Of a stretch of 64,000 bases of DNA, positions 1-64,000 are shown in pieces; within the stretch, counting starts at the first letter, position 1, and every line of letters begins with the position of its first letter. Position numbers and translations under genes: made by a program. The notes beneath the pieces are model-generated. The model made no database searches. It was not told where the DNA came from and saw only the letters and a list, made by a program, of their open reading frames with translations. The stretch is from Halomonas sp. M20 (GTDB taxonomy: Bacteria > Pseudomonadota > Gammaproteobacteria > Pseudomonadales > Halomonadaceae). The DNA is taken from positions 372,001-436,000 of the forward strand of contig NZ_JACNMQ010000001.1 in NCBI RefSeq assembly GCF_020622265.1. The letters are read 5' to 3'.

Positions 1-1242
1 ATTTTCCAGCATGCGCTCGCTGTACCAGTCAACGAAATCGATCACACCGAACTCGAAGCTCTTGGAGTAGGGGCCGGGCTGATAGGCCACGGAGTTGATG
101 CCGCGCTGATTGTCCTCGGTGATACGCCGATCCTGCAGATTGGTGGCATCCCATACCTTGCGCATCTCTACCGGGTCATAATCGATGCCTTCCACCGCAT
201 CCTTGTGTACCAGCCATTTAGTAGTCACCAGGGTCTGCTGCGGGCCCAGTGGCAGGATGCGGAACACAACGCCGTGATCCGCCATGAAGTGGTTCCAGGA
301 GTTGGGCAGATGCAGAATGCGCAGCGCCCCCATTTCCGAATCCGTCATGTCCCCCATCAGCTTCTTGCAAGCCGGTTGGCCGTCCAGGGTCATGGAGCTG
401 GTGCCATCCTTCAGCGGGGTGCGGGTCAGACGATTCTGACGGCCGAAAAACTGCAGCTGCCAGGCCGCGGCCAGCTTATCCCACTTGTCACGCATGCGGG
501 CAACCTGGGCCTTGTAGGCCGGCGTAGCGCGCACGTCTTCCGTATCATCAAACTCTAGCAGCGAGTTCATCAGTTCCGGGTGAGAGCCGTTGCAGTGATA
601 GCACTCGCGATTGTTCTCGACCACCAGCTTCCAGTTGGCCTCCTCGACGATGTGAGACTCCGCCGCTACCTTGACGTTGTCCATGTGGTGAGGCGCTAAA
701 TAATGCTCGAGCTGGGCCAGGAACTCGCTGTTGTCCGCAGGTTCCTCGGCCAGACTGACGAAGATATAACCACCCGCGGTTGCTACATGAATGGGCTTTA
801 GGCTGTAGTCGGCCGGATCGAATGCCTCGCCCATGTCGCCGGCGAACAGCAGGCGGCCATCCAGCTCGTAGGTCCACTGATGATAGGGACAAACCAGCTT
901 GGCGACCTTGCCTTTTTCCGTGGCGCACAGTCGTGACCCACGATGGCGGCAGACGTTGTGGAAGCCGTGCACTGCGCCGTCGTTGCCACGCACGATGATG
1001 ATAGGGTTATCGCCGATCTGCAGGGTCATGAAGTTGCCCTTGGTGGGGACTTCACAGGTCATGCCCGCGAACAGCCACTCCTTCTCGAAGATTTCCTGCA
1101 TGTCCAGGGCATAGAGCCGGGCATCGTTGTAGAAAGGCTGGGGAAGCGAGAACTTGGGTGTGCGGTTGCTCAGTAGTTCAGCAGCCACATCTCGGGTCTC
1201 GGCCAGAGCATCGTTGATTTCTGCGCGGGCGATCAGGGTCAT
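1..1242 (-). CDS. gbcA: Glycine betaine monooxygenase, Rieske oxygenase subunit (3' end cut by window)
   Basis: Rieske-type ring-hydroxylating-oxygenase alpha subunit, open to the window edge; 414 codons are visible and perhaps 15-20 C-terminal residues are missing. The Rieske 2Fe-2S ligands are C98-x-H100 and C118-x2-H121. The mononuclear iron motif ENNRECYHC puts histidines at H216 and H221. That ENNRECYHC block is characteristic of GbcA, which with reductase GbcB demethylates glycine betaine to dimethylglycine in the cytoplasm. The ATG at 1242 has a GAGG box nine bases upstream. Its partner reductase is not in the window. Assignment to GbcA rather than another Rieske oxygenase (stachydrine or carnitine type) rests on motif recall, so the family is certain and the substrate likely. 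Confidence 0.85.
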   Translation of the reverse strand, partial: MTLIARAEINDALAETRDVAAELLSNRTPKFSLPQPFYNDARLYALDMQEIFEKEWLFAGMTCEVPTKGNFMTLQIGDNPIIIVRGNDGAVHGFHNVCRHRGSRLCATEKGKVAKLVCPYHQWTYELDGRLLFAGDMGEAFDPADYSLKPIHVATAGGYIFVSLAEEPADNSEFLAQLEHYLAPHHMDNVKVAAESHIVEEANWKLVVENNRECYHCNGSHPELMNSLLEFDDTEDVRATPAYKAQVARMRDKWDKLAAAWQLQFFGRQNRLTRTPLKDGTSSMTLDGQPACKKLMGDMTDSEMGALRILHLPNSWNHFMADHGVVFRILPLGPQQTLVTTKWLVHKDAVEGIDYDPVEMRKVWDATNLQDRRITEDNQRGINSVAYQPGPYSKSFEFGVIDFVDWYSERMLEN

Positions 1243-1621
1243 GTCGGTAGTCCTCGTGCTTCGCCTATCGTTGTTATCCTATATCCGGTATAGGCACCGG
1301 ATTTGCGCTGAGTGTGGAGGATGTTCCGATTGGGGAATTATCTACTGGCGACCTCCGATGATACGTCGACGACGCCGATGAAAAAGAACACTTTCTCCTG
1401 GGTTGGCCGGTCAGGTTGATGTCGCAGGGAGATAAGTGCTTTTAGTGGTCTTATAAATCACCTTATGCCGCGAAAGAGGATATTATCCTCATCATTGCGG
1501 TGGCCCATCGGAAACAAGATTGCTGGGTTGATCAAGGCAAAGCAGGGGGATCCACTCCTTCAGCCACCGGCAACAATAATCGTGGTTAGTGAACGTACAT
1601 CACTTAATAGGGGTGATCCCA
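1243..1621. other. Divergent intergenic region, gbcA / SleB-type hydrolase
   Basis: About 380 bases between two divergent genes. Apart from the inverted repeat at 1278-1294 and the hydrolase ribosome binding site (AGGGGTG just before 1622), I see no convincing gene or RNA. It must hold the promoters of both genes. Confidence 0.5.
1278..1294. promoter_or_regulatory. Inverted repeat upstream of gbcA
   Basis: CCTATA-N5-TATAGG, a perfect six-base inverted repeat centred about 45 bases upstream of the gbcA start. It could be an operator or overlap the promoter. No regulator is assigned. Confidence 0.3.
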
Positions 1622-2254
1622 ATGATCATGCGCTACTGCCAGAAATGGATGGTTTTCTGTCTTGCCATATTGCTCCTTTCTAGCCAGGTGTTTGCGGTGG
1701 ATCGGGTTCAAAGAGCAGAAGTCGCCAAGGAAAAGGCGGAGGCTTTGGAGCAGGCGGTTGCGACGGAAGGCAGTGACGTAAACCCTCCTGATTCCTTGAT
1801 CATTACCAAGCCAGGCGTACAGGCGGTCGATCCGACCGGGCGGGCCCCCTTGGATGATGCGATTACCTGCCTTGCCCGCTCTATCTACTGGGAGGCCCGC
1901 GGCGAAAGTGTTGAAGCTATGGAGGCCGTTGCCGATGTGGTGATCAATCGTCTGGCGCATGAAGGTTTCCCCGATACGGTATGCGAGGTGGTCAGGCAGG
2001 GCGGGGAGCAGGGGAGCTGCCAGTTCTCCTGGTGGTGCGATGGCCGTATGGATCATGCGGAGAATGAGCAGGCCTATGCCACCGCCAAGGAAATCTCGCG
2101 CCGAGCCCTCAATGGGCAGCTCGAGGATCGAATCGATGGCGCCTTGTATTTTCATCATCGGCAAATATCGCCAGGCTGGGGCAGGAACTTCATCAAGACG
2201 AACCAGATTGACGATCTTGTCTTCTATAAGCTGCGTGATGGCGTAGCGCCCTGA
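1622..2254 (+). CDS. Secreted SleB/CwlJ-family cell wall hydrolase
   Basis: Protein of 210 residues with an N-terminal hydrophobic signal (MIMRYCQKW, then a run rich in A, I and L ending in SQVFA) and a C-terminal hydrolase_2 (SleB) domain from about residue 75. The domain is marked by the ARSIYWEARGES block, VADVVINR, CQFSWWCDG and ALYFHHRQISPGWG. Members cleave peptidoglycan, probably as lytic transglycosylases or amidases, in the periplasm. An in-frame ATG at 1589 exists, but 1622 has the AGGGGTG ribosome binding site and gives a proper signal peptide; 1628 is an equally short alternative. It stands alone and converges on the LysR gene. Confidence 0.85.
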   Translation: MIMRYCQKWMVFCLAILLLSSQVFAVDRVQRAEVAKEKAEALEQAVATEGSDVNPPDSLIITKPGVQAVDPTGRAPLDDAITCLARSIYWEARGESVEAMEAVADVVINRLAHEGFPDTVCEVVRQGGEQGSCQFSWWCDGRMDHAENEQAYATAKEISRRALNGQLEDRIDGALYFHHRQISPGWGRNFIKTNQIDDLVFYKLRDGVAP

Positions 2255-2299
2255 GGCTGGTCCACGATGGATTGCGGCACTAGCCTGTTCTGAGCGTGA

Positions 2300-3205
2300 T
2301 CAGACCGCGGGCGGCGTCTCCTGCATCAGTGCCCATAAGCGTTCGGTGGCATCAAAGCTGGGTGTCACATGGCGATAGCAAGCAACCGCCAGCAATGGGC
2401 CGCCGAGTTCATCCAGCAATGAAACAAGTTTGCCGGATTCCAGCTCTGCCTCGATCAAGCCATGCGGCAACCACCCGATTCCCAATCCCGACAAGGCCAA
2501 TTCCTTGATGCCGATGGTAAATGCTGTCTCGCAGACGAGTTCGGTATCGAAGCGGCGTTGAAGATCGAACATGAAGGGTGTTGCCAACACATTCCCCAGG
2601 AAGCTGTCGCGGTCATAGCCAATAAGAGGCAAGACGCTATCTGGATGCGGTGCATGAAGTGGTCGACCAGAATGGTCGGCAGCGCTGACGGGAATTAATT
2701 GCTCCTGGCCTAGCTGCAATCGCTCGATATCATGGCGCTCTGTCAGCAGAGGAGCGCCATGCAGTTCGCTGCACAGCATTAGATCCGCATCGCCACGCTC
2801 GAAGTCGTTGATGCAGTCGTCCCGATTGGAAGAGCGCACCTGTAAGCGTGCATTTGGGGCGTGACGGCGAAAATGGCGCAGCAGCCGTGGTAAATAGCTG
2901 ACCGTGAGTGTGTGCTGCGTGGTCAACACTGCGCGACGGCCATGGAGTGCTTCAGCCCGCATGCGGCTGCGCAGCGCATAAAGCCGGGCCAGCCAGTCCC
3001 GCAGATGTGGTTCGTGGAGGCGGCCCTGAGAGGTTAGCGTCAGGCGAATCGCCTGCCGATCGATCAGGTCGACGCCCAGCCAGTCTTCAAGTTGCCGAAT
3101 GCGCCGCGAAAAGGCCGGCTGGGTCACATGGCGCCGTTCGGCGGCCTGGGAAAACGTCCCCGCCTCGATCAGCACCAAAAAATCCTCTATCCATTCGATT
3201 TTCAT
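2300..3205 (-). CDS. LysR-family transcriptional regulator
   Basis: 301 residues. The N-terminal winged helix-turn-helix occupies about residues 1-60 (EDFLVLIEAGTFSQAAERRH, then TQPAFSRRIRQLE) and is followed by a LysR substrate-binding domain. It diverges from the PLP-decarboxylase operon that starts at 3400, with 194 bases between them, the usual arrangement for a LysR activator of the neighbouring operon. A long inverted repeat at 3265-3291 lies in that gap. The effector is unknown; a substrate or intermediate of the adjacent operon is the simplest guess. Confidence 0.9.
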   Translation of the reverse strand: MKIEWIEDFLVLIEAGTFSQAAERRHVTQPAFSRRIRQLEDWLGVDLIDRQAIRLTLTSQGRLHEPHLRDWLARLYALRSRMRAEALHGRRAVLTTQHTLTVSYLPRLLRHFRRHAPNARLQVRSSNRDDCINDFERGDADLMLCSELHGAPLLTERHDIERLQLGQEQLIPVSAADHSGRPLHAPHPDSVLPLIGYDRDSFLGNVLATPFMFDLQRRFDTELVCETAFTIGIKELALSGLGIGWLPHGLIEAELESGKLVSLLDELGGPLLAVACYRHVTPSFDATERLWALMQETPPAV

Positions 3206-3264
3206 TTTTTCTATCCTGCCTTTGTTGTTTTTCTAGTGTAATCGACTAGCTATGCAAAAAAGTA

Positions 3265-3291
3265 ACCAATGCCGAGTTTCTTGGCATTGGT
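3265..3291. promoter_or_regulatory. Inverted repeat between the LysR gene and the decarboxylase operon
   Basis: Nine-base perfect arms, ACCAATGCC and GGCATTGGT, separated by nine bases. The site lies about 60 bases upstream of the LysR start and about 110 bases upstream of the decarboxylase start. Length and placement suit a LysR-dimer site shared by the divergent promoters. A transcript hairpin is the alternative reading, but no T-run follows it. Confidence 0.5.
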
Positions 3292-3399
3292 GTGCACATA
3301 CAAGAAACCACTATGCTGGTTTTCAACCAGCCGTCGAATGCAGAAGGCGGCCATGAGAAAGATGGTGTTTCAACCCCGATCCTTTGAAGGAATATCCTA

Positions 3400-4869
3400 A
3401 TGATTTCCTCACAACCCCCTGAAGACCCGTCTCTTGATCCCAGCGACTGGCGTGAATTTCGAACACTTGCCCACAAGATGCTGGATGCCGCGGTCGATAA
3501 GATGGAGGTCGCCCGCCAAGGCCGCGTCTGGAATGAAGTGCCGCCAGAAATGAAGCTGTCGCTTCAAGCTGAACTGCCGACCAATGGTCAAGGGTTAGCA
3601 GCTACCCAGCAGCAGATCGAAGCGCTGCTGCCTTACGGCATCGGCAACACCCATCCGCGTTTCTTTGGCTGGGTGCATGGGTCTGGCACGCCAGGAAACC
3701 TGATCGCCGAGATCGCGGTGGCGGCGATGAATGCCAATCTGGGTGGTCGAGACCACGGCGCGATGTATGTAGAAAAACAAGTGGTGAAATGGTGCCGGGA
3801 ATTGTTCGAGTTCCCCGAGACCGCTAGCGGCTTGATCGTGTCCGGTACATCGATTGCGACCGTGATTGCCTTGAAAGTGGCAAGGGACCGGTGTCTTGAC
3901 TTTGCCAGTCGCACAGATGGAGTCGGCGGCGCACCGCTGGTCGGCTACACGTCGACACAGACTCATTCCTGCGTTGCACGTGCCTTCGATATCCTGGGGC
4001 TCGGCGCTGACGCCCTGCGCAAGATCCCGGTCGACGATCGTTTCCAGATCGATATGGACGCGCTTGAAACCGCGATCGCTAAAGATCGCGCAGAAGGGCG
4101 CAGGCCCTTTGCCATCATCGGCACTGCTGGAGCGGTCAATGTCGGCGCGATCGATGACCTGGAAGCCATTGCAGACCTCGCGGCCCAGGAAGGCCTATGG
4201 TTTCATGTTGACGGTGCGTTCGGCGCCAGCGGCGTCCTCAGTGATCGGCTTCGCCCGCGCCTGTCCGGATTGAAACGAGCCGACTCACTGGCGTTCGATT
4301 TTCACAAGTGGCTGCATGTCAACTACGACGCCGGCTTCGTCCTTGTACGGTCCGAAGACGCGCACCGCCGAACATTTTCCGATCGCCCCGACTACCTCAA
4401 GGGGGCTAGCCGGGGCCTTGCCGCCGGCAACCCTTGGCCGGTGGAGTACGGGCCCGAACTATCCCGCGGCTTTCGAGCCCTCAAGATTTGGGCCCAACTC
4501 AATGAACATGGCACCGACAAACTGGGTCAGCTGATCACGCGCAACTGCGAACAGGCGGCTTATCTGGCAGAACAAGTCGCGACTCAGCCGAATATGGAAG
4601 TGTTGGCGCCGGTCGCGATGAATATCTGCTGCTTTCGCTATGTTCACCCCGAGTTGACCCCACCCGCGTTGAATCGCCTGAATGAAGAGATCGTCATTCA
4701 GTTGCAACTCCAGGGCATCGCTGCACCCTCGACCACAATCATTCATGACAACACCGCGATCAGGGTCAACATCACGAACCACCGCACAAGATTTGAGGAT
4801 CTCGACCTGTTGGTAAGGGAGGTCGGCAGGATCGGAGCAATGCTGGCCGCCGAGGCGGGTCAATTATAA
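3400..4869 (+). CDS. Group II PLP-dependent amino acid decarboxylase
   Basis: 489 residues, fold-type I PLP enzyme of the aromatic amino acid / glutamate / histidine decarboxylase family. HVDGAFGA supplies the PLP-contacting aspartate (D271), and the DFHKWLH motif supplies the Schiff-base lysine (K303). The ATG at 3400 follows GAAGGA at good spacing. It is first in an apparent operon with a HisD-like dehydrogenase, a DegT-type aminotransferase, an Asp/Glu racemase and a GltIJKL-type importer. A decarboxylated amino acid (amine) is the expected product if it behaves like its family. The amino acid cannot be read from sequence: aromatic, acidic and sulfonated substrates (cysteate, cysteine sulfinate) are all possible. 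Confidence 0.85.
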   Translation: MISSQPPEDPSLDPSDWREFRTLAHKMLDAAVDKMEVARQGRVWNEVPPEMKLSLQAELPTNGQGLAATQQQIEALLPYGIGNTHPRFFGWVHGSGTPGNLIAEIAVAAMNANLGGRDHGAMYVEKQVVKWCRELFEFPETASGLIVSGTSIATVIALKVARDRCLDFASRTDGVGGAPLVGYTSTQTHSCVARAFDILGLGADALRKIPVDDRFQIDMDALETAIAKDRAEGRRPFAIIGTAGAVNVGAIDDLEAIADLAAQEGLWFHVDGAFGASGVLSDRLRPRLSGLKRADSLAFDFHKWLHVNYDAGFVLVRSEDAHRRTFSDRPDYLKGASRGLAAGNPWPVEYGPELSRGFRALKIWAQLNEHGTDKLGQLITRNCEQAAYLAEQVATQPNMEVLAPVAMNICCFRYVHPELTPPALNRLNEEIVIQLQLQGIAAPSTTIIHDNTAIRVNITNHRTRFEDLDLLVREVGRIGAMLAAEAGQL

Positions 4870-4894
4870 TTTTCATGGATAGCCTACGAGAAAG

Positions 4895-6220
4895 GTGAAA
4901 ACAGTGACAATACGACATCTGAAATCCGCAGCCGCATCCGGTGGTGTTGAAGCAGAAGATCAGCGCGTCACCGAGGCGGTACAAGCGATGCTCGATGATA
5001 TTCGTCAACGCGGTGAGAGCGCGGTGCGCGAATATGCGCAGAAATTCGATAGCTGGACGGGCGACTTCGTGCTCAGCGACGAGAAGCGCCAGGCCTTGAT
5101 TGCCCAGGTCTCGCAAACGGTCAAGGACGATATCGATTTCGCTCACCGCCAGATACGCCGTTTTGCCGAGGCTCAGCGCGATAGCCTGCAGGGGTTCGAG
5201 ATCGAAACCGAGCCTGGCGTCATCCTGGGCCAGCGCATACTGCCGGTGCAGTGCGCCGGGTGTTATATCCCCGGCGGGCGCTATGCGCATGCCGCTTCGG
5301 CGCTGATGAGTGTGGCCACCGCCAAGGCCGCCGGCGTGCCCTTTGTAGTGGCCTGTTCGCCGCCGCGTGGCGACAGTATCGATCCCGCGGTGTGCTATGC
5401 GCTCGACGTGGCCGGCGCCGACATGATCCTTGAAATGGGCGGCGTACACGCCATGGCCAGCATGGCCTTCGGGCTATTCACCGGCCGCGAGGCGGATATC
5501 CTGGTAGGCCCGGGCAATGCCTATGTGGCCGAGGCCAAGCGTCTGCTGTTTGGTCAGGTAGGCATCGATGTATTCGCCGGACCCACGGAGTCGGCGATCA
5601 TCGCCGACGACAGCGCCGACCCCATGACCATCGCGGTCGATCTGGTCTCCCAGGCCGAACATGGCCCGAACTCCCCAGTATGGTTGTTCACCAGCTCCGA
5701 GCGCGTGGGTCGTGCGGTGATCGAGCTGTTGCCCAAGGTCGCCGACGACATGCCCAATGCGGATGTGGTTAATGCCGCCTGGCAGGATTACGGCGAAGTC
5801 ATCCTCTGCGACAGTCGCGAGGAGGTCGTCGAAGTCAGCGATCACTACGCCTGCGAGCACTTGCAGGTGTTCTGTGACGACCTTCAGTGGTGGAAGCAGA
5901 ACCTGAGCAACTATGGCTCATTGTTCCTCGGCGAAGGCAGCACCGTGACCCACGGCGACAAGTGCTCCGGCACCAATCACATCCTGCCGACCAAGCGGGC
6001 CGGGCGGTATAGCGGGGGCCTCAATGTCCACAAGTTCATGAAGGTGCTGACCACCCAGCAGTTGAGCGAAGAGGCCAACCGGACCTTCAGCGCCGCCGGT
6101 TCACGCATCTCGCGTACCGAAGGTATGGAAGGTCATGCCCGCGCTTGTGACTGGCGGCTGCGCAAGTACTTCCCCGAGCAAACCTGGGACTTCCCGGTTC
6201 ACGACCAGCAGCGCTACTAG
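4895..6220 (+). CDS. HisD-family dehydrogenase, HpsN (sulfopropanediol dehydrogenase)-like
   Basis: 441 residues from GTG 4895; a second GTG at 4904 has better spacing to GAGAAAGG and may be the true start. Full-length histidinol-dehydrogenase fold with the zinc ligands and catalytic pair kept: Q253 and H256 (SQAEHG), E321-H322 (CEHLQ), D355 (THGDKCSGTNH) and H414. HisD homologues outside histidine operons include HpsN, which oxidises a primary alcohol of dihydroxypropanesulfonate to the carboxylate with 2 NAD+. The context here is catabolic (decarboxylase upstream, aminotransferase 13 bases downstream, then an importer), so a role on an amino- or sulfo-alcohol is more likely than histidine synthesis. 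This is inference. Confidence 0.8.
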   Translation: MKTVTIRHLKSAAASGGVEAEDQRVTEAVQAMLDDIRQRGESAVREYAQKFDSWTGDFVLSDEKRQALIAQVSQTVKDDIDFAHRQIRRFAEAQRDSLQGFEIETEPGVILGQRILPVQCAGCYIPGGRYAHAASALMSVATAKAAGVPFVVACSPPRGDSIDPAVCYALDVAGADMILEMGGVHAMASMAFGLFTGREADILVGPGNAYVAEAKRLLFGQVGIDVFAGPTESAIIADDSADPMTIAVDLVSQAEHGPNSPVWLFTSSERVGRAVIELLPKVADDMPNADVVNAAWQDYGEVILCDSREEVVEVSDHYACEHLQVFCDDLQWWKQNLSNYGSLFLGEGSTVTHGDKCSGTNHILPTKRAGRYSGGLNVHKFMKVLTTQQLSEEANRTFSAAGSRISRTEGMEGHARACDWRLRKYFPEQTWDFPVHDQQRY

Positions 6221-6233
6221 CGAGGGGGCGGCC

Positions 6234-7424
6234 ATGCAAATCTTTTCAAAATCCTTCACCCAGCAGGAGCCCTTGCCTGAGGCGGCTATCGAAGCGGCGG
6301 TCGCGGTCATGCGCAGCGGGCGCCTGCATCGCTACAATCTGACGGAGGGTGAACGCGGCGAAACGGCCCTATTGGAGCAGGAGTTCGCCGACAGTCTTGG
6401 CGTGGCCTATTGCCTGGCTTGTGCATCGGGTGGCTACGCGTTGCAAATCGCCTTGCGCGCTGCCGGTCTCCAGCCCGGCGACAAGGTGTTGTGCAACGCC
6501 TTCACCCTGTCGCCGGTACCGGGCAGCATCCATGGCGCCGGTGGGATCGCGGTGCTGGTCGATATAAGGGATGACACTACGGTCGACATCGACGATCTGC
6601 GTCGGGCAGCCATAGAGAGTGAGGCACGCTTCTTCCTGCTTTCTCATATGCGCGGTCATATCGGCGATATGCAGGCCATCGTCAAGGCCTGCGACGATCT
6701 GGGTCTTACCCTCCTCGAAGACTGTGCTCATACCATGGGTGCCGCCTGGGAAGGGCAACCAAGCGGTACCTTCGGCAAGATCGGTTGTTTCAGCACTCAG
6801 ACCTACAAGCACCTCAATTCCGGCGAAGGTGGTTTGTTGACCACGGATGACCCTGAAATCATGCGTCGCGCGATCATTCTCTCCGGCTCTTACATGCTTT
6901 TCGATCGCCACCTGGCGGCCCCACCCGCCGACAGCTTCGGGGACGTGCGTCTGCAGACCGCCAATTGCAGTGGTCGCATGGACAATCTGCGTGCCGCTGT
7001 CCTGCGGCCACAGCTGGCGGAGCTCGCTGATCGAAGGGAGCGCTGGAACCGGCGCTACCGTGTTCTGGAAGAAGGTTTGGGTCATGAGGAATCCATTGCC
7101 TTGATCCCAAGACCGCTGGAAGAAGACTTCGTCGGCAGTTCCATTCAGTTCCGGCTGCCCGAGCTGTCGCGGGACCGGATCGAAACCTTCATCGCAGGCT
7201 GCGAACGACGCGGCATCCCGCTCAAGTGGTATGGCCGCGACGAGCCCGAAGATTACACTAGTCGCTATGACAGCTGGCGCTACCTGGGGAGTACGCGCCC
7301 GGTACCCAATACGGAAAAGGTGCTGGCCACACTTTTTGATTTACGCATTCCGCTAACCTTCGATGAGGAAGATTGTAAGGCAATCGCGCAGCTCATCGGT
7401 GAAGCACTGCAAGAAAGCGGATGA
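6234..7424 (+). CDS. DegT/DnrJ/EryC1-family PLP aminotransferase
   Basis: 396 residues. The ATG at 6234, preceded by GAGGGGG, is chosen over an in-frame ATG at 6135 that would overlap the dehydrogenase gene by 86 bases. Family marks are the cofactor aspartate D163 in LLEDCAHTMGA and the Schiff-base lysine K192 in STQTYKHLNSGEGG. Most relatives aminate keto-sugars for cell-surface or antibiotic sugars. There are no sugar or glycosyltransferase genes nearby, so a small-molecule transamination within the surrounding catabolic operon is more plausible. Substrate unknown. Confidence 0.85.
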   Translation: MQIFSKSFTQQEPLPEAAIEAAVAVMRSGRLHRYNLTEGERGETALLEQEFADSLGVAYCLACASGGYALQIALRAAGLQPGDKVLCNAFTLSPVPGSIHGAGGIAVLVDIRDDTTVDIDDLRRAAIESEARFFLLSHMRGHIGDMQAIVKACDDLGLTLLEDCAHTMGAAWEGQPSGTFGKIGCFSTQTYKHLNSGEGGLLTTDDPEIMRRAIILSGSYMLFDRHLAAPPADSFGDVRLQTANCSGRMDNLRAAVLRPQLAELADRRERWNRRYRVLEEGLGHEESIALIPRPLEEDFVGSSIQFRLPELSRDRIETFIAGCERRGIPLKWYGRDEPEDYTSRYDSWRYLGSTRPVPNTEKVLATLFDLRIPLTFDEEDCKAIAQLIGEALQESG

Positions 7425-7520
7425 ACCAGTCACGTCCAGCATGGATGTCGTCAATTCACTATTCATGCTTTCCGAAAAGGATGTAAAACAATGTTCAAAA
7501 AACGCTGATGGCTTCATCAA

Positions 7521-8258
7521 ATGACTGACTCTCACGTTTCAAGGCCTACGAACCAAACGCATCCGATGGTCGGCGTGATCGGTGGCATGGGGCCTGACGC
7601 CACCGTCGAGTTCATGCAACGTGTCATCAATGCCACCCCCGCGCAGGACGATGCAGATCATATCCACCTGTTGGTCGACAACAATCCCAAGGTGCCGTCT
7701 CGGATCAAGGCATTGATCGAAGGCAATGGCGAAGACCCCGGTCCCACGATTGCCGCTATGGCGCAAAGGCTCGAAGACGCCGGGGCCCACTTTCTAGTGA
7801 TGCCCTGCAATACGGCACACTATTATTGGGAACATGCCGAACGCGCCGTCGCCATTCCGGTCTGGAACATGATTTGGCTGACCTTGAATGCGGTTCACGC
7901 AGCGGTGCCAGACGCCAGGATAGGTATGCTGGCCTCTCCGGCGTTGCGAAAGATCGGTCTTTATGAGCGCTATGCCGATGACTTGGAGCTCACCCTAGTC
8001 TATCCGGGGGATGAGGATGCGCTGCTCGAGGTCATTCGCGCCGTCAAGCGCGGTGAAAAACGCCATGCGGATACTCTGAATGCGTTCAACCGCGCTGCTG
8101 AGGATCTGAGTAGACAAGGCGCCGATGTGCTTGTCCTGGCCTGTACCGAGTTGTCGGTCATTCAGGAAAGTCTGAATACAGCAGTCCCCGTCTACGATTC
8201 CTTGCAGGTTCTGGCGGAAGAGGTGGTGAGGGCCGTCGAAGGGGTGAAAGCAGAGTGA
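7521..8258 (+). CDS. Aspartate/glutamate racemase family protein
   Basis: 245 residues with both active-site cysteines of cofactor-independent racemases: C96 in MPCNTAH and C208 in LACTELS. The glycine-rich start VGVIGGMGPDAT is typical of aspartate racemases. An upstream Shine-Dalgarno is weak for the ATG at 7521; the methionine at 7566 is an alternative but has no better site. It sits between the aminotransferase and the amino acid importer, so it probably interconverts enantiomers of the imported acidic amino acid or a relative. Confidence 0.85.
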   Translation: MTDSHVSRPTNQTHPMVGVIGGMGPDATVEFMQRVINATPAQDDADHIHLLVDNNPKVPSRIKALIEGNGEDPGPTIAAMAQRLEDAGAHFLVMPCNTAHYYWEHAERAVAIPVWNMIWLTLNAVHAAVPDARIGMLASPALRKIGLYERYADDLELTLVYPGDEDALLEVIRAVKRGEKRHADTLNAFNRAAEDLSRQGADVLVLACTELSVIQESLNTAVPVYDSLQVLAEEVVRAVEGVKAE

Positions 8259-8449
8259 TCTGCGTCGACCATGCAATAAACCAATCACGCTTGAGTCTCT
8301 TGGCATGAGCCACATTGGTCGGCACGTACTAAGATGAATAAGGTCGCCAGTGGCAGACGGTTGTTAGCCTGCGAACGGGCCTTTGAACAAGAACGATAGA
8401 ACATCCAACAATAACCGACTGCCTGCTCAACCGAGCAAGGGGATGAAAA

Positions 8450-9328
8450 ATGAAAATAAGACATCTCGGAACATTGCTGACCGCCGCCGCGATCGGCCTT
8501 TCGACCATCGGCACCGCTGGCGCCCAGGAGGTGGGCCCCACGCTCAGCAAGATCAAGGAAAGCGGTGTCATCACGATCGGCCACCGCGAGACCTCGGTTC
8601 CGTTCTCCTACATCGGCGATGACCAACAGCCGATCGGCTATACGATAGACCTCTGCATGCAGATCGTGGACGAGATCGAGAGCGAAATCGGTGTCGACGA
8701 GTTGAACATCAGGTGGGTGCCGGTGACACCCCAGACTCGCATACCGCTGATGGCCAACGGCACGCTCAATCTGGAATGCGGATCGACCACCAATAACCTG
8801 ACCCGCCAGCAGCAGGTAGATTACGCCGCTATCACCTATATCACCGGCACAAAGCTGCTGACCAAGAAGGGTAGCGGCATCGCCACGGTGGAGGACCTGG
8901 CAGGCAAGCCCATCGCGCTGGCTCAGGGCACCACCAATGAGCGCGTGGTCAAGACAGCCATCGAGGAGCTTGGCATTCAGGACGTCAACGTCGTGTCCGT
9001 GAGGGATCATGCGGAAGGGTTCCTGGCGTTGCAGACCGACCGTGTAGACGCCTATTCGACCGATGACATCCTGCTCTACGGGCTGATCGCGAAGGCGAGG
9101 AATCCCGACGCCTACGAGGTGGTGGGCGATTTCCTCTCCTACGATCCCTACGCCATCATGCTCCCGCAGAACGACAGCAAGTTCCGTCTGGTGGTCAACC
9201 GCCGGCTGGCCGAGCTGTTCCGCACCGGTGAGATCGAGAAGATCTACAACGAGTGGTTCGAGCCTTTGGGCGTGCCCATGTCCGACCTCCTGCGCGCCAA
9301 CTTCAGGATCCACGCCTTGCCGAAGTAA
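8450..9328 (+). CDS. Amino acid ABC transporter, periplasmic binding protein (GltI-like)
   Basis: 292 residues. A signal peptide ends near AGA-QE (about residue 25), followed by a family 3 solute-binding domain (ITIGHRETSVPFSY, then ECGSTTNN, then DRVDAYSTDD). This resembles glutamate/aspartate receptor GltI. Start ATG 8450 follows AAGGGGATG. The two permeases and the ATPase follow at 9473-11571. A hairpin at 9421-9440 separates it from the permeases, as is common after an abundantly made binding protein. Confidence 0.9.
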   Translation: MKIRHLGTLLTAAAIGLSTIGTAGAQEVGPTLSKIKESGVITIGHRETSVPFSYIGDDQQPIGYTIDLCMQIVDEIESEIGVDELNIRWVPVTPQTRIPLMANGTLNLECGSTTNNLTRQQQVDYAAITYITGTKLLTKKGSGIATVEDLAGKPIALAQGTTNERVVKTAIEELGIQDVNVVSVRDHAEGFLALQTDRVDAYSTDDILLYGLIAKARNPDAYEVVGDFLSYDPYAIMLPQNDSKFRLVVNRRLAELFRTGEIEKIYNEWFEPLGVPMSDLLRANFRIHALPK

Positions 9329-9420
9329 GAAATCCTTTCAATACAGCCTTTTGAGTTGCTTGAAGCAGATCTGTGAGCACTCAGCAAGGTGAAGGCATAG
9401 CGAATGTCGTCATGGCTTTT

Positions 9421-9440
9421 GGGGTCGCTTGTGTGACCCC
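9421..9440 (+). other. Intercistronic hairpin after the binding-protein gene
   Basis: GGGGTCGC-TTGT-GTGACCCC can form a stem of six GC-rich pairs with an imperfect inner part. No T-run follows, so partial attenuation or protection of the upstream mRNA is more likely than full termination. Confidence 0.4.
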
Positions 9441-9472
9441 GGTCATGTCGGGGCGCTGATTGAGGAATACTT

Positions 9473-10189
9473 ATGGATTACAACTGGAATTGGGCGGTCC
9501 TGTTTCAGGAGCCCTACCTGGGCTGGCTTCTCTCCGGCTTGCAGTGGACCCTGCTGGTAGCGATCGCCGCCTGGATCATAGCCTTCGTGGTGGGCTCCTT
9601 GATCGGCATTCTGCGCACGGTGCCCAACCGGCTAATACGCACCCTGGCGGCAGCCTATGTCGAGTTGTTCCGCAACATCCCGCTGCTGGTGCAACTGTTC
9701 GTGTGGTACTTCGTCGTGCCCGAGCTGCTGCCCGAAGACCTGGGCCTCTGGGTCAAGCGCGATATGCCCAATCCCGAATACGTGACGGCCGTCGTTGCGC
9801 TGGGCGCCTATACAGCGGCTCGCGTGGCCGAACAGGTCCGCTCGGGTATCCAGACCATCGGAAAGGATCTGGTGAACGCAGGTCTCGCAATCGGACTCAC
9901 ACCCCTTCAGACCTATCTGTACATCAGGCTTCCGATCTCCTATCGGATCATCGTGCCGCCGCTGACCTCTGAATTCCTGACGATCTTCAAGAATTCATCA
10001 CTGGCGTTGACCATTGGCGTGCTGGAACTGACCGCCCAGGCGCGGCAGATCGAGAACTACACCTTCCAGGGCTTCGAGGCGTTCACCGCCGCGACGGTGC
10101 TTTATCTGGTCATCACGCTTCTGGTGGTGCTGCTGATGCGCCTGATTGATCAGAAGACGCGTATCCCGGGCTCGGTGGGGGGAAGCTAG
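9473..10189 (+). CDS. Amino acid ABC transporter permease (GltJ-like)
   Basis: 238 residues, inner-membrane permease of the HisM/GltJ type. It has several transmembrane helices and the EAA-like loop near DLVNAGLAIGLTPLQTYLYI that contacts the ATPase. Start ATG 9473 follows GAGGAATAC. It ends immediately before the next permease (stop at 10187-10189, start at 10190), so the two are translationally coupled. Confidence 0.92.
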   Translation: MDYNWNWAVLFQEPYLGWLLSGLQWTLLVAIAAWIIAFVVGSLIGILRTVPNRLIRTLAAAYVELFRNIPLLVQLFVWYFVVPELLPEDLGLWVKRDMPNPEYVTAVVALGAYTAARVAEQVRSGIQTIGKDLVNAGLAIGLTPLQTYLYIRLPISYRIIVPPLTSEFLTIFKNSSLALTIGVLELTAQARQIENYTFQGFEAFTAATVLYLVITLLVVLLMRLIDQKTRIPGSVGGS

Positions 10190-10846
10190 ATGGGTGATTT
10201 TGATTTTCAGGTCATTATTGAATCGCTTCCGTTCCTGTTTGACGGGCTGCTCATCAGCTTTCAGTTGACCTTTCTGGCACTAGTGGCGGGACTTGCCTGG
10301 GGAACTATTTTGGCGGTGATGCGAATCTGGGGGCCGGCGCCTCTACGCTGGTTCAGCGCCATCTACGTCAACGTCTTCCGTTCGATTCCGCTCATCCTGG
10401 TCATCTTCTGGTTCTACTTCCTGGTGCCACTGTTGATCGGCCGCCCGGTGGGCAACTTCACCAGCGCACTGATCGCCTTCTCACTGTTCGAGGCGGCCTA
10501 TTATGCTGAGATCATGCGTGCCGGACTCAATTCGGTCTCGCGTGGACAGGTTTATGCCGGCCTGGCAATCGGGCTGTCGCCGCGCCAGAACCTCCAGTAC
10601 GTGATCCTTCCCCAGGCGTTCCGAAACATGATCCCGGTCCTGCTGACCCAGGCGATCATACTGTTCCAGGACACTTCCCTGGTTTACGTGGTGGCCCTGA
10701 GTGATTTCATGACCTCGGCCAGTGTGGTGGCCAAAGTGGAAGGGCGGCTGGCAGAGATGTACCTCTTCGCGGCGCTGGTTTATTTCGTCATCTGCTTCTC
10801 TGGCTCCCTGCTGGTGAAGTACCTGCAGAAAAAGAAGGTCGCATGA
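10190..10846 (+). CDS. Amino acid ABC transporter permease (GltK-like)
   Basis: 218 residues, second HisQM-family permease. The EAA-type loop is [20 protein letters not shown] and the N-terminal half has the usual [10 protein letters not shown] segment. It overlaps the ATPase start by four bases (ATGA). With its neighbour it would form the heterodimeric channel of the importer. Confidence 0.92.
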
Positions 10847-11571
10847 TAAAAATTGACAATATCGACAAGTGGTACGACGACTTCCACGTCCTGAAAGGCT
10901 GTTCGCTCGAGGTCGAACGTGGCGAGGTGATCGTCATCTGCGGTCCGTCCGGCTCGGGCAAGAGTACGCTGATCAAGTGCGTCAATGCGCTGGAACCGGT
11001 CGACAGCGGACGCATCGTGGTCGAAGAGACCGACGTGACCGCCAAGGGCACCAAGCTGCCCTTGGTGCGCGCGCGTATCGGCATGGTGTTTCAGCATTTC
11101 GAGCTGTTCCCGCACAAGACGGTGATCGAGAATCTGATGATGGGCCAGATCAAGGTGCTGAAACGCTCGCGCGAAGCCGCGCGCGAAAAGGCGGAGAGCC
11201 TGCTGGCGCGGGTCGGCTTGGCCGATCAGGCACAGAAGTATCCCTCTGCCTTGTCCGGCGGACAGCAACAGCGGGTGGCGATCGCCCGGGCTTTGGCCAT
11301 GGACCCCATCGCCATGTGTTTCGACGAGCCGACCTCGGCGCTCGATCCGGAGATGATCAGCGAGGTGCTGGACGTCATGGTCGAGCTGGCCAAGGAAGGT
11401 ATGACGATGATGGTGGTCACCCACGAAATGGGCTTCGCTCGTAGGGTGGCGCGCCGAGTGGTCTTTATGGACCAGGGGGAGGTGCAGGAGATCGCGGCAA
11501 CCGAAACCTTCTTCAAGAATCCCGAGACTGACCGCGCCAAGGAGTTTCTGTCGAAGATCCTGGCGCACTAG
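10843..11571 (+). CDS. Amino acid ABC transporter ATP-binding protein (GltL-like)
   Basis: 242 residues, complete ABC ATPase. Walker A is GPSGSGKST, the Q-loop is [11 protein letters not shown], the signature is [15 protein letters not shown] and Walker B is [10 protein letters not shown]. Last gene of the operon beginning at 3400 or at 8450. No clear terminator follows it before the convergent AEC-carrier gene. Confidence 0.93.
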
Positions 11572-11658
11572 TACTACACAATAAACTATGTTGCATGTGC
11601 TTGGTATGAAAGTGACTCCATGGTGAAGGTGGTGAGCACCGTCGAAGGCTGAAGCCAC

Positions 11659-12537
11659 TCACATCATGATCGCCAGCAACACCGGCAAATAAATGAACGA
11701 CAGTAGCGTCGAGCAGAACACCAGTCCGGCGACGTATTCCGGTTCACGGCGGGCGCGTTGGGCGAACAGGTAGTTGTAGACCGCCACCGGCATGCTCATC
11801 TGCAGGATCAGTACACTTTGCGCCAAAGGCGGCAGGCCCAGCAGTTGAGCGACTGCAAAAGTGATCAAGGCGGCGGCGGGAATACGCAGCAAGCTGAATC
11901 CTAGCCCCGATGTCAGGCTTTTGACCTGAATGCTGGCCAGAGAGACCCCCAGGGTGATCAGCATCAGCGGTACGCAGAAACCCGAAATCAGATCGACGGT
12001 ATTGGCCGCCCAGCGGGGCAAGGAAGAGTCGGTGAGCAACAATCCCAGCGCGATCAGGATGGCGTAAATAGTGGGGGTGCGAAGTAACGTGCGTAGTGGA
12101 CGGCCACCCCGATTGGCCAGCATCGCACCGAAGGTAAATTGAATCAGAGCGACCGACACCGTCACCGTGATCGCATAGGCAAAGCCGGCATTACCAAAAG
12201 CGTAAAGCGTGACCGGCAGCCCCATGTTGCCGGTATTGGGATACATGGTGGGCGAGATGATCACCCTCCAGTCCTTGCGCAGCGCCTTGGCCATCAACAG
12301 ACTGACGCCGGCCATAATCCCCATCACGGTCAATGCGCCAAGCAAGGTTTGCCCGAAGCTTTGAGCATCGATCTCTGCATTGCCCAGGGCGGCGAGTATC
12401 AGCGCAGGAGTGCCGATATTGAATACCAGCTTGGTCACGAATTCGACCGGGTAATCATAGCCCAGACGTATCCAGCAAAAGCCGAGTCCCGCGCCGAAGA
12501 ATACCGGTGCCATGACGGCAAACAGCTCGGCGAGCAT
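11659..12537 (-). CDS. AEC (auxin efflux carrier) family transporter
   Basis: 292 residues, about ten predicted membrane helices in two five-helix halves. It has the family's AFGNAGFAYAITV and PTMYPNTGNMGLP segments, the latter carrying the conserved N/P of the crossover helix. Bacterial AEC members export or exchange small carboxylates such as malate or malonate. Start ATG 12537 follows AAGGATCG. It diverges from the branched-chain-type ABC operon; the partner substrate is not evident. Confidence 0.85.
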   Translation of the reverse strand: MLAELFAVMAPVFFGAGLGFCWIRLGYDYPVEFVTKLVFNIGTPALILAALGNAEIDAQSFGQTLLGALTVMGIMAGVSLLMAKALRKDWRVIISPTMYPNTGNMGLPVTLYAFGNAGFAYAITVTVSVALIQFTFGAMLANRGGRPLRTLLRTPTIYAILIALGLLLTDSSLPRWAANTVDLISGFCVPLMLITLGVSLASIQVKSLTSGLGFSLLRIPAAALITFAVAQLLGLPPLAQSVLILQMSMPVAVYNYLFAQRARREPEYVAGLVFCSTLLSFIYLPVLLAIMM

Positions 12538-12652
12538 GAGCGATCCTTATATGGTGAGTGCGGTCCAGCAGTCCTTCTTATTCTGCTTATATATCCATCA
12601 TTGGTCGAGTTTCAGCGAGCAGTAGTTGAAGCCAGGCGTCGGCTGCTCTAGC

Positions 12653-12666
12653 TTACGTTAACGTAA
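12653..12666. promoter_or_regulatory. LiuR-like palindrome (candidate MerR-family operator)
   Basis: TTACGTTAACGTAA, a perfect 14-base palindrome in the 228-base divergent gap, about 100 bases upstream of the five-gene branched-chain-type transporter. It matches, from memory, the operator of LiuR, a MerR-family regulator of branched-chain amino acid and fatty acid catabolism in proteobacteria. No LiuR gene is in the window. Confidence 0.5.
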
Positions 12667-12765
12667 AATACTGCCTCGCAGCGCCGCCAAGGACAATTCC
12701 CGATACCTGCGAGGGGCGACAACAACAACAAAACGACCGCTCCGCGGTCGCTAGAGGACTGCCCC

Positions 12766-13536
12766 ATGCCCCGGGAGTTCATACTCGAAACTCAAGGACT
12801 GACCAAGACGTTTCGCGGGTTCACCGCGGTCGATCGAGTCAATCTGCAGGTCACCGAAGGGCACATTCATGCTCTGATCGGCCCTAATGGGGCCGGCAAG
12901 ACCACCGTCTTCAATCTGCTGACCAAGTTTCTTCCTCCCAGCCACGGCGAGATTCTCTACCGGGGCAAACCGATCACCAACATGAAGGCCAACCAGATTG
13001 CCCGCCTCGGGTTGGTGCGTTCGTTCCAGATATCCGCGGTATTCGCCCACATGACGGTACTGGAAAACGTGCGTGTTGCTCTGCAGCGCAAGCTGGGCAC
13101 TTCGTTTCATTTCTGGAAGTCCGAGCGCAGCCTGACCTCTCTCGACGAGCGGGCCAGGGAATTGCTAACCCAGGTCGGGTTGGAAAAGGATGCCGATAGC
13201 CTTACGGTGGAACTGCCTTACGGGCGCAAGCGGGCCCTGGAACTGGCCACCACCCTGGCATTGGAACCGACGATCATGCTGCTCGACGAGCCCACCCAGG
13301 GCATGGGGGCGGAAGATGTCGATCGGGTCGTGGCGCTGATTCGCGACGCCGCCAAGGGCCGTACCGTATTGATGGTCGAGCACAATCTCAGCGTGGTCAG
13401 TCGCTTGTGCGATCGCATCACCGTGCTGGCTCGGGGGGCGGTGCTGGCGGAAGGCGACTACGCCAGCGTATCCACCGACCCTCAGGTACGTGAGGCCTAC
13501 ATGGGCAGTGAATCGGCGGTGGAGGAGAGCACATGA
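12766..13536 (+). CDS. Branched-chain-type ABC transporter ATPase (LivG-like)
   Basis: 256 residues, HAAT-family ATPase. Walker A GPNGAGKTT is intact, Walker B is MLLDEPTQGM, and the signature region is unusual (LPYGRKRALELATTLA instead of LSGGQQR), as in many LivG/UrtD proteins. Start ATG 12766 follows AGAGGACT. It overlaps the second ATPase by four bases. First gene of an operon encoding two ATPases, a binding protein and two permeases. Confidence 0.88.
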   Translation: MPREFILETQGLTKTFRGFTAVDRVNLQVTEGHIHALIGPNGAGKTTVFNLLTKFLPPSHGEILYRGKPITNMKANQIARLGLVRSFQISAVFAHMTVLENVRVALQRKLGTSFHFWKSERSLTSLDERARELLTQVGLEKDADSLTVELPYGRKRALELATTLALEPTIMLLDEPTQGMGAEDVDRVVALIRDAAKGRTVLMVEHNLSVVSRLCDRITVLARGAVLAEGDYASVSTDPQVREAYMGSESAVEEST

Positions 13537-14282
13537 CCACGACACTGGAACAGACCCGGATTGCCAGCAACGCAAGCGATGCCTCGGAACAGCTTAAGGT
13601 CAGCGACCTGCATGCCTTTTATGGCGAGTCGCACATTCTGCACGGCGTCGATTTCGAGGTGCGTAAAGGCGAGCTGGTGACCTTGCTGGGGCGTAACGGT
13701 GCCGGGCGCACCACGACCCTGCGGGCGATCATGAACATGGTCGACCGACGCTCCGGCTCGATCGTCATCGACGGGCGTGAAACCCTGAATACGCCGCCGC
13801 ATCATATCGCGCGCCTGGGGGTCGGATACTGCCCCGAAGAGCGTGGCATCTTCGCTAGCCTCAATGTCGAGGAGAACCTGTTGCTGCCGCCGACGGTACG
13901 CTCCGGCGGCATGAGCCTCGACGACATCTATGCCATGTTCCCGAATCTCTACGAACGTCGCCATAGTCCAGGCACCCGTCTGTCCGGCGGTGAACAACAG
14001 ATGCTGGCCATGGCGCGCATCCTGCGTACTGGTGCCGATCTGCTGCTGCTCGACGAGATCACCGAAGGGCTGGCACCGGTCATCGTTCAGGCCTTGGGCG
14101 AGGTGCTGGTCAAGCTCAAGACGCGGGGCATGACAGTGGTACTGGTGGAACAGAATTTCCGCTTCGCCGCGCCGCTGGCCGATCGTCACTACGTCATGGA
14201 GCACGGCCGCATCATCGAAGAGATCAGCGCCGCCGAGTTGCCTGAGCGTCGCGAACGCCTGCACGCCGTGCTCGGCGTCTGA
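13533..14282 (+). CDS. Branched-chain-type ABC transporter ATPase (LivF-like) with Arg in Walker A
   Basis: 249 residues. The signature LSGGEQQMLAMARIL and Walker B LLLLDEITEGLAP are intact, but Walker A reads GRNGAGRTTT, with arginine (codon CGC near 13707) in place of the invariant lysine. The first ATPase of the operon keeps its lysine, so one nucleotide site of the heterodimer may be weakened or the arginine may substitute. The N-terminus carries an extra 20-residue stretch before the usual first strand. Its role is energising uptake together with 12766-13536. Confidence 0.88.
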   Translation: MTTTLEQTRIASNASDASEQLKVSDLHAFYGESHILHGVDFEVRKGELVTLLGRNGAGRTTTLRAIMNMVDRRSGSIVIDGRETLNTPPHHIARLGVGYCPEERGIFASLNVEENLLLPPTVRSGGMSLDDIYAMFPNLYERRHSPGTRLSGGEQQMLAMARILRTGADLLLLDEITEGLAPVIVQALGEVLVKLKTRGMTVVLVEQNFRFAAPLADRHYVMEHGRIIEEISAAELPERRERLHAVLGV

Positions 14283-14342
14283 CCCGGTTTCATCATCATT
14301 GAATCAACAACAACAAGCCGCCCGTTGGGCATGGAGAAATGG

Positions 14343-15554
14343 ATGAACATTACCAAGCACGCCTCTCTCACCGCTGCCGCCCTGTTACTGGCCCCGAGCC
14401 TGGCCCATGCCGAGATCAGTGGCGACGTGGTCAAGATTGGCTATCTGGCCGACATGTCGGGCACTTATCGCGACCTGGCCGGTCCGGGTGGCCTGGAGGC
14501 ATTGAACATGGCCGTCGAAGACTTCGGCGGTGAGGTCAACGGCGCGCCCATCGAGGTGCTCAGTGCCGACGATCGCAACAGCGCCGACGTAGGCGCCAAC
14601 ACCGTACGTGGCTGGATCGACCAGGACGACGTCGACCTGGTGGCCGGCATGGTGGCGTCATCGGTCACCATTGCGGTGACCAAGATCCTCGAACAGCAGG
14701 ACAAACTGGGCATCGTCTCCGGCTCGGCGGCCTCGAGCATCACCAACGAGCACTGCACCCCAAATCACATCCACTGGGTCTACGATACCTATCCGATGGC
14801 CAACGGCACCGCCAAGGCGATCGTCGATGAAGGCGGCGATACCTGGTTCCTGCTCACCGCCGACTATGCCTTCGGACACGCCCTGGAAAGCGATGTCGAA
14901 ACGGTGGTCAAGGAGAACGGCGGCGAGATCGTCGGCAAGGTGCGTCACCCGTTCCCGACCAACGATTTCTCCTCCTACATCCTGCAGGCCCAGGGCTCCG
15001 GCGCCAAGATCGTCGGCCTGGCCAATGCCGGTTCCGATACCGTCAATGCACTGACCACCGCCAGCCAGTTCGGCCTGGTGCAGTCCGGTCAGACATTGGC
15101 GGGTCTGCTGATCTTCTTGAACGATGTCCAGGCGCTGGGGCTTGATGTCACTCAAGGGCTGCAGTTGACCACCGGCTGGTACTGGGACATGAACGAGGAG
15201 ACACGCGAGTGGGCCGATCGCTATTTTGAGCGCACCCAGCGCATGCCAACCATGGTCCAGGCCGGCGTCTACTCGAGCACGCTGCATTATCTGAATGCGG
15301 TAGCCGAGACTGGCAGCGACGACGCGGCGACGGTGCGCGAGCAGATGGCCGCCACGCCGGTCAATGACATGTTCGCAAGCGACGGGCGCATCCGCGAGGA
15401 TGGTCGCATGATCCACGACATGTACCTGGTCGAAGTGAAATCCCCCAGCGAATCCGAGGGCGAGTGGGATCTCTACGAGATACTGCGCACCATCCCCGCC
15501 GAGGAAGCCTTCCGCCCCTTGTCCGAAAGTCAGTGTTCGCTGGTCAAGGGATGA
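14343..15554 (+). CDS. Branched-chain-type ABC transporter binding protein (LivJ/UrtA superfamily)
   Basis: 403 residues. Signal peptide up to SLAHA, then a type I periplasmic-binding fold (VKIGYLADMSGTYRDL, MNMAVEDFGG, GMVASSVT). Start ATG 14343, preceded by GGAG, is preferred over in-frame TTG 14325 and ATG 14331, which lack ribosome binding sites. Proteins of this branch bind branched-chain amino acids, short amides, urea or aromatic acids; the ligand cannot be read here. The gene order ATPase-ATPase-binding protein-permease-permease places the receptor mid-operon. Confidence 0.87.
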   Translation: MNITKHASLTAAALLLAPSLAHAEISGDVVKIGYLADMSGTYRDLAGPGGLEALNMAVEDFGGEVNGAPIEVLSADDRNSADVGANTVRGWIDQDDVDLVAGMVASSVTIAVTKILEQQDKLGIVSGSAASSITNEHCTPNHIHWVYDTYPMANGTAKAIVDEGGDTWFLLTADYAFGHALESDVETVVKENGGEIVGKVRHPFPTNDFSSYILQAQGSGAKIVGLANAGSDTVNALTTASQFGLVQSGQTLAGLLIFLNDVQALGLDVTQGLQLTTGWYWDMNEETREWADRYFERTQRMPTMVQAGVYSSTLHYLNAVAETGSDDAATVREQMAATPVNDMFASDGRIREDGRMIHDMYLVEVKSPSESEGEWDLYEILRTIPAEEAFRPLSESQCSLVKG

Positions 15555-15583
15555 GGCAATCCCGCCGCTGAGGGTATGACGCC

Positions 15584-16471
15584 ATGACGACGATTTTCGG
15601 CATCCCGCTGATGGTGCTGTTCGGGCAACTGCTGCTGGGGCTAATCAACGGGGCCTTCTATGCCCTGTTGAGCCTCGGGCTCGCGGTGATCTTCGGCCTG
15701 CTCAAGGTCATCAACTTTGCCCACGGTGCCCAGTACATGCTGGGTGCTTTCGCTGCGCTGCTGGGGCTCGAGTATCTGGGGCTGGATTACTGGCTGGCGC
15801 TGTTGGTAGTGCCCTTGGTGATCGGGGCGCTGGGTATCCTAATAGAACGCTTTCTGTTGCGGCGTATCCAGCATATCGACCATCTCTACGGTTTGCTGTT
15901 GACCTTCGGGCTGGCGCTGATCTTCGAAGGGACGCTGGTCAATCTTTTCGGGGTGTCCGGAAGCAGTTATCCGGTGCCCGAGGTGCTTGCCGGCGGCTTC
16001 AACCTGGGCTTCATGTTCCTGCCCACCTACCGGGCCTGGGTACTGGTGGCGGCGCTTGTCGTGTGTCTGTTCACCTGGTTCATGATCGAGCGTACCCGAC
16101 TCGGCGCCTATCTGCGTGCCGGCACGGAGAATCCTAAGTTGATGCAGGCCTTCGGGGTCAACGTGCCCTTGCTGGTGACCCTGACCTATGGCTTCGGGGT
16201 GGCCCTGGCGGCCTTCGCCGGCGTGCTCGCCGCGCCGATCTATCCGGTCTCGCCGACCATGGGGTCGAGCCTTCTGATCGTGGTCTTTGCCGTGGTGGTG
16301 ATCGGCGGCATGGGCTCGATCCTGGGTGCGATCCTGACCGGCCTGGCGATGGGACTGATCGAGGGGCTGACCAAGGTGTTCTATCCCGAGGCTGCCAATA
16401 CCGTGATCTTCCTGGTGATGATCGTGGTGTTGCTGCTGCGGCCCGCGGGCCTGTTCGGCAAGGAGGCATGA
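15584..16471 (+). CDS. Branched-chain-type ABC transporter permease (LivH-like)
   Basis: 295 residues, about eight membrane helices with the LivH opening (LLLGLINGAFYALLSLGLAV, then FGLLKVINFAHG). The following permease starts inside its last codons (four-base ATGA overlap), so the two are translationally coupled. Confidence 0.9.
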   Translation: MTTIFGIPLMVLFGQLLLGLINGAFYALLSLGLAVIFGLLKVINFAHGAQYMLGAFAALLGLEYLGLDYWLALLVVPLVIGALGILIERFLLRRIQHIDHLYGLLLTFGLALIFEGTLVNLFGVSGSSYPVPEVLAGGFNLGFMFLPTYRAWVLVAALVVCLFTWFMIERTRLGAYLRAGTENPKLMQAFGVNVPLLVTLTYGFGVALAAFAGVLAAPIYPVSPTMGSSLLIVVFAVVVIGGMGSILGAILTGLAMGLIEGLTKVFYPEAANTVIFLVMIVVLLLRPAGLFGKEA

Positions 16472-17457
16472 CCATGGCCATGAGTGATTCTGCTTCGGTG
16501 ACCGCTGCGCGGCAGCGTTCGGCCAGGCGCCGTCTAGGCCTGCTGTATGTCGGGTTGATCGTACTGGGTTTGGTGGCGCCTTTCGTTGCCTACCCTGTGT
16601 TTCTAATGAAGATCCTGTGTTTCGCGCTGTTTGCCAGCGCCTTCAACCTGCTGCTTGGCTTTGCGGGGCTGCTCTCCTTCGGCCATGCGGCGTTCCTTGC
16701 TACCGGCGCCTACATCACCGGTTTTCTGCTCTCGACCTACCCGGGGTTGACCCCCGAACTGGGCATCCTGGCCGGCACCCTAGGCTCGGTGGTGCTGGGC
16801 ATGGTCTTCGGGATACTGGCGATCCGCCGTCAGGGCATCTACTTCGCCATGATTACCCTAGCCCTGGCGCAGATGATGTTTTTCTTCTTCATCCAGTCGC
16901 CGTTCACTGGGGGGGAGGACGGCCTGCACGGCGTACCCCGTGGCAAGTTGTTCGGGTTGTTCAGCTTGCAGAGCAATCTGGCGCTGTACTACTTCGTGTT
17001 CGCCGTCTTCGTGCTGGGCTTCGCCCTGATCCGGCGCACCGTGCATTCTCCCTTCGGCCAGGTGCTCAAGGCGATTCGCGAGAACGAGCCGCGAGCCGTT
17101 TCGCTGGGTTACGACACCGACACCTACAAGCTGGTGGCCTTCATCATCTCGGCGGGGCTTGCCGGGTTGGCTGGGGCGACCAAGACCCTGGTGTTCCAGT
17201 TGGCCTCCCTGGGGGATGCGCACTGGCACATGTCCGGCGAGGTGATCTTGATGACGTTGCTGGGCGGGGTCGGCACGCTGCTGGGGCCGTTGGTGGGTTC
17301 CAGCCTGGTCATCGGTTTGCAGCACCAGCTGTCCCAATCGCCCCTGGGGGACTGGGTCAGCGTGATACTTGGATTAATCTTCGTGCTCTGCGTGTTGAGC
17401 TTTCGCAGCGGCATCATCGGTGAATTGCAAAAACTGGTGAAACGAAACTTCAAGTGA
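16468..17457 (+). CDS. Branched-chain-type ABC transporter permease (LivM-like)
   Basis: 329 residues, polytopic LivM-type permease. Typical segments are FNLLLGFAGLLSFGHAAFL and the cytoplasmic loop VLKAIRENEPRAVSLGYD. Last gene of the operon; a strong palindromic terminator follows at 17474-17499. Confidence 0.9.
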   Translation: MTMAMSDSASVTAARQRSARRRLGLLYVGLIVLGLVAPFVAYPVFLMKILCFALFASAFNLLLGFAGLLSFGHAAFLATGAYITGFLLSTYPGLTPELGILAGTLGSVVLGMVFGILAIRRQGIYFAMITLALAQMMFFFFIQSPFTGGEDGLHGVPRGKLFGLFSLQSNLALYYFVFAVFVLGFALIRRTVHSPFGQVLKAIRENEPRAVSLGYDTDTYKLVAFIISAGLAGLAGATKTLVFQLASLGDAHWHMSGEVILMTLLGGVGTLLGPLVGSSLVIGLQHQLSQSPLGDWVSVILGLIFVLCVLSFRSGIIGELQKLVKRNFK

Positions 17458-17473
17458 TGCCGCGCTATCATGG

Positions 17474-17499
17474 AAAAGGCCTGCTCGAGCAGGCCTTTT
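17474..17499. terminator. Bidirectional rho-independent terminator
   Basis: A perfect 26-base palindrome, AAAAGGCCTGCTC followed by its complement, ends in a T-run on both strands. It separates the ABC operon (+) from the small secreted-protein gene (-) and can serve both. Confidence 0.85.
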
Positions 17500-17531
17500 C
17501 GGATAGGGTGGGAAAGAGCGATACCACGCGC

Positions 17532-17750
17532 TTACTTTTGCTCTTCCTCGGTCATCATGCGGACTAAGTCCTCGAGTTCTTGTACTTGCTGTTTCAGTGC
17601 TTTGATCTCGGACTCGGATTGTGCAGTCTGCTCCGCTTGCTGGCTGATTTCAGCCATTTTTTTCTCTACGGCATCGGAATCCATGGCCAGCGCCGAGCCA
17701 GCGATGGAAATTGATGTAAGTAGCGTCGCGGTTAGTAGTGCAATCTTCAT
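17532..17750 (-). CDS. Small exported coiled-coil protein
   Basis: 72 residues from the ATG at 17750, which has GAGGTG four bases upstream; an upstream in-frame ATG at 17849 lacks such a site and would bury the signal peptide. A cleavable signal (MKIALLTATLLTSISIAGSALA) is followed by a charged helical stretch (EKKMAEISQQAEQ, then EIKALKQQVQELEDLVRMM) with heptad spacing, so it is a periplasmic coiled coil. Its function is unknown; similar small proteins act as envelope or porin accessories. Confidence 0.7.
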   Translation of the reverse strand: MKIALLTATLLTSISIAGSALAMDSDAVEKKMAEISQQAEQTAQSESEIKALKQQVQELEDLVRMMTEEEQK

Positions 17751-17939
17751 GGAACACCTCGTGTATCGCGAAGTTTTTCGTTGTGTCGCCCAATGAGCAG
17801 CGGCCATGTCAGGAGGCGATTGAACGAGCAGGTGTCGCCGATATTTCAATGCCCCAGGATCCGTGTATGGGTCCTGTTGTTTTGTGAAATGCCAGGCGTA
17901 AACCTTACAGATAGCTTCTGCGAATCAGGTAAGAGGCAT

Positions 17940-18578
17940 CTAGCTGGCCGACCTTGAGAAAGAGGCATCTCCGCGGTTGATCCCTTCGATCCATTTGCGT
18001 ACGCGATGACGCTGCCAGCGGCTGATATATTGGCGTGTATCCGGAGCCGCGGGGCTAAGAAGGCAGTACTCTTCTTTTTGCTTGAGCCTGAAGCAGCGCT
18101 CTGCGGCGATGGGCAGATTCTCGGGGCCAAAAATGCCAATAAGACGGATGGTCAGGCTGCGAAAACGAGCATCCCCTTCAGGGCAATGGCCGTGCATCTT
18201 GATGCCTGCACCATCGGCCAGATGCCTGATGATTCGGTCGAAGGTGCCAATGTGGAAGAAGTCGTTGGAGCCTAGCGGCCCTTGCTGGCTGTTTGAAAGA
18301 GAGACCACTGAGCCACTTATCTCTTTAGTGATGCTTCCTTGTGACGTCTCGAGTTCGGCAATCAGATATTCGACCAGCACCGGCTCATCACTCATGTTAC
18401 TGATGATGCATAGCGCCTCGGTATCCTTGCGCTTGCCGCCATTGATCAGCAGTCGTGGGTGCCGGCGTCGACGCATTTCCATATACAGGTATTGCGAAAA
18501 GCCTAACCATATGATGATTGAGCCCACAGTGGTGAAAATGCTTAGGATCTCTGTATGTTGTGATAACCAACCGAACAT
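17940..18578 (-). CDS. Membrane-anchored protein of unknown function
   Basis: 212 residues from ATG 18578, which has AGGAAAA upstream; ATG 18620 is an alternative start with a weaker site. One N-terminal transmembrane helix (about residues 12-34) is followed by RRRRHPR, which orients the remaining roughly 175 residues to the cytoplasm. No domain recognised; the soluble part looks beta-rich. Single gene between two transcription units. Confidence 0.6.
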   Translation of the reverse strand: MFGWLSQHTEILSIFTTVGSIIIWLGFSQYLYMEMRRRRHPRLLINGGKRKDTEALCIISNMSDEPVLVEYLIAELETSQGSITKEISGSVVSLSNSQQGPLGSNDFFHIGTFDRIIRHLADGAGIKMHGHCPEGDARFRSLTIRLIGIFGPENLPIAAERCFRLKQKEEYCLLSPAAPDTRQYISRWQRHRVRKWIEGINRGDASFSRSAS

Positions 18579-18842
18579 GACTTTTCCTGCATTATTTGCC
18601 GAAGAGGAATGGCTATTCATGCTACACGCAATTGGTGAGCAAAAATTTAGCCCGGAGCAGATTGGAGAGAATTCAACACTGCCTCTTTAGCGTACTCGAC
18701 GCTGTGATCATTCACCGCTATCTTGGAATGGCATGATTTGCGGCGACCTCGGCTTGCGGTCAGTGGTTTGCGAAGCGTATTGGCGCTTTGTTACGGTAGG
18801 GAAGTTATCAAATTTGAAAATCAAACAAGGAGTTTGGTTGCT

Positions 18843-19325
18843 ATGTCTAGTCCAGAGCATAAGCAGAAAATATGGAACATGATCAAAGACATCCAGGTAG
18901 GCATGCTGGTTACCGAGGATGGCGATACGCCCAGGGCCAGGCCGATGCACCTGGTGCAGGATGAATACGACGGCACTTTATGGTTCTACACCAAGCGTAG
19001 CGCCGAGAAAGTGATTGAGTCGCAGCAAGACAGCAAGGTCTGTTTGAGCTTCTCCGATCAGGAAGAGGGCATTTATGTTTCTCTCTCGGGTACTGCCAAT
19101 CTGACTGACAATAAAGAGCTGATCGACAAGTACTGGAACCCGTTCGTAGGCGCCTGGTTCCCGAAAGGCAAGGAAGATCCGGAGGTCGCTCTCTTGGAGA
19201 TCAAGATTCAAATGGGCGAACACTGGAAGTCCAAGGAGAGCAAGACCTTCCAGCTTTACGAGATCGCCAAGGCCAACATGACGGAAAAGACGCCGGACAT
19301 GGGCGAGAACGAAAAGTTCGGTTGA
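18843..19325 (+). CDS. Pyridoxamine 5'-phosphate oxidase-like (general stress protein 26) flavin-binding protein
   Basis: 160 residues, split-barrel FMN-binding fold: IKDIQVGMLVTEDGDTPRARPM, GTLWFYTKRSAEKV, and a C-terminal AFFPKG-like segment (FVGAWFPKGKEDPEV). The ATG at 18843 with AAGGAG upstream is preferred over an in-frame ATG at 18723. GSP26-type proteins bind FMN or F420 and are induced in general stress; the reaction is not known. Monocistronic, with its own terminator. Confidence 0.8.
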   Translation: MSSPEHKQKIWNMIKDIQVGMLVTEDGDTPRARPMHLVQDEYDGTLWFYTKRSAEKVIESQQDSKVCLSFSDQEEGIYVSLSGTANLTDNKELIDKYWNPFVGAWFPKGKEDPEVALLEIKIQMGEHWKSKESKTFQLYEIAKANMTEKTPDMGENEKFG

Positions 19326-19363
19326 GTTATTGAGGCTTTACTACCGCTAAGTACCACAACGTG

Positions 19364-19405
19364 AAAGGGTAAGCCGATTGTTCGGCTTACCCTTTCTGTT
19401 TTCTT
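19364..19405 (+). terminator. Rho-independent terminator
   Basis: 14-base perfect stem AAAGGGTAAGCCGA / TCGGCTTACCCTTT with a TTGT loop, followed by CTGTTTTCTT. It terminates the PNPOx-like gene. Confidence 0.85.
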
Positions 19406-19420
19406 GACGGCCTTGAAAAT

Positions 19421-20299
19421 TTAGCTCAAACGCAGTGGCGGTTCAGCCAGCCCCGGTACCTCGAGTTCCGCCACGAACAAATCGCCGGCCATGGGTTCTT
19501 GCTTGCGTTGGGTAGAATCCATACCCACCCGGGCGGTGGTGATATATAGCCGATCCAAATGCTCGCCGCCGAAAGCGGGGCAGGAAGGCTGAGTGGTTGG
19601 CAAGTGAATCTCGTCGATGATGCGGACATCGCCGTTCAAGCGCACGACCCTGCCGGCGCCCCAGAGCGCCAGCCACATGGCGCCTTCACTGTCGATCACC
19701 GCGCCGTCCGGATTGACGGGCTGTTGGGAGAAATCCGCCCAGGGTTCGGGTTCGCCGCGAGGCCAGCCGTCACCGTCCAGCGCCCAGCGGTAGACGATGC
19801 CCAAGGCGGTATCCGCGAAATAGGCGCAGTCACCCTGGGGGGAAAAGCAGATCGCATTGGGCACGCTGACGTTCGAGCGCAGTTTCTTGAGTTCGCCGCG
19901 ATGCAGGCGATACAGGCTGCCGGCTTCCTTTTCGGCGGACTTGCCCATGGTGCTCAGCCACAGGCTGCCGTGACGATCGACCCGGCCATCGTTGGAGCGG
20001 GTGACCGGATTGTTCGCCTCGAAGTCGAATAGATGTTCACGTTTGCCGGAAGCGGGATTGAAACGCTCAAGCGCGGTTTCGCCCACTACCAGTAAATCAC
20101 CATCCGCCATCGGCGTGGCAAGCGAAATACAGTAGCCGAAGTCCGCGTGACCATGTTCGCCGCTTTCCGGCTCCAGCCAGTAGAGCCGCCCGTTCAGGAT
20201 ATCGCACCAGTAGAGTCGGCCGCTGGCGGCATCCCATTGCGGGCCTTCGCCTAGCTCGCAACCGCAGGCAAGTGCTTGTTTGACATCAAAATTGCTCAT
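19421..20299 (-). CDS. SMP-30/gluconolactonase-family sugar lactonase
   Basis: 292 residues, six-bladed propeller of the SMP-30/regucalcin/gluconolactonase family. Metal-site features are the early glutamate in GCELGEGPQWD, the asparagine in SVPNAICFSP and the aspartate in NPDGAVIDSEG. The true start is ATG 20299, overlapping the SDR stop by four bases (ATGA); the frame stays open upstream but that part shadows the SDR gene. It would hydrolyse the galactonolactone made by the upstream dehydrogenase, giving galactonate for DgoD. Confidence 0.85.
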   Translation of the reverse strand: MSNFDVKQALACGCELGEGPQWDAASGRLYWCDILNGRLYWLEPESGEHGHADFGYCISLATPMADGDLLVVGETALERFNPASGKREHLFDFEANNPVTRSNDGRVDRHGSLWLSTMGKSAEKEAGSLYRLHRGELKKLRSNVSVPNAICFSPQGDCAYFADTALGIVYRWALDGDGWPRGEPEPWADFSQQPVNPDGAVIDSEGAMWLALWGAGRVVRLNGDVRIIDEIHLPTTQPSCPAFGGEHLDRLYITTARVGMDSTQRKQEPMAGDLFVAELEVPGLAEPPLRLS

Positions 20300-21066
20300 A
20301 CCCGCCCTCCGTCGACGATCAGCTCCTGTCCGGTCATCATCCTGGAGGCCTGGGACGCCAGGAATAGGCACGGGCCGATCATGTCCTCCACTGGGATTGC
20401 CTCCTTCAAGCACTGCTGATCCAGGCACTCCTGAAGATCCTTGTCGTTGACCCATAGCTCGCGCTGGCGCTCGGTCATCACCCAGCCGGGAATCAGGCAA
20501 TTGACGCGAATGTTGTCAGGCCCGAGTTCTCGAGCCAGCGCCTTGGTCATGCCCATGATACCGGCCTTGGCGGTGACATAGGTCGGGTAGCCGGAAAGCC
20601 CCAACAGATAGGAGTTCGACGACAGGTTGATAATGGCGCCACCGCCGAGCTCACGCATGTCCTTGGCGACTGCCTGGGCGCTGAAGAATTGCGGACGCAG
20701 GTTGGTGGCGATGGACTCGTCCCAATCCTCGACACTCCATTCCTCCAGCGTATGGCGGGTGTCCCGGGCAGCATTGTTGACCAGCACGTGAATCGGCCCG
20801 TGCGCTTTATGAGCCTGGGCGATGGCCGCATGCATGGCCTCTATGTCGCGAATATCGCAGCGAATGAACAGAGGGCGAATGCCGTGCTTTTGCTCCATCT
20901 CATCACAAAAGGGCGTGGCGTCCGAAAGGCCAACGAAGGCCACCCGCGAGCCCTGGGACAGGAAGCCTTCCGTCAGGGCAGCGCCGATACCCGAGCCACC
21001 GCCGGTGATGAAGACGCTGGCGCCTTTTAGATCCGGAAACTTTAGGTCCTGAAAAGAAAATGACAT
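20296..21066 (-). CDS. Short-chain dehydrogenase/reductase (probable sugar 1-dehydrogenase)
   Basis: 256 residues, classical SDR. The cofactor motif is TGGGSGIG, NNAA follows, the catalytic serine is in NLSSNS and the YxxxK motif is YVTAK. It is coupled to the lactonase and lies downstream of dgoD, so oxidation of D-galactose (or L-arabinose/D-fucose) to the lactone is the most economical role. Substrate inferred from neighbours only. Confidence 0.85.
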   Translation of the reverse strand: MSFSFQDLKFPDLKGASVFITGGGSGIGAALTEGFLSQGSRVAFVGLSDATPFCDEMEQKHGIRPLFIRCDIRDIEAMHAAIAQAHKAHGPIHVLVNNAARDTRHTLEEWSVEDWDESIATNLRPQFFSAQAVAKDMRELGGGAIINLSSNSYLLGLSGYPTYVTAKAGIMGMTKALARELGPDNIRVNCLIPGWVMTERQRELWVNDKDLQECLDQQCLKEAIPVEDMIGPCLFLASQASRMMTGQELIVDGGRV

Positions 21067-21132
21067 GGCTTTTCTACTCCTTTAGAAACATTTCCACTCA
21101 CGATGTATGGCCGACACGTAGCAGATCGTGAC

Positions 21133-22281
21133 TTACCATTCGGCGATAGAGCCATCCTCATGCGTCCACACCGGATTACGCCAGCGATGGCCGACCCTGG
21201 CGCGCTCCTCCACAAACGCCTCATCGATTTCCACGCCCAGCCCTGGCCCTTGTGGGATGGCGCAAAAGCCGTTCTCGATGGTGAGCGCCGACTTGTCGAC
21301 CAGATAGTCGAGCACGTCGTTGTCCTTATTGTAGTGAATACCCATGCTCTGCTCCTGGATGAAGGCGTTGTGACACACCGCATCCAGTTGCAGCGAGGCG
21401 GCCAGGGTCAGGGGGCCGAGCGGACAGTGAGGCGCCAGTGCGACATCGTAGGCCGAGGCCAGGGTGGCGATCTTCAGCCCTTCGCTGATGCCGCCGCAGT
21501 GGGAGAGATCCGGCTGGATGACGTCGACCATGCCCTCGGCGAGCAGATCGCGAAACTCGAAACGCGTATGCAGGCGCTCGCCGGTGGCGATGGGATAGCC
21601 CAGCCCGCCCGCGATGTGTTTCAAGCTGGGTAGATGCTCCGGCGCCACGGGTTCCTCGACGAACATTGGGTGGAAGGGCTCGAGCTCGCGCAGCAACGCC
21701 TTGGCCATGGGGCGATGCACCCGGCCATGGAAATCGATGCCGATGCCCACGTCCGATCCCACTGCATCGCGGGCCTCGGCGACCCGAGCCACCGCCTCGT
21801 CGACCTTTCTGTGAGAGTCGACTATCTGCATCTCTGGGGTGCCGTTCATCTTGAAAGCGGTGAAGCCCTGATCGACCAGGGCCTTGGCGCCGGCGCCCAC
21901 TTCAGCGGGGCGGTCGCCGCCGGTCCAGGCGTACATGCGCATCTTGTCGCGTACCGCGCCGCCCAGTAGCTGGTGCACGGGCACGCCGAGATCGCGACCC
22001 TTGAGATCCCACAGCGCCTGGTCGATACCGGCGATGGCGGACATCAGGATCGGGCCGCCACGATAGAAGCCAGCGCGATACAGCGTGTTCCACAGGTGTT
22101 CGATACGATGTGGGTCCTGACCGACCAAATAATCCGCCAGTTCATGCACCGCGGCCTCGACGGTGTCGGCGCGCCCCTCGATGACTGGCTCGCCCCAGCC
22201 ATAGCAACCGCTGTCGGTCTCGATCTTCAAAAACAGCCAGCGCGGCGGCACCTGCCAGGTCTTGAGCTTAGTGATCTTCAT
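21133..22281 (-). CDS. dgoD: D-galactonate dehydratase
   Basis: 382 residues, the same length as E. coli DgoD and similar from end to end, including [51 protein letters not shown] and the C-terminal HEDGSIAEW. It is an enolase-superfamily enzyme whose metal ligands come from the D, E and E of the last motifs. It dehydrates D-galactonate to 2-keto-3-deoxygalactonate. Kinase and aldolase genes (dgoK, dgoA) are not adjacent. Confidence 0.93.
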
Positions 22282-22327
22282 GGTTGATCGCCCTCGTTGG
22301 TACGAATGGAAAATTGGTATGCGCTCG

Positions 22328-23086
22328 TTATCGGTAGCGCGATTGAAGATGACGACCGCCTAGCGCGACGCCCAGGTCGGCCGCGGTGCGTTCCAGTACG
22401 CGCCTGGCGGCTTCGTGTGCGGCATCCGGCTGGCGCAAGCGAATCGCGTCCATCACTCGGCGATGGCGCTCCAGGCTGTCATCCAGGGCCTCGGCACGGT
22501 GATGCGATCGTTGGATGAGCTGCATGATGGAGGGGCGCAGTAGGTGGCCCATCTGACGCCATACCAGGTTATGGCTGGCACGGTAAATGGCGTCATGAAA
22601 GGCCACATCGTATTCGGCATGCGCTTCGCGTTGTTCGGGATCGTCAGCGGTACCACGCATGCCCTCGAACGCCGTCTCGAGTCGCGCAAGATCCTGAGCG
22701 TTGCCATGCAGGGCTGCCAGTTCAGCGACATAGGGTTCCGCGGAGAGACGAAAGGCATGGATCTCGCGCACCAATTGCGGATGCGGCGTCTCGACGCCGG
22801 TCATCCAGTCGCTCATCTTTGGGTCAAGCAATTGCCAATCGTCTATCTCGCGTATCCGCGTGCCGCGCCCGGCGGTGCGCTCGATCAATCCAGCGCTGGT
22901 CAGGCTGGCCAGGGCGTTGCGCACTCGGTTGCGGCTTGCGTCGAAGTGCTGACAGATATCCAACTCCCGGGGAAAAATATCACCCGGCGCCCACTGGCCG
23001 GCCAGGATGGCGCGAGCCAGCAGGGCCGCCAACGAAGAGAAGCCTTCCGCCTCCGGCGGGATGGGGAGTCGTGTAAGGGCGTTCAA
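22328..23086 (-). CDS. GntR/FadR-family regulator, DgoR-like
   Basis: 252 residues. N-terminal winged helix-turn-helix ([20 protein letters not shown]) and C-terminal FCD ligand domain with the metal histidines ([14 protein letters not shown] and the later [12 protein letters not shown]). It lies just upstream of dgoD on the same strand, so it probably represses the galactonate operon and is relieved by galactonate, as DgoR does. A perfect palindrome fitting a FadR-subfamily operator lies 33 bases upstream (23119-23133). Confidence 0.87.
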
Positions 23087-23118
23087 GTCGATCTCCTTGG
23101 AGCTTGCTCGACTATACT

Positions 23119-23133
23119 AAATGTCAGACATTT
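23119..23133. promoter_or_regulatory. Candidate GntR (FCD) operator
   Basis: AAATGTCAGACATTT, a perfect 15-base palindrome upstream of the DgoR-like gene; TGTC-N-GACA has the spacing of FadR-subfamily sites. It suggests autoregulation of the regulator and control of dgoD. Confidence 0.6.
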
Positions 23134-23293
23134 TTAAAGGCGATGCGTTAGATAAATTTTGTTCGTCTCATGTCACTGATCAGCTGGGGCACGGTCTATT
23201 TTCAGGGCAAGGAGTGGTCGCGTTATCACGAGAAGCGCTAAGAGGGGGACTTTTCGCAGGCAGCGATTGATTTGAGCGCACATTGGCCAGAAT

Positions 23294-23320
23294 TGAAAAC
23301 GCCCGGTCGATGACCGGGCG
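23294..23320 (-). terminator. Rho-independent terminator of the PRC-barrel gene
   Basis: Nine-base stem CGCCCGGTC / GACCGGGCG with a three-base loop; on the minus strand it is followed by TTTTC. Confidence 0.75.
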
Positions 23321-23347
23321 CGAGAGCAGAAACGAGGTGAAATCGAA

Positions 23348-24118
23348 TCAGTTGTTGGTTTCCTCATCGATTTCTTCACCGGCTTGCTCGGCCTTGTTGC
23401 CGGCTGCCTCTACCGCTTGGTCGGTTTCGTTGGCTATTTTGTCGCCTGCCTGCTCGGTCTTGTTACCGGCAGCCTCTACCGCTTGCTCGGTTTCATTGGC
23501 TATTTCGTCGCCGGCTTGCTCGGCTTTGTTGCCGGCAGACTCCATCGCTTGCTCGGTTTCATTGGCTGCATTCTCGGCTGCCTGCTCGGTCTTTTCACCG
23601 GCGGTATTCAGGGCGTCGCCTGCGCTATCAAGGGCGCTTGCTGTCGCTGCCTTGGTGCTTTCCCAGGCGCTGGAGGCGCCTTGCTTGGTTTCCTGCCAGG
23701 CGTTCGCTGTAGCTTCTTTGGTTTCAGACCACCAATCGTTGGTGTACTCGGGCTGCTGCGAGATTTCTTCTTCCGTCATTTCGACGGTGACTTTGTACTC
23801 TACTTCATCCTTGTCGTCGCCATCGATAGTCTCGACGGTGAACTTGCCGGTTTCAATGACGTATTGCGATTGACCAAAATCGAGGAATTCACTGATGTCG
23901 ATGACCAGTGAGTTTACCTGCATGTTTTCATCGAGAAGCACGTCTTCGACTTCACCGACGACTTTATCCGGCTGCTTGCTTGAGAATACTTCTGCATCGG
24001 TGAGTTCATCAGCGGAATAGAGCCCTTGTGACTGTGCAAAAGCAGTTCCACTTAGGGTTAGTCCCCCTGCGATGAGGGCAGTGTAAATAGCATTGTTCAG
24101 CGGCTTACGCATATTCAT
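23348..24118 (-). CDS. Exported PRC-barrel protein with LEA-like 22-residue repeats
   Basis: 256 residues from ATG 24118, which has AAGGGG upstream. Signal peptide to about residue 29 (TAFA-QS). A PRC-barrel-like domain follows at about 35-115 (LTDAEVFS, VGEVEDVLLDEN, VNSLVIDIS). A helical tail from 128 to the end is rich in A, E, Q, T and N. The tail contains three consecutive 22-residue units (185-206, 207-228, 229-250) of the form ANETEQAxEAAGNKxEQAGD, preceded by looser copies. Two 11-residue turns per unit recall group 3 LEA proteins and apolipoprotein-like amphipathic helices. A desiccation, osmotic or membrane-protective role in the periplasm is inference. Confidence 0.75.
   Translation of the reverse strand: MNMRKPLNNAIYTALIAGGLTLSGTAFAQSQGLYSADELTDAEVFSSKQPDKVVGEVEDVLLDENMQVNSLVIDISEFLDFGQSQYVIETGKFTVETIDGDDKDEVEYKVTVEMTEEEISQQPEYTNDWWSETKEATANAWQETKQGASSAWESTKAATASALDSAGDALNTAGEKTEQAAENAANETEQAMESAGNKAEQAGDEIANETEQAVEAAGNKTEQAGDKIANETDQAVEAAGNKAEQAGEEIDEETNN
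23369..23566 (-). repeat. Three 66-base tandem repeats inside the PRC-barrel gene
   Basis: Three adjacent 66-base units encode the 22-residue units of the preceding protein's tail. Units differ mainly by single-codon changes (T/D, S/A, M/V, A/T). Copy number could vary between strains. Confidence 0.8.
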
Positions 24119-24408
24119 GATGTCGCCCCTTATAAAATCCGTTCTAGTTATGAAGAGTCTCTGGCAAAACGTTTTACCTTTGCCCTCCATATTCAACTAT
24201 GGGGCAACTTGGTTGGATTTCAACTGTTAAATTAGTCAGACACTGAGTTGCAAGATGTTGATCTAGGTTAAATTAATCGTTGGAAAGCCGATGCCAGCGC
24301 CATCGATGGCTTGATTCGAACCCTTGTCGATAAAACGCATTTCTCACAATCCAGATGTTTCAAAGACATTTTCTGAGAGGAATGACGAGGCAAAAATCTA
24401 TTGAGTTG

Positions 24409-25143
24409 CTAGGTTTCTTTGTCGCCAAGCTGTAATGCGATTACGCTCAACAAATGGCTATCCAGAAGTGTGTATTGTCCTTGGACCTTACTGCTTGCCG
24501 GCCATGCAGGAGAGAGGCTCTTGAGTAGCCGCAGATGGACCTGATTGGATTCAGGCTCCCATGCCTCCAGTTCAGCGTCCTGAAAGTAAAAACGCACGCC
24601 CACCAATGGGAATAACGCCTTGAACAGACTCTCCTTCAAGGAAAACATTTGGGTGACGAAGGCGCCGCGTTGTTCGGCGGGAAGCGAAGCCAGCCAATCG
24701 CGTTCGTTTGGTGTAAGAATCTGCGTGGCCAGGCGCTCGGCACGCTGCAAAGGCATGATGGCTTCTGCATCCAGTCCGATGCTTTGATAATGATGGGCCG
24801 AAGCCACTATTGACGCCGCCAAGGTGCCGCTATGGGTGATCGAACCCACTAGATGCTGGGGCCAAAGCGGCGCCTTGCTCTCGGCGATCCCCGGCACCCA
24901 GGGTGAACCCGTCAACCGTTTCGATGCCTCTCTGGCACATAGGCGGCCTGCGAGGAAGTCTGCCCGTCGCTTGGGAGCCGCCTGATGTATGGAGGAGGGC
25001 GCCTCGATGTCGTGAGCCGCAAAATCGCTCTTCGACAAGCGCTCGCGTTCGAATTGCAACGCTACCCATTGGGTATTGGGCAATGGCGTCGTCCAGGGCC
25101 AGTGATCGTCAAGCACAAGACAACCCTCGGGTAGCGGCAACAT
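24409..25143 (-). CDS. 4'-phosphopantetheinyl transferase (EntD/Sfp superfamily)
   Basis: 244 residues from ATG 25143, four bases past the stop of the upstream gene; ATG 25170, overlapping that gene, is an alternative with a weak GGTGG site. Motifs: RRADFLAGRLCAREA, SITHSGTLAAS, the Mg-binding GLDAEAI (D, E) and FSLKESLFKAL (E, K). It transfers phosphopantetheine from CoA to a carrier-protein serine. No NRPS, PKS or siderophore gene is nearby, so the target lies elsewhere. Confidence 0.85.
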   Translation of the reverse strand: MLPLPEGCLVLDDHWPWTTPLPNTQWVALQFERERLSKSDFAAHDIEAPSSIHQAAPKRRADFLAGRLCAREASKRLTGSPWVPGIAESKAPLWPQHLVGSITHSGTLAASIVASAHHYQSIGLDAEAIMPLQRAERLATQILTPNERDWLASLPAEQRGAFVTQMFSLKESLFKALFPLVGVRFYFQDAELEAWEPESNQVHLRLLKSLSPAWPASSKVQGQYTLLDSHLLSVIALQLGDKET

Positions 25144-25147
25144 GCCG

Positions 25148-25762
25148 TCAGCGATCGACAAGAATGGCATCGAGTTCCACCGGCACTTCGTCGCCGATCT
25201 CTTCGTAGCCAAGCATCGTCAGGATCATGCGAACGGCCTCATTGTTCGTCAGCTCCCGCCCATCCAGGGCAACTCGCTCGGCATTGCGTACCCGGATGGT
25301 GTCGTCGCTTTCTCGAGTGAATTGGGCTTTGAGCGGTCCCTGCCGATTTTCGCCATTTGCCCGCACGTTGAGTATCAGGGTCTCGGTCATGGATTCGCCC
25401 ACAGCCAATGCGTCGAGCCGCTCCGGCGATACTTGAGTAACAACAGAGGCCAGGATGGTATCCGATACCGCCGACAACCAGGTAGGCAACGTACCTGTGT
25501 GATCCATGATATCGGTCTGGCGCAGTCGCAGCGGTAGGGTCAAGGAGCCTTCTTTACCCGAATAGCTTTCTAATTGGCGTACTGCATGTTGATGCGGCAC
25601 CGGGCCGTCAGGCGTGATCTCGACAATCGTCGCCTGCACGCTGGATTGCTCCGGCTCGAGCTGCCAATCCGCCTGCGCGGGCAAGGCTGCAAACAGCGCC
25701 ATACCCGCGGTCAAGGTCAGGGTGTTGCGTACTCGGCGTTGTAAAAAAGAATGAAAACGCAT
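25148..25762 (-). CDS. Exported YceI-like protein
   Basis: 204 residues from ATG 25762; an in-frame ATG at 25861 would run into the tRNA gene region. Signal peptide ending LPAQA-DW. The mature part opens with a YceI-like strand (WQLEPEQSSVQATIVEI) and alternates short beta segments, consistent with a lipocalin-like barrel that binds an isoprenoid or other lipid. The similarity is seen mainly at the N-terminus, so the family call is moderate. It is probably co-transcribed with the transferase gene downstream. Confidence 0.65.
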   Translation of the reverse strand: MRFHSFLQRRVRNTLTLTAGMALFAALPAQADWQLEPEQSSVQATIVEITPDGPVPHQHAVRQLESYSGKEGSLTLPLRLRQTDIMDHTGTLPTWLSAVSDTILASVVTQVSPERLDALAVGESMTETLILNVRANGENRQGPLKAQFTRESDDTIRVRNAERVALDGRELTNNEAVRMILTMLGYEEIGDEVPVELDAILVDR

Positions 25763-25863
25763 CGTTCGGGTCTCTCCGTGATGGTTGGAAATAGTTACAT
25801 GATCAATGGAAAACGCCTCTGGCCTCATCCATCGCCATTCGCTATCATACGCGACCATCATAA

Positions 25864-25940
<77 letters not shown>

Positions 25941-26612
25941 TCAAGTCAGTGGCTTAAGAGGTTATCGGCCAGCCCCTTCAATACTTGGTTACGGTTGTCG
26001 ATCCTAGCAGCCATATCAGTACTCCATCCCGCCCATATATAACAGTGCGGAAGTCGTGCCAGCGATCTGCAACGTTCTAGACTGTCCTCTCAATAACCAA
26101 GCCACCTTTTGTTTAATAAAGAAATATCCTATGGGTATCGCCCGCTGAGTGACGACCCTGAGGGGTCTAGATCCTTCCGGCGACCCGGTATCACCCGGTT
26201 GGTATCCTCCTTACCCGCAAGCTGTTCTAAAGCGCAAGTTTTTCAGATTGGCGAGGTCAAGACCTTGGTCGGCGCGATCAGCAACAATATTGCCGCCGCC
26301 GAGGTGGAGCATCGCGAAGCCTCGGTCATTACCTTCATGGCCACTGCCTCGGGCATGAGCCTGTTCGGCCTCGGCTCGGCCTTCCGGGGCGTGGTAATCG
26401 GCTGTGGGGCCTATGCAATATTGAGTCACGACAGCCGAAGGGCGTCGCTTGTGGAAAACCAGGCGGCCGGAAGATCGTATCCAAGCGTAATCAGCATTTC
26501 CCGCCTTCCTCAACATGGAGGGCCGGTGGCGGAAGAGTGCGGCGACACATATTGGGTAATAGCGGAATTTCCTTGCTAGGAGAGCTCGATGGCGAGTTGA
26601 TAGCGAATGTGG
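25941..26612. other. Gene-poor left edge of the putative island
   Basis: 670 bases downstream of the tRNA. The only interpretable content is an eroded BenE-like fragment at 26238-26423. No integrase, phage or insertion-sequence gene is seen. Confidence 0.6.
26238..26423 (+). pseudogene. Remnant of a BenE-family (benzoate/H+ symporter) gene
   Basis: About 62 codons read like the C-terminal end of BenE/YdcO transporters: HREASVITFMATASGMSLFG followed by LGSAFRGVVIG. Family members have a VTFLVTASG...IGSAFWG pattern here, so arginine replaces the usual tryptophan. The flanking sequence in the same open frame (26109-26579) is not transporter-like, so this is an isolated fragment. The family match is from memory. 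Confidence 0.5.
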
Positions 26613-27314
26613 TTACTCCAGCCCACGCCTTTTCATGACATCGCGAATGATCGGCACCGGGGACATCAGATGCTCGCGGATCATGCGGCTGGCTCGAGAG
26701 GAGTCCCGCGCCAATAACACCTCGACCAAGGCTGCGTGTTCCTGGCGTTTTTGTTCCAGCGCCTCGCTGGAAAAGACCGTCTCGCACAGCCACAGGTGGC
26801 GGTAGCGCTCGACCTGGTCGAGCAGACTTTCGCGGGCCTGTAGCAGATGACGCGAACCGCAACCGGCGGCGATAGCGCTGTGAAAAACCTGGTGACGTCG
26901 ATCCCAGACATCGAGCATCTCCTCGGGTCCGCTAAGATCCATTACCTTGGCCAGGGTATGCGCCTTGGCCAGGATTTCCGCCTCCCAGCCATCGTCACCC
27001 CGAGCGATGGCCAGTTCGACGATTAACCCCTCCAGATTCGCTCGCGCATCGTAGATGTCCTCGAGTTCCCCTACTGACATGGCAGCGACCCGATAGCCGC
27101 GCTGGCTAATGGCCACCACCAGATGTTCCGCCACCAATTGCGAGAGTGCCTCCCGCAGGGGCCCTGTGCCGAGGTCGTAGCGTTCTTTCAGGTGACTCAT
27201 CAAGAGTTTTTCTCCGGCCGGGTAGACGCCGCGAATGATGTCGCGCTTGAGCCGGGCGTAGGCACTGACGCCGAGATTCTGACGCGCGGGATGCTCCATG
27301 GTATCGATATCCAT
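26613..27314 (-). CDS. GntR/FCD-family regulator, probable CsiR (glutarate operon repressor)
   Basis: 233 residues. The winged helix-turn-helix (YDLGTGPLREALSQL) precedes an FCD domain with the metal-binding histidines (DRRHQVFHSAIAAG and the EHAALVEVLLARD region). It diverges from the glutarate hydroxylase and L-2-hydroxyglutarate oxidase genes, exactly the context of CsiR/GlaR, which represses csiD-lhgO and responds to glutarate. The ATG at 27314 may be replaced by 27299 (MEHPARQNL). The 128-base intergenic gap is strongly AT-rich with runs of T and A that could hold its operators. Confidence 0.88.
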   Translation of the reverse strand: MDIDTMEHPARQNLGVSAYARLKRDIIRGVYPAGEKLLMSHLKERYDLGTGPLREALSQLVAEHLVVAISQRGYRVAAMSVGELEDIYDARANLEGLIVELAIARGDDGWEAEILAKAHTLAKVMDLSGPEEMLDVWDRRHQVFHSAIAAGCGSRHLLQARESLLDQVERYRHLWLCETVFSSEALEQKRQEHAALVEVLLARDSSRASRMIREHLMSPVPIIRDVMKRRGLE

Positions 27315-27442
27315 AGCGAGGAAGGCTTCATCATACGCAATGATTGTCGGTACGAGTAAATGTATTTTTTTAATAAAAAAATTGATGTTCTAAAAAAATG
27401 TAGATATTTTTAAGGCACACCTGTTCTCACTAGGAGATCGCC

Positions 27443-28423
27443 ATGACCGTCTTGACCAGCCTGCCTCCAATTGCCATGTCTATGCCCGAGGCCCTTCAGG
27501 GCTTTCATCTGTCGAATTCGCCCCAATCGGAGCGGTTGCTGCAGCTGACCTTTTCCCAGGAAACTGTCGAAGCCTTTCTCGAGGCGGTCGCCGAGTGGCC
27601 AGTCCAGGCCCTGGAATACAAGTCGTTCCTGCGTTTTCGGGTAGCGCGTATTCTTGATGACCTGTGCGGCAACACCTTGCAGCCGGTGCTGATCAACACG
27701 CTGGTAGATCGCCACACCGGAGGCTTCCTGGTAACGCCGGAAGGGCTGGACCAAGTCGAGCAGGCCGACGATATGGTCAAGTTCGCTACCGCCGTGGCGC
27801 ACCTGATGGGACGTTCCAACTTCGATGCCATGAGTAGCCAATACTACGCCCGATTCGTGGTGCAAAACGTCGACAACTCAGATAGCTACCTGCGACAGCC
27901 TCATCGCGTCATGGAGCTGCATAATGACGGTACCTTCGTTGAGCAAGACACCGACTATGTCCTGATGATGAAGATCGACGAGCAGAACATGCAGGGCGGC
28001 AACTCCTTGCTGTTGCATCTGGACGATTGGGAAGGGCTCGAGACGTTCTACCGCGCCCCCCTTGCACGTCGAGAGATGCGCTGGACCGCTCCGCCCAGCA
28101 AGAACGTGGCTAAGGATGTCTATCATGCGATCTTCGACGTGGACAACGAAGGACGACCGATCATGTCCTACATCGACCAGTTCGTGCAGCCGAAGAACTT
28201 CGAAGAGGGCAATTGGCTGGCGGACCTGTCCGACTCGCTCGAGGGCAGCGCCCACAAGTTATCGGTGGCGGTGCCCACCGGTAGTTTTGTACTGATCAAC
28301 AATCATTTCTGGCTGCACGGTCGGGACCGTTTCACGCCTCACCCCAAGTTGCGCCGCGAGCTGATGCGTCAGCGCGGGTATTTCACCCACGCCAAGACAC
28401 TGCGCAATCCATACCAGGTGTAA
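27443..28423 (+). CDS. glaH: Glutarate 2-hydroxylase (CsiD/GlaH), Fe(II)/2-oxoglutarate-dependent
   Basis: 326 residues, close to E. coli CsiD in length. The iron facial triad is H160-x-D162 (MELHNDG) and H292 ([11 protein letters not shown]), at the same positions as in E. coli as I recall them. It hydroxylates glutarate to L-2-hydroxyglutarate in the cytoplasm, consuming O2 and 2-oxoglutarate. Start ATG 27443 follows TAGGAGAT. With lhgO 56 bases downstream it forms the CoA-independent glutarate route to 2-oxoglutarate. In this island it could take up C5 residue from odd-chain dicarboxylates. Confidence 0.95.
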
Positions 28424-28479
28424 TTAACATACGGGCCGTAAGAGTCGCGGCCCGATCCCCGACGACATGAGGCATTGTA

Positions 28480-29676
28480 GTGTACGATTTCATCATCCTT
28501 GGCGGCGGCATCCTCGGCATGTCCACCGCCATGCAGCTGGCTCAGGCCTATCCCGGGCAGCGCATGCTGTTGCTCGAAAAGGAAAGCGGTCCGGCGCAGC
28601 ACCAGACCGGCCATAACAGCGGCGTGATTCACGCCGGTGTCTACTACACGCCGGGCAGTCTCAAGGCCCGCTTCTGTCTTGAAGGAAATCGCGCCACCAA
28701 GGCGTTCTGTGAGACCCATGGCATTGCCTATGATGAGTGCGGCAAGCTGCTGGTGGCCACCAACGACCTCGAGATGCAGCGCATGCAGGCGCTATGGGAG
28801 CGCACCGACGCCAACGGCCTCGAGCGGACCTGGCTGGGGTCAGACGCGTTGCGCGAGCGCGAGCCCCACATCACCGGCATCGGCGGTATCTTCTTCCCTT
28901 CCAGTGGCATCGTCAGCTATGCCGAGATCGCCGCGGCCATGGGCCGCGAGTTCGAGGCGGCCGGGGGCGAGATTCGGTATGCCACCGCGGTCACCGGCCT
29001 CGAGGAACGCAGCCATGAGGTCATCGTCAAGACCGGCCAGGGGGAGTTCACGACGCGTCACCTGATCTCCTGTTCCGGATTGATGGCGGATCGCGTGGTG
29101 CGCATGCTGGGCCGTGACCCAGGCTTCACCATCTGTCCGTTTCGCGGCGAGTACTATCGGCTGCCGCCAGAGCACAACCGTATCGTCAACCACCTGATCT
29201 ATCCCATTCCCGATCCAGCGATGCCGTTTCTGGGTGTACACCTGACCCGCATGATCGACGGCAGCGTCACGGTAGGCCCCAACGCGGTGCTGGCCTTCAA
29301 GCGCGAAGGCTACCGCAAGAGTGACATCTCGCTGGCCGACAGCGCGGCGATGCTGACCAACCCGGGCATCCTCAAGGTGCTCAAGGCCAATCTGCGCCCG
29401 GGATTGATCGAGATGAAAAACTCGCTGTACAAGAAGGGCTATCTTGCCCAGGTTCAGAAGTACTGCCCAAGCCTCATCCTAGACGACCTCCAGCCTTATC
29501 CCGCCGGCGTACGTGCCCAGGCGGTGTCTCGGGAGGGCAAGCTCATCGACGATTTCCTGTTCGTCAACACCAAACGCACCGTCAACGTGTGCAACGCGCC
29601 GTCGCCGGCGGCCACTTCGGCGATTCCCATCGGCGCGCACATCGTCGACAAGGTCCGCGAGCAGGTTGGGGAGTGA
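28480..29676 (+). CDS. lhgO: L-2-hydroxyglutarate dehydrogenase/oxidase
   Basis: 398 residues, FAD-dependent DAO-superfamily enzyme. The N-terminal dinucleotide motif is ILGGGILGMSTAMQLA, then EKESGPAQHQTGHNSGVIHAG, and PFRGEYYRLPPE in the middle. LhgO (YgaF) oxidises L-2-hydroxyglutarate to 2-oxoglutarate at the membrane and passes electrons to quinone. The start is read as the GTG at 28480 (gtgtacgatttc), with TGAGGCA upstream. Coupled with glaH. Confidence 0.94.
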   Translation: MYDFIILGGGILGMSTAMQLAQAYPGQRMLLLEKESGPAQHQTGHNSGVIHAGVYYTPGSLKARFCLEGNRATKAFCETHGIAYDECGKLLVATNDLEMQRMQALWERTDANGLERTWLGSDALREREPHITGIGGIFFPSSGIVSYAEIAAAMGREFEAAGGEIRYATAVTGLEERSHEVIVKTGQGEFTTRHLISCSGLMADRVVRMLGRDPGFTICPFRGEYYRLPPEHNRIVNHLIYPIPDPAMPFLGVHLTRMIDGSVTVGPNAVLAFKREGYRKSDISLADSAAMLTNPGILKVLKANLRPGLIEMKNSLYKKGYLAQVQKYCPSLILDDLQPYPAGVRAQAVSREGKLIDDFLFVNTKRTVNVCNAPSPAATSAIPIGAHIVDKVREQVGE

Positions 29677-29741
29677 AGCGCAGGGTCTTTCACTCACAAC
29701 ACTTTCAGCGTAGTAGGGCTGGGTGTAGAGCTGAGACCACT

Positions 29742-30557
29742 TTAGATGATACGCACCGGTTCGAGCGAACTCTTGATCTGTTCGACCAGGTCCTTGAGCC
29801 GGGGACCAAGATTCTCCACCAGTACGCGGTGGCTAAGGCGCAGGGAGGAACCGCCACAATTGATGGCCATGACTTCCGCGCCCTCCTCGAGAATTAGCGG
29901 CATGGCGACCGCGCTTATCTCGCGCTCCCAGTCGCCTTCCGACAGGCAGAAGCCGTAGGTGGCATAGTCGTCGAGCGACTTGTGGATCGACTTCTCGATG
30001 GCCGGCCAGTTATCAGGGTCGCTTTGGCGCATGTTGTCCATTAACTGGCGGCGGCGCTCAGTGGAAATACCACATAACCAGGCGCGGCCAATGGCGGTGG
30101 TCGCCAAGGGGATGCGTGAGCCGGTTTCCAGACGCATTACCAGCGGGCCGCCTCCTTGGCATACCTCGACATAGGTCATCGACTGGCGATCCTCTGTGCC
30201 CAGGGCGATAGCGCAGTCGGTAGCATCGGCCAGGCGCTGCATGTGCGGACGGGCGACGTCGCGGATTCCCATGCTCGCCAGGTAACGATACCCCAGCGCG
30301 AGGATGCCCGCCCCTAGGCGATATTTCTCCAGACGCTCGTTGTGCTGCAGATAGCCTAGCTGTTTAAGTGTGTAGGTCAGACGCGACACGGTGGGCCGGG
30401 GGATCCCGGTACGGCTGGAGAGTTCGGCATTTCCCAGATACTCCTCGCCGGCACCAAAGGCACGTAGCAACTCTAGGCCGCGAGAGAGTGCTGTAACGAA
30501 GTTGCGGTCTTTGGCAGCACTATCCTGATCGTCATCGATGTGTAGCGGCTTGTTCAT
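29742..30557 (-). CDS. IclR-family transcriptional regulator, candidate master regulator of the island
   Basis: 271 residues from ATG 30557; an in-frame ATG at 30740 overlaps the thiolase gene. The helix-turn-helix is GNAELSSRTGIPRPTVSRLTY, and an IclR effector domain follows (RDVARPHMQRLADATDCAIAL, then ETGSRIPLATTAIGRAWL). It resembles PcaR/PobR-type regulators of aromatic and dicarboxylate pathways. It lies among acyl-CoA catabolic genes. A copy of the cluster-wide inverted repeat TTYCGC-N3-GCRAAA (30630-30644) sits upstream of its own start, as expected for autoregulation. Confidence 0.87.
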   Translation of the reverse strand: MNKPLHIDDDQDSAAKDRNFVTALSRGLELLRAFGAGEEYLGNAELSSRTGIPRPTVSRLTYTLKQLGYLQHNERLEKYRLGAGILALGYRYLASMGIRDVARPHMQRLADATDCAIALGTEDRQSMTYVEVCQGGGPLVMRLETGSRIPLATTAIGRAWLCGISTERRRQLMDNMRQSDPDNWPAIEKSIHKSLDDYATYGFCLSEGDWEREISAVAMPLILEEGAEVMAINCGGSSLRLSHRVLVENLGPRLKDLVEQIKSSLEPVRII

Positions 30558-30629
30558 GCGCTTCCCATATCGGTTTGGCAAGAAATAAAGACGAGTATGG
30601 CATAACTGATATTCAAAAGTGTCAACCGG

Positions 30630-30644
30630 TTCCGCAGTGAAAAT
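30630..30644. promoter_or_regulatory. Island motif site 1 (upstream of the IclR gene)
   Basis: TTCCGC-AGT-GAAAAT; the left arm is good and the right arm is degenerate. It is 73 bases upstream of the IclR start. Confidence 0.4.
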
Positions 30645-30688
30645 GCCCGCGTCGAGGCGGGCGTAGGGTGAGACTCGATTTTGTCGCT

Positions 30689-31894
30689 TTACTCGAAGCG
30701 CTCGATCACCGCGGCGATACCTTGGCCGACGCCGATGCACATGGTAACCAAGGCATAGCGACCGCCGGTGGCCTCGAGTTGTCGCAATGCGGTCAGTGCC
30801 AGGCGCGCACCCGAGGCGCCTAGTGGGTGTCCAATGGCAATGGCGCCACCATTAGGGTTTAGACGACTGTCGTCTGCGGACAATCCCAGTTGCTTGACGC
30901 AGCCGAGGACTTGCACTGCAAAGGCTTCATTGATTTCGATTAGATCCATCTGCTCCAGTGTCAGGTCAGCGCGGGCCAAGGCCTTCTGGCTGGAGGGGAC
31001 CGGTCCCAATCCCATTACGCGTGGCGGGACCCCGGCCACGGCACCGGAAACGATTCGCCCACGCGGCGTCATACCTGCCTTCTCGCCTGCGGCAAGGCTG
31101 CCGACGATCATCGCTGCGGCACCATCGTTGAGGCCGGAGGCGTTGCCTGCGGAGACCACGCCGTTCTCGAATAGTGACGGCAGGCGGCCGAGCTTCTCGG
31201 CATCGCTACCTGGACGAGGGTGTTCGTCCTGATCCAGCAGCAGGGGTGGCTGCTTGCGGCCTTGTGGCACCTCGACGGGTAACAGCTCGCCAGTGTAGAA
31301 GCCGCGTGCCAGTGCTTCCGCATAGCGTACCTGGGAGCGTGCCGCATAGGCATCGGCAGCGTCGCGACCAATCTCGAGGTCGTGAGCAACGTTATCGGCG
31401 GTTTCAGGCATGCTATGACTGCCATACTCCCTGGCGAGCCAAGGATTGGGAAAGCGCGAGCCGATTACCGTATCGTAGAGGGGTTGGTTACGAGCATAGG
31501 CGGATTCAGCCTTACCTAGCACATAAGGCGCGCGGCTCATGCTTTCCACACCGCCTGCCAGAAATAGCTCACCCTCATTGTTGCGGGTCGCGCGGGCGGC
31601 GTCGAGGATCGCTGCCAGGCCACTGCCGCATAGCCGATTGACGGTCTGTCCGGCGACTTCGATCGGCAAGCCGGCGAGCAAAGCGGCGTGGCGCGCCACA
31701 TTGCGGGAATCCTCACCCGCCTGGTTGGTGCAGCCGGCGAGGACCTCTTCATAGGTCCTGGCGGCAAAGGATGAACGTTCGATGAGATGCTTCAGGGTCA
31801 GCCCCAGCAGATCATCCGGACGCACCCCGGCAAGAGCGCCGCCATGGCGGCCGAAGGGAGTGCGAATACCGTCGTACAGATAAGCGTCTTGCAT
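30689..31894 (-). CDS. Thiolase, beta-ketoadipyl-CoA thiolase (PcaF/PaaJ) type
   Basis: 401 residues. Catalytic cysteine C89 (VNRLCGSG), H356 (GHPLGASG) and C386 (CIGVGQG) are all present. The opening DAYLYDGIRTPFGRHGG is typical of PcaF/PaaJ. It would cleave 3-oxoadipyl-CoA (or longer 3-oxodicarboxyl-CoA) to acetyl-CoA plus the shortened acyl-CoA. It follows the PaaH-like gene by 23 bases on the minus strand, giving the last two beta-oxidation steps as one unit. Confidence 0.9.
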   Translation of the reverse strand: MQDAYLYDGIRTPFGRHGGALAGVRPDDLLGLTLKHLIERSSFAARTYEEVLAGCTNQAGEDSRNVARHAALLAGLPIEVAGQTVNRLCGSGLAAILDAARATRNNEGELFLAGGVESMSRAPYVLGKAESAYARNQPLYDTVIGSRFPNPWLAREYGSHSMPETADNVAHDLEIGRDAADAYAARSQVRYAEALARGFYTGELLPVEVPQGRKQPPLLLDQDEHPRPGSDAEKLGRLPSLFENGVVSAGNASGLNDGAAAMIVGSLAAGEKAGMTPRGRIVSGAVAGVPPRVMGLGPVPSSQKALARADLTLEQMDLIEINEAFAVQVLGCVKQLGLSADDSRLNPNGGAIAIGHPLGASGARLALTALRQLEATGGRYALVTMCIGVGQGIAAVIERFE

Positions 31895-31917
31895 GGTGAA
31901 TCTCCGTTGTCGATTGA

Positions 31918-33435
31918 CTACTGAGCGCTGGTGATGGTCAGGGGCATGTCCAGGCGTGCTCGGCGACGCAACCAGGGACTCGGGCGGTAGCGGGGGTCGC
32001 CGCTAGCAGTCTGTAGGTTTTCTAGAATGGTAAGGATGCGGCGTGCGCCGTAGTGCTCGCCCATAGCCAATGGCCCTTGAGGATAGCCTAGGCCCAGTTC
32101 GACGGCGCGGTCGATGGTGTCGGGCTCGGCGACACGTTGCTGGGCGATGTCGGCGCCGACATTGACGATGCAGGCGGCCACACGTTGTAGCACGAATCCT
32201 GCGCTGTCGTGGATCACGCTGACCGGAGTGCCGTCCTTGGCAAGTAGCGAATGGGCGGCGTCGCGCATGTCGGCACGGGTTGCCGGGCTGGTCATCAGAC
32301 AGCGTCGTTTATCGAGGCCGGCAAGCATGTCGATGGCGACGCAGCGGGCTGGGTCGAGTTGCTGGCGCAGCGCGCTGTCGGTGGTGTCTTCGCCATAGGG
32401 GGTCAGCAGACAAAGTGCGCTGGCGCTGGGGGCATCGCCCGTCTCCAATGTCCAACCGGCGGCCTCGACCACCTCGGCCAGTGCACGATGCGCGTCCGCA
32501 TCCTCGATGCTGATCCAAACCGGTAATGGTTCGCTCGCGGGAGCGGATGGTTCATCGGGTACCACGGCCTGGCCATCGGCGTAGCGATAGAAACCTTCTC
32601 CGCTCTTTCGGCCCAGCAGACCCGCAGCAAGTCGTTGCCCAGTGAGAGCCGAGGGGCGAAAGCGAGGCTCCTGGTAGTACTGGTGATAGATCGACTCCAT
32701 CACCGCGTGAGAGACATCCAGCCCGGTAAGGTCGAGCAGAGTGAAAGGACCCATGCGAAAGCCGCCCTGGTCCTTCAGCAGACGATCGATGGTGACGTGA
32801 TCGGCGACGCCTTCGGAGAGGATGCGCAGCGCCTCGGTACCAAAGGCGCGGCCGGCATGATTGACCAGAAAGCCTGGGGTATCGGTGGCTCGGGCGGTGA
32901 AATGACCGAAGCGCTGGCCTAGCGCTTCGGTGGCTTCGACTACTGCGGTAGCGGTTTTCAGTCCCGGAATGACTTCGACGATCTTCATCAAAGGCACGGG
33001 ATTGAAGAAATGAAAGCCGATTACCCGCTCGGGGTGCTCACAAGCAGCAGCGATCTCGGTAACCGACAGAGAGGAGGTGTTGGTAGCGAGGATGACTCCA
33101 TCACCAAGCACCGTTTCGAGCTGCTTGAAGAGGTCTTGCTTGGCCTCCACGCGCTCAACGATTGCCTCGATCACCAGTTCGCAGTCGGTCATTTCTTCCA
33201 GGTTTGTGGCTTCCAGCAGCAGGGCGCTCATCTCGTCGGCCCGCGCTTGATCGAAGCGCTGCTTCTCGACCCCACGCGCCCAGAGTTTGGCGATGAATGC
33301 CTTGGCCTCATTTATGGCACCGTTACGGGCATCATGTAACTTGACACGTACCCCGGCCTCTGCGGCGATCTGGGCAATCCCGCGTCCCATGGCACCGGTA
33401 CCGACGATGCCTATAGTGGTGATGGTTTGACTCAT
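31918..33435 (-). CDS. paaH: 3-hydroxyacyl-CoA dehydrogenase, PaaH (3-hydroxyadipyl-CoA) type
   Basis: 505 residues from ATG 33435 (in-frame ATG 33495 is less likely). The NAD motif GTGAMG is at residues 12-17 of a Rossmann domain. The catalytic region is FHFFNPVPLMKIVEVI and a second, C-terminal 3HCDH repeat lies around residues 420-490 (HDSAGFVLQRVAACIVN). This two-repeat length is typical of PaaH/PaaC, which oxidises 3-hydroxyadipyl-CoA. Two island motif sites lie in the divergent gap to the acyl-CoA dehydrogenase gene. Confidence 0.88.
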   Translation of the reverse strand: MSQTITTIGIVGTGAMGRGIAQIAAEAGVRVKLHDARNGAINEAKAFIAKLWARGVEKQRFDQARADEMSALLLEATNLEEMTDCELVIEAIVERVEAKQDLFKQLETVLGDGVILATNTSSLSVTEIAAACEHPERVIGFHFFNPVPLMKIVEVIPGLKTATAVVEATEALGQRFGHFTARATDTPGFLVNHAGRAFGTEALRILSEGVADHVTIDRLLKDQGGFRMGPFTLLDLTGLDVSHAVMESIYHQYYQEPRFRPSALTGQRLAAGLLGRKSGEGFYRYADGQAVVPDEPSAPASEPLPVWISIEDADAHRALAEVVEAAGWTLETGDAPSASALCLLTPYGEDTTDSALRQQLDPARCVAIDMLAGLDKRRCLMTSPATRADMRDAAHSLLAKDGTPVSVIHDSAGFVLQRVAACIVNVGADIAQQRVAEPDTIDRAVELGLGYPQGPLAMGEHYGARRILTILENLQTASGDPRYRPSPWLRRRARLDMPLTITSAQ

Positions 33436-33477
33436 GAGCTTTGGCGCCCCCCTGACGAGATACGATAATTTTAGCAG

Positions 33478-33492
33478 TTTCGTATAGCAAAA
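33478..33492. promoter_or_regulatory. Island motif site 2 (paaH side of the divergent gap)
   Basis: TTTCGT-ATA-GCAAAA, imperfect inverted repeat 43 bases upstream of paaH. Confidence 0.5.
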
Positions 33493-33572
33493 CACAGTTC
33501 CGAATATTGACGGTCATCATAGGCTGTGCAACAGTGCATCGCAAGATAACCGAACTTTCGATACTAGTACTG

Positions 33573-33587
33573 TTCCGCATTGCAAAA
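33573..33587. promoter_or_regulatory. Island motif site 3 (acyl-CoA dehydrogenase side of the divergent gap)
   Basis: TTCCGC-ATT-GCAAAA, 84 bases upstream of the acyl-CoA dehydrogenase start. It is 95 bases from site 2 and in the same orientation. Confidence 0.5.
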
Positions 33588-33670
33588 CTAAAGTCTAAGG
33601 CACTGGTTGCCAGCGGCTTTGTAACCCCTTCCAGCATAATCCCGTACAAGACGGCAGCGAGGAAACCGCC

Positions 33671-34822
33671 ATGATTCGCGACCAGGAACTTCTTGATCAG
33701 TTGCTCAATACGCTTTCACGCTTTGTGCGCGAGCGTCTGATTCCCAACGAGGCCCGACTGGCCGAAGAGGATGCGGTGCCTCCGGAGATTCTTGCGGAGA
33801 TGAAGGAAATGGGTTTGTTCGGACTGTCGATCCCTGAGGAATACGGTGGTCTTGGCCTGACCATGGAAGAGGAAGCCTTGGTCGCCATGGAGATTGGCAA
33901 AACCTCACCGGCCTTCCGTTCGGTCTTCGGCACCAATAATGGTATCGGCGCTCAAGGCATTCTTATCGATGGCACCGATGAGCAAAAAAACAAGTATGTA
34001 CCGCGCCTGGCGACCGGTGAAATCATCAGTTCGTTCTGCCTCACCGAGCCAGACTCTGGTTCCGATGCTGCCAGCCTGCGTACCACGGCGATCCGCGATG
34101 GCGATCATTACGTGCTCAACGGCACCAAGCGCTATATCACCAACGGCCCCGAGGCCGACCTGTTCACGGTAATGGCACGTACCGATCCTCAGAACAAGGG
34201 CGCCGGAGGCATCAGTGCCTTCGTCGTCGAGGGTGACACACCGGGCATTCATCGTGGTCCAGCGGATAAGAAAATGGGTCAGAAGGGCGCTCATACCTGC
34301 GACATCATTTTCGACGACTGCCGGGTGCCGGCCGAGAACATCATCGGCGGGCGTGAGGGGCAGGGGTTCAAGACCGCGATGAAGGTGCTAGATCGCGGCC
34401 GTCTGCATATCTCGGCGGTGTGTGTTGGGGTGGCCGAGCGTCTGGTCGAGGAATCGCTGAGCTTTGCTATGGAGCGCCAGCAGTTCGGGTGCGCACTGTC
34501 CGAGCATCAGTTGATCCAGGCGATGCTCGCTGACAGCAAGACCGAAGCCTATGCAGGGCGCACCATGGTCATGGATGCAGCCCGACGCAAGGATGCGGGA
34601 GAGGATGTTTCGACCCTGGCCTCCTGCGCCAAGCTGTTCTGTGCTGAAATGGTCGGTCGTGTAGCTGATCGTGCGGTGCAGATTCATGGCGGCGCGGGCT
34701 ATATGGCCGAATATGCTGTCGAGCGTTTCTATCGTGACGTACGGCTGTTCCGCATCTATGAGGGTACTACCCAGATCCAGCAATTGGTGATCGCTCGCAA
34801 CATGGTTCGGGAGGCTCAGTGA
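33671..34822 (+). CDS. Acyl-CoA dehydrogenase with canonical catalytic glutamate
   Basis: 383 residues, standard ACAD fold. FAD and substrate motifs are CLTEPDSGSDAASL and YITNGPEAD; the catalytic base E364 lies in RIYEGTTQIQ, as in short/medium-chain enzymes. It introduces the 2,3-double bond and passes electrons to ETF. First gene of a plus-strand unit that continues with acyl-CoA synthetase, thioesterase, flavin oxidoreductase and a membrane protein, all overlapping or nearly so. Chain length or dicarboxylate specificity unknown. Confidence 0.9.
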   Translation: MIRDQELLDQLLNTLSRFVRERLIPNEARLAEEDAVPPEILAEMKEMGLFGLSIPEEYGGLGLTMEEEALVAMEIGKTSPAFRSVFGTNNGIGAQGILIDGTDEQKNKYVPRLATGEIISSFCLTEPDSGSDAASLRTTAIRDGDHYVLNGTKRYITNGPEADLFTVMARTDPQNKGAGGISAFVVEGDTPGIHRGPADKKMGQKGAHTCDIIFDDCRVPAENIIGGREGQGFKTAMKVLDRGRLHISAVCVGVAERLVEESLSFAMERQQFGCALSEHQLIQAMLADSKTEAYAGRTMVMDAARRKDAGEDVSTLASCAKLFCAEMVGRVADRAVQIHGGAGYMAEYAVERFYRDVRLFRIYEGTTQIQQLVIARNMVREAQ

Positions 34823-36417
34823 TGGAACTATCTCATCCTTTCAAGGCACCTGATGAGCTGATCAATGGCTGCTGGGCCAGCGAACTAATCGACGAGTTGC
34901 CCGAACGGCTGAGTACCCGGGTACTTGAGCTGGCCAAGCAGCAACCGGACCAGGAAGCCCTTGTCGACGATGAGATGCGCTGGAGCTACTCCGAGTTGGC
35001 GCAAGAGGTGGGCTCGGCCGTTGAATGGCTGGCCTCCTTGGGTGTGCGCCCCGGCGATCGGCTGATGACAGTGAGTGAAAACTGTCGGGCGTTGGTCGTG
35101 TTGCTGCTGGCGGCCAGCGAGATAGATGCCTGGCTGGCGATCGTCAATTCTCGTCTGTCAGCCAAGGAGATCGACCTGATTCAGGCCAATTGCGAGCCAC
35201 GGCGGGTCTTCTATACCTCGGCAGTATCCAAGGAAGCCGCCACCCACGGGGAGCGCCATAGTGCAAAGACGTACCATCATCCGCGTCTCGGTGAACTGAT
35301 GATCGGGCCGCTGACGGATGCTGCGCCGGAGCCGGTTCACGCAAGCGGCGCCGACCAGGTGGCTGCGATGATCTACACCTCGGGTACTACCGGTACCCCT
35401 AAGGGGGTGATGCTGACCCATCGCGGTATTCTATACATTGCCTCGATCTCCGGCGGCATGCGTCACTTGACCCAGGGTCAGCGAGTCTATGGCGTACTGC
35501 CGATGTCCCATGTGTTCGGTTTAGCGTCAGTATGCATGGGTTCGCTATACAACGGTGCCTGTCTCTACCCGGTGCCGCGCTTCGAGGCGCAAGCCCTGGC
35601 CGAAGCGCTGGTCGTCGAACGCATCACTGTGCTCCAGGGCGTGCCAGCGATGTACGCGCGCATGCTCGAATATCTCAAGCAGCGGGACCAGGCGCTTGAA
35701 GCCCCGGCGCTAGTGTATATCTCTGCGGGCGGCTCGCCGCTGGATAGCGACCTCAAGCGTCGCGTAGAAGCCTGCTTCGGTCTGACCCTGCACAACGGAT
35801 ACGGTCTGACCGAGGCCAGTCCGACGATCAGCCAGACGCGCATCGATGACAGCTATGCCAGCACCACCGTCGGTCGTGTGCTTCCGTTGCTCGAGTATCG
35901 TCTTGAACCCTTGGGCAGCACTGACGACGAGGCGCCAGAGACCGGCGAGTTATGGGTGCGTGGGCCTAACGTAATGCGCGGCTACTTTCGTCAGCCTCAA
36001 GCCACTCGGGCCTGTCTAGATGATGATGGCTGGTTGAATACCGGCGACATTGCGCGGGTCGATGACAGCGGCGAGCTGTTCATCGTCGGGCGCAGCAAAG
36101 AGCTGATCATCCGCTCCGGTTTCAACATCTACCCACCGGATGTCGAGGCGGTCATCAACGAGCATCCTGATGTCACCCTCTCGGCGGTGGTCGGACGCCA
36201 GGTATCCGGCAACGAGGAAGTGATCGCCTTCGTCCAGTGCGAGCCCGGCGCCCATTTGACCGAAGAGGCGCTGCGTCAATTCGTGGCCGAACGTCTGGCA
36301 CCCTACAAGCGCCCCAGCCAGATATACCTGGTCGATACGTTGCCGGCCACCGCCACCGGCAAGATCCTGAAAGGCGCGCTTCGTCGCCAGGCCCAGGAGG
36401 ACTATCCGCATGACTGA
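34822..36417 (+). CDS. AMP-forming acyl-CoA synthetase
   Basis: 531 residues, ANL superfamily. P-loop-like motif YTSGTTGTPKGVMLTH, A5 motif YGLTEASP, hinge region GWLNTGDIARVDDSGELF followed by IVGRSKELIIRSGFNIYP, and catalytic lysine in PATATGKILKG. It starts at ATG 34822 inside the preceding stop codon; a GTG at 34819 is also in frame. It activates a carboxylic acid with ATP and CoA. In context the most likely substrate is a medium-chain dicarboxylate or the monoacid for the flanking dehydrogenases. Confidence 0.9.
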   Translation: MELSHPFKAPDELINGCWASELIDELPERLSTRVLELAKQQPDQEALVDDEMRWSYSELAQEVGSAVEWLASLGVRPGDRLMTVSENCRALVVLLLAASEIDAWLAIVNSRLSAKEIDLIQANCEPRRVFYTSAVSKEAATHGERHSAKTYHHPRLGELMIGPLTDAAPEPVHASGADQVAAMIYTSGTTGTPKGVMLTHRGILYIASISGGMRHLTQGQRVYGVLPMSHVFGLASVCMGSLYNGACLYPVPRFEAQALAEALVVERITVLQGVPAMYARMLEYLKQRDQALEAPALVYISAGGSPLDSDLKRRVEACFGLTLHNGYGLTEASPTISQTRIDDSYASTTVGRVLPLLEYRLEPLGSTDDEAPETGELWVRGPNVMRGYFRQPQATRACLDDDGWLNTGDIARVDDSGELFIVGRSKELIIRSGFNIYPPDVEAVINEHPDVTLSAVVGRQVSGNEEVIAFVQCEPGAHLTEEALRQFVAERLAPYKRPSQIYLVDTLPATATGKILKGALRRQAQEDYPHD

Positions 36418-36877
36418 TAGCAGCTTGCCTGTAGAGGGAGCCCCTAGTGTCGTCCAGGAGGAAGACAGTCTCGTGCAGATGGGGTTTCAACGTCTGTTGG
36501 GCATGCGGGTCACCGAGTGGTCGGAGGGTAGAGCAGTGGTCGAACTCACAGTCGAGGATCAGCATCTCAACCGCAGCGGCATCGTACATGGCGGCGTGCT
36601 GACGTCGCTGCTGGATACCGCGTTGAGTCTATCCGGCCTGTATTGCAGCGTGCCAGGAAATGTACGTAAGGGCATGACCTTGTCGCTGACCACCACCTTC
36701 GTGGCTGCGGCTCGGGGCGGTGTACTACGCGCCGTGGGCCATCGTCGCGGTGGTGGCAAGGCGACGTTCATGGCCAGCGGCGAGGTGGTCGACGCGAACG
36801 ATGCTGTCATGGCGATGGGCGAGGGCGCCTTTCGCATACGTAGCGCCAGCCAGACGCCGGAGGGTGAGCCTGCATGA
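36410..36877 (+). CDS. PaaI-type hotdog-fold acyl-CoA thioesterase
   Basis: 155 residues. Hotdog helix motif with SGIVHGGVLTSLLDTALSLS, where the H-G-G and following D/T are the usual PaaI features. It overlaps the synthetase gene by eight bases and the next gene by four. It probably rescues CoA from dead-end thioesters of the pathway. Confidence 0.85.
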   Translation: MTDSSLPVEGAPSVVQEEDSLVQMGFQRLLGMRVTEWSEGRAVVELTVEDQHLNRSGIVHGGVLTSLLDTALSLSGLYCSVPGNVRKGMTLSLTTTFVAAARGGVLRAVGHRRGGGKATFMASGEVVDANDAVMAMGEGAFRIRSASQTPEGEPA

Positions 36878-37881
36878 CGCTGACCACGCCGAAGGATTGG
36901 CGCGACACGCCCCTTTCACGCTTGCTGGGGACCCGGCTACCCATCATGGCCACCGGCTTGCAATGGTTGGCTAATGCCGATTACGTAGCAGCGGCGGTGA
37001 ACAGCGATATGATGGGTTTTATTACCGCCGCAAGCTTTCCTGATACCGCAACCTTGCGTGATGAGATTCAGCGCTGCCGCGAATTGCTGGGTGGACGTTC
37101 TTTCGGCGTCAATGTCTCGATGCTACCCAAGCTGCTGCCTGGTGATCGTACCGAAGAGATCATGGCGCTGATTGCCGACGAGCATATTGCCGTGGTGGAG
37201 ACCTCGGGGCGCGATCCGACCGCCTACGTTGCTGCGCTTAAGGCTAGTGGCTGCCGGGTGGTGCATAAGGTGCCGCAACTGCGTCATGCGCTGAAGGCCG
37301 AGGCCGCCGGTGTGGATGCAGTAACCCTGGTGGGGGCAGAATGTGGTGGCCACCCTGGGGAATCGCCGGTCGGTACGCTGGTCCAGGGGGCACTGGCCGC
37401 CCGGGCATTGACGATCCCCTTTGCCTTGGGGGGCGGCATCGCCTGCGGTGAGCAGATCGTCGCAGCCCTGGCGTTGGGGGCTTCGGGCGTGGCGATCGGC
37501 ACTCGTTTTCTGGTTGCCGACGAGATTCCCGCCCACGTGGACTACAAGCAGCGACTGGTTGAGGCGCAGCCTAGCGACACGACTTTGATCCTGTCGTCGG
37601 TACGCAACTCGATGCGGGTGCTGCGTAACGAGACCACTGCGACGGTGCAGGCCCTTGAAGGCGAAGGCGTCAATGACATTCAGCAGCTGCTGCCCCACGT
37701 ACGTGGCGTCCTGGGCAAGGCCGCCTATGCCAGCGGCGATTGGCGTCAGGGGGCGCTTTCGGCTGGACAAGGAGTGGGTCTGATGACCCGTAGCGCCACG
37801 TTGGTCGAGATCGTTGCCGAACTCGAGCAGGAAGCCGAGAAAGCGTTGGCGCGCCTGGGCATGGGAGGCAATAGGGTGTGA
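36874..37881 (+). CDS. NAD(P)H-dependent flavin oxidoreductase, nitronate-monooxygenase-like
   Basis: 335 residues, FMN TIM-barrel of the 2-nitropropane dioxygenase/NMO superfamily. GAECGGHPGE gives the active-site histidine and the phosphate-binding LGGGIACGEQIVAALALGA lies near residue 190. Superfamily members act as nitronate monooxygenases, quinone reductases or 2-enoyl reductases such as FabK. Overlap (ATGA) with the thioesterase gene argues for a role in the same acyl-CoA pathway, for example reducing an unsaturated acyl-CoA. That is inference. Confidence 0.8.
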   Translation: MTLTTPKDWRDTPLSRLLGTRLPIMATGLQWLANADYVAAAVNSDMMGFITAASFPDTATLRDEIQRCRELLGGRSFGVNVSMLPKLLPGDRTEEIMALIADEHIAVVETSGRDPTAYVAALKASGCRVVHKVPQLRHALKAEAAGVDAVTLVGAECGGHPGESPVGTLVQGALAARALTIPFALGGGIACGEQIVAALALGASGVAIGTRFLVADEIPAHVDYKQRLVEAQPSDTTLILSSVRNSMRVLRNETTATVQALEGEGVNDIQQLLPHVRGVLGKAAYASGDWRQGALSAGQGVGLMTRSATLVEIVAELEQEAEKALARLGMGGNRV

Positions 37882-39266
37882 CGCAACGCGGGGCCGCAAC
37901 GCTACTGGCCGGCACCATGCTGGCGACCCTGATGGGACTAGTGCTGAATAACGCCTGGGCACATGGGCTGGCGAGTATCCTACTGGTCGGTTATCTGCTC
38001 TCGCAGTTTACCCGTCTGTCGTACATGGCGCTGGGGCTGTTGTCTTTCGCGGGAATCACCACGGCGATCGTCCTGTGGCGTATCGAAGCTCCCTGGTCGT
38101 TGCTGAGCGATGCGGTGGGGCGTTTCGCTTTTTTCGCTACCTTTGTCGCTGCTCTCAGCCTGCTGCGATTGCCTGCTTATCGCTCACGCCTAGTGCGCCG
38201 GTGTGGTCATGTGATGCTGCATCAGCCACCGGCGCGGCGCTACCCGATTCTGTCGCTGGGCTCTGGGTTGTTCGGGGTGATCCTCAATATCGGCGTACTC
38301 AATTTGTTTGCCGGAATGATCGAGAAGAGTAACACCCTGGCCGCGGCCAATGGTCGGCAATGGGTGCAGAGAGTGCGTCGTAGACGCATGATGATGGCAC
38401 TATTGCGAGGCTTCTCCCTCGCCCCGCTGATCTCGCCGATGGGGATCGGCGTGGCAGTGATTCTTGCCAGCATGCCATCAGTACTATGGCGGGATCTGGC
38501 GCCTTATGCCTATGGCGCGGCCCTGGTAATCTTCCTGATCGGCTGGCTGGTCGATCAGTTGATCGGTCCGCATCCGCCGCGCCGTGATCCACCCTTGCCG
38601 TCGTCGTCACTACGCCCTCTGGGCAGCTTCTCTTTGCTACTGCTGGGTATAGTGCTGCTAGTGTTTACCTTGGCCTATTTATTGGACGTGCGTTTACCGA
38701 TTGCCACGCTGGTCGGTGCGCCCTTGGCCTCCTGGGCGTGGTTGGCCTGGCAGCGCCGACGCCTAGGCGGGCTTGGAGTGATACCCGCCGCCGTGACCTT
38801 TTACCGGCAACTGCCTTGGTTGCTGGGGCCGCTAAGTAGCGAGGTGGTGGTACTTGGTTCGGCAGGCTATGCAGGGCATCTATGGGTGGCGCTGATCGAT
38901 CCGCAGGCTCTTGCAAACTCGTTGACCTGGCTAGTGCCCCTGGGTGTCTGGAATGCCATCTTCGCGATGCTGCTGGTCTTGATTACGGCACAAGTCGGGC
39001 TCAATCCTATCGTCAGTGTGACTCTACTGGCGGGTCTGTTACCTGCGCTGGATATCCCCGGTCTAACACCACCCTTGATCGGCGTATCGCTGATGGTGGG
39101 CTGGGCGTTGGCGCTGATGTCCTCACCTCTTACTGCGTCAATGTTGATCCTCTCTCGCTTCACCAGGGTGTCCTCGTGGCGGATCGGCTATCGCTGGAAC
39201 GGGCTGTTCATGCTGGGTGTGATTCCGGCAATGACGGCTTGGTTTCTATTAGCAAACAGCATCTAG
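37878..39266 (+). CDS. Polytopic inner-membrane protein of unknown function
   Basis: 462 residues from a GTG overlapping the previous stop by four bases. About eleven to twelve hydrophobic helices, with a central basic loop (VQRVRRRRMMMALLRG) and a proline-rich loop (GPHPPRRDPPLP). SPMGIGVAVILASMPSVLW and the later SPLTASMLILSRF resemble symmetry-related segments of ion-transporter-superfamily carriers, but I do not recognise a family. Being last in an acyl-CoA catabolic operon, a carrier for the organic acid substrate is a reasonable guess. Confidence 0.6.
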   Translation: MTQRGAATLLAGTMLATLMGLVLNNAWAHGLASILLVGYLLSQFTRLSYMALGLLSFAGITTAIVLWRIEAPWSLLSDAVGRFAFFATFVAALSLLRLPAYRSRLVRRCGHVMLHQPPARRYPILSLGSGLFGVILNIGVLNLFAGMIEKSNTLAAANGRQWVQRVRRRRMMMALLRGFSLAPLISPMGIGVAVILASMPSVLWRDLAPYAYGAALVIFLIGWLVDQLIGPHPPRRDPPLPSSSLRPLGSFSLLLLGIVLLVFTLAYLLDVRLPIATLVGAPLASWAWLAWQRRRLGGLGVIPAAVTFYRQLPWLLGPLSSEVVVLGSAGYAGHLWVALIDPQALANSLTWLVPLGVWNAIFAMLLVLITAQVGLNPIVSVTLLAGLLPALDIPGLTPPLIGVSLMVGWALALMSSPLTASMLILSRFTRVSSWRIGYRWNGLFMLGVIPAMTAWFLLANSI

Positions 39267-39420
39267 TGGTGAGTTTTAATTTTACCAGGCGGTTTCGCAT
39301 TACCGCTGAATGAGTCTTGGGCAATCGGACGGCTCTACATCTTTGGTATAGACACGTATCTACGAGCTTGACGCCATGAGCACCGGGACTCTATCGTTTA
39401 TTTTAAATTGCGAAATACTA

Positions 39421-39435
39421 TTCCGCATAGAGAAA
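39421..39435. promoter_or_regulatory. Island motif site 4 (upstream of etfBA)
   Basis: TTCCGC-ATA-GAGAAA, ending 16 bases upstream of the etfB start. A further half-conserved copy (right arm GCGAAA) is at 39401-39415, so a tandem arrangement is possible. Confidence 0.5.
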
Positions 39436-39451
39436 CATGTAGGAGGTGGAC

Positions 39452-40201
39452 ATGAAAGTACTCGTCGCGGTCAAACGCGTCATCGATTACAACGTCAAGA
39501 TTCGCGTCAAGACGGATCACTCCGACGTCGATCTCACCAACGTCAAGATGGCCATGAACCCCTTTTGCGAGATCGCCGTGGAAGAAGCGGTGCGTCTCAA
39601 AGAGCAGGGCGTGGCCACGGAAGTGGTGGCCGTCTCTATCGGCCCCAAGGCCGCCCAGGAGCAGCTGCGTACCGCCCTGGCCCTGGGCGCCGATCGTGCC
39701 ATCCACATTGAAACCGACGAGCGGGTCGAGTCCCTGGCGGTGGCCAAGCTGCTGAAAAAAGTCATCGACGAGGAGCAGCCCCAGCTGACCATCCTCGGTA
39801 AACAGGCCATCGACACCGATAACAACCAGACCGGCCAGATGCTCGCCGCCCTGACCGGCCAGCCCCAGGGCACCTTCGCCTCCAAGCTCGAAGTGCAGGA
39901 CGACAAGCTCCAGATCACTCGGGAGATCGACGGCGGCCTGCAGCGTCTCGAACTCAGCCTGCCAGCCATTGTCACCACCGACCTGCGCTTGAACGAGCCG
40001 CGCTATGCCAAATTGCCGGACATCATGAAGGCCAAGAAGAAACCGCTCGAGACCAAGAGCCCCGCGGATCTTGGCGTCGAGGTAGCCTCGAAGGTCAGCC
40101 TGCTCAAGGTCGAGACCCCGGCGGAGCGCAAGGGCGGCATCAAGGTCGGCTCCGTGGACGAGCTGGTCGACAAACTCAAGAACGAAGCCAAAGTGCTTTA
40201 A
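39452..40201 (+). CDS. etfB: Electron transfer flavoprotein beta subunit
   Basis: 249 residues, the usual bacterial length. It opens [20 protein letters not shown]. The AMP-binding segment contains [15 protein letters not shown] and the dehydrogenase-contacting recognition loop is [12 protein letters not shown]. The ATG at 39452 follows AGGAGG; a GTG six bases earlier lies in the Shine-Dalgarno. It pairs with EtfA to carry electrons from the acyl-CoA dehydrogenases to ETF-QO, also encoded here. Confidence 0.96.
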
Positions 40202-40215
40202 GAGGAGCTGATTTC

Positions 40216-41154
40216 ATGAGCCTATTGGTACTGGCCGATCATCACGACGGCCATCTGGACGATGCCACCGCCAGCGTCATCGCGGCCGCCCAGCAGATTG
40301 CCGAGCACGCCGGCGGCGACATCGATCTGCTGGTGGCAGGTGAAAACATTGACAGCATCGCCGAAGCCGCAGCCAAGCTCGACGGCGTGACCCGGGTACG
40401 AGTGGCGGACAACGCCGTCTACGCCCATCAGCTGGCCGAACCCCTGGCGGATCTGCTGGTCAGCCTGGCGGATGACTACGCCTATGTGTTGACCAGCGCC
40501 TCCACCAACGGCAAGAACGTGCTGCCGCGCCTGGCGGCGCTCAAGGACGTGTCTCAGCTTTCCGAAGTGATGGCCGTGGATAGTGCCGATACCTTCAAGC
40601 GTCCGATCTATGCCGGTAACGCCATCGCCACGGTGCAAAGCGACGATGCTCTCAAGGTCATGACCATCCGCACCACCGCCTTCGATGCGGTCAGCCAAGG
40701 TAACAGTGCCCCGGTTGAAGCGGTCGACACGGTGGTCGATAACGCCCTGTCGAGCTTCGTCGACGAAGAGCTGGCCAAGAGCGAACGCCCGGAACTGGGC
40801 GGGGCCAAGGTCGTGGTCTCCGGCGGGCGCGGCATGGGCAATGGCGAAAACTTCAAGATGCTCGAAGGTATCGCCGACAAGCTCGGCGCCGCCCTGGGCG
40901 CGTCGCGGGCCGCAGTCGATGCCGGGTTTGTGCCCAATGACTACCAGGTAGGGCAGACCGGCAAGATCGTCGCGCCGGAGCTGTACATTGCCGTGGGCAT
41001 TAGTGGCGCCATCCAGCACCTGGCGGGGATGAAGGACTCCAAGGTGATCGTCGCCATCAACAAGGACGAGGACGCGCCGATCTTCCAGGTGGCGGATTAT
41101 GGGTTGGTGGGCGACTTGTTCGAAATCCTCCCGGAGCTGGAAAGCAAGCTGTAG
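40216..41154 (+). CDS. etfA: Electron transfer flavoprotein alpha subunit
   Basis: 312 residues. The C-terminal FAD domain is diagnostic: [32 protein letters not shown], then [18 protein letters not shown] and [17 protein letters not shown]. It follows etfB by 14 bases with AGAGGAG upstream. A short second copy of its 3' end follows at 41165-41248. Confidence 0.96.
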
Positions 41155-41164
41155 GAAGATCGGG

Positions 41165-41248
41165 ATCTTCCAGGTGGCGCTCTCCAAAGTTACCGGCTTG
41201 GTCGGCGACCTGTTCGAGATATTGCCGGAACTTGAGCAGAAACTATAA
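41165..41248 (+). pseudogene. Remnant of a second etfA 3' end
   Basis: 27 in-frame codons plus TAA reading [20 protein letters not shown] and then PELEQKL. This closely repeats the end of the intact EtfA just upstream ([20 protein letters not shown] and so on), except for a local ALSKVTG versus ADYG change. Codons differ at many synonymous positions, so it derives from a diverged etfA and not from a fresh slip. Confidence 0.8.
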
Positions 41249-41312
41249 GGGAGGAGCGGTTCTTTCAAGCAGCACTGACAATTATAAAAAAGCGAGTTAG
41301 TCGAGTGTCACC

Positions 41313-41327
41313 TATCGCAAAGCAATA
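41313..41327. promoter_or_regulatory. Island motif site 5 (upstream of the DcaP-like porin)
   Basis: TATCGC-AAA-GCAATA, arms matching the cluster motif with one change each. It is 160 bases upstream of the porin start. Confidence 0.45.
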
Positions 41328-41487
41328 ACCGAGCAAGCGCCAAACCGGTGCGGCAGTGGGGGCTGGCTCCCGCTCCAACGGCCCAACGTTTCGTGAAGGG
41401 CCAAATTCGCGCGACATCCTCTACCACCGATGCCTAGTCCGCACCGGCCAGGGGCGTTGTGCACTTAAAAAAACAATGAGGACTATC

Positions 41488-42753
41488 ATGTTCAAGCCCG
41501 TCAAAAAGATAACAACCGTTACGGCGATCGGAGCATCGCTGATGCTGCCGCTAGGGATAGCCAATGCGCAGGCAACGCCTGCCGATATCGAGGCCTTGCA
41601 GGCACAAATGGAGGCACTCCAGGCGCAAATCGACGAACTCAAGTCGCAGCAGAAAACCATTGAAAAGGAAGTTGCCACAGTCAGCGACGACGTCGTCACC
41701 AAGGCGCCGGGCGGCGGTCTCAAGATCGGTGAAACGACCCTTGAGATTGGCGGCTACGTCAAGGCCCAGGCGACGTTTGCCGATAATGGCTACGGCGACG
41801 GCAAGGCCAGCGAAATCGTCACGCCCAACTCCTTGCGCACGGAAACGAACGAAGATGAAGGAGTTCGCAACAGTTTTAGTGCACGTCAGAGTCGGATAAA
41901 TATAGGTAGCAGTACGCCGGTGGCAGATGACACCCTGGAAACCTTTATCGAGGTCGATTTCTACGGTGCTGATGAGGAGGCCAATGAGTTCGTCAGCAAT
42001 TCCTATGCGCCGCGCCTGCGGCATGCCTACGGCAGCTGGGGTAATTGGCTGGCCGGCCAAACCTGGTCGACCTTCATGGATCTCAATGGCCTAGGCGAGG
42101 TCGATGCTTTCGGTCAGCAGGCCAGCGTCATCTTCGTACGCCAGACGCAGCTACGCTACACCCAGCCGTTCAATGGTGGGAGCCTGCAGTTTGCCTTGGA
42201 GAACCCGGAAGACGGTGGTGACGATCAGTCAGTGCCGGATATTGTCGGCCGTATAAACTTCGACGGCGATTGGGGCCATGTGTCGTTTGCAACGTTGGCA
42301 CGCCAGCTCGCAGTCGACGACGACGACGACGACACCGAATGGGGCGATGCCTATAGCGTGACCGGTCGTTTCCCGACCTTCGGTAAGGACGACATCCGCT
42401 TGCAGGCCAACTATGGCAACCTGGGGCGCTATATGGGGCTGCGCCCTTACCCGGATGCGCAGATCGAGGATGGGGAGATTGAGGGCGTCGATGCTTGGGG
42501 CGCCTCGGCGATCTATCGCCATTACTGGACCGATAATTTACGCAGTTCGCTGGCCTATTCGCGGACCGGGCTAGATGAGGCGGGGACGGGCAACATGACC
42601 GACAGCTACGACACCACCTTCGTCAATCTGATGTGGTCACCGATGGCACAGACTACCTACGGCATCGAGTATCAGCGTTTCGATCTCGAGGAAGTCGATG
42701 GCGACAGCTTCGACCTGAATCGGGTGCATTTCTCGGCACAATACGACTTCTAG
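41488..42753 (+). CDS. DcaP-like trimeric outer-membrane porin
   Basis: 421 residues from ATG 41488, with GAGGAC upstream; longer in-frame starts lack a signal. Signal peptide to IANA-QA, then a periplasmic coiled coil (PADIEALQAQMEALQAQIDE, followed by LKSQQKTIEKEV) and a beta-barrel ending in ...FSAQYDF with terminal phenylalanine. The N-terminal coiled coil plus barrel is the DcaP architecture, a channel for dicarboxylates named from Acinetobacter dicarboxylic acid catabolism. An acidic run (DDDDDDTEW) lies in a loop. It is the obvious outer-membrane entry for the island's substrate. Confidence 0.82.
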   Translation: MFKPVKKITTVTAIGASLMLPLGIANAQATPADIEALQAQMEALQAQIDELKSQQKTIEKEVATVSDDVVTKAPGGGLKIGETTLEIGGYVKAQATFADNGYGDGKASEIVTPNSLRTETNEDEGVRNSFSARQSRINIGSSTPVADDTLETFIEVDFYGADEEANEFVSNSYAPRLRHAYGSWGNWLAGQTWSTFMDLNGLGEVDAFGQQASVIFVRQTQLRYTQPFNGGSLQFALENPEDGGDDQSVPDIVGRINFDGDWGHVSFATLARQLAVDDDDDDTEWGDAYSVTGRFPTFGKDDIRLQANYGNLGRYMGLRPYPDAQIEDGEIEGVDAWGASAIYRHYWTDNLRSSLAYSRTGLDEAGTGNMTDSYDTTFVNLMWSPMAQTTYGIEYQRFDLEEVDGDSFDLNRVHFSAQYDF

Positions 42754-42785
42754 CTTCTCTTCATTGCCACTATCTCGATCGCTTC

Positions 42786-42808
42786 GGCCCCGCATGCGGG
42801 GCCTTTTT
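42786..42808 (+). terminator. Rho-independent terminator of the porin gene
   Basis: Perfect palindrome GGCCCCGCATGCGGGGCC followed by TTTTT. Confidence 0.88.
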
Positions 42809-42819
42809 GATGGGTGGCG

Positions 42820-43593
42820 TTAGCGCCGTCGCGCGTCACGGAATGCCGCGATTCGCGTGGCGAACTCCGGCGATGCCTTGCATTCATCTTGTAGACGGCC
42901 TTCATGGTCGAAGGCGGTTTCCAGGTCGCTCAGAGCCGAGGCACGCATAGCCTGCTTAGTGTGGGCGATGGCCTGGTCTGATTGCGATACCAGCAAGCGT
43001 GCCCAGCGTAGCGCTTCTCTTTGTAAAGACTCGTCATCGACGACATGGTTGGTCAGGCCCAGCGTTTGACAGGTTTCGGCATCGATCGGCGCGGCGGTGG
43101 CTGCCAGCTCGAAGGCCCGCGCATGACCAATACGCCGTACCAGATGCCAGGTGATGCCGCCATCAGGGATCAGGCCGATATCGATGAAGGCCAGCTTGAG
43201 GTAAGCGGAGCGGGCCATCAGTACCATATCGCTGGCCAGTACATAGGCCATACCAATGCCCGCGGCGGCCCCATTGACCGCAGCGATCACCGGCTTGGGC
43301 ATCGCTACCATGCGCAGCAACGCGGGCTTGAACAAGGTGGCGAGACGCTCGCTGGCCGGTGTGGTCGAGCCCGACTCGAACTCACCGATATCGGCACCAG
43401 CACAGAAACTGGCGCCTTCGCCGCTCAGGATCACGCAGCGCACACCGGTATCCTCGGCCACCGTCTGTAGGGCGGCGTTGAGCGACAGGGCGGTCGCCTC
43501 ATTTAGGGCGTTGCGTACTCCCGGCCGATTCAGGCGAATTTCGACGATGGCGTCATCGTGATGGAGCACCTCGATGGTGTTGGTGGAGGGCAT
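42820..43593 (-). CDS. Enoyl-CoA hydratase/isomerase family protein (PaaG-like crotonase)
   Basis: 257 residues from ATG 43593, with GAGGAC upstream; ATG 43605 is a longer alternative. Crotonase oxyanion-hole motif FCAGADIGEF and the second motif NGAAAGIGMAYVLASD. The segment IDIGLIPDGGITWHLVRRIG has the aspartate pattern of PaaG-type isomerases, and the first hydratase glutamate is replaced (AAAGIGM). It may therefore be an isomerase or a hydratase with altered chemistry. Last gene of the minus-strand beta-oxidation unit, behind a terminator-like hairpin. Confidence 0.82.
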   Translation of the reverse strand: MPSTNTIEVLHHDDAIVEIRLNRPGVRNALNEATALSLNAALQTVAEDTGVRCVILSGEGASFCAGADIGEFESGSTTPASERLATLFKPALLRMVAMPKPVIAAVNGAAAGIGMAYVLASDMVLMARSAYLKLAFIDIGLIPDGGITWHLVRRIGHARAFELAATAAPIDAETCQTLGLTNHVVDDESLQREALRWARLLVSQSDQAIAHTKQAMRASALSDLETAFDHEGRLQDECKASPEFATRIAAFRDARRR

Positions 43594-43616
43594 ATAGGTC
43601 CTCATAAGCCTGTTAT

Positions 43617-43658
43617 AGAGAAAACGCCGGTCAGCTCATTCATTCAATGCCCGGCGTT
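43617..43658 (-). terminator. Rho-independent terminator after the ETF-QO gene
   Basis: AACGCCGG and CCGGCGTT arms with a 20-base loop; on the minus strand a TTTTC tail follows. The long loop makes it moderate. Confidence 0.6.
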
Positions 43659-43675
43659 AGCAACGTGCTGACTCC

Positions 43676-45340
43676 CTACATGTTGGGGTAATTCGGCCCG
43701 CCGCCCCCCTCCGGCGCCACCCAGGTGATGTTCTGCGCCGGGTCCTTGATGTCGCAGGTCTTGCAGTGAATGCAGTTCTGAAAGTTGATCTGGAACTTAG
43801 GCTTGCCGGCGTCGTCTTCCACCACTTCGTAGACCCCGACCGGGCAGTAGCGCTGCGCCGGCTCGTCGTACTTGGGCAGATTGTCGCGAATCGGAATGTC
43901 CGGATCGCTCAGGCGCAGGTGGCAGGGCTGATCCTCATCGTGGTTGGTGTTGGACATGAACACCGAGGAGGTCTTGTCGAAGGAGAGCTTGCCGTCGGGC
44001 TTGGGGTAGTCGATTTTCTCGGCCTGATCCGCCGGGTTGAGCTTGGCGTAATCCGGGGTCGTGTCGTGAAGCGAGGGTAGCTTGCCCTTGAAAAGCTGAT
44101 CGACGAAATTATAGGCGCCGCCCCCGACAGTACCGTACTTGTGAATCGCCGGGCCGAAGCTCGCGGTCTGCTCGAGTTCCTGATAGGCCCAGCTCTGTTC
44201 CCATTTCGTGGTGAAATCCGTAAGCTCCTTGCCCCCTGTATCGGCTTCGTTCGATTGGCCCAATGCCTCGAACACCGTCTCCGCCGCCAGTATCCCGGAC
44301 TTCATTGCCGTGTGCAGCCCCTTGATCTTGGCGAAATTCAAGGTGCCCGCATCGCAACCGATCAGCAGGCCGCCGGGAAAGGTCATCTTCGGCAGGCAGT
44401 TGAGCCCGCCCTTGGTGATCGACCGTGCGCCGTAGGCGACCCGCTTGCCGCCTTCCAGGTACTGCTTGAGCAGCGGGTGGTGTTTCAAGCGCTGGAATTC
44501 ATCGAAGGGTGATAGAAACGGGTTGGTATAGCTCAGGTCGATGATCAGCCCGACCATTACCTGCTGATCCTCGCCATGATAGAGAAAGAAACCGCCGTGG
44601 GCGTTCTTGTCCAGAGGCCAGCCGGAGCCGTGGAGTACCAATCCCGGTTCGTGCACCTCGGCGGGCACATCCCACAGCTCCTTCAAGCCGATGCCATAGT
44701 GCTGCGGGTCCTTGCCGTCATCGAGGTTGAAGCGCTCGATGAGACGCTTGCCGATATGGCCGCGGGAACCCTCGGCGAATAGGGTATACTTGGCACGCAG
44801 CTCCATACCCGGCATGTAACCACTCTTCTCGCTGCCGTCGGCGGCCACACCCATGTCGCCGGTCACGATGCCGCGCACGATACCGTCATCGTCGATCAGT
44901 GCTTCCTGGGCGGCAAAGCCGGGAAATATCTCCACCCCCAAAGCCTCGGCCTGCTCGCCCAGCCAGCGGCACAGGTTACCGGCACTGATCACGTAGTTGG
45001 GAGAACTACCCGCGTTATGCATGGTTTTGGGTACCAGGGCGTTGGGCAGCTTCTGGGTCGACTCCGCGTTCTTGAGCAGATGGACCTCGTCCCGGGTTGC
45101 CGGAACGGTCAATGGCGCGCCCCGTTCGGCCCAGTCTGGGAAGAGCTCGGCCAGTGCGCGGGGCTCGAACACCGCGCCGGAGAGAATATGCGCACCGACC
45201 TCGGAGCCTTTCTCGACTACGCATACGCTGAGTTCGCGTTCGGCCTCACCCGCCTGCTGCATCAGTCGGCAGGCCGCGGACAGTCCCGCGGGGCCGGCAC
45301 CGACGATGACCACATCGAAATCCATTGATTCACGTTCCAT
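43676..45340 (-). CDS. Electron transfer flavoprotein-ubiquinone oxidoreductase
   Basis: 554 residues, full length for bacterial ETF-QO. The N-terminal FAD motif is VVIVGAGPAGLSAACRL. The C-terminal 4Fe-4S ferredoxin-like segment is FQNCIHCKTCDIKDPAQNI. It sits on the inner membrane and passes electrons from EtfAB to ubiquinone, completing the acyl-CoA dehydrogenase electron path. Start ATG 45340 has GGAG five bases upstream; an internal ATG 45325 is possible. Confidence 0.95.
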   Translation of the reverse strand: MERESMDFDVVIVGAGPAGLSAACRLMQQAGEAERELSVCVVEKGSEVGAHILSGAVFEPRALAELFPDWAERGAPLTVPATRDEVHLLKNAESTQKLPNALVPKTMHNAGSSPNYVISAGNLCRWLGEQAEALGVEIFPGFAAQEALIDDDGIVRGIVTGDMGVAADGSEKSGYMPGMELRAKYTLFAEGSRGHIGKRLIERFNLDDGKDPQHYGIGLKELWDVPAEVHEPGLVLHGSGWPLDKNAHGGFFLYHGEDQQVMVGLIIDLSYTNPFLSPFDEFQRLKHHPLLKQYLEGGKRVAYGARSITKGGLNCLPKMTFPGGLLIGCDAGTLNFAKIKGLHTAMKSGILAAETVFEALGQSNEADTGGKELTDFTTKWEQSWAYQELEQTASFGPAIHKYGTVGGGAYNFVDQLFKGKLPSLHDTTPDYAKLNPADQAEKIDYPKPDGKLSFDKTSSVFMSNTNHDEDQPCHLRLSDPDIPIRDNLPKYDEPAQRYCPVGVYEVVEDDAGKPKFQINFQNCIHCKTCDIKDPAQNITWVAPEGGGGPNYPNM

Positions 45341-45388
45341 ACCAACTCCAGGATACTATGAATGACGATCCGCCCCATAAGTGCGGCA

Positions 45389-46513
45389 TCAGGCCACTGA
45401 GTCGAGATGAGCCATGACGGTTTCAAGATGATAGTCGCGATCGCCCAAGGCATGGTCGAGCAAGATCAACCGCTTGGCATAGTGAGCGACATGGCACTCC
45501 TCGGTCATGCCCATACCGCCGTGTAGCTGAATGGCCTGTTCAGCGACGAACTGTGCCGCCTCGCCTATATAGGCCTTGGCGGCGGCGATACGATAGTCGC
45601 GCTGCTCGTCAGGCAGTGTCAGGCTGGTGGCGGCGAGAATCGCCATCGAACGGGCTTGCTCGAGATGCAGGTGCATATCGACCATGCGGTGCTGCAGCGC
45701 CTGTTGGCGACTCAACGGGGCGCCGAACTGTTGTCGCTCCTTGAGATACTCCAGGGTCTGTTCGCAAGCCATTTCCATGGCGCCGACGGCTTCGGCGCAC
45801 AGAGCGGCTCGCCCCTGGGCGAGGGCCTCGCCAAGTGCCGCGAGCAAACTGTCGCCACTGGCCAGCAGGGCCGAGGCGGGCAGGGCCATGTCGAAATCGA
45901 GATCGCTGGCACGCTGATCGTCAAGCGTGGTGTAGTCCCGGCGCTGCAGGCCGTCGCTATCCACGGGGACAAGGAACAGGCCAAGAGCGCCACCATCGAG
46001 ACCCGCCGTCACCAGGAGTGCGGCCGCTCTCGGGGCGTTGATTACCACCCGCTTGCGACCCTGTAAATGCCAGCCTTCACCGCGCCGTTTTGCATGGGAC
46101 TCTGGCGTATCGATGTCGTAACGACTGGTGGTTTCGTGCCAGGCCAGGGCGAGTTGATGCTCGCCTTCCAGCAATGGTGTCAGCCACCGTTCGCGTTGGC
46201 TGTCATCGGCCAGCTTGGCCAGCAGCATGCCGGGAATCATCAGGCCATCGAGATAAGCTTCGGGCACCAGGCCACGGCCCAGCGCCTGCATGATCAGCAT
46301 CTGGTCGATGCCATCACCCCCCAGCCCGCCGTCCTCCTCGCTGAAAGGCATGGCCAGCAGGCCCAGTTCGGCGAAGGTGTGCCATAGCGAGGAGGATGCG
46401 GTACCGCGCTCCTGGATCAGCGTGCGGCGCTGCTCGGGATTGCAGCGATCGGTGACCAGGCGAGTCACGGTCTCGTCGAGCATGCGCTGCTCGTCGCTCA
46501 GGGAAAAGTCCAT
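45389..46513 (-). CDS. Acyl-CoA dehydrogenase, small-subunit (PimD-like) type
   Basis: 374 residues, ACAD fold (MDFSLSDEQRMLDETVTRLV, LHGGMGMTEECHVAHYAKRL). The usual YEGT-type catalytic glutamate is not at its C-terminal position; the region reads LLDHALGDRDYHL. It follows the second ACAD gene by nine bases, with AAGGAG across the junction. Unequal pairs like this occur as PimC/PimD (pimeloyl-CoA dehydrogenase) and as the alpha2beta2 steroid ACADs, so a heteromeric dicarboxyl-CoA dehydrogenase is likely. Confidence 0.85.
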   Translation of the reverse strand: MDFSLSDEQRMLDETVTRLVTDRCNPEQRRTLIQERGTASSSLWHTFAELGLLAMPFSEEDGGLGGDGIDQMLIMQALGRGLVPEAYLDGLMIPGMLLAKLADDSQRERWLTPLLEGEHQLALAWHETTSRYDIDTPESHAKRRGEGWHLQGRKRVVINAPRAAALLVTAGLDGGALGLFLVPVDSDGLQRRDYTTLDDQRASDLDFDMALPASALLASGDSLLAALGEALAQGRAALCAEAVGAMEMACEQTLEYLKERQQFGAPLSRQQALQHRMVDMHLHLEQARSMAILAATSLTLPDEQRDYRIAAAKAYIGEAAQFVAEQAIQLHGGMGMTEECHVAHYAKRLILLDHALGDRDYHLETVMAHLDSVA

Positions 46514-46522
46514 GCCAGCTCC

Positions 46523-47719
46523 TTACATGCCGAGAATTGTCTTGGCGACGATGTTTTTCTGGATTTCGTTGGCGCCGCCATAGATCGACAGCTTACGGCG
46601 ATTGAGATACTGCGCGGTGGCGGCGGCGGCGAATGTCTGGTCGTCGTCGAGAGTATCGTCGTCACCGGCGAGGAAATCGGCGAAGAACGGTAGCGCTTGG
46701 GGGCCGAGGGCGCGTCGGGTCAGGTCGCTCAGGCGCTGGCGCAGCTCCGACCCACGAATCTTTAGCAGTGAGCTTTCCGCCCCTGGGGCGCCACCGTCCC
46801 GGGCGGCAGCCAGTACGCGCAGGTTGGTGACTTCCAGTGCCATCAGCTCGAGTTCGGATCGGGCGATCTGTTCACGAAAGCTTGGTGCCTGGATCAGCGG
46901 GCGGCCACGATGAGTTTGGCGGCGAGCCACGCTCTTGAGGTGGCGCAGAGCCTGCTTGGCGTGACCCAGGCCAGCAATACCGGTGCGTTCGTGGGTGAGC
47001 AGGAACTTGGCGCAGGTCCAGCCTTCGCCTTCTTCGCCGACACGATTGGCAACCGGCACGCGTACGTTGTCGAGGAACACCTCATTGACCTCGTGAGCAC
47101 CGTCGAGGGTGATGATCGGGCGCACGCTGATGCCCCGAGTATTCATGTCGATCAACAGGAAGCTGATGCCGGCCTGCTTCTTGGCCTGAGGATCGGTGCG
47201 GGCCAGGCAGAACATCATGTTGGCGTGCTGGCCCAGAGTGGTCCAGGTCTTCTGGCCATTGACGATGTAGTGATCACCGTCACGTTCGGCGCGAGTTTTG
47301 AGGCTAGCCAGATCCGAGCCGGCGCCGGGTTCGGAATAGCCCTGACACCACCAGTCGTCGTTGCCGAGAATGCGTGGCAGGTAATGACGCTTCTGCTCCT
47401 CGCTGCCGAAACGGATGATCACCGGCGCGACCATGTTGACACCGAACGGCACCACCGTGGGGGCATGCGCCGCGGCACACTCTTCCTCGAAGATATGTTT
47501 CTCGACCGGGCTCCAGCCGGTACCGCCGTGTTCCACCGGCCAGCCGGGTGCCAACCAGCCGCGTTCGCTGAGGAGGTTCTGCCAACGCACATGTTCTTCG
47601 GCATTGAGCTGCTGACCGAACCGCACCTTACGCTGAATATCGGCGGGGAGCTTGTCGGCAAGAAAGGCACGCACCTCCTCGCGGAAGGTGTTTTCTTCTG
47701 GGGTGAATTGTAGGTTCAT
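46523..47719 (-). CDS. Acyl-CoA dehydrogenase, large-subunit (PimC-like) type
   Basis: 398 residues. Long N-terminal helical part with GWLAPGWPVEHGGTGW, then GYSEPGAGSDLASLKT and YIVNGQKTWTT. The C-terminal segment is SIYGGANEIQKNIVAKTILG, where glycine replaces the glutamate of YEGT-type enzymes. This architecture matches PimC and related large subunits. Start ATG 47719 follows CGAGGTAA. Probably partners 45389-46513. Confidence 0.87.
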   Translation of the reverse strand: MNLQFTPEENTFREEVRAFLADKLPADIQRKVRFGQQLNAEEHVRWQNLLSERGWLAPGWPVEHGGTGWSPVEKHIFEEECAAAHAPTVVPFGVNMVAPVIIRFGSEEQKRHYLPRILGNDDWWCQGYSEPGAGSDLASLKTRAERDGDHYIVNGQKTWTTLGQHANMMFCLARTDPQAKKQAGISFLLIDMNTRGISVRPIITLDGAHEVNEVFLDNVRVPVANRVGEEGEGWTCAKFLLTHERTGIAGLGHAKQALRHLKSVARRQTHRGRPLIQAPSFREQIARSELELMALEVTNLRVLAAARDGGAPGAESSLLKIRGSELRQRLSDLTRRALGPQALPFFADFLAGDDDTLDDDQTFAAAATAQYLNRRKLSIYGGANEIQKNIVAKTILGM

Positions 47720-47746
47720 GATTACCTCGAGGAAAAAGAGCGCAGC

Positions 47747-49342
<1,596 letters not shown>

Positions 49343-49422
49343 CCGAAACATCTCCGTGTGGGCGGAAGTTGAAAACCATGATGCGGGGGCGGGCAAGATC
49401 GGTCAAGTATTTTGGAATTGAA

Positions 49423-49437
49423 TTTCGCAAAGCAAAA
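49423..49437. promoter_or_regulatory. Island motif site 6 (upstream of the FadJ-like unit)
   Basis: TTTCGC-AAA-GCAAAA, one of the best matches to the cluster motif; 81 bases upstream of the FadJ-like start. Confidence 0.5.
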
Positions 49438-49459
49438 TTGGCGCATAAAGAAGATGGAA

Positions 49460-49485
49460 CGAAAAAGGTCACCCGAAGGTGACCT
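49460..49485 (-). terminator. Rho-independent terminator of the TAXI transporter operon
   Basis: Eight-base stem AGGTCACC / GGTGACCT with a C(TTCG)G tetraloop on the minus strand, followed by TTTTTC. Confidence 0.88.
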
Positions 49486-49516
49486 ATGTTAGTGCTTCAC
49501 GTCGATCAATCGAGGT

Positions 49517-50662
49517 TTAAAACACTGGCTGCATTCCGGCCGCTTTCAGTGCCTTGGCGCGCGCCTCTAGCCACCCTTGACGAAAGGCTTCCTCGTCATC
49601 TGGTGCCGAGATGACGTAATCGCCCCAGGTCTCGGCGAGGAGCTGTTGTCGCTTCAACAGCTGATCCTGATGCGCCTGCATTTCTTCGGTCCAAATGCCC
49701 GCTTCGCGGTAGTAATCGACGACTGCCTCATGGAAGGGGATGACCCAAGTCATGTTCTGGTTCTCGACGGCGTAGCCGGCGGCGCCCGGAGCGGCATCCT
49801 TGTAGCGATCATAGTCCTCGACCAGGGTCTTGATCAGACCGTAGGCGGTGTCATGCTCGAGGTCGGCGTTGGCGACCATGATCGGGTAGGGGTAACTGGC
49901 GCTGTGGTAACCATCCTCGGGAATACCGGCGCCGGCGGTGACTTCATGAGGCTGGAAGTAGGGGGCAACGGCCTTCATGCGCTCCCAGGCAGCGCGGTCG
50001 TCACGGGGCAGTTGGGGCCATTGTATGCCCCGAGGGCTAGCCGCCAAGCGCTGGGCGGCGGGGGTCACGGTAGTGGTAATCGCGGCATCGGCGCGCCCGC
50101 TTATGATGCCATCGAAGGCACTGTTGTACCCCGGGAAGATGACCTTCTCGACGTCGTTCCAATCCAGTCCGCCAAAGGCCAGATAGGCTTCGGCGGCCTT
50201 GTTGAGGGCATCGTCGCCCCGGAGATAGGCGACTCTCTTGCCCTTGAGATCCGCGGGGGTCTCGACTTCCACATCGCCGGCCACCGCCATGCCCAGCCCG
50301 AACGAGGCCAAGGAGGTGCTGATCACCCGAATCGGCTGCGGCCCCCAGCCAGGACCGGCGAACATCATTACCCCTTCAGAGCCGTAATAACTTGCGATAC
50401 CGCAGGCGCAAAGATCGACACGACCGGTCTTCAGCGGCGTCATGCGCAAAATGTCGTTCTCGCCGGGAATGACCCGGAACTGGGTGCCGCTGCGCTGCTG
50501 AATGATTTGGCCGATGGCCATGATCTGGGCATGCCCGCTGGTGCCGGTGCCATAGGCGGTCCAGTTCAGCGTTTCCGGCATCTCGGCATTGGCTAGCGGA
50601 GTGATCGCGAGCGCGCCGAACAGTGCACCGGCCGTAAGGGGTAAACGAATCTGACGTAGCAT
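49517..50662 (-). CDS. TAXI-family TRAP transporter solute-binding protein 1
   Basis: 381 residues from ATG 50662 (AGGAGCCCTCC upstream). Signal peptide to PLANA-EM. TAXI-domain features are TGTSGHAQIMAIGQII, MTPLKTGRVDLCACG, YPYPIMVANADL and WVIPFHEAVVDYYREAG. It lies downstream of the fused permease gene on the same strand and is strikingly similar to the second binding protein at 52805-53968 over the whole length. Ligands of TAXI receptors include glutamate and 2-oxoglutarate-like acids; here a dicarboxylate is likely. Confidence 0.9.
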   Translation of the reverse strand: MLRQIRLPLTAGALFGALAITPLANAEMPETLNWTAYGTGTSGHAQIMAIGQIIQQRSGTQFRVIPGENDILRMTPLKTGRVDLCACGIASYYGSEGVMMFAGPGWGPQPIRVISTSLASFGLGMAVAGDVEVETPADLKGKRVAYLRGDDALNKAAEAYLAFGGLDWNDVEKVIFPGYNSAFDGIISGRADAAITTTVTPAAQRLAASPRGIQWPQLPRDDRAAWERMKAVAPYFQPHEVTAGAGIPEDGYHSASYPYPIMVANADLEHDTAYGLIKTLVEDYDRYKDAAPGAAGYAVENQNMTWVIPFHEAVVDYYREAGIWTEEMQAHQDQLLKRQQLLAETWGDYVISAPDDEEAFRQGWLEARAKALKAAGMQPVF

Positions 50663-50725
50663 GGAGGGCTCCTGAGTATTGTTGTTGAAAAGGCACCGAA
50701 CGCGCATGCTCGGCGCTGGACGAGG

Positions 50726-52735
50726 TCAGTGCGGCGTTATGCCGTTGCGTGGGATGGCACGGTGCTGACTCCATCGAGCGAGCAGGATCGCCGGTATACC
50801 GGTGGCCAGTCCAACACTGAGCAGCTCCAGGTTGCTGAAGGGGATTGGTTTGCCGCCGGGCAGCGCGACACAGAAGCCGGCGATCAGCACCAGGGTGCGA
50901 ATGATTACTTCCATGGCAGGGGTATGGCCGAGACGCCCCACCCCAATCAGGTAGCCCTGCATGGCTGAGGCGAACAGCACGATGCCAAGCACGGCCTGAC
51001 AGAACACCAGAATGATACCGATAGGACTGCCCTGCATGATCAGCGCTGGATTAAGCACGAACATGAAGGGGATGAAATAGATAACGCTGCCTAGGCGCAT
51101 GGCCTGGAGGCCGGTTTCCATCGGTCGGGCGCCGGCCACGGTAGCGGCGGCGAAGGCTCCCAAGGCGACCGGCGGAGTGATGAAACTGAGCATGCCCCAG
51201 TAGAGGATGAACATGTGCACGGCCATGGGATCGAGGCCGCCACCTTGGGTCAGCGCCGGCGCCAGAGCCACCGCCAGGAAGATATAGGCGGCGGTCACCG
51301 TCATCCCGATACCCAGCACGAAGCTGGTCAGCGCGCCCATGACGAGTAGCAACGGCACGCTACCACCTGCCAGATGAATGAAATCGTTGGCGATGGTGCC
51401 CGACAGCCCGGTCATCGACAGCGCACCGACCAGCATGCCGACGCCGGCGAGAATGGCGATCAACTCAGCGAACAGCTTGGCGGCGGCATTGAGGGTGTCG
51501 GTGACATTCTTCCAGCCCCAGCGGTGCGACTTGGAGAGCTGATTGATCACTAGTAGCAAGGCAGTAGCATAGAATGGCGCCACCGCCTCACGCTGCATTA
51601 CCAACAGCATCCAGACCAGCAGCACGAAGACGAAGATGAAGTACCAGCCTTCTTTCAAGGTCTGCTTGACCGAAGGCAGCTCGAGCTTGGGCAGGCCCTT
51701 GATGTTATTACGGGCGGCATAAGCATCGATCTGAATGAACAGGCCCAGGAAATACAGTACCGAGGGGATGACGGCGGCCAGGGCCACGGCAGCGTAGGGT
51801 ACGTCGAGAAACATTGCCATGATAAAGGCGGTGGCCCCCATTACCGGTGGCATCAGCACCCCGCCTGTCGAGGCGCAGGCTTCTACACCGCCGGCGAATG
51901 AACGGCTCATGCCGATACGCCGCATGGCGGGGATCGACAGGACCCCAGTGGTCAACACGTTGGTGATCACACTCCCGCTCATCGATCCCATCAGGCCACT
52001 GGCGAAGATCGACACCTTGGCGGGTCCTCCGCGTACGTGCCCCAGCAAGGAGAAGGCGAGATTGATGAAAAAGGCGCCACCTCCTGTCTTCTGTAATACC
52101 ACCCCGAAGATGAGAAAGCCGATCACTAGGCTGGCGAAGGCCTGCAGCGGTACGCCCATGATGCTTTCAGTACTCATGGTGTGGTAGATAGCGGTCTGCT
52201 CGAGTGTCGATGGAAACGCCTGGATCGGCCCCGGCATGATGTCGGCGACCATCGGATAGCAGGAGAACAGTGCAACGATCAAGGCAATGGGCCAACCTCC
52301 GGCGCGGCGTGCAGCCTCGAGAATCAGCAACCAGTAGGCGTAGCTGAACCATACCGCCGGCTCGGGGGCAGCGAAGGCCCAGCCGCGTTCGAGGATCGAT
52401 TCGGCCTGGAAAACGAAATAGCCGCCGACGATGGCGGTAACGATAAACAAGAGGTAGTCGTACCAAGGCACCGGCTTGCTCTGCCCCGAGGGAAACATCG
52501 GCCAGAGCAGAAAGACCAGAGGTAGCAACAGGGCTACCACGGCGTAGTAGAACTGGGTTTCTAGGCCGGTAACGAAAGTCAGCCAGCCCAGGTTGAAGAG
52601 ATAGTCCAGCGTCATCAAGGTGAGCAGAACGGTGACGGTACCTGGGAGCCAGCGCAGCGCGCGGGGCAGGGACCGCACTTTTGATACCTGCTCTTTTGCG
52701 GCGCCGACATCCTCTTGTTGACTGGCCTGATTCAT
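50726..52735 (-). CDS. TRAP transporter fused DctQ-DctM permease (TAXI type)
   Basis: 669 residues, about 17-18 membrane helices: a four-helix small subunit joined to a twelve-helix large subunit. The DctM signature segments include GVVLQKTGGGAFFINLAFSL, then VSIFASGLMGSMSGSVITNV and ASTGGVLMPPVMGATAFIMA. It imports the ligand of the TAXI binding proteins with Na+ (or H+). Operon order on the minus strand is binding protein 2, permease, binding protein 1. Confidence 0.93.
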   Translation of the reverse strand: MNQASQQEDVGAAKEQVSKVRSLPRALRWLPGTVTVLLTLMTLDYLFNLGWLTFVTGLETQFYYAVVALLLPLVFLLWPMFPSGQSKPVPWYDYLLFIVTAIVGGYFVFQAESILERGWAFAAPEPAVWFSYAYWLLILEAARRAGGWPIALIVALFSCYPMVADIMPGPIQAFPSTLEQTAIYHTMSTESIMGVPLQAFASLVIGFLIFGVVLQKTGGGAFFINLAFSLLGHVRGGPAKVSIFASGLMGSMSGSVITNVLTTGVLSIPAMRRIGMSRSFAGGVEACASTGGVLMPPVMGATAFIMAMFLDVPYAAVALAAVIPSVLYFLGLFIQIDAYAARNNIKGLPKLELPSVKQTLKEGWYFIFVFVLLVWMLLVMQREAVAPFYATALLLVINQLSKSHRWGWKNVTDTLNAAAKLFAELIAILAGVGMLVGALSMTGLSGTIANDFIHLAGGSVPLLLVMGALTSFVLGIGMTVTAAYIFLAVALAPALTQGGGLDPMAVHMFILYWGMLSFITPPVALGAFAAATVAGARPMETGLQAMRLGSVIYFIPFMFVLNPALIMQGSPIGIILVFCQAVLGIVLFASAMQGYLIGVGRLGHTPAMEVIIRTLVLIAGFCVALPGGKPIPFSNLELLSVGLATGIPAILLARWSQHRAIPRNGITPH

Positions 52736-52769
52736 GGCGGGGATCCGGAGTTGGGCATGGCGGAATCGC

Positions 52770-52797
52770 CGGCGTCCACTTTACGCAGTGGACGCCG
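52770..52797 (-). other. Intercistronic hairpin between binding protein 2 and the permease
   Basis: 11-base perfect stem CGGCGTCCACT / AGTGGACGCCG with a six-base loop and no T-run. It would reduce read-through or stabilise the upstream receptor mRNA, keeping the receptor in excess over the permease. Confidence 0.55.
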
Positions 52798-52804
52798 ACA
52801 GGGA

Positions 52805-53968
52805 TCACTTGAAGATAGGTTCGAAGCCGGCCTCGCGAAGGGCTGAAGCGCGGGTTTGCATCCAGGCGTCGCGGAAGGCATCTTCATCTTCCGGGGTCTC
52901 GCCTGTGGTGAACTCCTTCCAGGTATCGAGTAGCAGGTTCTGGCGTTCTACAAGCTTGTCCTGATGAGCCTGCATTTCCTCGGTCCATACGCCGGTTTCC
53001 TTGTAATAGTCGACGACCGCTTCGTGAAATGGGATGACCCAGGTCAGATCCTGATTCTCCAATGCGTAGCCTGCCGCACCCGGAGCGTTGTCCTTATAGG
53101 CGTCGTAGTTATCCTGTAGCGCCTTGATCAAACCATAGGCGGTGGTGTCCTCGAGATCGGCATTGGCAACGATGATCGGATAAGGATAGCTGGCACTGTT
53201 GACCGGGTTCTCGGCGGAAACGCCGCCTGCTCCAGCGGTGACCTCATGGGGTCGGAAATAAGGAGCGATTTTCTGCATACGTTGCCAGGCGGCTTCGTCG
53301 TTGGGATCTAGCGCCGGCCAGCTGATACCACGCGGACTGCTGGCCAATTGCTGAGCCGGTGGTGTCACCGTGGTAGTAAAAGAGGCGTCCGCCTCACCGG
53401 AGATAATGCCGTCGAACGAACGCGCATACCCAGGATAGTCGACCCGTTCAACGTCATCCCAGGTCAGGCCGCCAAAGGCGAGGTAGGCTTCGGTGCCCTT
53501 GTTGAGGGCATCATCACCGCGGATGTAAGCGATGCGCTTACCTTTCAGGTCTGCTGGCGTCTTGACGTCCAGGTCTCCGGCCACGGCTAGCGAAAGGCCA
53601 AAAGAGGCGGTCGAGGTGGTTAGTACGCGCAGTGGCTGTGGGCCCCAGTCGGGATGAGCGAACATCAGAACGCCCTCGGCTCCGTAGTAGCTGGCGATAC
53701 CGCAGGCGCATAGGTCGACACGTCCTGTCTTTAGCGGAGTCATGCGCGATACATCGTTATCGCCAGGCAGTACACGCACTGCAGTGTCGTATTGTTTCTG
53801 AAGCATGCCACCAATGGCCACGGCCTGCGCATAACCACTGGAGTTGGTGCCGTAGGCAGTCCAGGCCATGGTGTTAGGGAGTTCGACCTCCTTGGCAAGG
53901 GTCGCTCCAGGAAGAGCAAGAGTGAGCGGGAGTGAAGCAAACAGCACTTGGCGGACTAGATAATGCAT
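52805..53968 (-). CDS. TAXI-family TRAP transporter solute-binding protein 2
   Basis: 387 residues from ATG 53968 (GAGGAAACC upstream); an in-frame ATG at 54049 has no signal peptide. Signal ends GATLA-KE. It shares long identical blocks with binding protein 1 (KTGRVDLCACGIASYYG, then ADLKGKR and RGDDALNK, then EAVVDYY), so the two are paralogues. It leads the operon, and motif site 7 lies just upstream. Confidence 0.9.
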   Translation of the reverse strand: MHYLVRQVLFASLPLTLALPGATLAKEVELPNTMAWTAYGTNSSGYAQAVAIGGMLQKQYDTAVRVLPGDNDVSRMTPLKTGRVDLCACGIASYYGAEGVLMFAHPDWGPQPLRVLTTSTASFGLSLAVAGDLDVKTPADLKGKRIAYIRGDDALNKGTEAYLAFGGLTWDDVERVDYPGYARSFDGIISGEADASFTTTVTPPAQQLASSPRGISWPALDPNDEAAWQRMQKIAPYFRPHEVTAGAGGVSAENPVNSASYPYPIIVANADLEDTTAYGLIKALQDNYDAYKDNAPGAAGYALENQDLTWVIPFHEAVVDYYKETGVWTEEMQAHQDKLVERQNLLLDTWKEFTTGETPEDEDAFRDAWMQTRASALREAGFEPIFK

Positions 53969-53998
53969 AAGGTTTCCTCGGCTGTATGAGCCTTTTTG

Positions 53999-54013
53999 TT
54001 TTGCTATGCGGTA
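53999..54013. promoter_or_regulatory. Island motif site 7 (upstream of the TAXI operon)
   Basis: On the minus strand TACCGC-ATA-GCAAAA, starting 31 bases upstream of binding protein 2. Confidence 0.5.
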
Positions 54014-54049
54014 TTGTGTTTCACAAACTGCCTCGATAGTAGGGAGCAC

Positions 54050-54794
54050 TACGCTATGATGTCAACACGAGACTCTTAGTATCGAATGAGATGGACCCTT
54101 ATCGGGTTAGAAAGAAGATACGCAAGTCACTGCTATGAAAGAGTTAGCCTACAGGCGAGGGCGAATGAATATCGGAATAAGACTAATGTCTATTGCGCCA
54201 TGAAATGCTGGGTCCCGGATGAGCGATTATGCGCTCCAAAATAACTAAGGACGATCTTGCTGCCACTACTTCATGACTACGATGAGTGTTCGATGATGTA
54301 AGGCCTTCTAGATTAGGTCTCTGTCGGTGCAGGGAGAGCGAACAGACTACTTTGGTTGCAGTTTGGCTGCTGATTACAAGAAAACGCTGTGGCTAGTGTA
54401 AGTAGTGGAAATCCTCAACTTTCTGATTCTTAGATATAATCGCATGGTAGAAGCGATCCTCAATGTTACGAAATTTTATTTATAATCCCTTGGTTGCAGG
54501 TTCAAGTCCTGCTGGGCCCACCACTCTCAAAGTTTTCTGCCGCATCTTAGAGACTGATCTCCTCACGGCGACGAGCGGTAATAACGTTTACCGTCTCATC
54601 ATCAAAACGATAACGTGCGCTCAAGTGCCGTTTTCACCTGCGTCGACAGGGAAATGCTTAATTCGTGATACGCGATACTGATCCCAGGCAGAGTATCGTG
54701 TCATATCCGGTTGCGGTTTATTGAAAGCGACCAAGAGCCCTTTGCAAAACTATGAAAAGGACTCTTGATGAATATTCAAACCGGTAGAGAGAAG
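54050..54794. other. Gene-free right edge of the putative island
   Basis: 745 bases with no credible complete gene. It contains the tRNA 3'-end copy (54482-54523). A minus-strand stretch of 28 codons ending at 54547 (RYRFDDETVNVITARRREE region) could be the eroded tail of a small protein such as a toxin, but it has no start or upstream domain. The base composition is lower in GC than the flanking genes. Confidence 0.55.
54482..54523 (+). repeat. tRNA 3'-end copy (candidate attachment-site remnant)
   Basis: 42 bases matching the tRNA 3' end at 25899-25940 at 40 positions, from the anticodon 3' part through CCA, in the same orientation. The differences are GGTCGC to GGTTGC and TTCGAG to TTCAAG. 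The 5' half of the tRNA is absent. This is the pattern left by site-specific integration into a tRNA gene. Confidence 0.8.
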
Positions 54795-56537
54795 TTAGCT
54801 TGCCAGCCGCTTTTCCACCGCATCGAGAAAGCCTTGCATATCCACCACCTGTTCCTTGTCAGGATCGGCTGTCTTACCTTTCAGGTCGCCGGTGATGATG
54901 CCGGCATCGACGGTGTCGATCAGCGCTTCCTTCAGCTGCGTGGCGTAGCCGACGAGTGCGTCGTTGCCTTCCCGTTCGCCCAGGGTCTCCAGCGCATTGG
55001 CGACGGCGAACAGCAGCGCCGAGGAGTTGAAGTGCGCTTCCTTGCCATTGCTTTCTTGGTATTTCAGATAGAGATCGTGGGCGGTGCCATGGGGCGCCTC
55101 GAACAGCATGGTGCCGTTCTTGCTTTCGATGATGGAACTCGCCGTGGCAAGGCTTCCCCCCAAGGCGGCGGAGATATCCGAGAAGATGTCGCCATCCAGA
55201 TTCTGGGCCGGGTAGAGGGCATTGCGGGGCGGGTCGGTGATCATCTTGATCAGCTGACTGGAAGGCCGCATGATCATGAACGATGGCGGTGGCGTACCGC
55301 CTTGGGCTAGCTCGTAGCGCACATCGGTGATGACCGTGCTGAACACTTCGTCGTAATTCATGTACTCGCGCTTGAGACCGAAGTAGACCTCCTTTTTCTT
55401 GCGTGAGGCATCGCGGAACACTTGGAGCACCCAATCCTTGATGGCCTGGGCATCGTTGGACATCAGCAGGATCGGATCACCTGCCTTCACGCGTCGAGCA
55501 TGTTTCTCATCGCCATCGACGATCACCTTGAGAATGCCGTCTTCTGTGGCGGGCATGTTGTAGCTGCCGTACTGATCGCCGCCGCCGGCGCTCATGCGCG
55601 AAAGCGACACGCGGGCTTCGCGCTTCGGGATGCCGAAGCGTTTGAGTTGCTCGACCAGCTTGTAGAGCTTGCGCCCGGTGGTGTTGTCCGGCACGCCCCA
55701 AAGCGCGCGCTTGGGTGGGTTGGCAACGATGCGCGCGGCCTGGGCATCGATCAGCTCATAATGATAGGCAAGCCCCAGGGATTCGACCTGCTGCTGATAC
55801 TCCTGCTGGTAGATATCTTCGATGACCGTGCGCATGGCGCCGTCGTAACCGGCGATCACCGTGTCCTTGAGGCCGAGATAGATATCGCGCTTCTCCTCGA
55901 TTGCCCGCTTGAAGAAGCGATGCGCCCAGGCCTTGATATCGTCGATATCGTTGGTGGCCAGCAGCCATGGATCACCCTTGGCGACCTCGCGACGGTGCAG
56001 TTCCTCCGGGTCGCCACTGGCGCCGACGAACATCAGCTTGATCACGCCGGTAGCGCTAGAAAGCTCGTTATAGCTCTCCTTGATGCCGCCGCTGGTCATG
56101 GTATCGACTTCAATATCGCGACCGATCCACTCGGGCTTGTCGAACTGCAAATTGCGAAACTGAATGTCTTCGCGAGTAATATTGCCGCCAATACCCTTGC
56201 GGATTGCGCCGTTGGGCGACTTGGTGGCCAGCGGGTGCAGGTCGGCCTGATCGATATCGGGATGCTTGGCCAGCAGATCCGTCAGCTGCTCCCGATTGAC
56301 GGTCATGCCGGCATTCTTGATGCCCACACCGTGCTGCTTGAGTGCTTCGATGGCATCCATGACCGCCTGACCGTTGGTCGCCAGGCGATTTTCCGCAGAC
56401 AGATCGATGTCCACCAGTTTCATGTCCAGGCGCGAGGTGACGAACATCTCGAGGATCTTCTCGAAGGCCACTTGGGCCATTTCGTCGCCATGCAAAATGA
56501 CCAAGGGGGACGCTACACTGATCTTGCTGCTCATCAT
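54795..56537 (-). CDS. icd: Eukaryotic-type (type II) isocitrate dehydrogenase with an internal duplication
   Basis: 580 residues; the canonical type II NADP enzyme has about 415. N-terminal LHGDEMAQVAFEKIL, the substrate loop KSPNGAIRKGIGGNITRE, and the C-terminal LDGDIFSDISAALG and FEAPHGTAHDLY align with the IDH fold. The extra length is a second copy of one segment, offset by about 165 residues: KGDPWLLATND / AGDPILLMSND, LGLKDTVIAGYDG / FGLKREYMNYDE, and NPPKRAL / DPPRNAL. The catalytic tyrosine motif GDQY is in the second copy, the LID aspartate in the first, and lysines are in both. Function as isocitrate dehydrogenase is likely but not certain. ATG 56534 is an equally good start. Confidence 0.8.
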   Translation of the reverse strand: MMSSKISVASPLVILHGDEMAQVAFEKILEMFVTSRLDMKLVDIDLSAENRLATNGQAVMDAIEALKQHGVGIKNAGMTVNREQLTDLLAKHPDIDQADLHPLATKSPNGAIRKGIGGNITREDIQFRNLQFDKPEWIGRDIEVDTMTSGGIKESYNELSSATGVIKLMFVGASGDPEELHRREVAKGDPWLLATNDIDDIKAWAHRFFKRAIEEKRDIYLGLKDTVIAGYDGAMRTVIEDIYQQEYQQQVESLGLAYHYELIDAQAARIVANPPKRALWGVPDNTTGRKLYKLVEQLKRFGIPKREARVSLSRMSAGGGDQYGSYNMPATEDGILKVIVDGDEKHARRVKAGDPILLMSNDAQAIKDWVLQVFRDASRKKKEVYFGLKREYMNYDEVFSTVITDVRYELAQGGTPPPSFMIMRPSSQLIKMITDPPRNALYPAQNLDGDIFSDISAALGGSLATASSIIESKNGTMLFEAPHGTAHDLYLKYQESNGKEAHFNSSALLFAVANALETLGEREGNDALVGYATQLKEALIDTVDAGIITGDLKGKTADPDKEQVVDMQGFLDAVEKRLAS

Positions 56538-56584
56538 CTTTCTCGTCTTGCTGTGGTAATGAAATTGGGTGATCTCGGCTCAGT

Positions 56585-57160
56585 CTACTCTTTTATCGGC
56601 GCTAATGGGGGGAGTAATCGTTCCAGCTCGAATACATGCGAGTCTTCGACATCGAGCTCACGCAGCGCCGCCGCCAGGTTTAGCAAGTAGTCGCGATTGG
56701 GGCCGCTAGGACCTTGTGCATGAGCGATTTGATGGGCGATATGGTGATACGAGGCGTCGCCGAGAAAAGCGGCATTGTCTTCGGTGGCAATATAGACCAA
56801 CCCTTCGCTGCGTTCGCTTTCCTCGAAGTGCAGCTCAGTCACCAGACGCAGATAGCCGTTCTTTTCACGAACATCAAGGGGCCCTAGAGCCTCGGGTGTG
56901 ATGCGATAGGCCATGCCGTGGCAGATGGCACCGGCCTGGCGCACCAGAGTGGCGACGCGACCCGGCGCGTCCGGCGTACCACGATGATCGTGAGAGCCCT
57001 GCCAGAAACGCCGTACCCAGCCATGAATATAAGCCGGGCGCCGTTCCAGATAGGGAAATCCCGCCTTCCAGATCAGCGAGCCGTAGCCGAACAGCCAGAT
57101 AGCCTCCTGGCCGTCGAAGTGGTTCATGGCTTGATTGATGCGTGTGGTGTCGTTCGTCAT
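56585..57160 (-). CDS. chaC: ChaC-type glutathione gamma-glutamylcyclotransferase
   Basis: 191 residues. WLFGYGSLIWK is the substrate-binding YGSL motif, and the catalytic glutamate lies in LDVREKNGY. ChaC cleaves the gamma-glutamyl bond of glutathione to 5-oxoproline and Cys-Gly in the cytosol. Start ATG 57160 follows GACGAGA. It is a single gene between the isocitrate dehydrogenase and the EctC homologue on the same strand. Confidence 0.9.
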   Translation of the reverse strand: MTNDTTRINQAMNHFDGQEAIWLFGYGSLIWKAGFPYLERRPAYIHGWVRRFWQGSHDHRGTPDAPGRVATLVRQAGAICHGMAYRITPEALGPLDVREKNGYLRLVTELHFEESERSEGLVYIATEDNAAFLGDASYHHIAHQIAHAQGPSGPNRDYLLNLAAALRELDVEDSHVFELERLLPPLAPIKE

Positions 57161-57231
57161 GCCGTCTCGTCACGGTTACACGGTAAATTAGTGACGGTGT
57201 CGGGGCGCCGGATGGATATCTTGGGCGTCGC

Positions 57232-57633
57232 CTATCGCTGCAGCACCGTACCGTCGTCGTCATAAAGCGGATAGCTGCCCTGTTCGTCGTGATCCTCGGG
57301 GCCGACCAGGGCGGGGGTGAACACGCAGAGCACGGTCATGCCTTGCTCGCTGCTCAGAATGTGCTGCTGGTTCTTGTCCAGGGCATAGAGCACGCCGGGT
57401 TTCAGCTCCCACTTGCCGCCTTCGGTCAGGTCTTCGATCTGACCCTCGCCTTTGGTGCAGATCACGCTTTCCTTGTGGTTCTTGTACCACATGTGCAGTT
57501 CCTGCCCGGGCTTGATATAGGTCTCGTGCACCGAGTGGCCCATGCCGTCCGCCCGCAGCGTGTAGCGGCGGCTGATGAACTTCTCTTCATCGACGGCGTT
57601 GTTTTCGGCGTCCTTGTGGGTACGAACGATCAT
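57232..57633 (-). CDS. Solitary EctC-type (ectoine synthase family) protein
   Basis: 133 residues, single cupin. Iron-binding residues of EctC map onto E55, Y83 and H91 with exact spacing, and the C-x-F near residue 103-105 is kept (LCVFTPALVG). The substrate-site asparagine of authentic EctC appears to be H36 (VHETYIKPG). No ectA, ectB, ask_ect or ectR is adjacent, so it is an orphan next to an amidase. Orphan EctC proteins exist in non-producers; some can cyclise or hydrolyse ectoine-related compounds. Start ATG 57633 follows AAAGG. Confidence 0.82.
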   Translation of the reverse strand: MIVRTHKDAENNAVDEEKFISRRYTLRADGMGHSVHETYIKPGQELHMWYKNHKESVICTKGEGQIEDLTEGGKWELKPGVLYALDKNQQHILSSEQGMTVLCVFTPALVGPEDHDEQGSYPLYDDDGTVLQR

Positions 57634-57678
57634 CGAAAAGACCTTTATCTCAATGGGGTGAAATGCATGACCGGGTGG

Positions 57679-59094
57679 TCAGGCGTAATGCGCCGGGTCC
57701 GGCACCGTGGGAAAGCGCGGTGGATGGGCTTCCATGAAGGCGTGACAAGCCCGCAATACGCGAATGTCATCGAACTTGCCGCCCGCAAGCTGGAAGCCGA
57801 CCGGTAATCCCTTGTCGGTAAAGCCGCAAGGCACCGAGGCGGCCGGCTGCTGGCTCAGGTTGAACGGGTAGGAGAAGGGCGCCCACTCTTCCCAGTCGCG
57901 CATGCCGCTGCCCGGTGGCACCTCGTAGTTGATCTCGAAGGGTTCGAGGGGCACCGTAGGAGTCATCAGCAGGTGATACTCCTGGTTGAAGTGCTCCAGT
58001 TGCAGAGTCAGTCGGGCGCGGTCGGCCAGCGCCCGAAACAGGTCGACGGCGAGCCAGCTCTCCGCATGTCGGGCATTGGCCACCAATCCCGGGTCAAGCA
58101 TCTGACGCTGTTTTTCGCTGCACTGCGACCACAACTCGAGCGAGGCGGTGAACCACAGCGTCTGGAAAATCTTGATGGGCGACTCGAAGCCGGGGTCGAC
58201 CTCCACGATCTCGGCGCCCAGTGCCTCCAGCTTGTGCGCGGCCTCGCGAACGCGTTCCGCTATCTGAGGATCGACATCCGCATAGCCCAGAGTGGGGGAG
58301 TAGGCGATACGCAAGCCGCGCAGGTCGTTGTCGAGATCCACGCCCCAGTCCTCTGGTTGGCCGCGAGTGGCGTAAGGGTCGCGATGATCGTAGCGCCCGA
58401 TCACGTTGAGCATGCGGGCGGCATCACGCACGTTGCGGGTCAGCGGGCCGATATGCGAGAGCGTCGGTTCCTTGGCCGGCGGCCATTGAGGCGTCCAGCC
58501 GAAGGTCGGCTTGAAGCCGAACACACCGGTGAAGGCGGCAGGAATGCGAATCGAGCCGCCGGAGTCGCCGCCCTGGTGTAGCACACCCATATTGAGTGCG
58601 GCAGCGGCAGCGGCTCCGCCCGAGGAGCCCCCGGGGGTCAGACGGGTATCCCAGGGGTTACAGGTCGCGCCGTAAACTCGGTTGTCGGTCACCGCCTTCC
58701 AGCCGAATTCCGGGGTATTGGTCTTGCCGAGCAGCACGGCGCCGGCCTTCCGCAACATGCGCGCGGGTGGCGCATCCTCTTCGCAGTGAGCGTTCGAGGT
58801 CAGCAGCGAGCCTTCCCGGGCTGGCATGCCGGCGACATTGGTCAGGTCCTTGAGCGAAACCGGCACGCCGTCTATCGGGCTCAATGGCTTGCCTTGGCCC
58901 CAACGCCGGGCGGAGGCCTTGGCGGCCGCTTCCGCCCCCTCGCGGTCTATATAGGTGTAAGCGTTGACCTTGTCATTGAAGCGCTCGATGCGCTCCAGTG
59001 CGGCTCGGGTGGCTTCCAAAGGAGAAGCGTCACTGGACTTGAAAAGCTTCATCAGCCGACCGGCATCCATCAACCCAAGATCGGTATCACTCAC
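57679..59094 (-). CDS. Amidase-signature family hydrolase
   Basis: 471 residues. The Ser-cisSer-Lys triad is visible: lysine in SLKDLTNVAG, cis-serine in GGSSGGAAAAAA and nucleophile serine in GGDSGGSIRIPA. The start is GTG 59094 with a perfect AAGGAGG five bases upstream. It hydrolyses amides; the substrate is unknown. It sits 45 bases upstream of the EctC-type gene on the same strand, so the two may be co-transcribed and work on the same or related N-acyl or cyclic amide compound. Confidence 0.9.
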   Translation of the reverse strand: MSDTDLGLMDAGRLMKLFKSSDASPLEATRAALERIERFNDKVNAYTYIDREGAEAAAKASARRWGQGKPLSPIDGVPVSLKDLTNVAGMPAREGSLLTSNAHCEEDAPPARMLRKAGAVLLGKTNTPEFGWKAVTDNRVYGATCNPWDTRLTPGGSSGGAAAAAALNMGVLHQGGDSGGSIRIPAAFTGVFGFKPTFGWTPQWPPAKEPTLSHIGPLTRNVRDAARMLNVIGRYDHRDPYATRGQPEDWGVDLDNDLRGLRIAYSPTLGYADVDPQIAERVREAAHKLEALGAEIVEVDPGFESPIKIFQTLWFTASLELWSQCSEKQRQMLDPGLVANARHAESWLAVDLFRALADRARLTLQLEHFNQEYHLLMTPTVPLEPFEINYEVPPGSGMRDWEEWAPFSYPFNLSQQPAASVPCGFTDKGLPVGFQLAGGKFDDIRVLRACHAFMEAHPPRFPTVPDPAHYA

Positions 59095-59283
59095 ATCAGC
59101 CTCCTTGCGTCGTGTAGTCGAACCTTTTGAATCATAGTGTTATAGGTTAAGACAAATTGTGGGGGCGGCGCAAAATGACGCCTGTGCATCAAGAGGGGGA
59201 CAGGTGCTGGAAAGTATAGAGTGTATGGGTTGGCGAAGGATCGAAGGGCAAACGATGCAACCGCCGGCGCTACGGTTGCTGTT

Positions 59284-60507
59284 TCAACCGAACAGTTTAC
59301 CGGCGATTCGTAGCCCGGCAATCCAGGTGCCGGCGGCGGAGCCGACGGTGGCAAGCAGGAATACCAGCAATGTGCGCGACACACGATTGCGCCACCAGCC
59401 TTTGAGGGCGGCCACGTCGTGGCGTAGTTGCGAGAAGTCCCGCACCTTGGGACGGCGCAGCGCGAGCTCCACCCCAGCGGCTACGAAGCCAGCGCCGATT
59501 GTAGGGTTGAGCGAGGTCAACGGCGCCGCAAAAAAGGTTGCCACTACCGTAAGCGGATGGGCCAGGGCGATGGCGGCGCCAAGGCTCGAGAGTACGCCAT
59601 TGATCAGGAACCACTCGCCGATCAGCTGCCAGCCAAGCTCGCTATCCCGCGAAAACCCGATGGCAAAGCCTATCAGTACCAGGGCCGTGATCAGCCAGGG
59701 CACCGCCTTCCACCAGCGCCCCCGTTGCGGTGTCGCTTCAAGCTGTTCACGCTCAGCAGTAGGAGGCTGAGGCAGCGGCTGTTCGAGGTGCGCCGCCAGG
59801 CCCTTGAGGTGGCCGGCGCCAATCACCACCAGCACATTGCGATAGCGATCCTGGGGGTTCTCTTCCACCAGGCGTAGCGCCATGTAGCGGTCCCGCTCGG
59901 CGATCAAGGGCGTATAGAGCGCTTCGGATTGCTCGGCAAACTCGTTGAAGGTGGATTCCAGCACATCGCCTTGCTTGAGCCGTTCGATGTCGTCACTGGA
60001 AACCTCCTGACGGGACAGCAAGCTACCGAACAGGCCGGTAATCAGCCCCATGCGCTGCCACCAGGGTACGTTGGCGTAAACCCGCTTCAAGGTCGTGCCC
60101 ACTTCCCGGTCGATCAGCAGCAAGGGCAGATCCGCATCGCGGCTCTCGTTGACCGCGGCACGCATCTCGGCGCCGGGCTCGATACCCGACTGCTCCGCCA
60201 CGCGCTGCTGAAATGCCCCCAGGGCGAGACTGGCGGCCACCATGCCGGCCTTGCCTTGGCGAAAAATCTGGAAGAGATCCTGCTCTGCCAAGGCGTCCGG
60301 GTTGGTCAGGCTCTGATAGCGGGACTGGCACAGCTCGATCGCCACGGCGTCGAATTCGCCGGAGCGAATCAGCTTGCGCACTTCCTCGGCACTGGCCCGG
60401 GAAACGTGGGCGGTTCCCAGCAGGGTGTAGCGGGCATCACCGCTTTCGACGACGCGGCGAGGGCCGCTGATGCTGTCTTCGGAGGTGATAGCCTGGGTGT
60501 CGGTCAT
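59284..60507 (-). CDS. TraB/PrgY/GumN-family membrane protein
   Basis: 407 residues. N-terminal TraB domain with the GTAHVS motif (residues about 32-37) and the matching GAGHLKG near 230, metalloprotease-like histidines, followed by a C-terminal region with about four hydrophobic helices. Homologues include bacterial and archaeal TraB and plasmid PrgY (pheromone inhibitor); the cellular role here is unknown. Monocistronic as far as visible. Confidence 0.85.
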   Translation of the reverse strand: MTDTQAITSEDSISGPRRVVESGDARYTLLGTAHVSRASAEEVRKLIRSGEFDAVAIELCQSRYQSLTNPDALAEQDLFQIFRQGKAGMVAASLALGAFQQRVAEQSGIEPGAEMRAAVNESRDADLPLLLIDREVGTTLKRVYANVPWWQRMGLITGLFGSLLSRQEVSSDDIERLKQGDVLESTFNEFAEQSEALYTPLIAERDRYMALRLVEENPQDRYRNVLVVIGAGHLKGLAAHLEQPLPQPPTAEREQLEATPQRGRWWKAVPWLITALVLIGFAIGFSRDSELGWQLIGEWFLINGVLSSLGAAIALAHPLTVVATFFAAPLTSLNPTIGAGFVAAGVELALRRPKVRDFSQLRHDVAALKGWWRNRVSRTLLVFLLATVGSAAGTWIAGLRIAGKLFG

Positions 60508-60629
60508 GGACGCTCGCTTGCAACGGAATCAATCAGGCCGCTAATTATCCATGAAGGGAGTCGGGCAGTCCAAGTGCAGTATCCTCCAGGGGCTCCGGTG
60601 GTATCGCTTCACTGACAAGGAGGGGGCCG

Positions 60630-61010
60630 ATGGGCTATCGCATTGCCGCCGAGGCAGTTCTGATCCTGCATCTGGCGTTCATTCTCTTCGTGGTGCTAGG
60701 AGGGCTTGCCGTGCTGCGCTGGCCACGTCTGGTATGGTTGCATCTACCGACAGTAGCATGGGCAGCGGCGCTTGAGTTCAAAGGCTGGATCTGCCCTTTG
60801 ACCCCGCTGGAAAACGCCTTGCTGCGTGCTGCCGGAGAATCCGGCTATGCCGGCGGGTTCATCGAGCATTATCTGATTGCTCTCATCTATCCAGCGGGGC
60901 TGACGCCGACCATTCAGTTGTGGCTGGGCATTGGCGTGCTAGCCATCAATCTCCCGATATATGGGTATCTTCTTGTGCGTCGATTCAGCGACGCCAGAAA
61001 GCCGGGGTAA
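60630..61010 (+). CDS. DUF2784-like small membrane protein
   Basis: 126 residues, three to four hydrophobic helices, with the DUF2784 pattern LHLAFILFVVLGG near the start, GWICPLTPLEN in the middle and HYLIALIYPAG. Start ATG 60630 follows AAGGAGG. Its 3' end overlaps the convergent trkH 3' end by 26 bases. Confidence 0.8.
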   Translation: MGYRIAAEAVLILHLAFILFVVLGGLAVLRWPRLVWLHLPTVAWAAALEFKGWICPLTPLENALLRAAGESGYAGGFIEHYLIALIYPAGLTPTIQLWLGIGVLAINLPIYGYLLVRRFSDARKPG

Positions 61011-62433
61011 ACAGTACCAGCACCGTGAAAATTTCCAGGCGCCCCAATACCATGGCGATTACCAGGATCCACTTAGCGGCGGCGGGAATGTTGCCATAGT
61101 GATTGGCGACCTCGCCAAGCCCGGGGCCCAGATTGTTGAGCGCGGAGCCGACCGCGGACCAGGCGGTGACCTGGTCGAGTCCGGTGGTCAGCATGCCTAC
61201 CAGCATGAGGAAAAACAGCATCACATAGACGGAGAAGAAGCCCCATACCGCCTGTGACACGCTGTCCGTCACGCTCATCTTGCCCACCTTGATCGAGATG
61301 ACGGCGCTGGGATGAATCAGACGCAGCACTTCCCGCATGCCCTGCTTTAAAATCAGCAGAATACGGATCACTTTCATGCCGCCCCCGGCAGAGCCGGAGC
61401 AAGCGCCAACGAAGGCGGCAACGAACAGCATGAAGGGCAGGGCGCCGGGCCAGATCGAGAAGTCGGCGACGCCAAAGCCCGAGGTGCTGGCGATAGAGAC
61501 GGCCTCGAACAGGCCGTGACGCGCCCCGGTCATGTCGTTGTAGGTGCCGCTTGCCAGCAGCGTCACGATGGTTGTGATGCTGAGCAGGGCCAGGAACAGA
61601 AGAAAAAAGCGGAATTCGGGGTCCTGCAGGTACTGCCCCAGCCGTTTTTCACGCCACACGGCGAAATGCAGGCCGAAACTGATCGAGGACAGAATCATGA
61701 ACACCACGCAGATCAACTCGATGGTGGCGCTGTCAAAATAGCCAATGCTCGCGTCGTAGGTGGAAAAGCCCCCGATGGCCACCGTCGAGAAACTATGCCC
61801 GAGGGCATCGAACCAGTTCATGCCCGCTAGCCAGTAGGCCAGGAAACAAGTGAGGGTCAGCGCGGCATAGATGTACCACAGCGCCTTGGCGGTCTCGGTG
61901 ATGCGCGGGGTCAGCTTGGAGTCCTTGAGCGGGCCGGGAATCTCGGTGCGGTAGAGCTGCATGCCGCCGATACCCAGGGTCGGCAGGATGGCGACCGCCA
62001 GTACCACGATCCCCATGCCGCCCAGCCACTGCAACTGCTGGCGGTAGTAGCGAATGGAGTCCGGCAATAGGTCGATACCGGTGATCACCGTGGCACCGGT
62101 GGTGGTCAGCCCGGAAAAGGACTCGAAAATCGCATCGGTCCAGGAGAGCGCCGGATCACTGGCAAACATCAACGGCAACGAACCGAAGAGCCCCAGTACA
62201 CTCCAGAACAGCACCGTGATTAGGAAGCCATCCCGCGTACGCAGCTCCTTGCGGGCACGATGATTGGGCGCATAAAGTACTGCGCCAGTCGCGAAGGTGA
62301 TGGCCATGGCAATGACAAACGCGTTCCACACCGTGTCCTTGAACAACAGCGAAATCAGGATGGGCGGAACCAGGGTCAGGCTGAATACCATCAGCAGGAG
62401 CCCGAGAATGCGCAGCGTGACGCGTAGACTCAT
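60985..62433 (-). CDS. trkH: TrkH/TrkI-type potassium uptake membrane protein
   Basis: 482 residues, KtrB/TrkH fold with four filter segments around conserved glycines: SFSGLTTTGATVI, HSFSTVAIGGFSTYDAS, STSGFGVADFSIW and the fourth near SALNNLGPGLGE. It conducts K+ across the inner membrane in complex with TrkA. It lies 47 bases downstream of trkA on the same strand, so the two form one unit. K+ uptake is a first response to osmotic upshift in halophiles. Confidence 0.94.
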   Translation of the reverse strand: MSLRVTLRILGLLLMVFSLTLVPPILISLLFKDTVWNAFVIAMAITFATGAVLYAPNHRARKELRTRDGFLITVLFWSVLGLFGSLPLMFASDPALSWTDAIFESFSGLTTTGATVITGIDLLPDSIRYYRQQLQWLGGMGIVVLAVAILPTLGIGGMQLYRTEIPGPLKDSKLTPRITETAKALWYIYAALTLTCFLAYWLAGMNWFDALGHSFSTVAIGGFSTYDASIGYFDSATIELICVVFMILSSISFGLHFAVWREKRLGQYLQDPEFRFFLLFLALLSITTIVTLLASGTYNDMTGARHGLFEAVSIASTSGFGVADFSIWPGALPFMLFVAAFVGACSGSAGGGMKVIRILLILKQGMREVLRLIHPSAVISIKVGKMSVTDSVSQAVWGFFSVYVMLFFLMLVGMLTTGLDQVTAWSAVGSALNNLGPGLGEVANHYGNIPAAAKWILVIAMVLGRLEIFTVLVLFTPAFWRR

Positions 62434-62480
62434 GAATCAGCGCTTCTTACGTGATAGGACATTTGTTTGTATTCTGAAAA

Positions 62481-63854
62481 TTAGAAAAAGGACAGACCAA
62501 CCTGGAACAAACGCTCCACATCGCGGATACGGCGCTTGTCGATCACGAACAAGATGACATGATCGCCGGCTTCGATGACCACATCGTCGTGGGCGATCAG
62601 CACCTCCTTGCCACGTACCACCGCGCCGATGGTGGTGCCGGCCGGCAGATCGATCTCATCGATGGTACGTCCAATGACCTTCGAGGATCGGGCGTCGCCG
62701 TGGGCGATGGCCTCGATCGCCTCTGCCGCGCCGCGTCGCAGGGAGTGAACGTTGACGATATCCCCCCGGCGCACATGGGTCAGCAGGCCGCCGATGGTGG
62801 ACTGTTGCGGCGAAATGGCGATATCGATTTCGCCACCCTGAACCAAGTCCACATAAGCGGCATTGTTGATCAGAGTCAGCACCTTCTTGGCCCCTAGGCG
62901 TTTGGCCAGCATCGACGACATGATGTTGACCTCGTCGTCGTTGGTAAGCGCGCAGAAGATATCGCAATCCTCGATGTTTTCCTCGATCAGCAAGCGTTTG
63001 CTGGTGGCGCTGCCATGCAGTACCACGGTGCGATCGAGACGCTCGGAAAGAACGCCGCAGCGTTCCAGGTTCCGCTCGATGATCTTGATCTGGTGGCTAT
63101 GCTCGAGTTGCTCCGCCAGGCGCTGGCCAATGTTGCCGCCTCCGGCGATGAGGATGCGGCGAAAATCCCGCTCGATCTTGCGCAGCTCGCTCATGACCGC
63201 GCGAATATCCCGCCGGGCAGCGATGAAGAACACCTCGTCATCCGCCTCGATGACAGTATCGCCGCGAGGAATGATCGGACGATTCTGGCGATAGATGGCG
63301 GCGACCCGGGTGTCGACATTGGGCATGTGGCGGCGCAGGAATCCAAGCTCCTGGCCGACCAGCGGGCCGCCGTAATAGGCCTTGACCGCCACCAGCTGGG
63401 CCTGGCCGCCGGCGAATTCGAGCACCTGCAGCGCGCCCGGATAGACGATCAGGCGGCGGATATGATCGGTGACGACCTGCTCCGGGCTGATCAGTACGTC
63501 TACCGGTACCGCTTCGTTGGAAAACAGTCCCTTGCGGGTCAGGTAGGCAGCGGCGCGTACCCGCGCGATCTTGGTCGGGGTGCGAAACAGCGTATGGGCC
63601 ACCTGACAGGCGATCATGTTGACTTCATCGGAATTGGTCACCGCGATCAGCATGTCCGCATCCTCGCAGCCCGCCTGGCGCAGCACCATCGGGTAGGAGC
63701 CGGAGCCGGTCACGGTGCGAATATCCAGGCGGTTGTGTAGCTCACGCAGGCGAACCGTCTCCGTATCGACGACGGTGATATCGTTTTCTTCGTGCGCCAG
63801 ATGCTCCGCCAGAGTGCCGCCAACTTGACCGGCACCCAGGATGATAATCTTCAT
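62481..63854 (-). CDS. trkA: Trk system NAD-binding regulatory protein TrkA
   Basis: 457 residues, the length of E. coli TrkA. It has two RCK modules, each with an N-terminal Rossmann motif ([15 protein letters not shown] at residue 4 and [15 protein letters not shown] near 234) and a TrkA-C domain. It is the cytoplasmic peripheral subunit that gates TrkH by nucleotide binding. Start ATG 63854, upstream of trkH. Confidence 0.95.
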
Positions 63855-63931
63855 CGATGATGGGTCCGCCCGGGGAGAGTCCTTTATGTGGCGCTAGCAT
63901 AAACCAGCAAAGCAGGTGAAAGACAGAGGCC

Positions 63932-63950
63932 GGACCCGGCAATCCGGGCC
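63932..63950 (-). terminator. Possible hairpin terminator upstream of trkA
   Basis: On the minus strand GGCCCGG-ATTG-CCGGGTCC forms a stem with one bulge, followed by GGCCTCTGTCTTTC. The weak T content makes termination uncertain. Confidence 0.35.
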
Positions 63951-63964
63951 CGGGAGTGGAAGTT

Positions 63965-64000
63965 TCAGTCCAGGGTGATGCCGACCTTGACGGTCACTTG
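63965..64000 (-). CDS. C-terminal tail of an unidentified gene (5' part outside the window)
   Basis: Eleven codons and a TGA are open to the window edge (QVTVKVGITLD). Too short to identify; the usual rsmB C-terminus seen upstream of trkA in enterobacteria does not look like this. The frame call rests on position alone. Confidence 0.35.
   Translation of the reverse strand, partial: QVTVKVGITLD

What the first reader, a model, noticed from the sequence alone, without database searches (positions are those of the whole stretch)
30630..54013. Seven copies of an inverted repeat, TTYCGC-N3-GCRAAA, in front of the island's transcription units
Sites: 30630-30644 (iclR), 33478-33492 and 33573-33587 (paaH / acyl-CoA dehydrogenase divergent gap), 39421-39435 (etfBA), 41313-41327 (porin), 49423-49437 (FadJ-like unit) and 53999-54013 (TAXI transporter). 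Nearly all are within about 30-160 bases of a start codon. The resident IclR-family regulator (29742-30557) is the natural candidate, with autoregulation, making one regulon for uptake, activation, beta-oxidation and electron transfer. I did not scan the rest of the window exhaustively.
Basis: partly seen in the sequence, partly recalled or inferred. Interest (0 to 1): 0.75.

Follow-up and report, generated by a model that had tools for sequence, protein, structure and literature searches.

The report
IclR regulon for an acyl-CoA island
Short mirror-image DNA signals in front of an acid-degradation gene island are real and shared by related salt-loving bacteria, and they are very likely the docking sites of the island's own switch protein, which makes this an ordinary but well-defined new gene-control circuit.

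Summary
The motif is real at six of seven sites. A matrix trained on relatives' sites ranks five reported sites as the five best positions in the window and the porin site sixth. The iclR site ranks 13th; it is the tail of the thiolase terminator and is kept in 1 of 50 relatives, so autoregulation through it is not supported. Among 56 Halomonadaceae loci the motif is in 50 of 50 paaH/dehydrogenase gaps in view (two or more copies in 49) and 33 of 34 memb-etfB gaps, and before 18 of 18 TAXI operons fetched. Sites fit the published IclR group 1 operator, most with a third half-site at a fixed 5-bp gap, as in PcaU-type operators. Among 196 genomes, IclR ortholog and dehydrogenase gene are both present in 21 and both absent in 174. 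The bare consensus is not enriched genome-wide. The island looks like dicarboxylate beta-oxidation. Operators lie just downstream of good promoters and upstream of two poor ones, so a regulator that both represses and activates is preferred but unproven. Verdict: a solid new regulon of a known kind.

The parts
29742..30557 (-). IclR-family regulator, the predicted binder
   Evidence: Pfam HTH_IclR and IclR_C above cut-off; nearest named model TIGR02431 PcaR/PcaU/PobR, far below its cut-off
30630..30644 (.). Reported iclR site: rejected as operator; tail of the thiolase terminator
   Evidence: rank 13 in the window; directly follows the stem 30662-30645 on the - strand; 1 of 50 gaps of relatives has a site
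30645..30662 (-). Intrinsic terminator stem-loop of the thiolase unit
   Evidence: hairpin also in the fold (z only -0.85)
33478..33503 (-). paaH operator: palindrome 33478-33492, third half-site 33498-33503
   Evidence: GRAA/GRAC at the third-box offset in 46 of 49 unique sites, window included
33507..33544 (.). Two overlapping opposed promoters: acd1 (+) TTGACG-N17-AACAGT 33507-33535; paaH (-) TTGCGA-N17-TATGAT 33544-33516
   Evidence: read by eye from the sequence; conserved core in the alignment of 50 gaps, window included
33573..33587 (+). acd1 operator palindrome, 95 bp from the paaH operator (82-85 bp in 46 of 49 relatives' gaps, 94-95 in 3). Its third half-site is uncertain here: the relatives' one (33550-33555) is displaced by a 12-bp insertion; the three-box matrix reads one on the gene side (33593-33598)
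39368..39397 (+). etfBA promoter TTGACG-N18-TATCGT
   Evidence: read by eye; same arrangement in the relatives printed
39410..39435 (+). etfB operator: third half-site GCGAAA 39410-39415, palindrome 39421-39435
   Evidence: 33 of 34 memb-etfB gaps in relatives, one of them (L061) with the site beyond an inserted gene; third box in 31 of 37 unique sites
41313..41327 (+). Porin operator (probable)
   Evidence: rank 6 in the window; palindrome kept in G006 and G012
49412..49437 (-). echL operator: palindrome 49423-49437, third half-site 49412-49417 on the promoter side
   Evidence: rank 1; mirror-image third box in 9 of 10 unique sites
49378..49406 (-). echL promoter TTGACC-N17-CATCAT
   Evidence: read by eye; CATCAT or CATGAT at the same place in relatives with this promoter
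53999..54024 (-). TAXI operator: palindrome 53999-54013, third half-site GTGAAA 54019-54024
   Evidence: site before 18 of 18 TAXI operons in fetched stretches; identical 15-mer in 16 of 196 genomes, all with an IclR match; third box in 11 of 19 unique sites
54036..54065 (-). TAXI promoter TTGACA-N18-TACTAT
   Evidence: read by eye; conserved in the relatives
30689..54049 (.). Regulated island: thiolase-paaH; acd1-acs-hotdog-fabK-memb; etfBA; porin; ech, etfqo, acd2, acd3, echL; TAXI/TRAP genes
   Evidence: Pfam and NCBIfam; memb has no Pfam match

Best explanation
The sites are operators of the IclR-family protein encoded at 29742-30557, a regulator resembling PcaR/PcaU/PobR. A typical operator is a three-box element: a TTYYGC-N3-GCRRAA palindrome for one dimer, plus a third alternating half-site at a fixed 5-bp gap. 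The regulator ties together uptake (TAXI/TRAP transporter, DcaP-like porin), CoA activation, beta-oxidation and electron transfer (ETF) for what is probably a medium-chain dicarboxylic acid. Inferred, not shown: it represses TAXI, etfBA and paaH by covering roughly +6 to +35 just downstream of good promoters. It can activate echL, and acd1 through the paaH-side operator, from just upstream of the -35 box of promoters with poor -10 boxes. An intermediate of the pathway would be the effector. iclR itself is expressed without this operator. The confidence below is for IclR as binder of one regulon; for the dual mode it is about 0.45.
For: Out-of-sample matrix ranks. In the 56 named loci 117 perfect sites against 1 for the reversed pattern, 110 of the 117 at assigned operators. 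Sites in 50 of 50 paaH/acd1 gaps, 33 of 34 memb-etfB gaps and before 18 of 18 fetched TAXI operons. The motif fits IclR group 1 subgroup WTTYCRYW3RYGRAAW, and three-box sites are described for 32 IclR groups (PMC8222616). Third box at a single fixed offset in 122 of 163 unique sites. Regulator and acd1 ortholog both present in 21 and both absent in 174 of 196 genomes. Exact TAXI operator in 16 of 22 genomes with the regulator and 0 of 174 without. Recognition-helix segment identical in 53 of 64 rows. IclR homologs of 41-42% identity in another family keep the PTVSR residues and have motif sites around differently arranged acyl-CoA clusters.
Against: No binding or expression data. Genomes lacking the regulator also lack the acd1 ortholog, so co-occurrence alone cannot single out IclR. 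The perfect symmetric consensus is no commoner genome-wide than its control (6 against 6; 145 against 156 at 1 mismatch), and 28 of 100 family genomes without the regulator have at least one strict site. Modicisalibacter muralis (G010) keeps a perfect site although its only IclR match lacks the DNA-binding domain. G162, with a 58% ortholog, has no site in the 19 kb read around that gene. L063, L064 and L106, with 70-73% orthologs, show no site in the part in view, which includes distant TAXI homologs. Homologs of 39-40% beside an acd1 homolog (L049, L051, L052, L054, and 15 kb in L199) have none. Repression versus activation is read only from site position.
Confidence: 0.87

Rival explanations
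1. The sites belong to another regulator (for example a TetR-type fatty-acid regulator such as PsrA) encoded elsewhere, and IclR only happens to be next door.
For: Several TetR and GntR regulators of fatty-acid genes bind short palindromes (recalled). The IclR gene itself has no conserved operator. The site persists in a genome whose IclR match lacks the DNA-binding domain.
Against: Motif class and third box are described IclR features; IclR was the only regulator found among the 20 proteins scanned; regulator and acd1 ortholog occur together in 21 of 22 genomes; distant IclR homologs also have nearby sites.
Confidence: 0.08
2. IclR is a pure repressor at all sites, and the upstream sites at echL and acd1 act by looping or by steric block.
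For: In 49 gaps of relatives the two divergent-gap sites are 82-85 or 94-95 bp apart, near 8 or 9 helical turns; four of the five solid sites (paaH, acd1, etfB, TAXI) lie downstream of their own promoter (promoters read by eye).
Against: The echL and acd1 promoters have poor -10 boxes (CATCAT/CATGAT, AAAAGT or AACAGT), which suggests that they need an activator. The spacing may simply follow from the conserved promoter core.
Confidence: 0.4
3. The palindromes are chance or compositional.
For: No genome-wide enrichment of the consensus (6 against 6; 145 against 156).
Against: Out-of-sample ranks 1-5 in the window; 117 against 1 perfect sites in relatives' loci; positions kept over large divergence.
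Confidence: 0.02

Closest known systems
IclR-family group 1 operators, subgroup WTTYCRYW3RYGRAAW (Suvorova and Gelfand 2021, PMC8222616; abstract, passages and sections 13, 14, 15, 19, 22 read)
   Same: Half-sites, A/T-rich 3-bp centre and alternating third box as described for three-box groups.
   Different: The two divergent-gap sites lie 82-85 or 94-95 bp apart, not the usual 18-22; whether this orthologous group is in their collection could not be checked (supplements not available here).
PcaU / PcaR / PobR regulators of the beta-ketoadipate pathway (TIGR02431)
   Same: Best-scoring NCBIfam model; three-box motifs reported for PcaU, PobR and HmgR (PMC8222616, passage).
   Different: Score 139.4 bits against a cut-off of 284.75, so not a member; the targets here are acyl-CoA beta-oxidation genes and a TAXI transporter.
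dca cluster of Acinetobacter baylyi with IclR-type DcaR and DcaS (PMC4213383, passages and section 27 read)
   Same: IclR-type regulator listed next to dcaF, dcaH and dcaC; the porin here is DcaP-like.
   Different: That paper calls the function of these regulators unknown and names no operator for DcaR or DcaS in the section read; here a TAXI/TRAP transporter and etfBA carry the sites. Gene order was not compared.
IclR-family protein of PDB entry 5whm
   Same: Closest solved chain, E 1.2e-71 over residues 15-264.
   Different: Listed only as an IclR family transcriptional regulator; I saw no organism, operator or function for it.

Membership tests
IclR transcription factor family | HTH_IclR plus IclR_C domains | tested here: met
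   58.9 and 75.5 bits against cut-offs of 22 and 24
IclR group 1 (WTT-11-AAW) operator | TTYCRY-W3-RYGRAA palindrome | tested here: met
   Five strong window sites and relatives' sites, with deviations: many halves read TTTT or TTCT instead of TTYC, the etfB site has GAGAAA, the TAXI site has TACCGC
IclR three-box operator | Third half-site of alternating direction at a fixed distance | tested here: met
   GRAA/GRAC at one offset: paaH 46 of 49, etfB 31 of 37, TAXI 11 of 19, acd1 25 of 48; echL mirror offset 9 of 10, echL chosen as perfect palindromes. In the window's acd1 site it is displaced; not seen for the porin site
IclR tandem operators | Two palindromes 18-22 bp apart | tested here: not met
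   82-85 or 94-95 bp in 49 gaps of relatives, 95 in the window; the 39401 hit 20 bp from 39421 contains its third box
PcaR/PcaU/PobR subfamily (TIGR02431) | Score above the curated cut-off | tested here: not met
   139.4 against 284.75 bits
IclR regulator with autoregulation | Operator in front of its own gene | tested here: not met
   1 of 50 thiolase-iclR gaps at 1 mismatch or better
IclR regulator of these genes | Direct binding and effect on expression | not testable with these tools
   needs gel shift and knockout

The most novel reading that the evidence does not exclude
One IclR protein is a position-coded dual switch. At paaH/acd1, two opposed promoters overlap over the same ~38 bp, so only one polymerase can load at a time. 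Regulator dimers on operators about 8 or 9 helical turns apart decide which way it faces, each repressing the promoter that reads into its site and activating the other.
Probability: 0.25. Interest if true: 0.6.

Novelty: new member of a known kind. Interest (0 to 1): 0.4.

Why it matters
It gives a well-bounded, testable regulon for a catabolic island whose regulator and key dehydrogenase occur together in 21 of 196 genomes examined. It offers a regulator-plus-operator pair that could serve as a sensor for what are probably dicarboxylic acids. The face-to-face promoter pair with an operator on each side is a clean system for asking how an IclR protein both represses and activates.

Tried and rejected
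Rejected: the iclR site as operator (terminator, 1 of 50). Rejected: 39401/39421 as a tandem pair; the conserved part of 39401 is the third half-site of 39421. Rejected as evidence: the 2-mismatch consensus count in the window and the consensus counts in the genome, none above control. Set aside: the two other strict A/T-centre hits in the own genome, C7:99581 and C7:660317; both lie inside open reading frames, the second in a hemA-like frame (my reading of the translation). Looping as the main mechanism is kept only as a rival: 46 of 49 spacings are 82-85 and the 94-95 class is confined to three loci of the window's genus (and the window), so it may be one insertion event. Not run: a matrix scan of the whole genome. 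Rows left out: in the echL comparison L188 (rearranged) and L191 (a longer fadJ-type gene); in the site collection TAXI homologs under 65% identity, gaps with one site only, and echL sites that are not perfect; one search left out L056-L058, L098, L172, L186-L188 and the window as the genus, but whether L059 and L109 (87-88% IclR) belong to it was not checked. Literature: search listings are capped (searches listed 10-15 papers each; one search found 0); in those listings I saw no paper on this regulon. PMC12543098 was read as passages only; PMC4213383 as passages and section 27; PMC8222616 as named above; all others only as listings.

Full report
Observation. The seven 15-mers exist at the stated places, but only two match the stated consensus exactly, and at two mismatches the consensus is close to chance in the window (29 against 20.6 expected). 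A leave-one-out matrix separated five sites (ranks 3-5) from two (ranks 38 and 58). The non-circular test is: a matrix built from 70 distinct sites of relatives, the window and its known same-genus loci left out, ranks the echL, acd1, paaH, TAXI and etfB sites 1 to 5 among all positions of the window, the porin site 6 and the iclR site 13. A 26-bp three-box matrix gives the five 25.9 to 32.5 bits; apart from overlapping reads of these same operators, the best other position scores 7.1. One caution: the acd1 site reaches 30.2 only when read with its third box on the gene side, and 2.6 when read with it on the side used in relatives.

The iclR site is something else. On the minus strand the thiolase unit ends with a G+C-rich stem-loop (30662-30645) followed directly by ATTTTCACTG (the fold itself is not unusually stable, z -0.85); the reported site 30630-30644 is that tail. 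In 50 thiolase-iclR gaps only one (L058) has a site at one mismatch or better. So this gene has no conserved operator of this kind.

Conservation. The only genome-contig scan gave 56 loci of Halomonas, Modicisalibacter, Salinicola, Billgrantia and Vreelandella. The order iclR, thiolase, paaH, divergent acd1, acs, thioesterase, membrane protein, etfBA is widely kept. In 50 of 56 loci the paaH/acd1 gap was in view: all 50 hold at least one site at one mismatch or better, 49 hold two or more (L078 has one). Of 34 memb-etfB gaps in view, 33 have a site (not L100); in L061 the site lies beyond an inserted gene, so 32 are directly in front of etfB. The 56 loci (1.1 Mb) contain 117 perfect TTYYGC-N3-GCRRAA sites against 1 for the reversed pattern; 110 of the 117 are assigned operators. 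These loci are related, so the counts are not independent events.

I fetched 20 further stretches. All 18 that contain a TAXI operon start have a site in front of it, in 14 exactly TACCGCATAGCAAAA. Distant TAXI homologs in L063, L064 and L106 (37-39% for the binding protein) have none in view. The echL unit is instructive. Measured between protein-match ends, where the gap to the upstream gene is 168 bp or more (8 fetched stretches) a perfect site is present, as in the window (174 bp); where echL follows within 95 bp (10 stretches) there is no perfect site in the gap, though one of them, L176, has a one-mismatch site at the gene start. The other two stretches are L191, with a different fadJ-type gene, and L188, rearranged, where a perfect site lies directly before echL. 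In short, the operator stays where a separate promoter is needed. For the porin, the site in the two other genomes of the genus that I read is TATTGC-AAA-GCAATA or TATCGC-AAA-GCAATA.

Anatomy. Aligning sites by promoter shows a third half-site at one fixed offset, 5 bp from the palindrome: GRAA/GRAC on the left in 46 of 49 paaH, 31 of 37 etfB, 11 of 19 TAXI and 25 of 48 acd1 unique sites, and its mirror image on the right in 9 of 10 echL sites, the window's sites included. In the window's acd1 operator the half-site CCGAAC lies 12 bp further away than in relatives, because of an insertion seen in the alignment.

Promoters, read by eye and supported by conservation: TAXI TTGACA-N18-TACTAT, etfB TTGACG-N18-TATCGT, paaH TTGCGA-N17-TATGAT, each followed directly by its operator; echL TTGACC-N17-CATCAT with the operator just upstream of -35; acd1 TTGACG-N17-AACAGT with the paaH operator just upstream of -35 and its own operator downstream. 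The paaH and acd1 promoters overlap face to face in a core that is at least as conserved as the operators. The two operators lie 82-85 bp apart in 46 of 49 gaps of relatives and 94-95 bp in 3; in the window it is 95.

Who binds. (i) The motif is the IclR group 1 subgroup WTTYCRYW3RYGRAAW, and three-box sites are described for 32 IclR groups (PMC8222616). (ii) Among 196 genomes, 22 have an IclR match of 57% or more (in G010 and G023 partial or in two pieces); 21 of these have the acd1 ortholog (82% or more), the exception being G010; none of the other 174 has an acd1 match that high, though seven have homologs of 60-70%. The exact TAXI operator is in 16 of the 22 and 0 of the 174. The strict A/T-centre motif averages 2.7 per genome in 21 family genomes with the regulator against 0.32 in 100 without, 28 of which have at least one. 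These tallies are not independent, because relatives share history and because genomes without the regulator also lack the cluster. (iii) The recognition-helix segment IPRPTVSRLTYT is identical in 53 of 64 rows, two of which lack the region. (iv) In two genomes of another family (G179, G139) IclR homologs of 41-42% keep PTVSR and lie in a differently arranged fadJ/thiolase/dehydrogenase neighbourhood with 2 and 3 sites at one mismatch or better, 1 and 2 of them perfect, in 11 and 13 kb; at the own genome's rates (145 and 6 places in 3.9 Mb) about 0.4-0.5 and 0.02 would be expected. (v) No other regulator was found among the 20 proteins of the region scanned.

Against. M. muralis (G010) has lost the IclR DNA-binding domain in its only match but keeps a perfect site before echL. 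The 58% ortholog of G162 has no site in the 19 kb read around it, although the acd1/thiolase gap of that genome has a one-mismatch site. L063, L064 and L106 show no site in view, but their paaH upstream gaps lie beyond the fetched part. IclR homologs of 39-40% in four genomes (L049, L051, L052, L054) have no site within the 3.7-3.8 kb held, nor has 15 kb around one of them (L199).

What is regulated. Thiolase passes the PRK08131 3-oxoadipyl-CoA thiolase cut-off (651.9 against 622) and the hydroxyacyl-CoA dehydrogenase passes PRK08268. acd3 and acd2 score best with PimC and PimD, below cut-off. The porin passes the DcaP model. TAXI and TRAP subunits pass their cut-offs. Next to iclR lie genes for GlaH and L-2-hydroxyglutarate oxidase of glutarate use, both above cut-off. 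A medium-chain dicarboxylic acid is therefore the likely substrate; this is inference.

Mechanism. Shown: conserved operators, their three-box form, their places. Inferred: IclR binds them; it represses where it covers the start region and may activate where it abuts -35 of promoters with poor -10 boxes; an acid or its CoA ester is the effector. IclR proteins are said to act as activators, repressors or both (PMC12543098, passage read).

Novelty. A new regulon of a known kind. The overlapping opposed promoters flanked by two operators are the least ordinary part.

Noticed in passing
27443-29676: Genes scoring above cut-off as glutarate dioxygenase GlaH and L-2-hydroxyglutarate oxidase lie beside iclR, fitting a dicarboxylate island; in front of them the matrix finds only a low-scoring A/T run at 27366 (6.0 bits).
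   Followed up: partly
L098 / L188 (G010, Modicisalibacter muralis): The 5' part of the thiolase gene appears to be joined to iclR from about codon 79, leaving IclR without its DNA-binding domain, while a perfect operator before echL persists.
   Followed up: partly
L048, L055 (G023): The iclR ortholog is matched in two overlapping pieces in different frames (residues 9-111 and 87-267), perhaps a broken gene or a sequencing error, in a genome that still has the exact TAXI operator.
   Followed up: no
L176 / L198 (G088): A porin gene (77% to the window's) and a dehydrogenase (32%) beside an ETF-QO gene (77%) each have a perfect motif site in front; this genome has the most strict sites, 7, of those with the regulator.
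   Followed up: partly
L179, L180, L184: Three genomes of one genus have a second motif site 96-97 bp upstream of the TAXI operator, a spacing like that of the divergent gap in the window.
   Followed up: no
L057, L058, L062 and others: Several draft contigs of relatives end within etfB, possibly because of a second near-identical etfBA copy.
   Followed up: no
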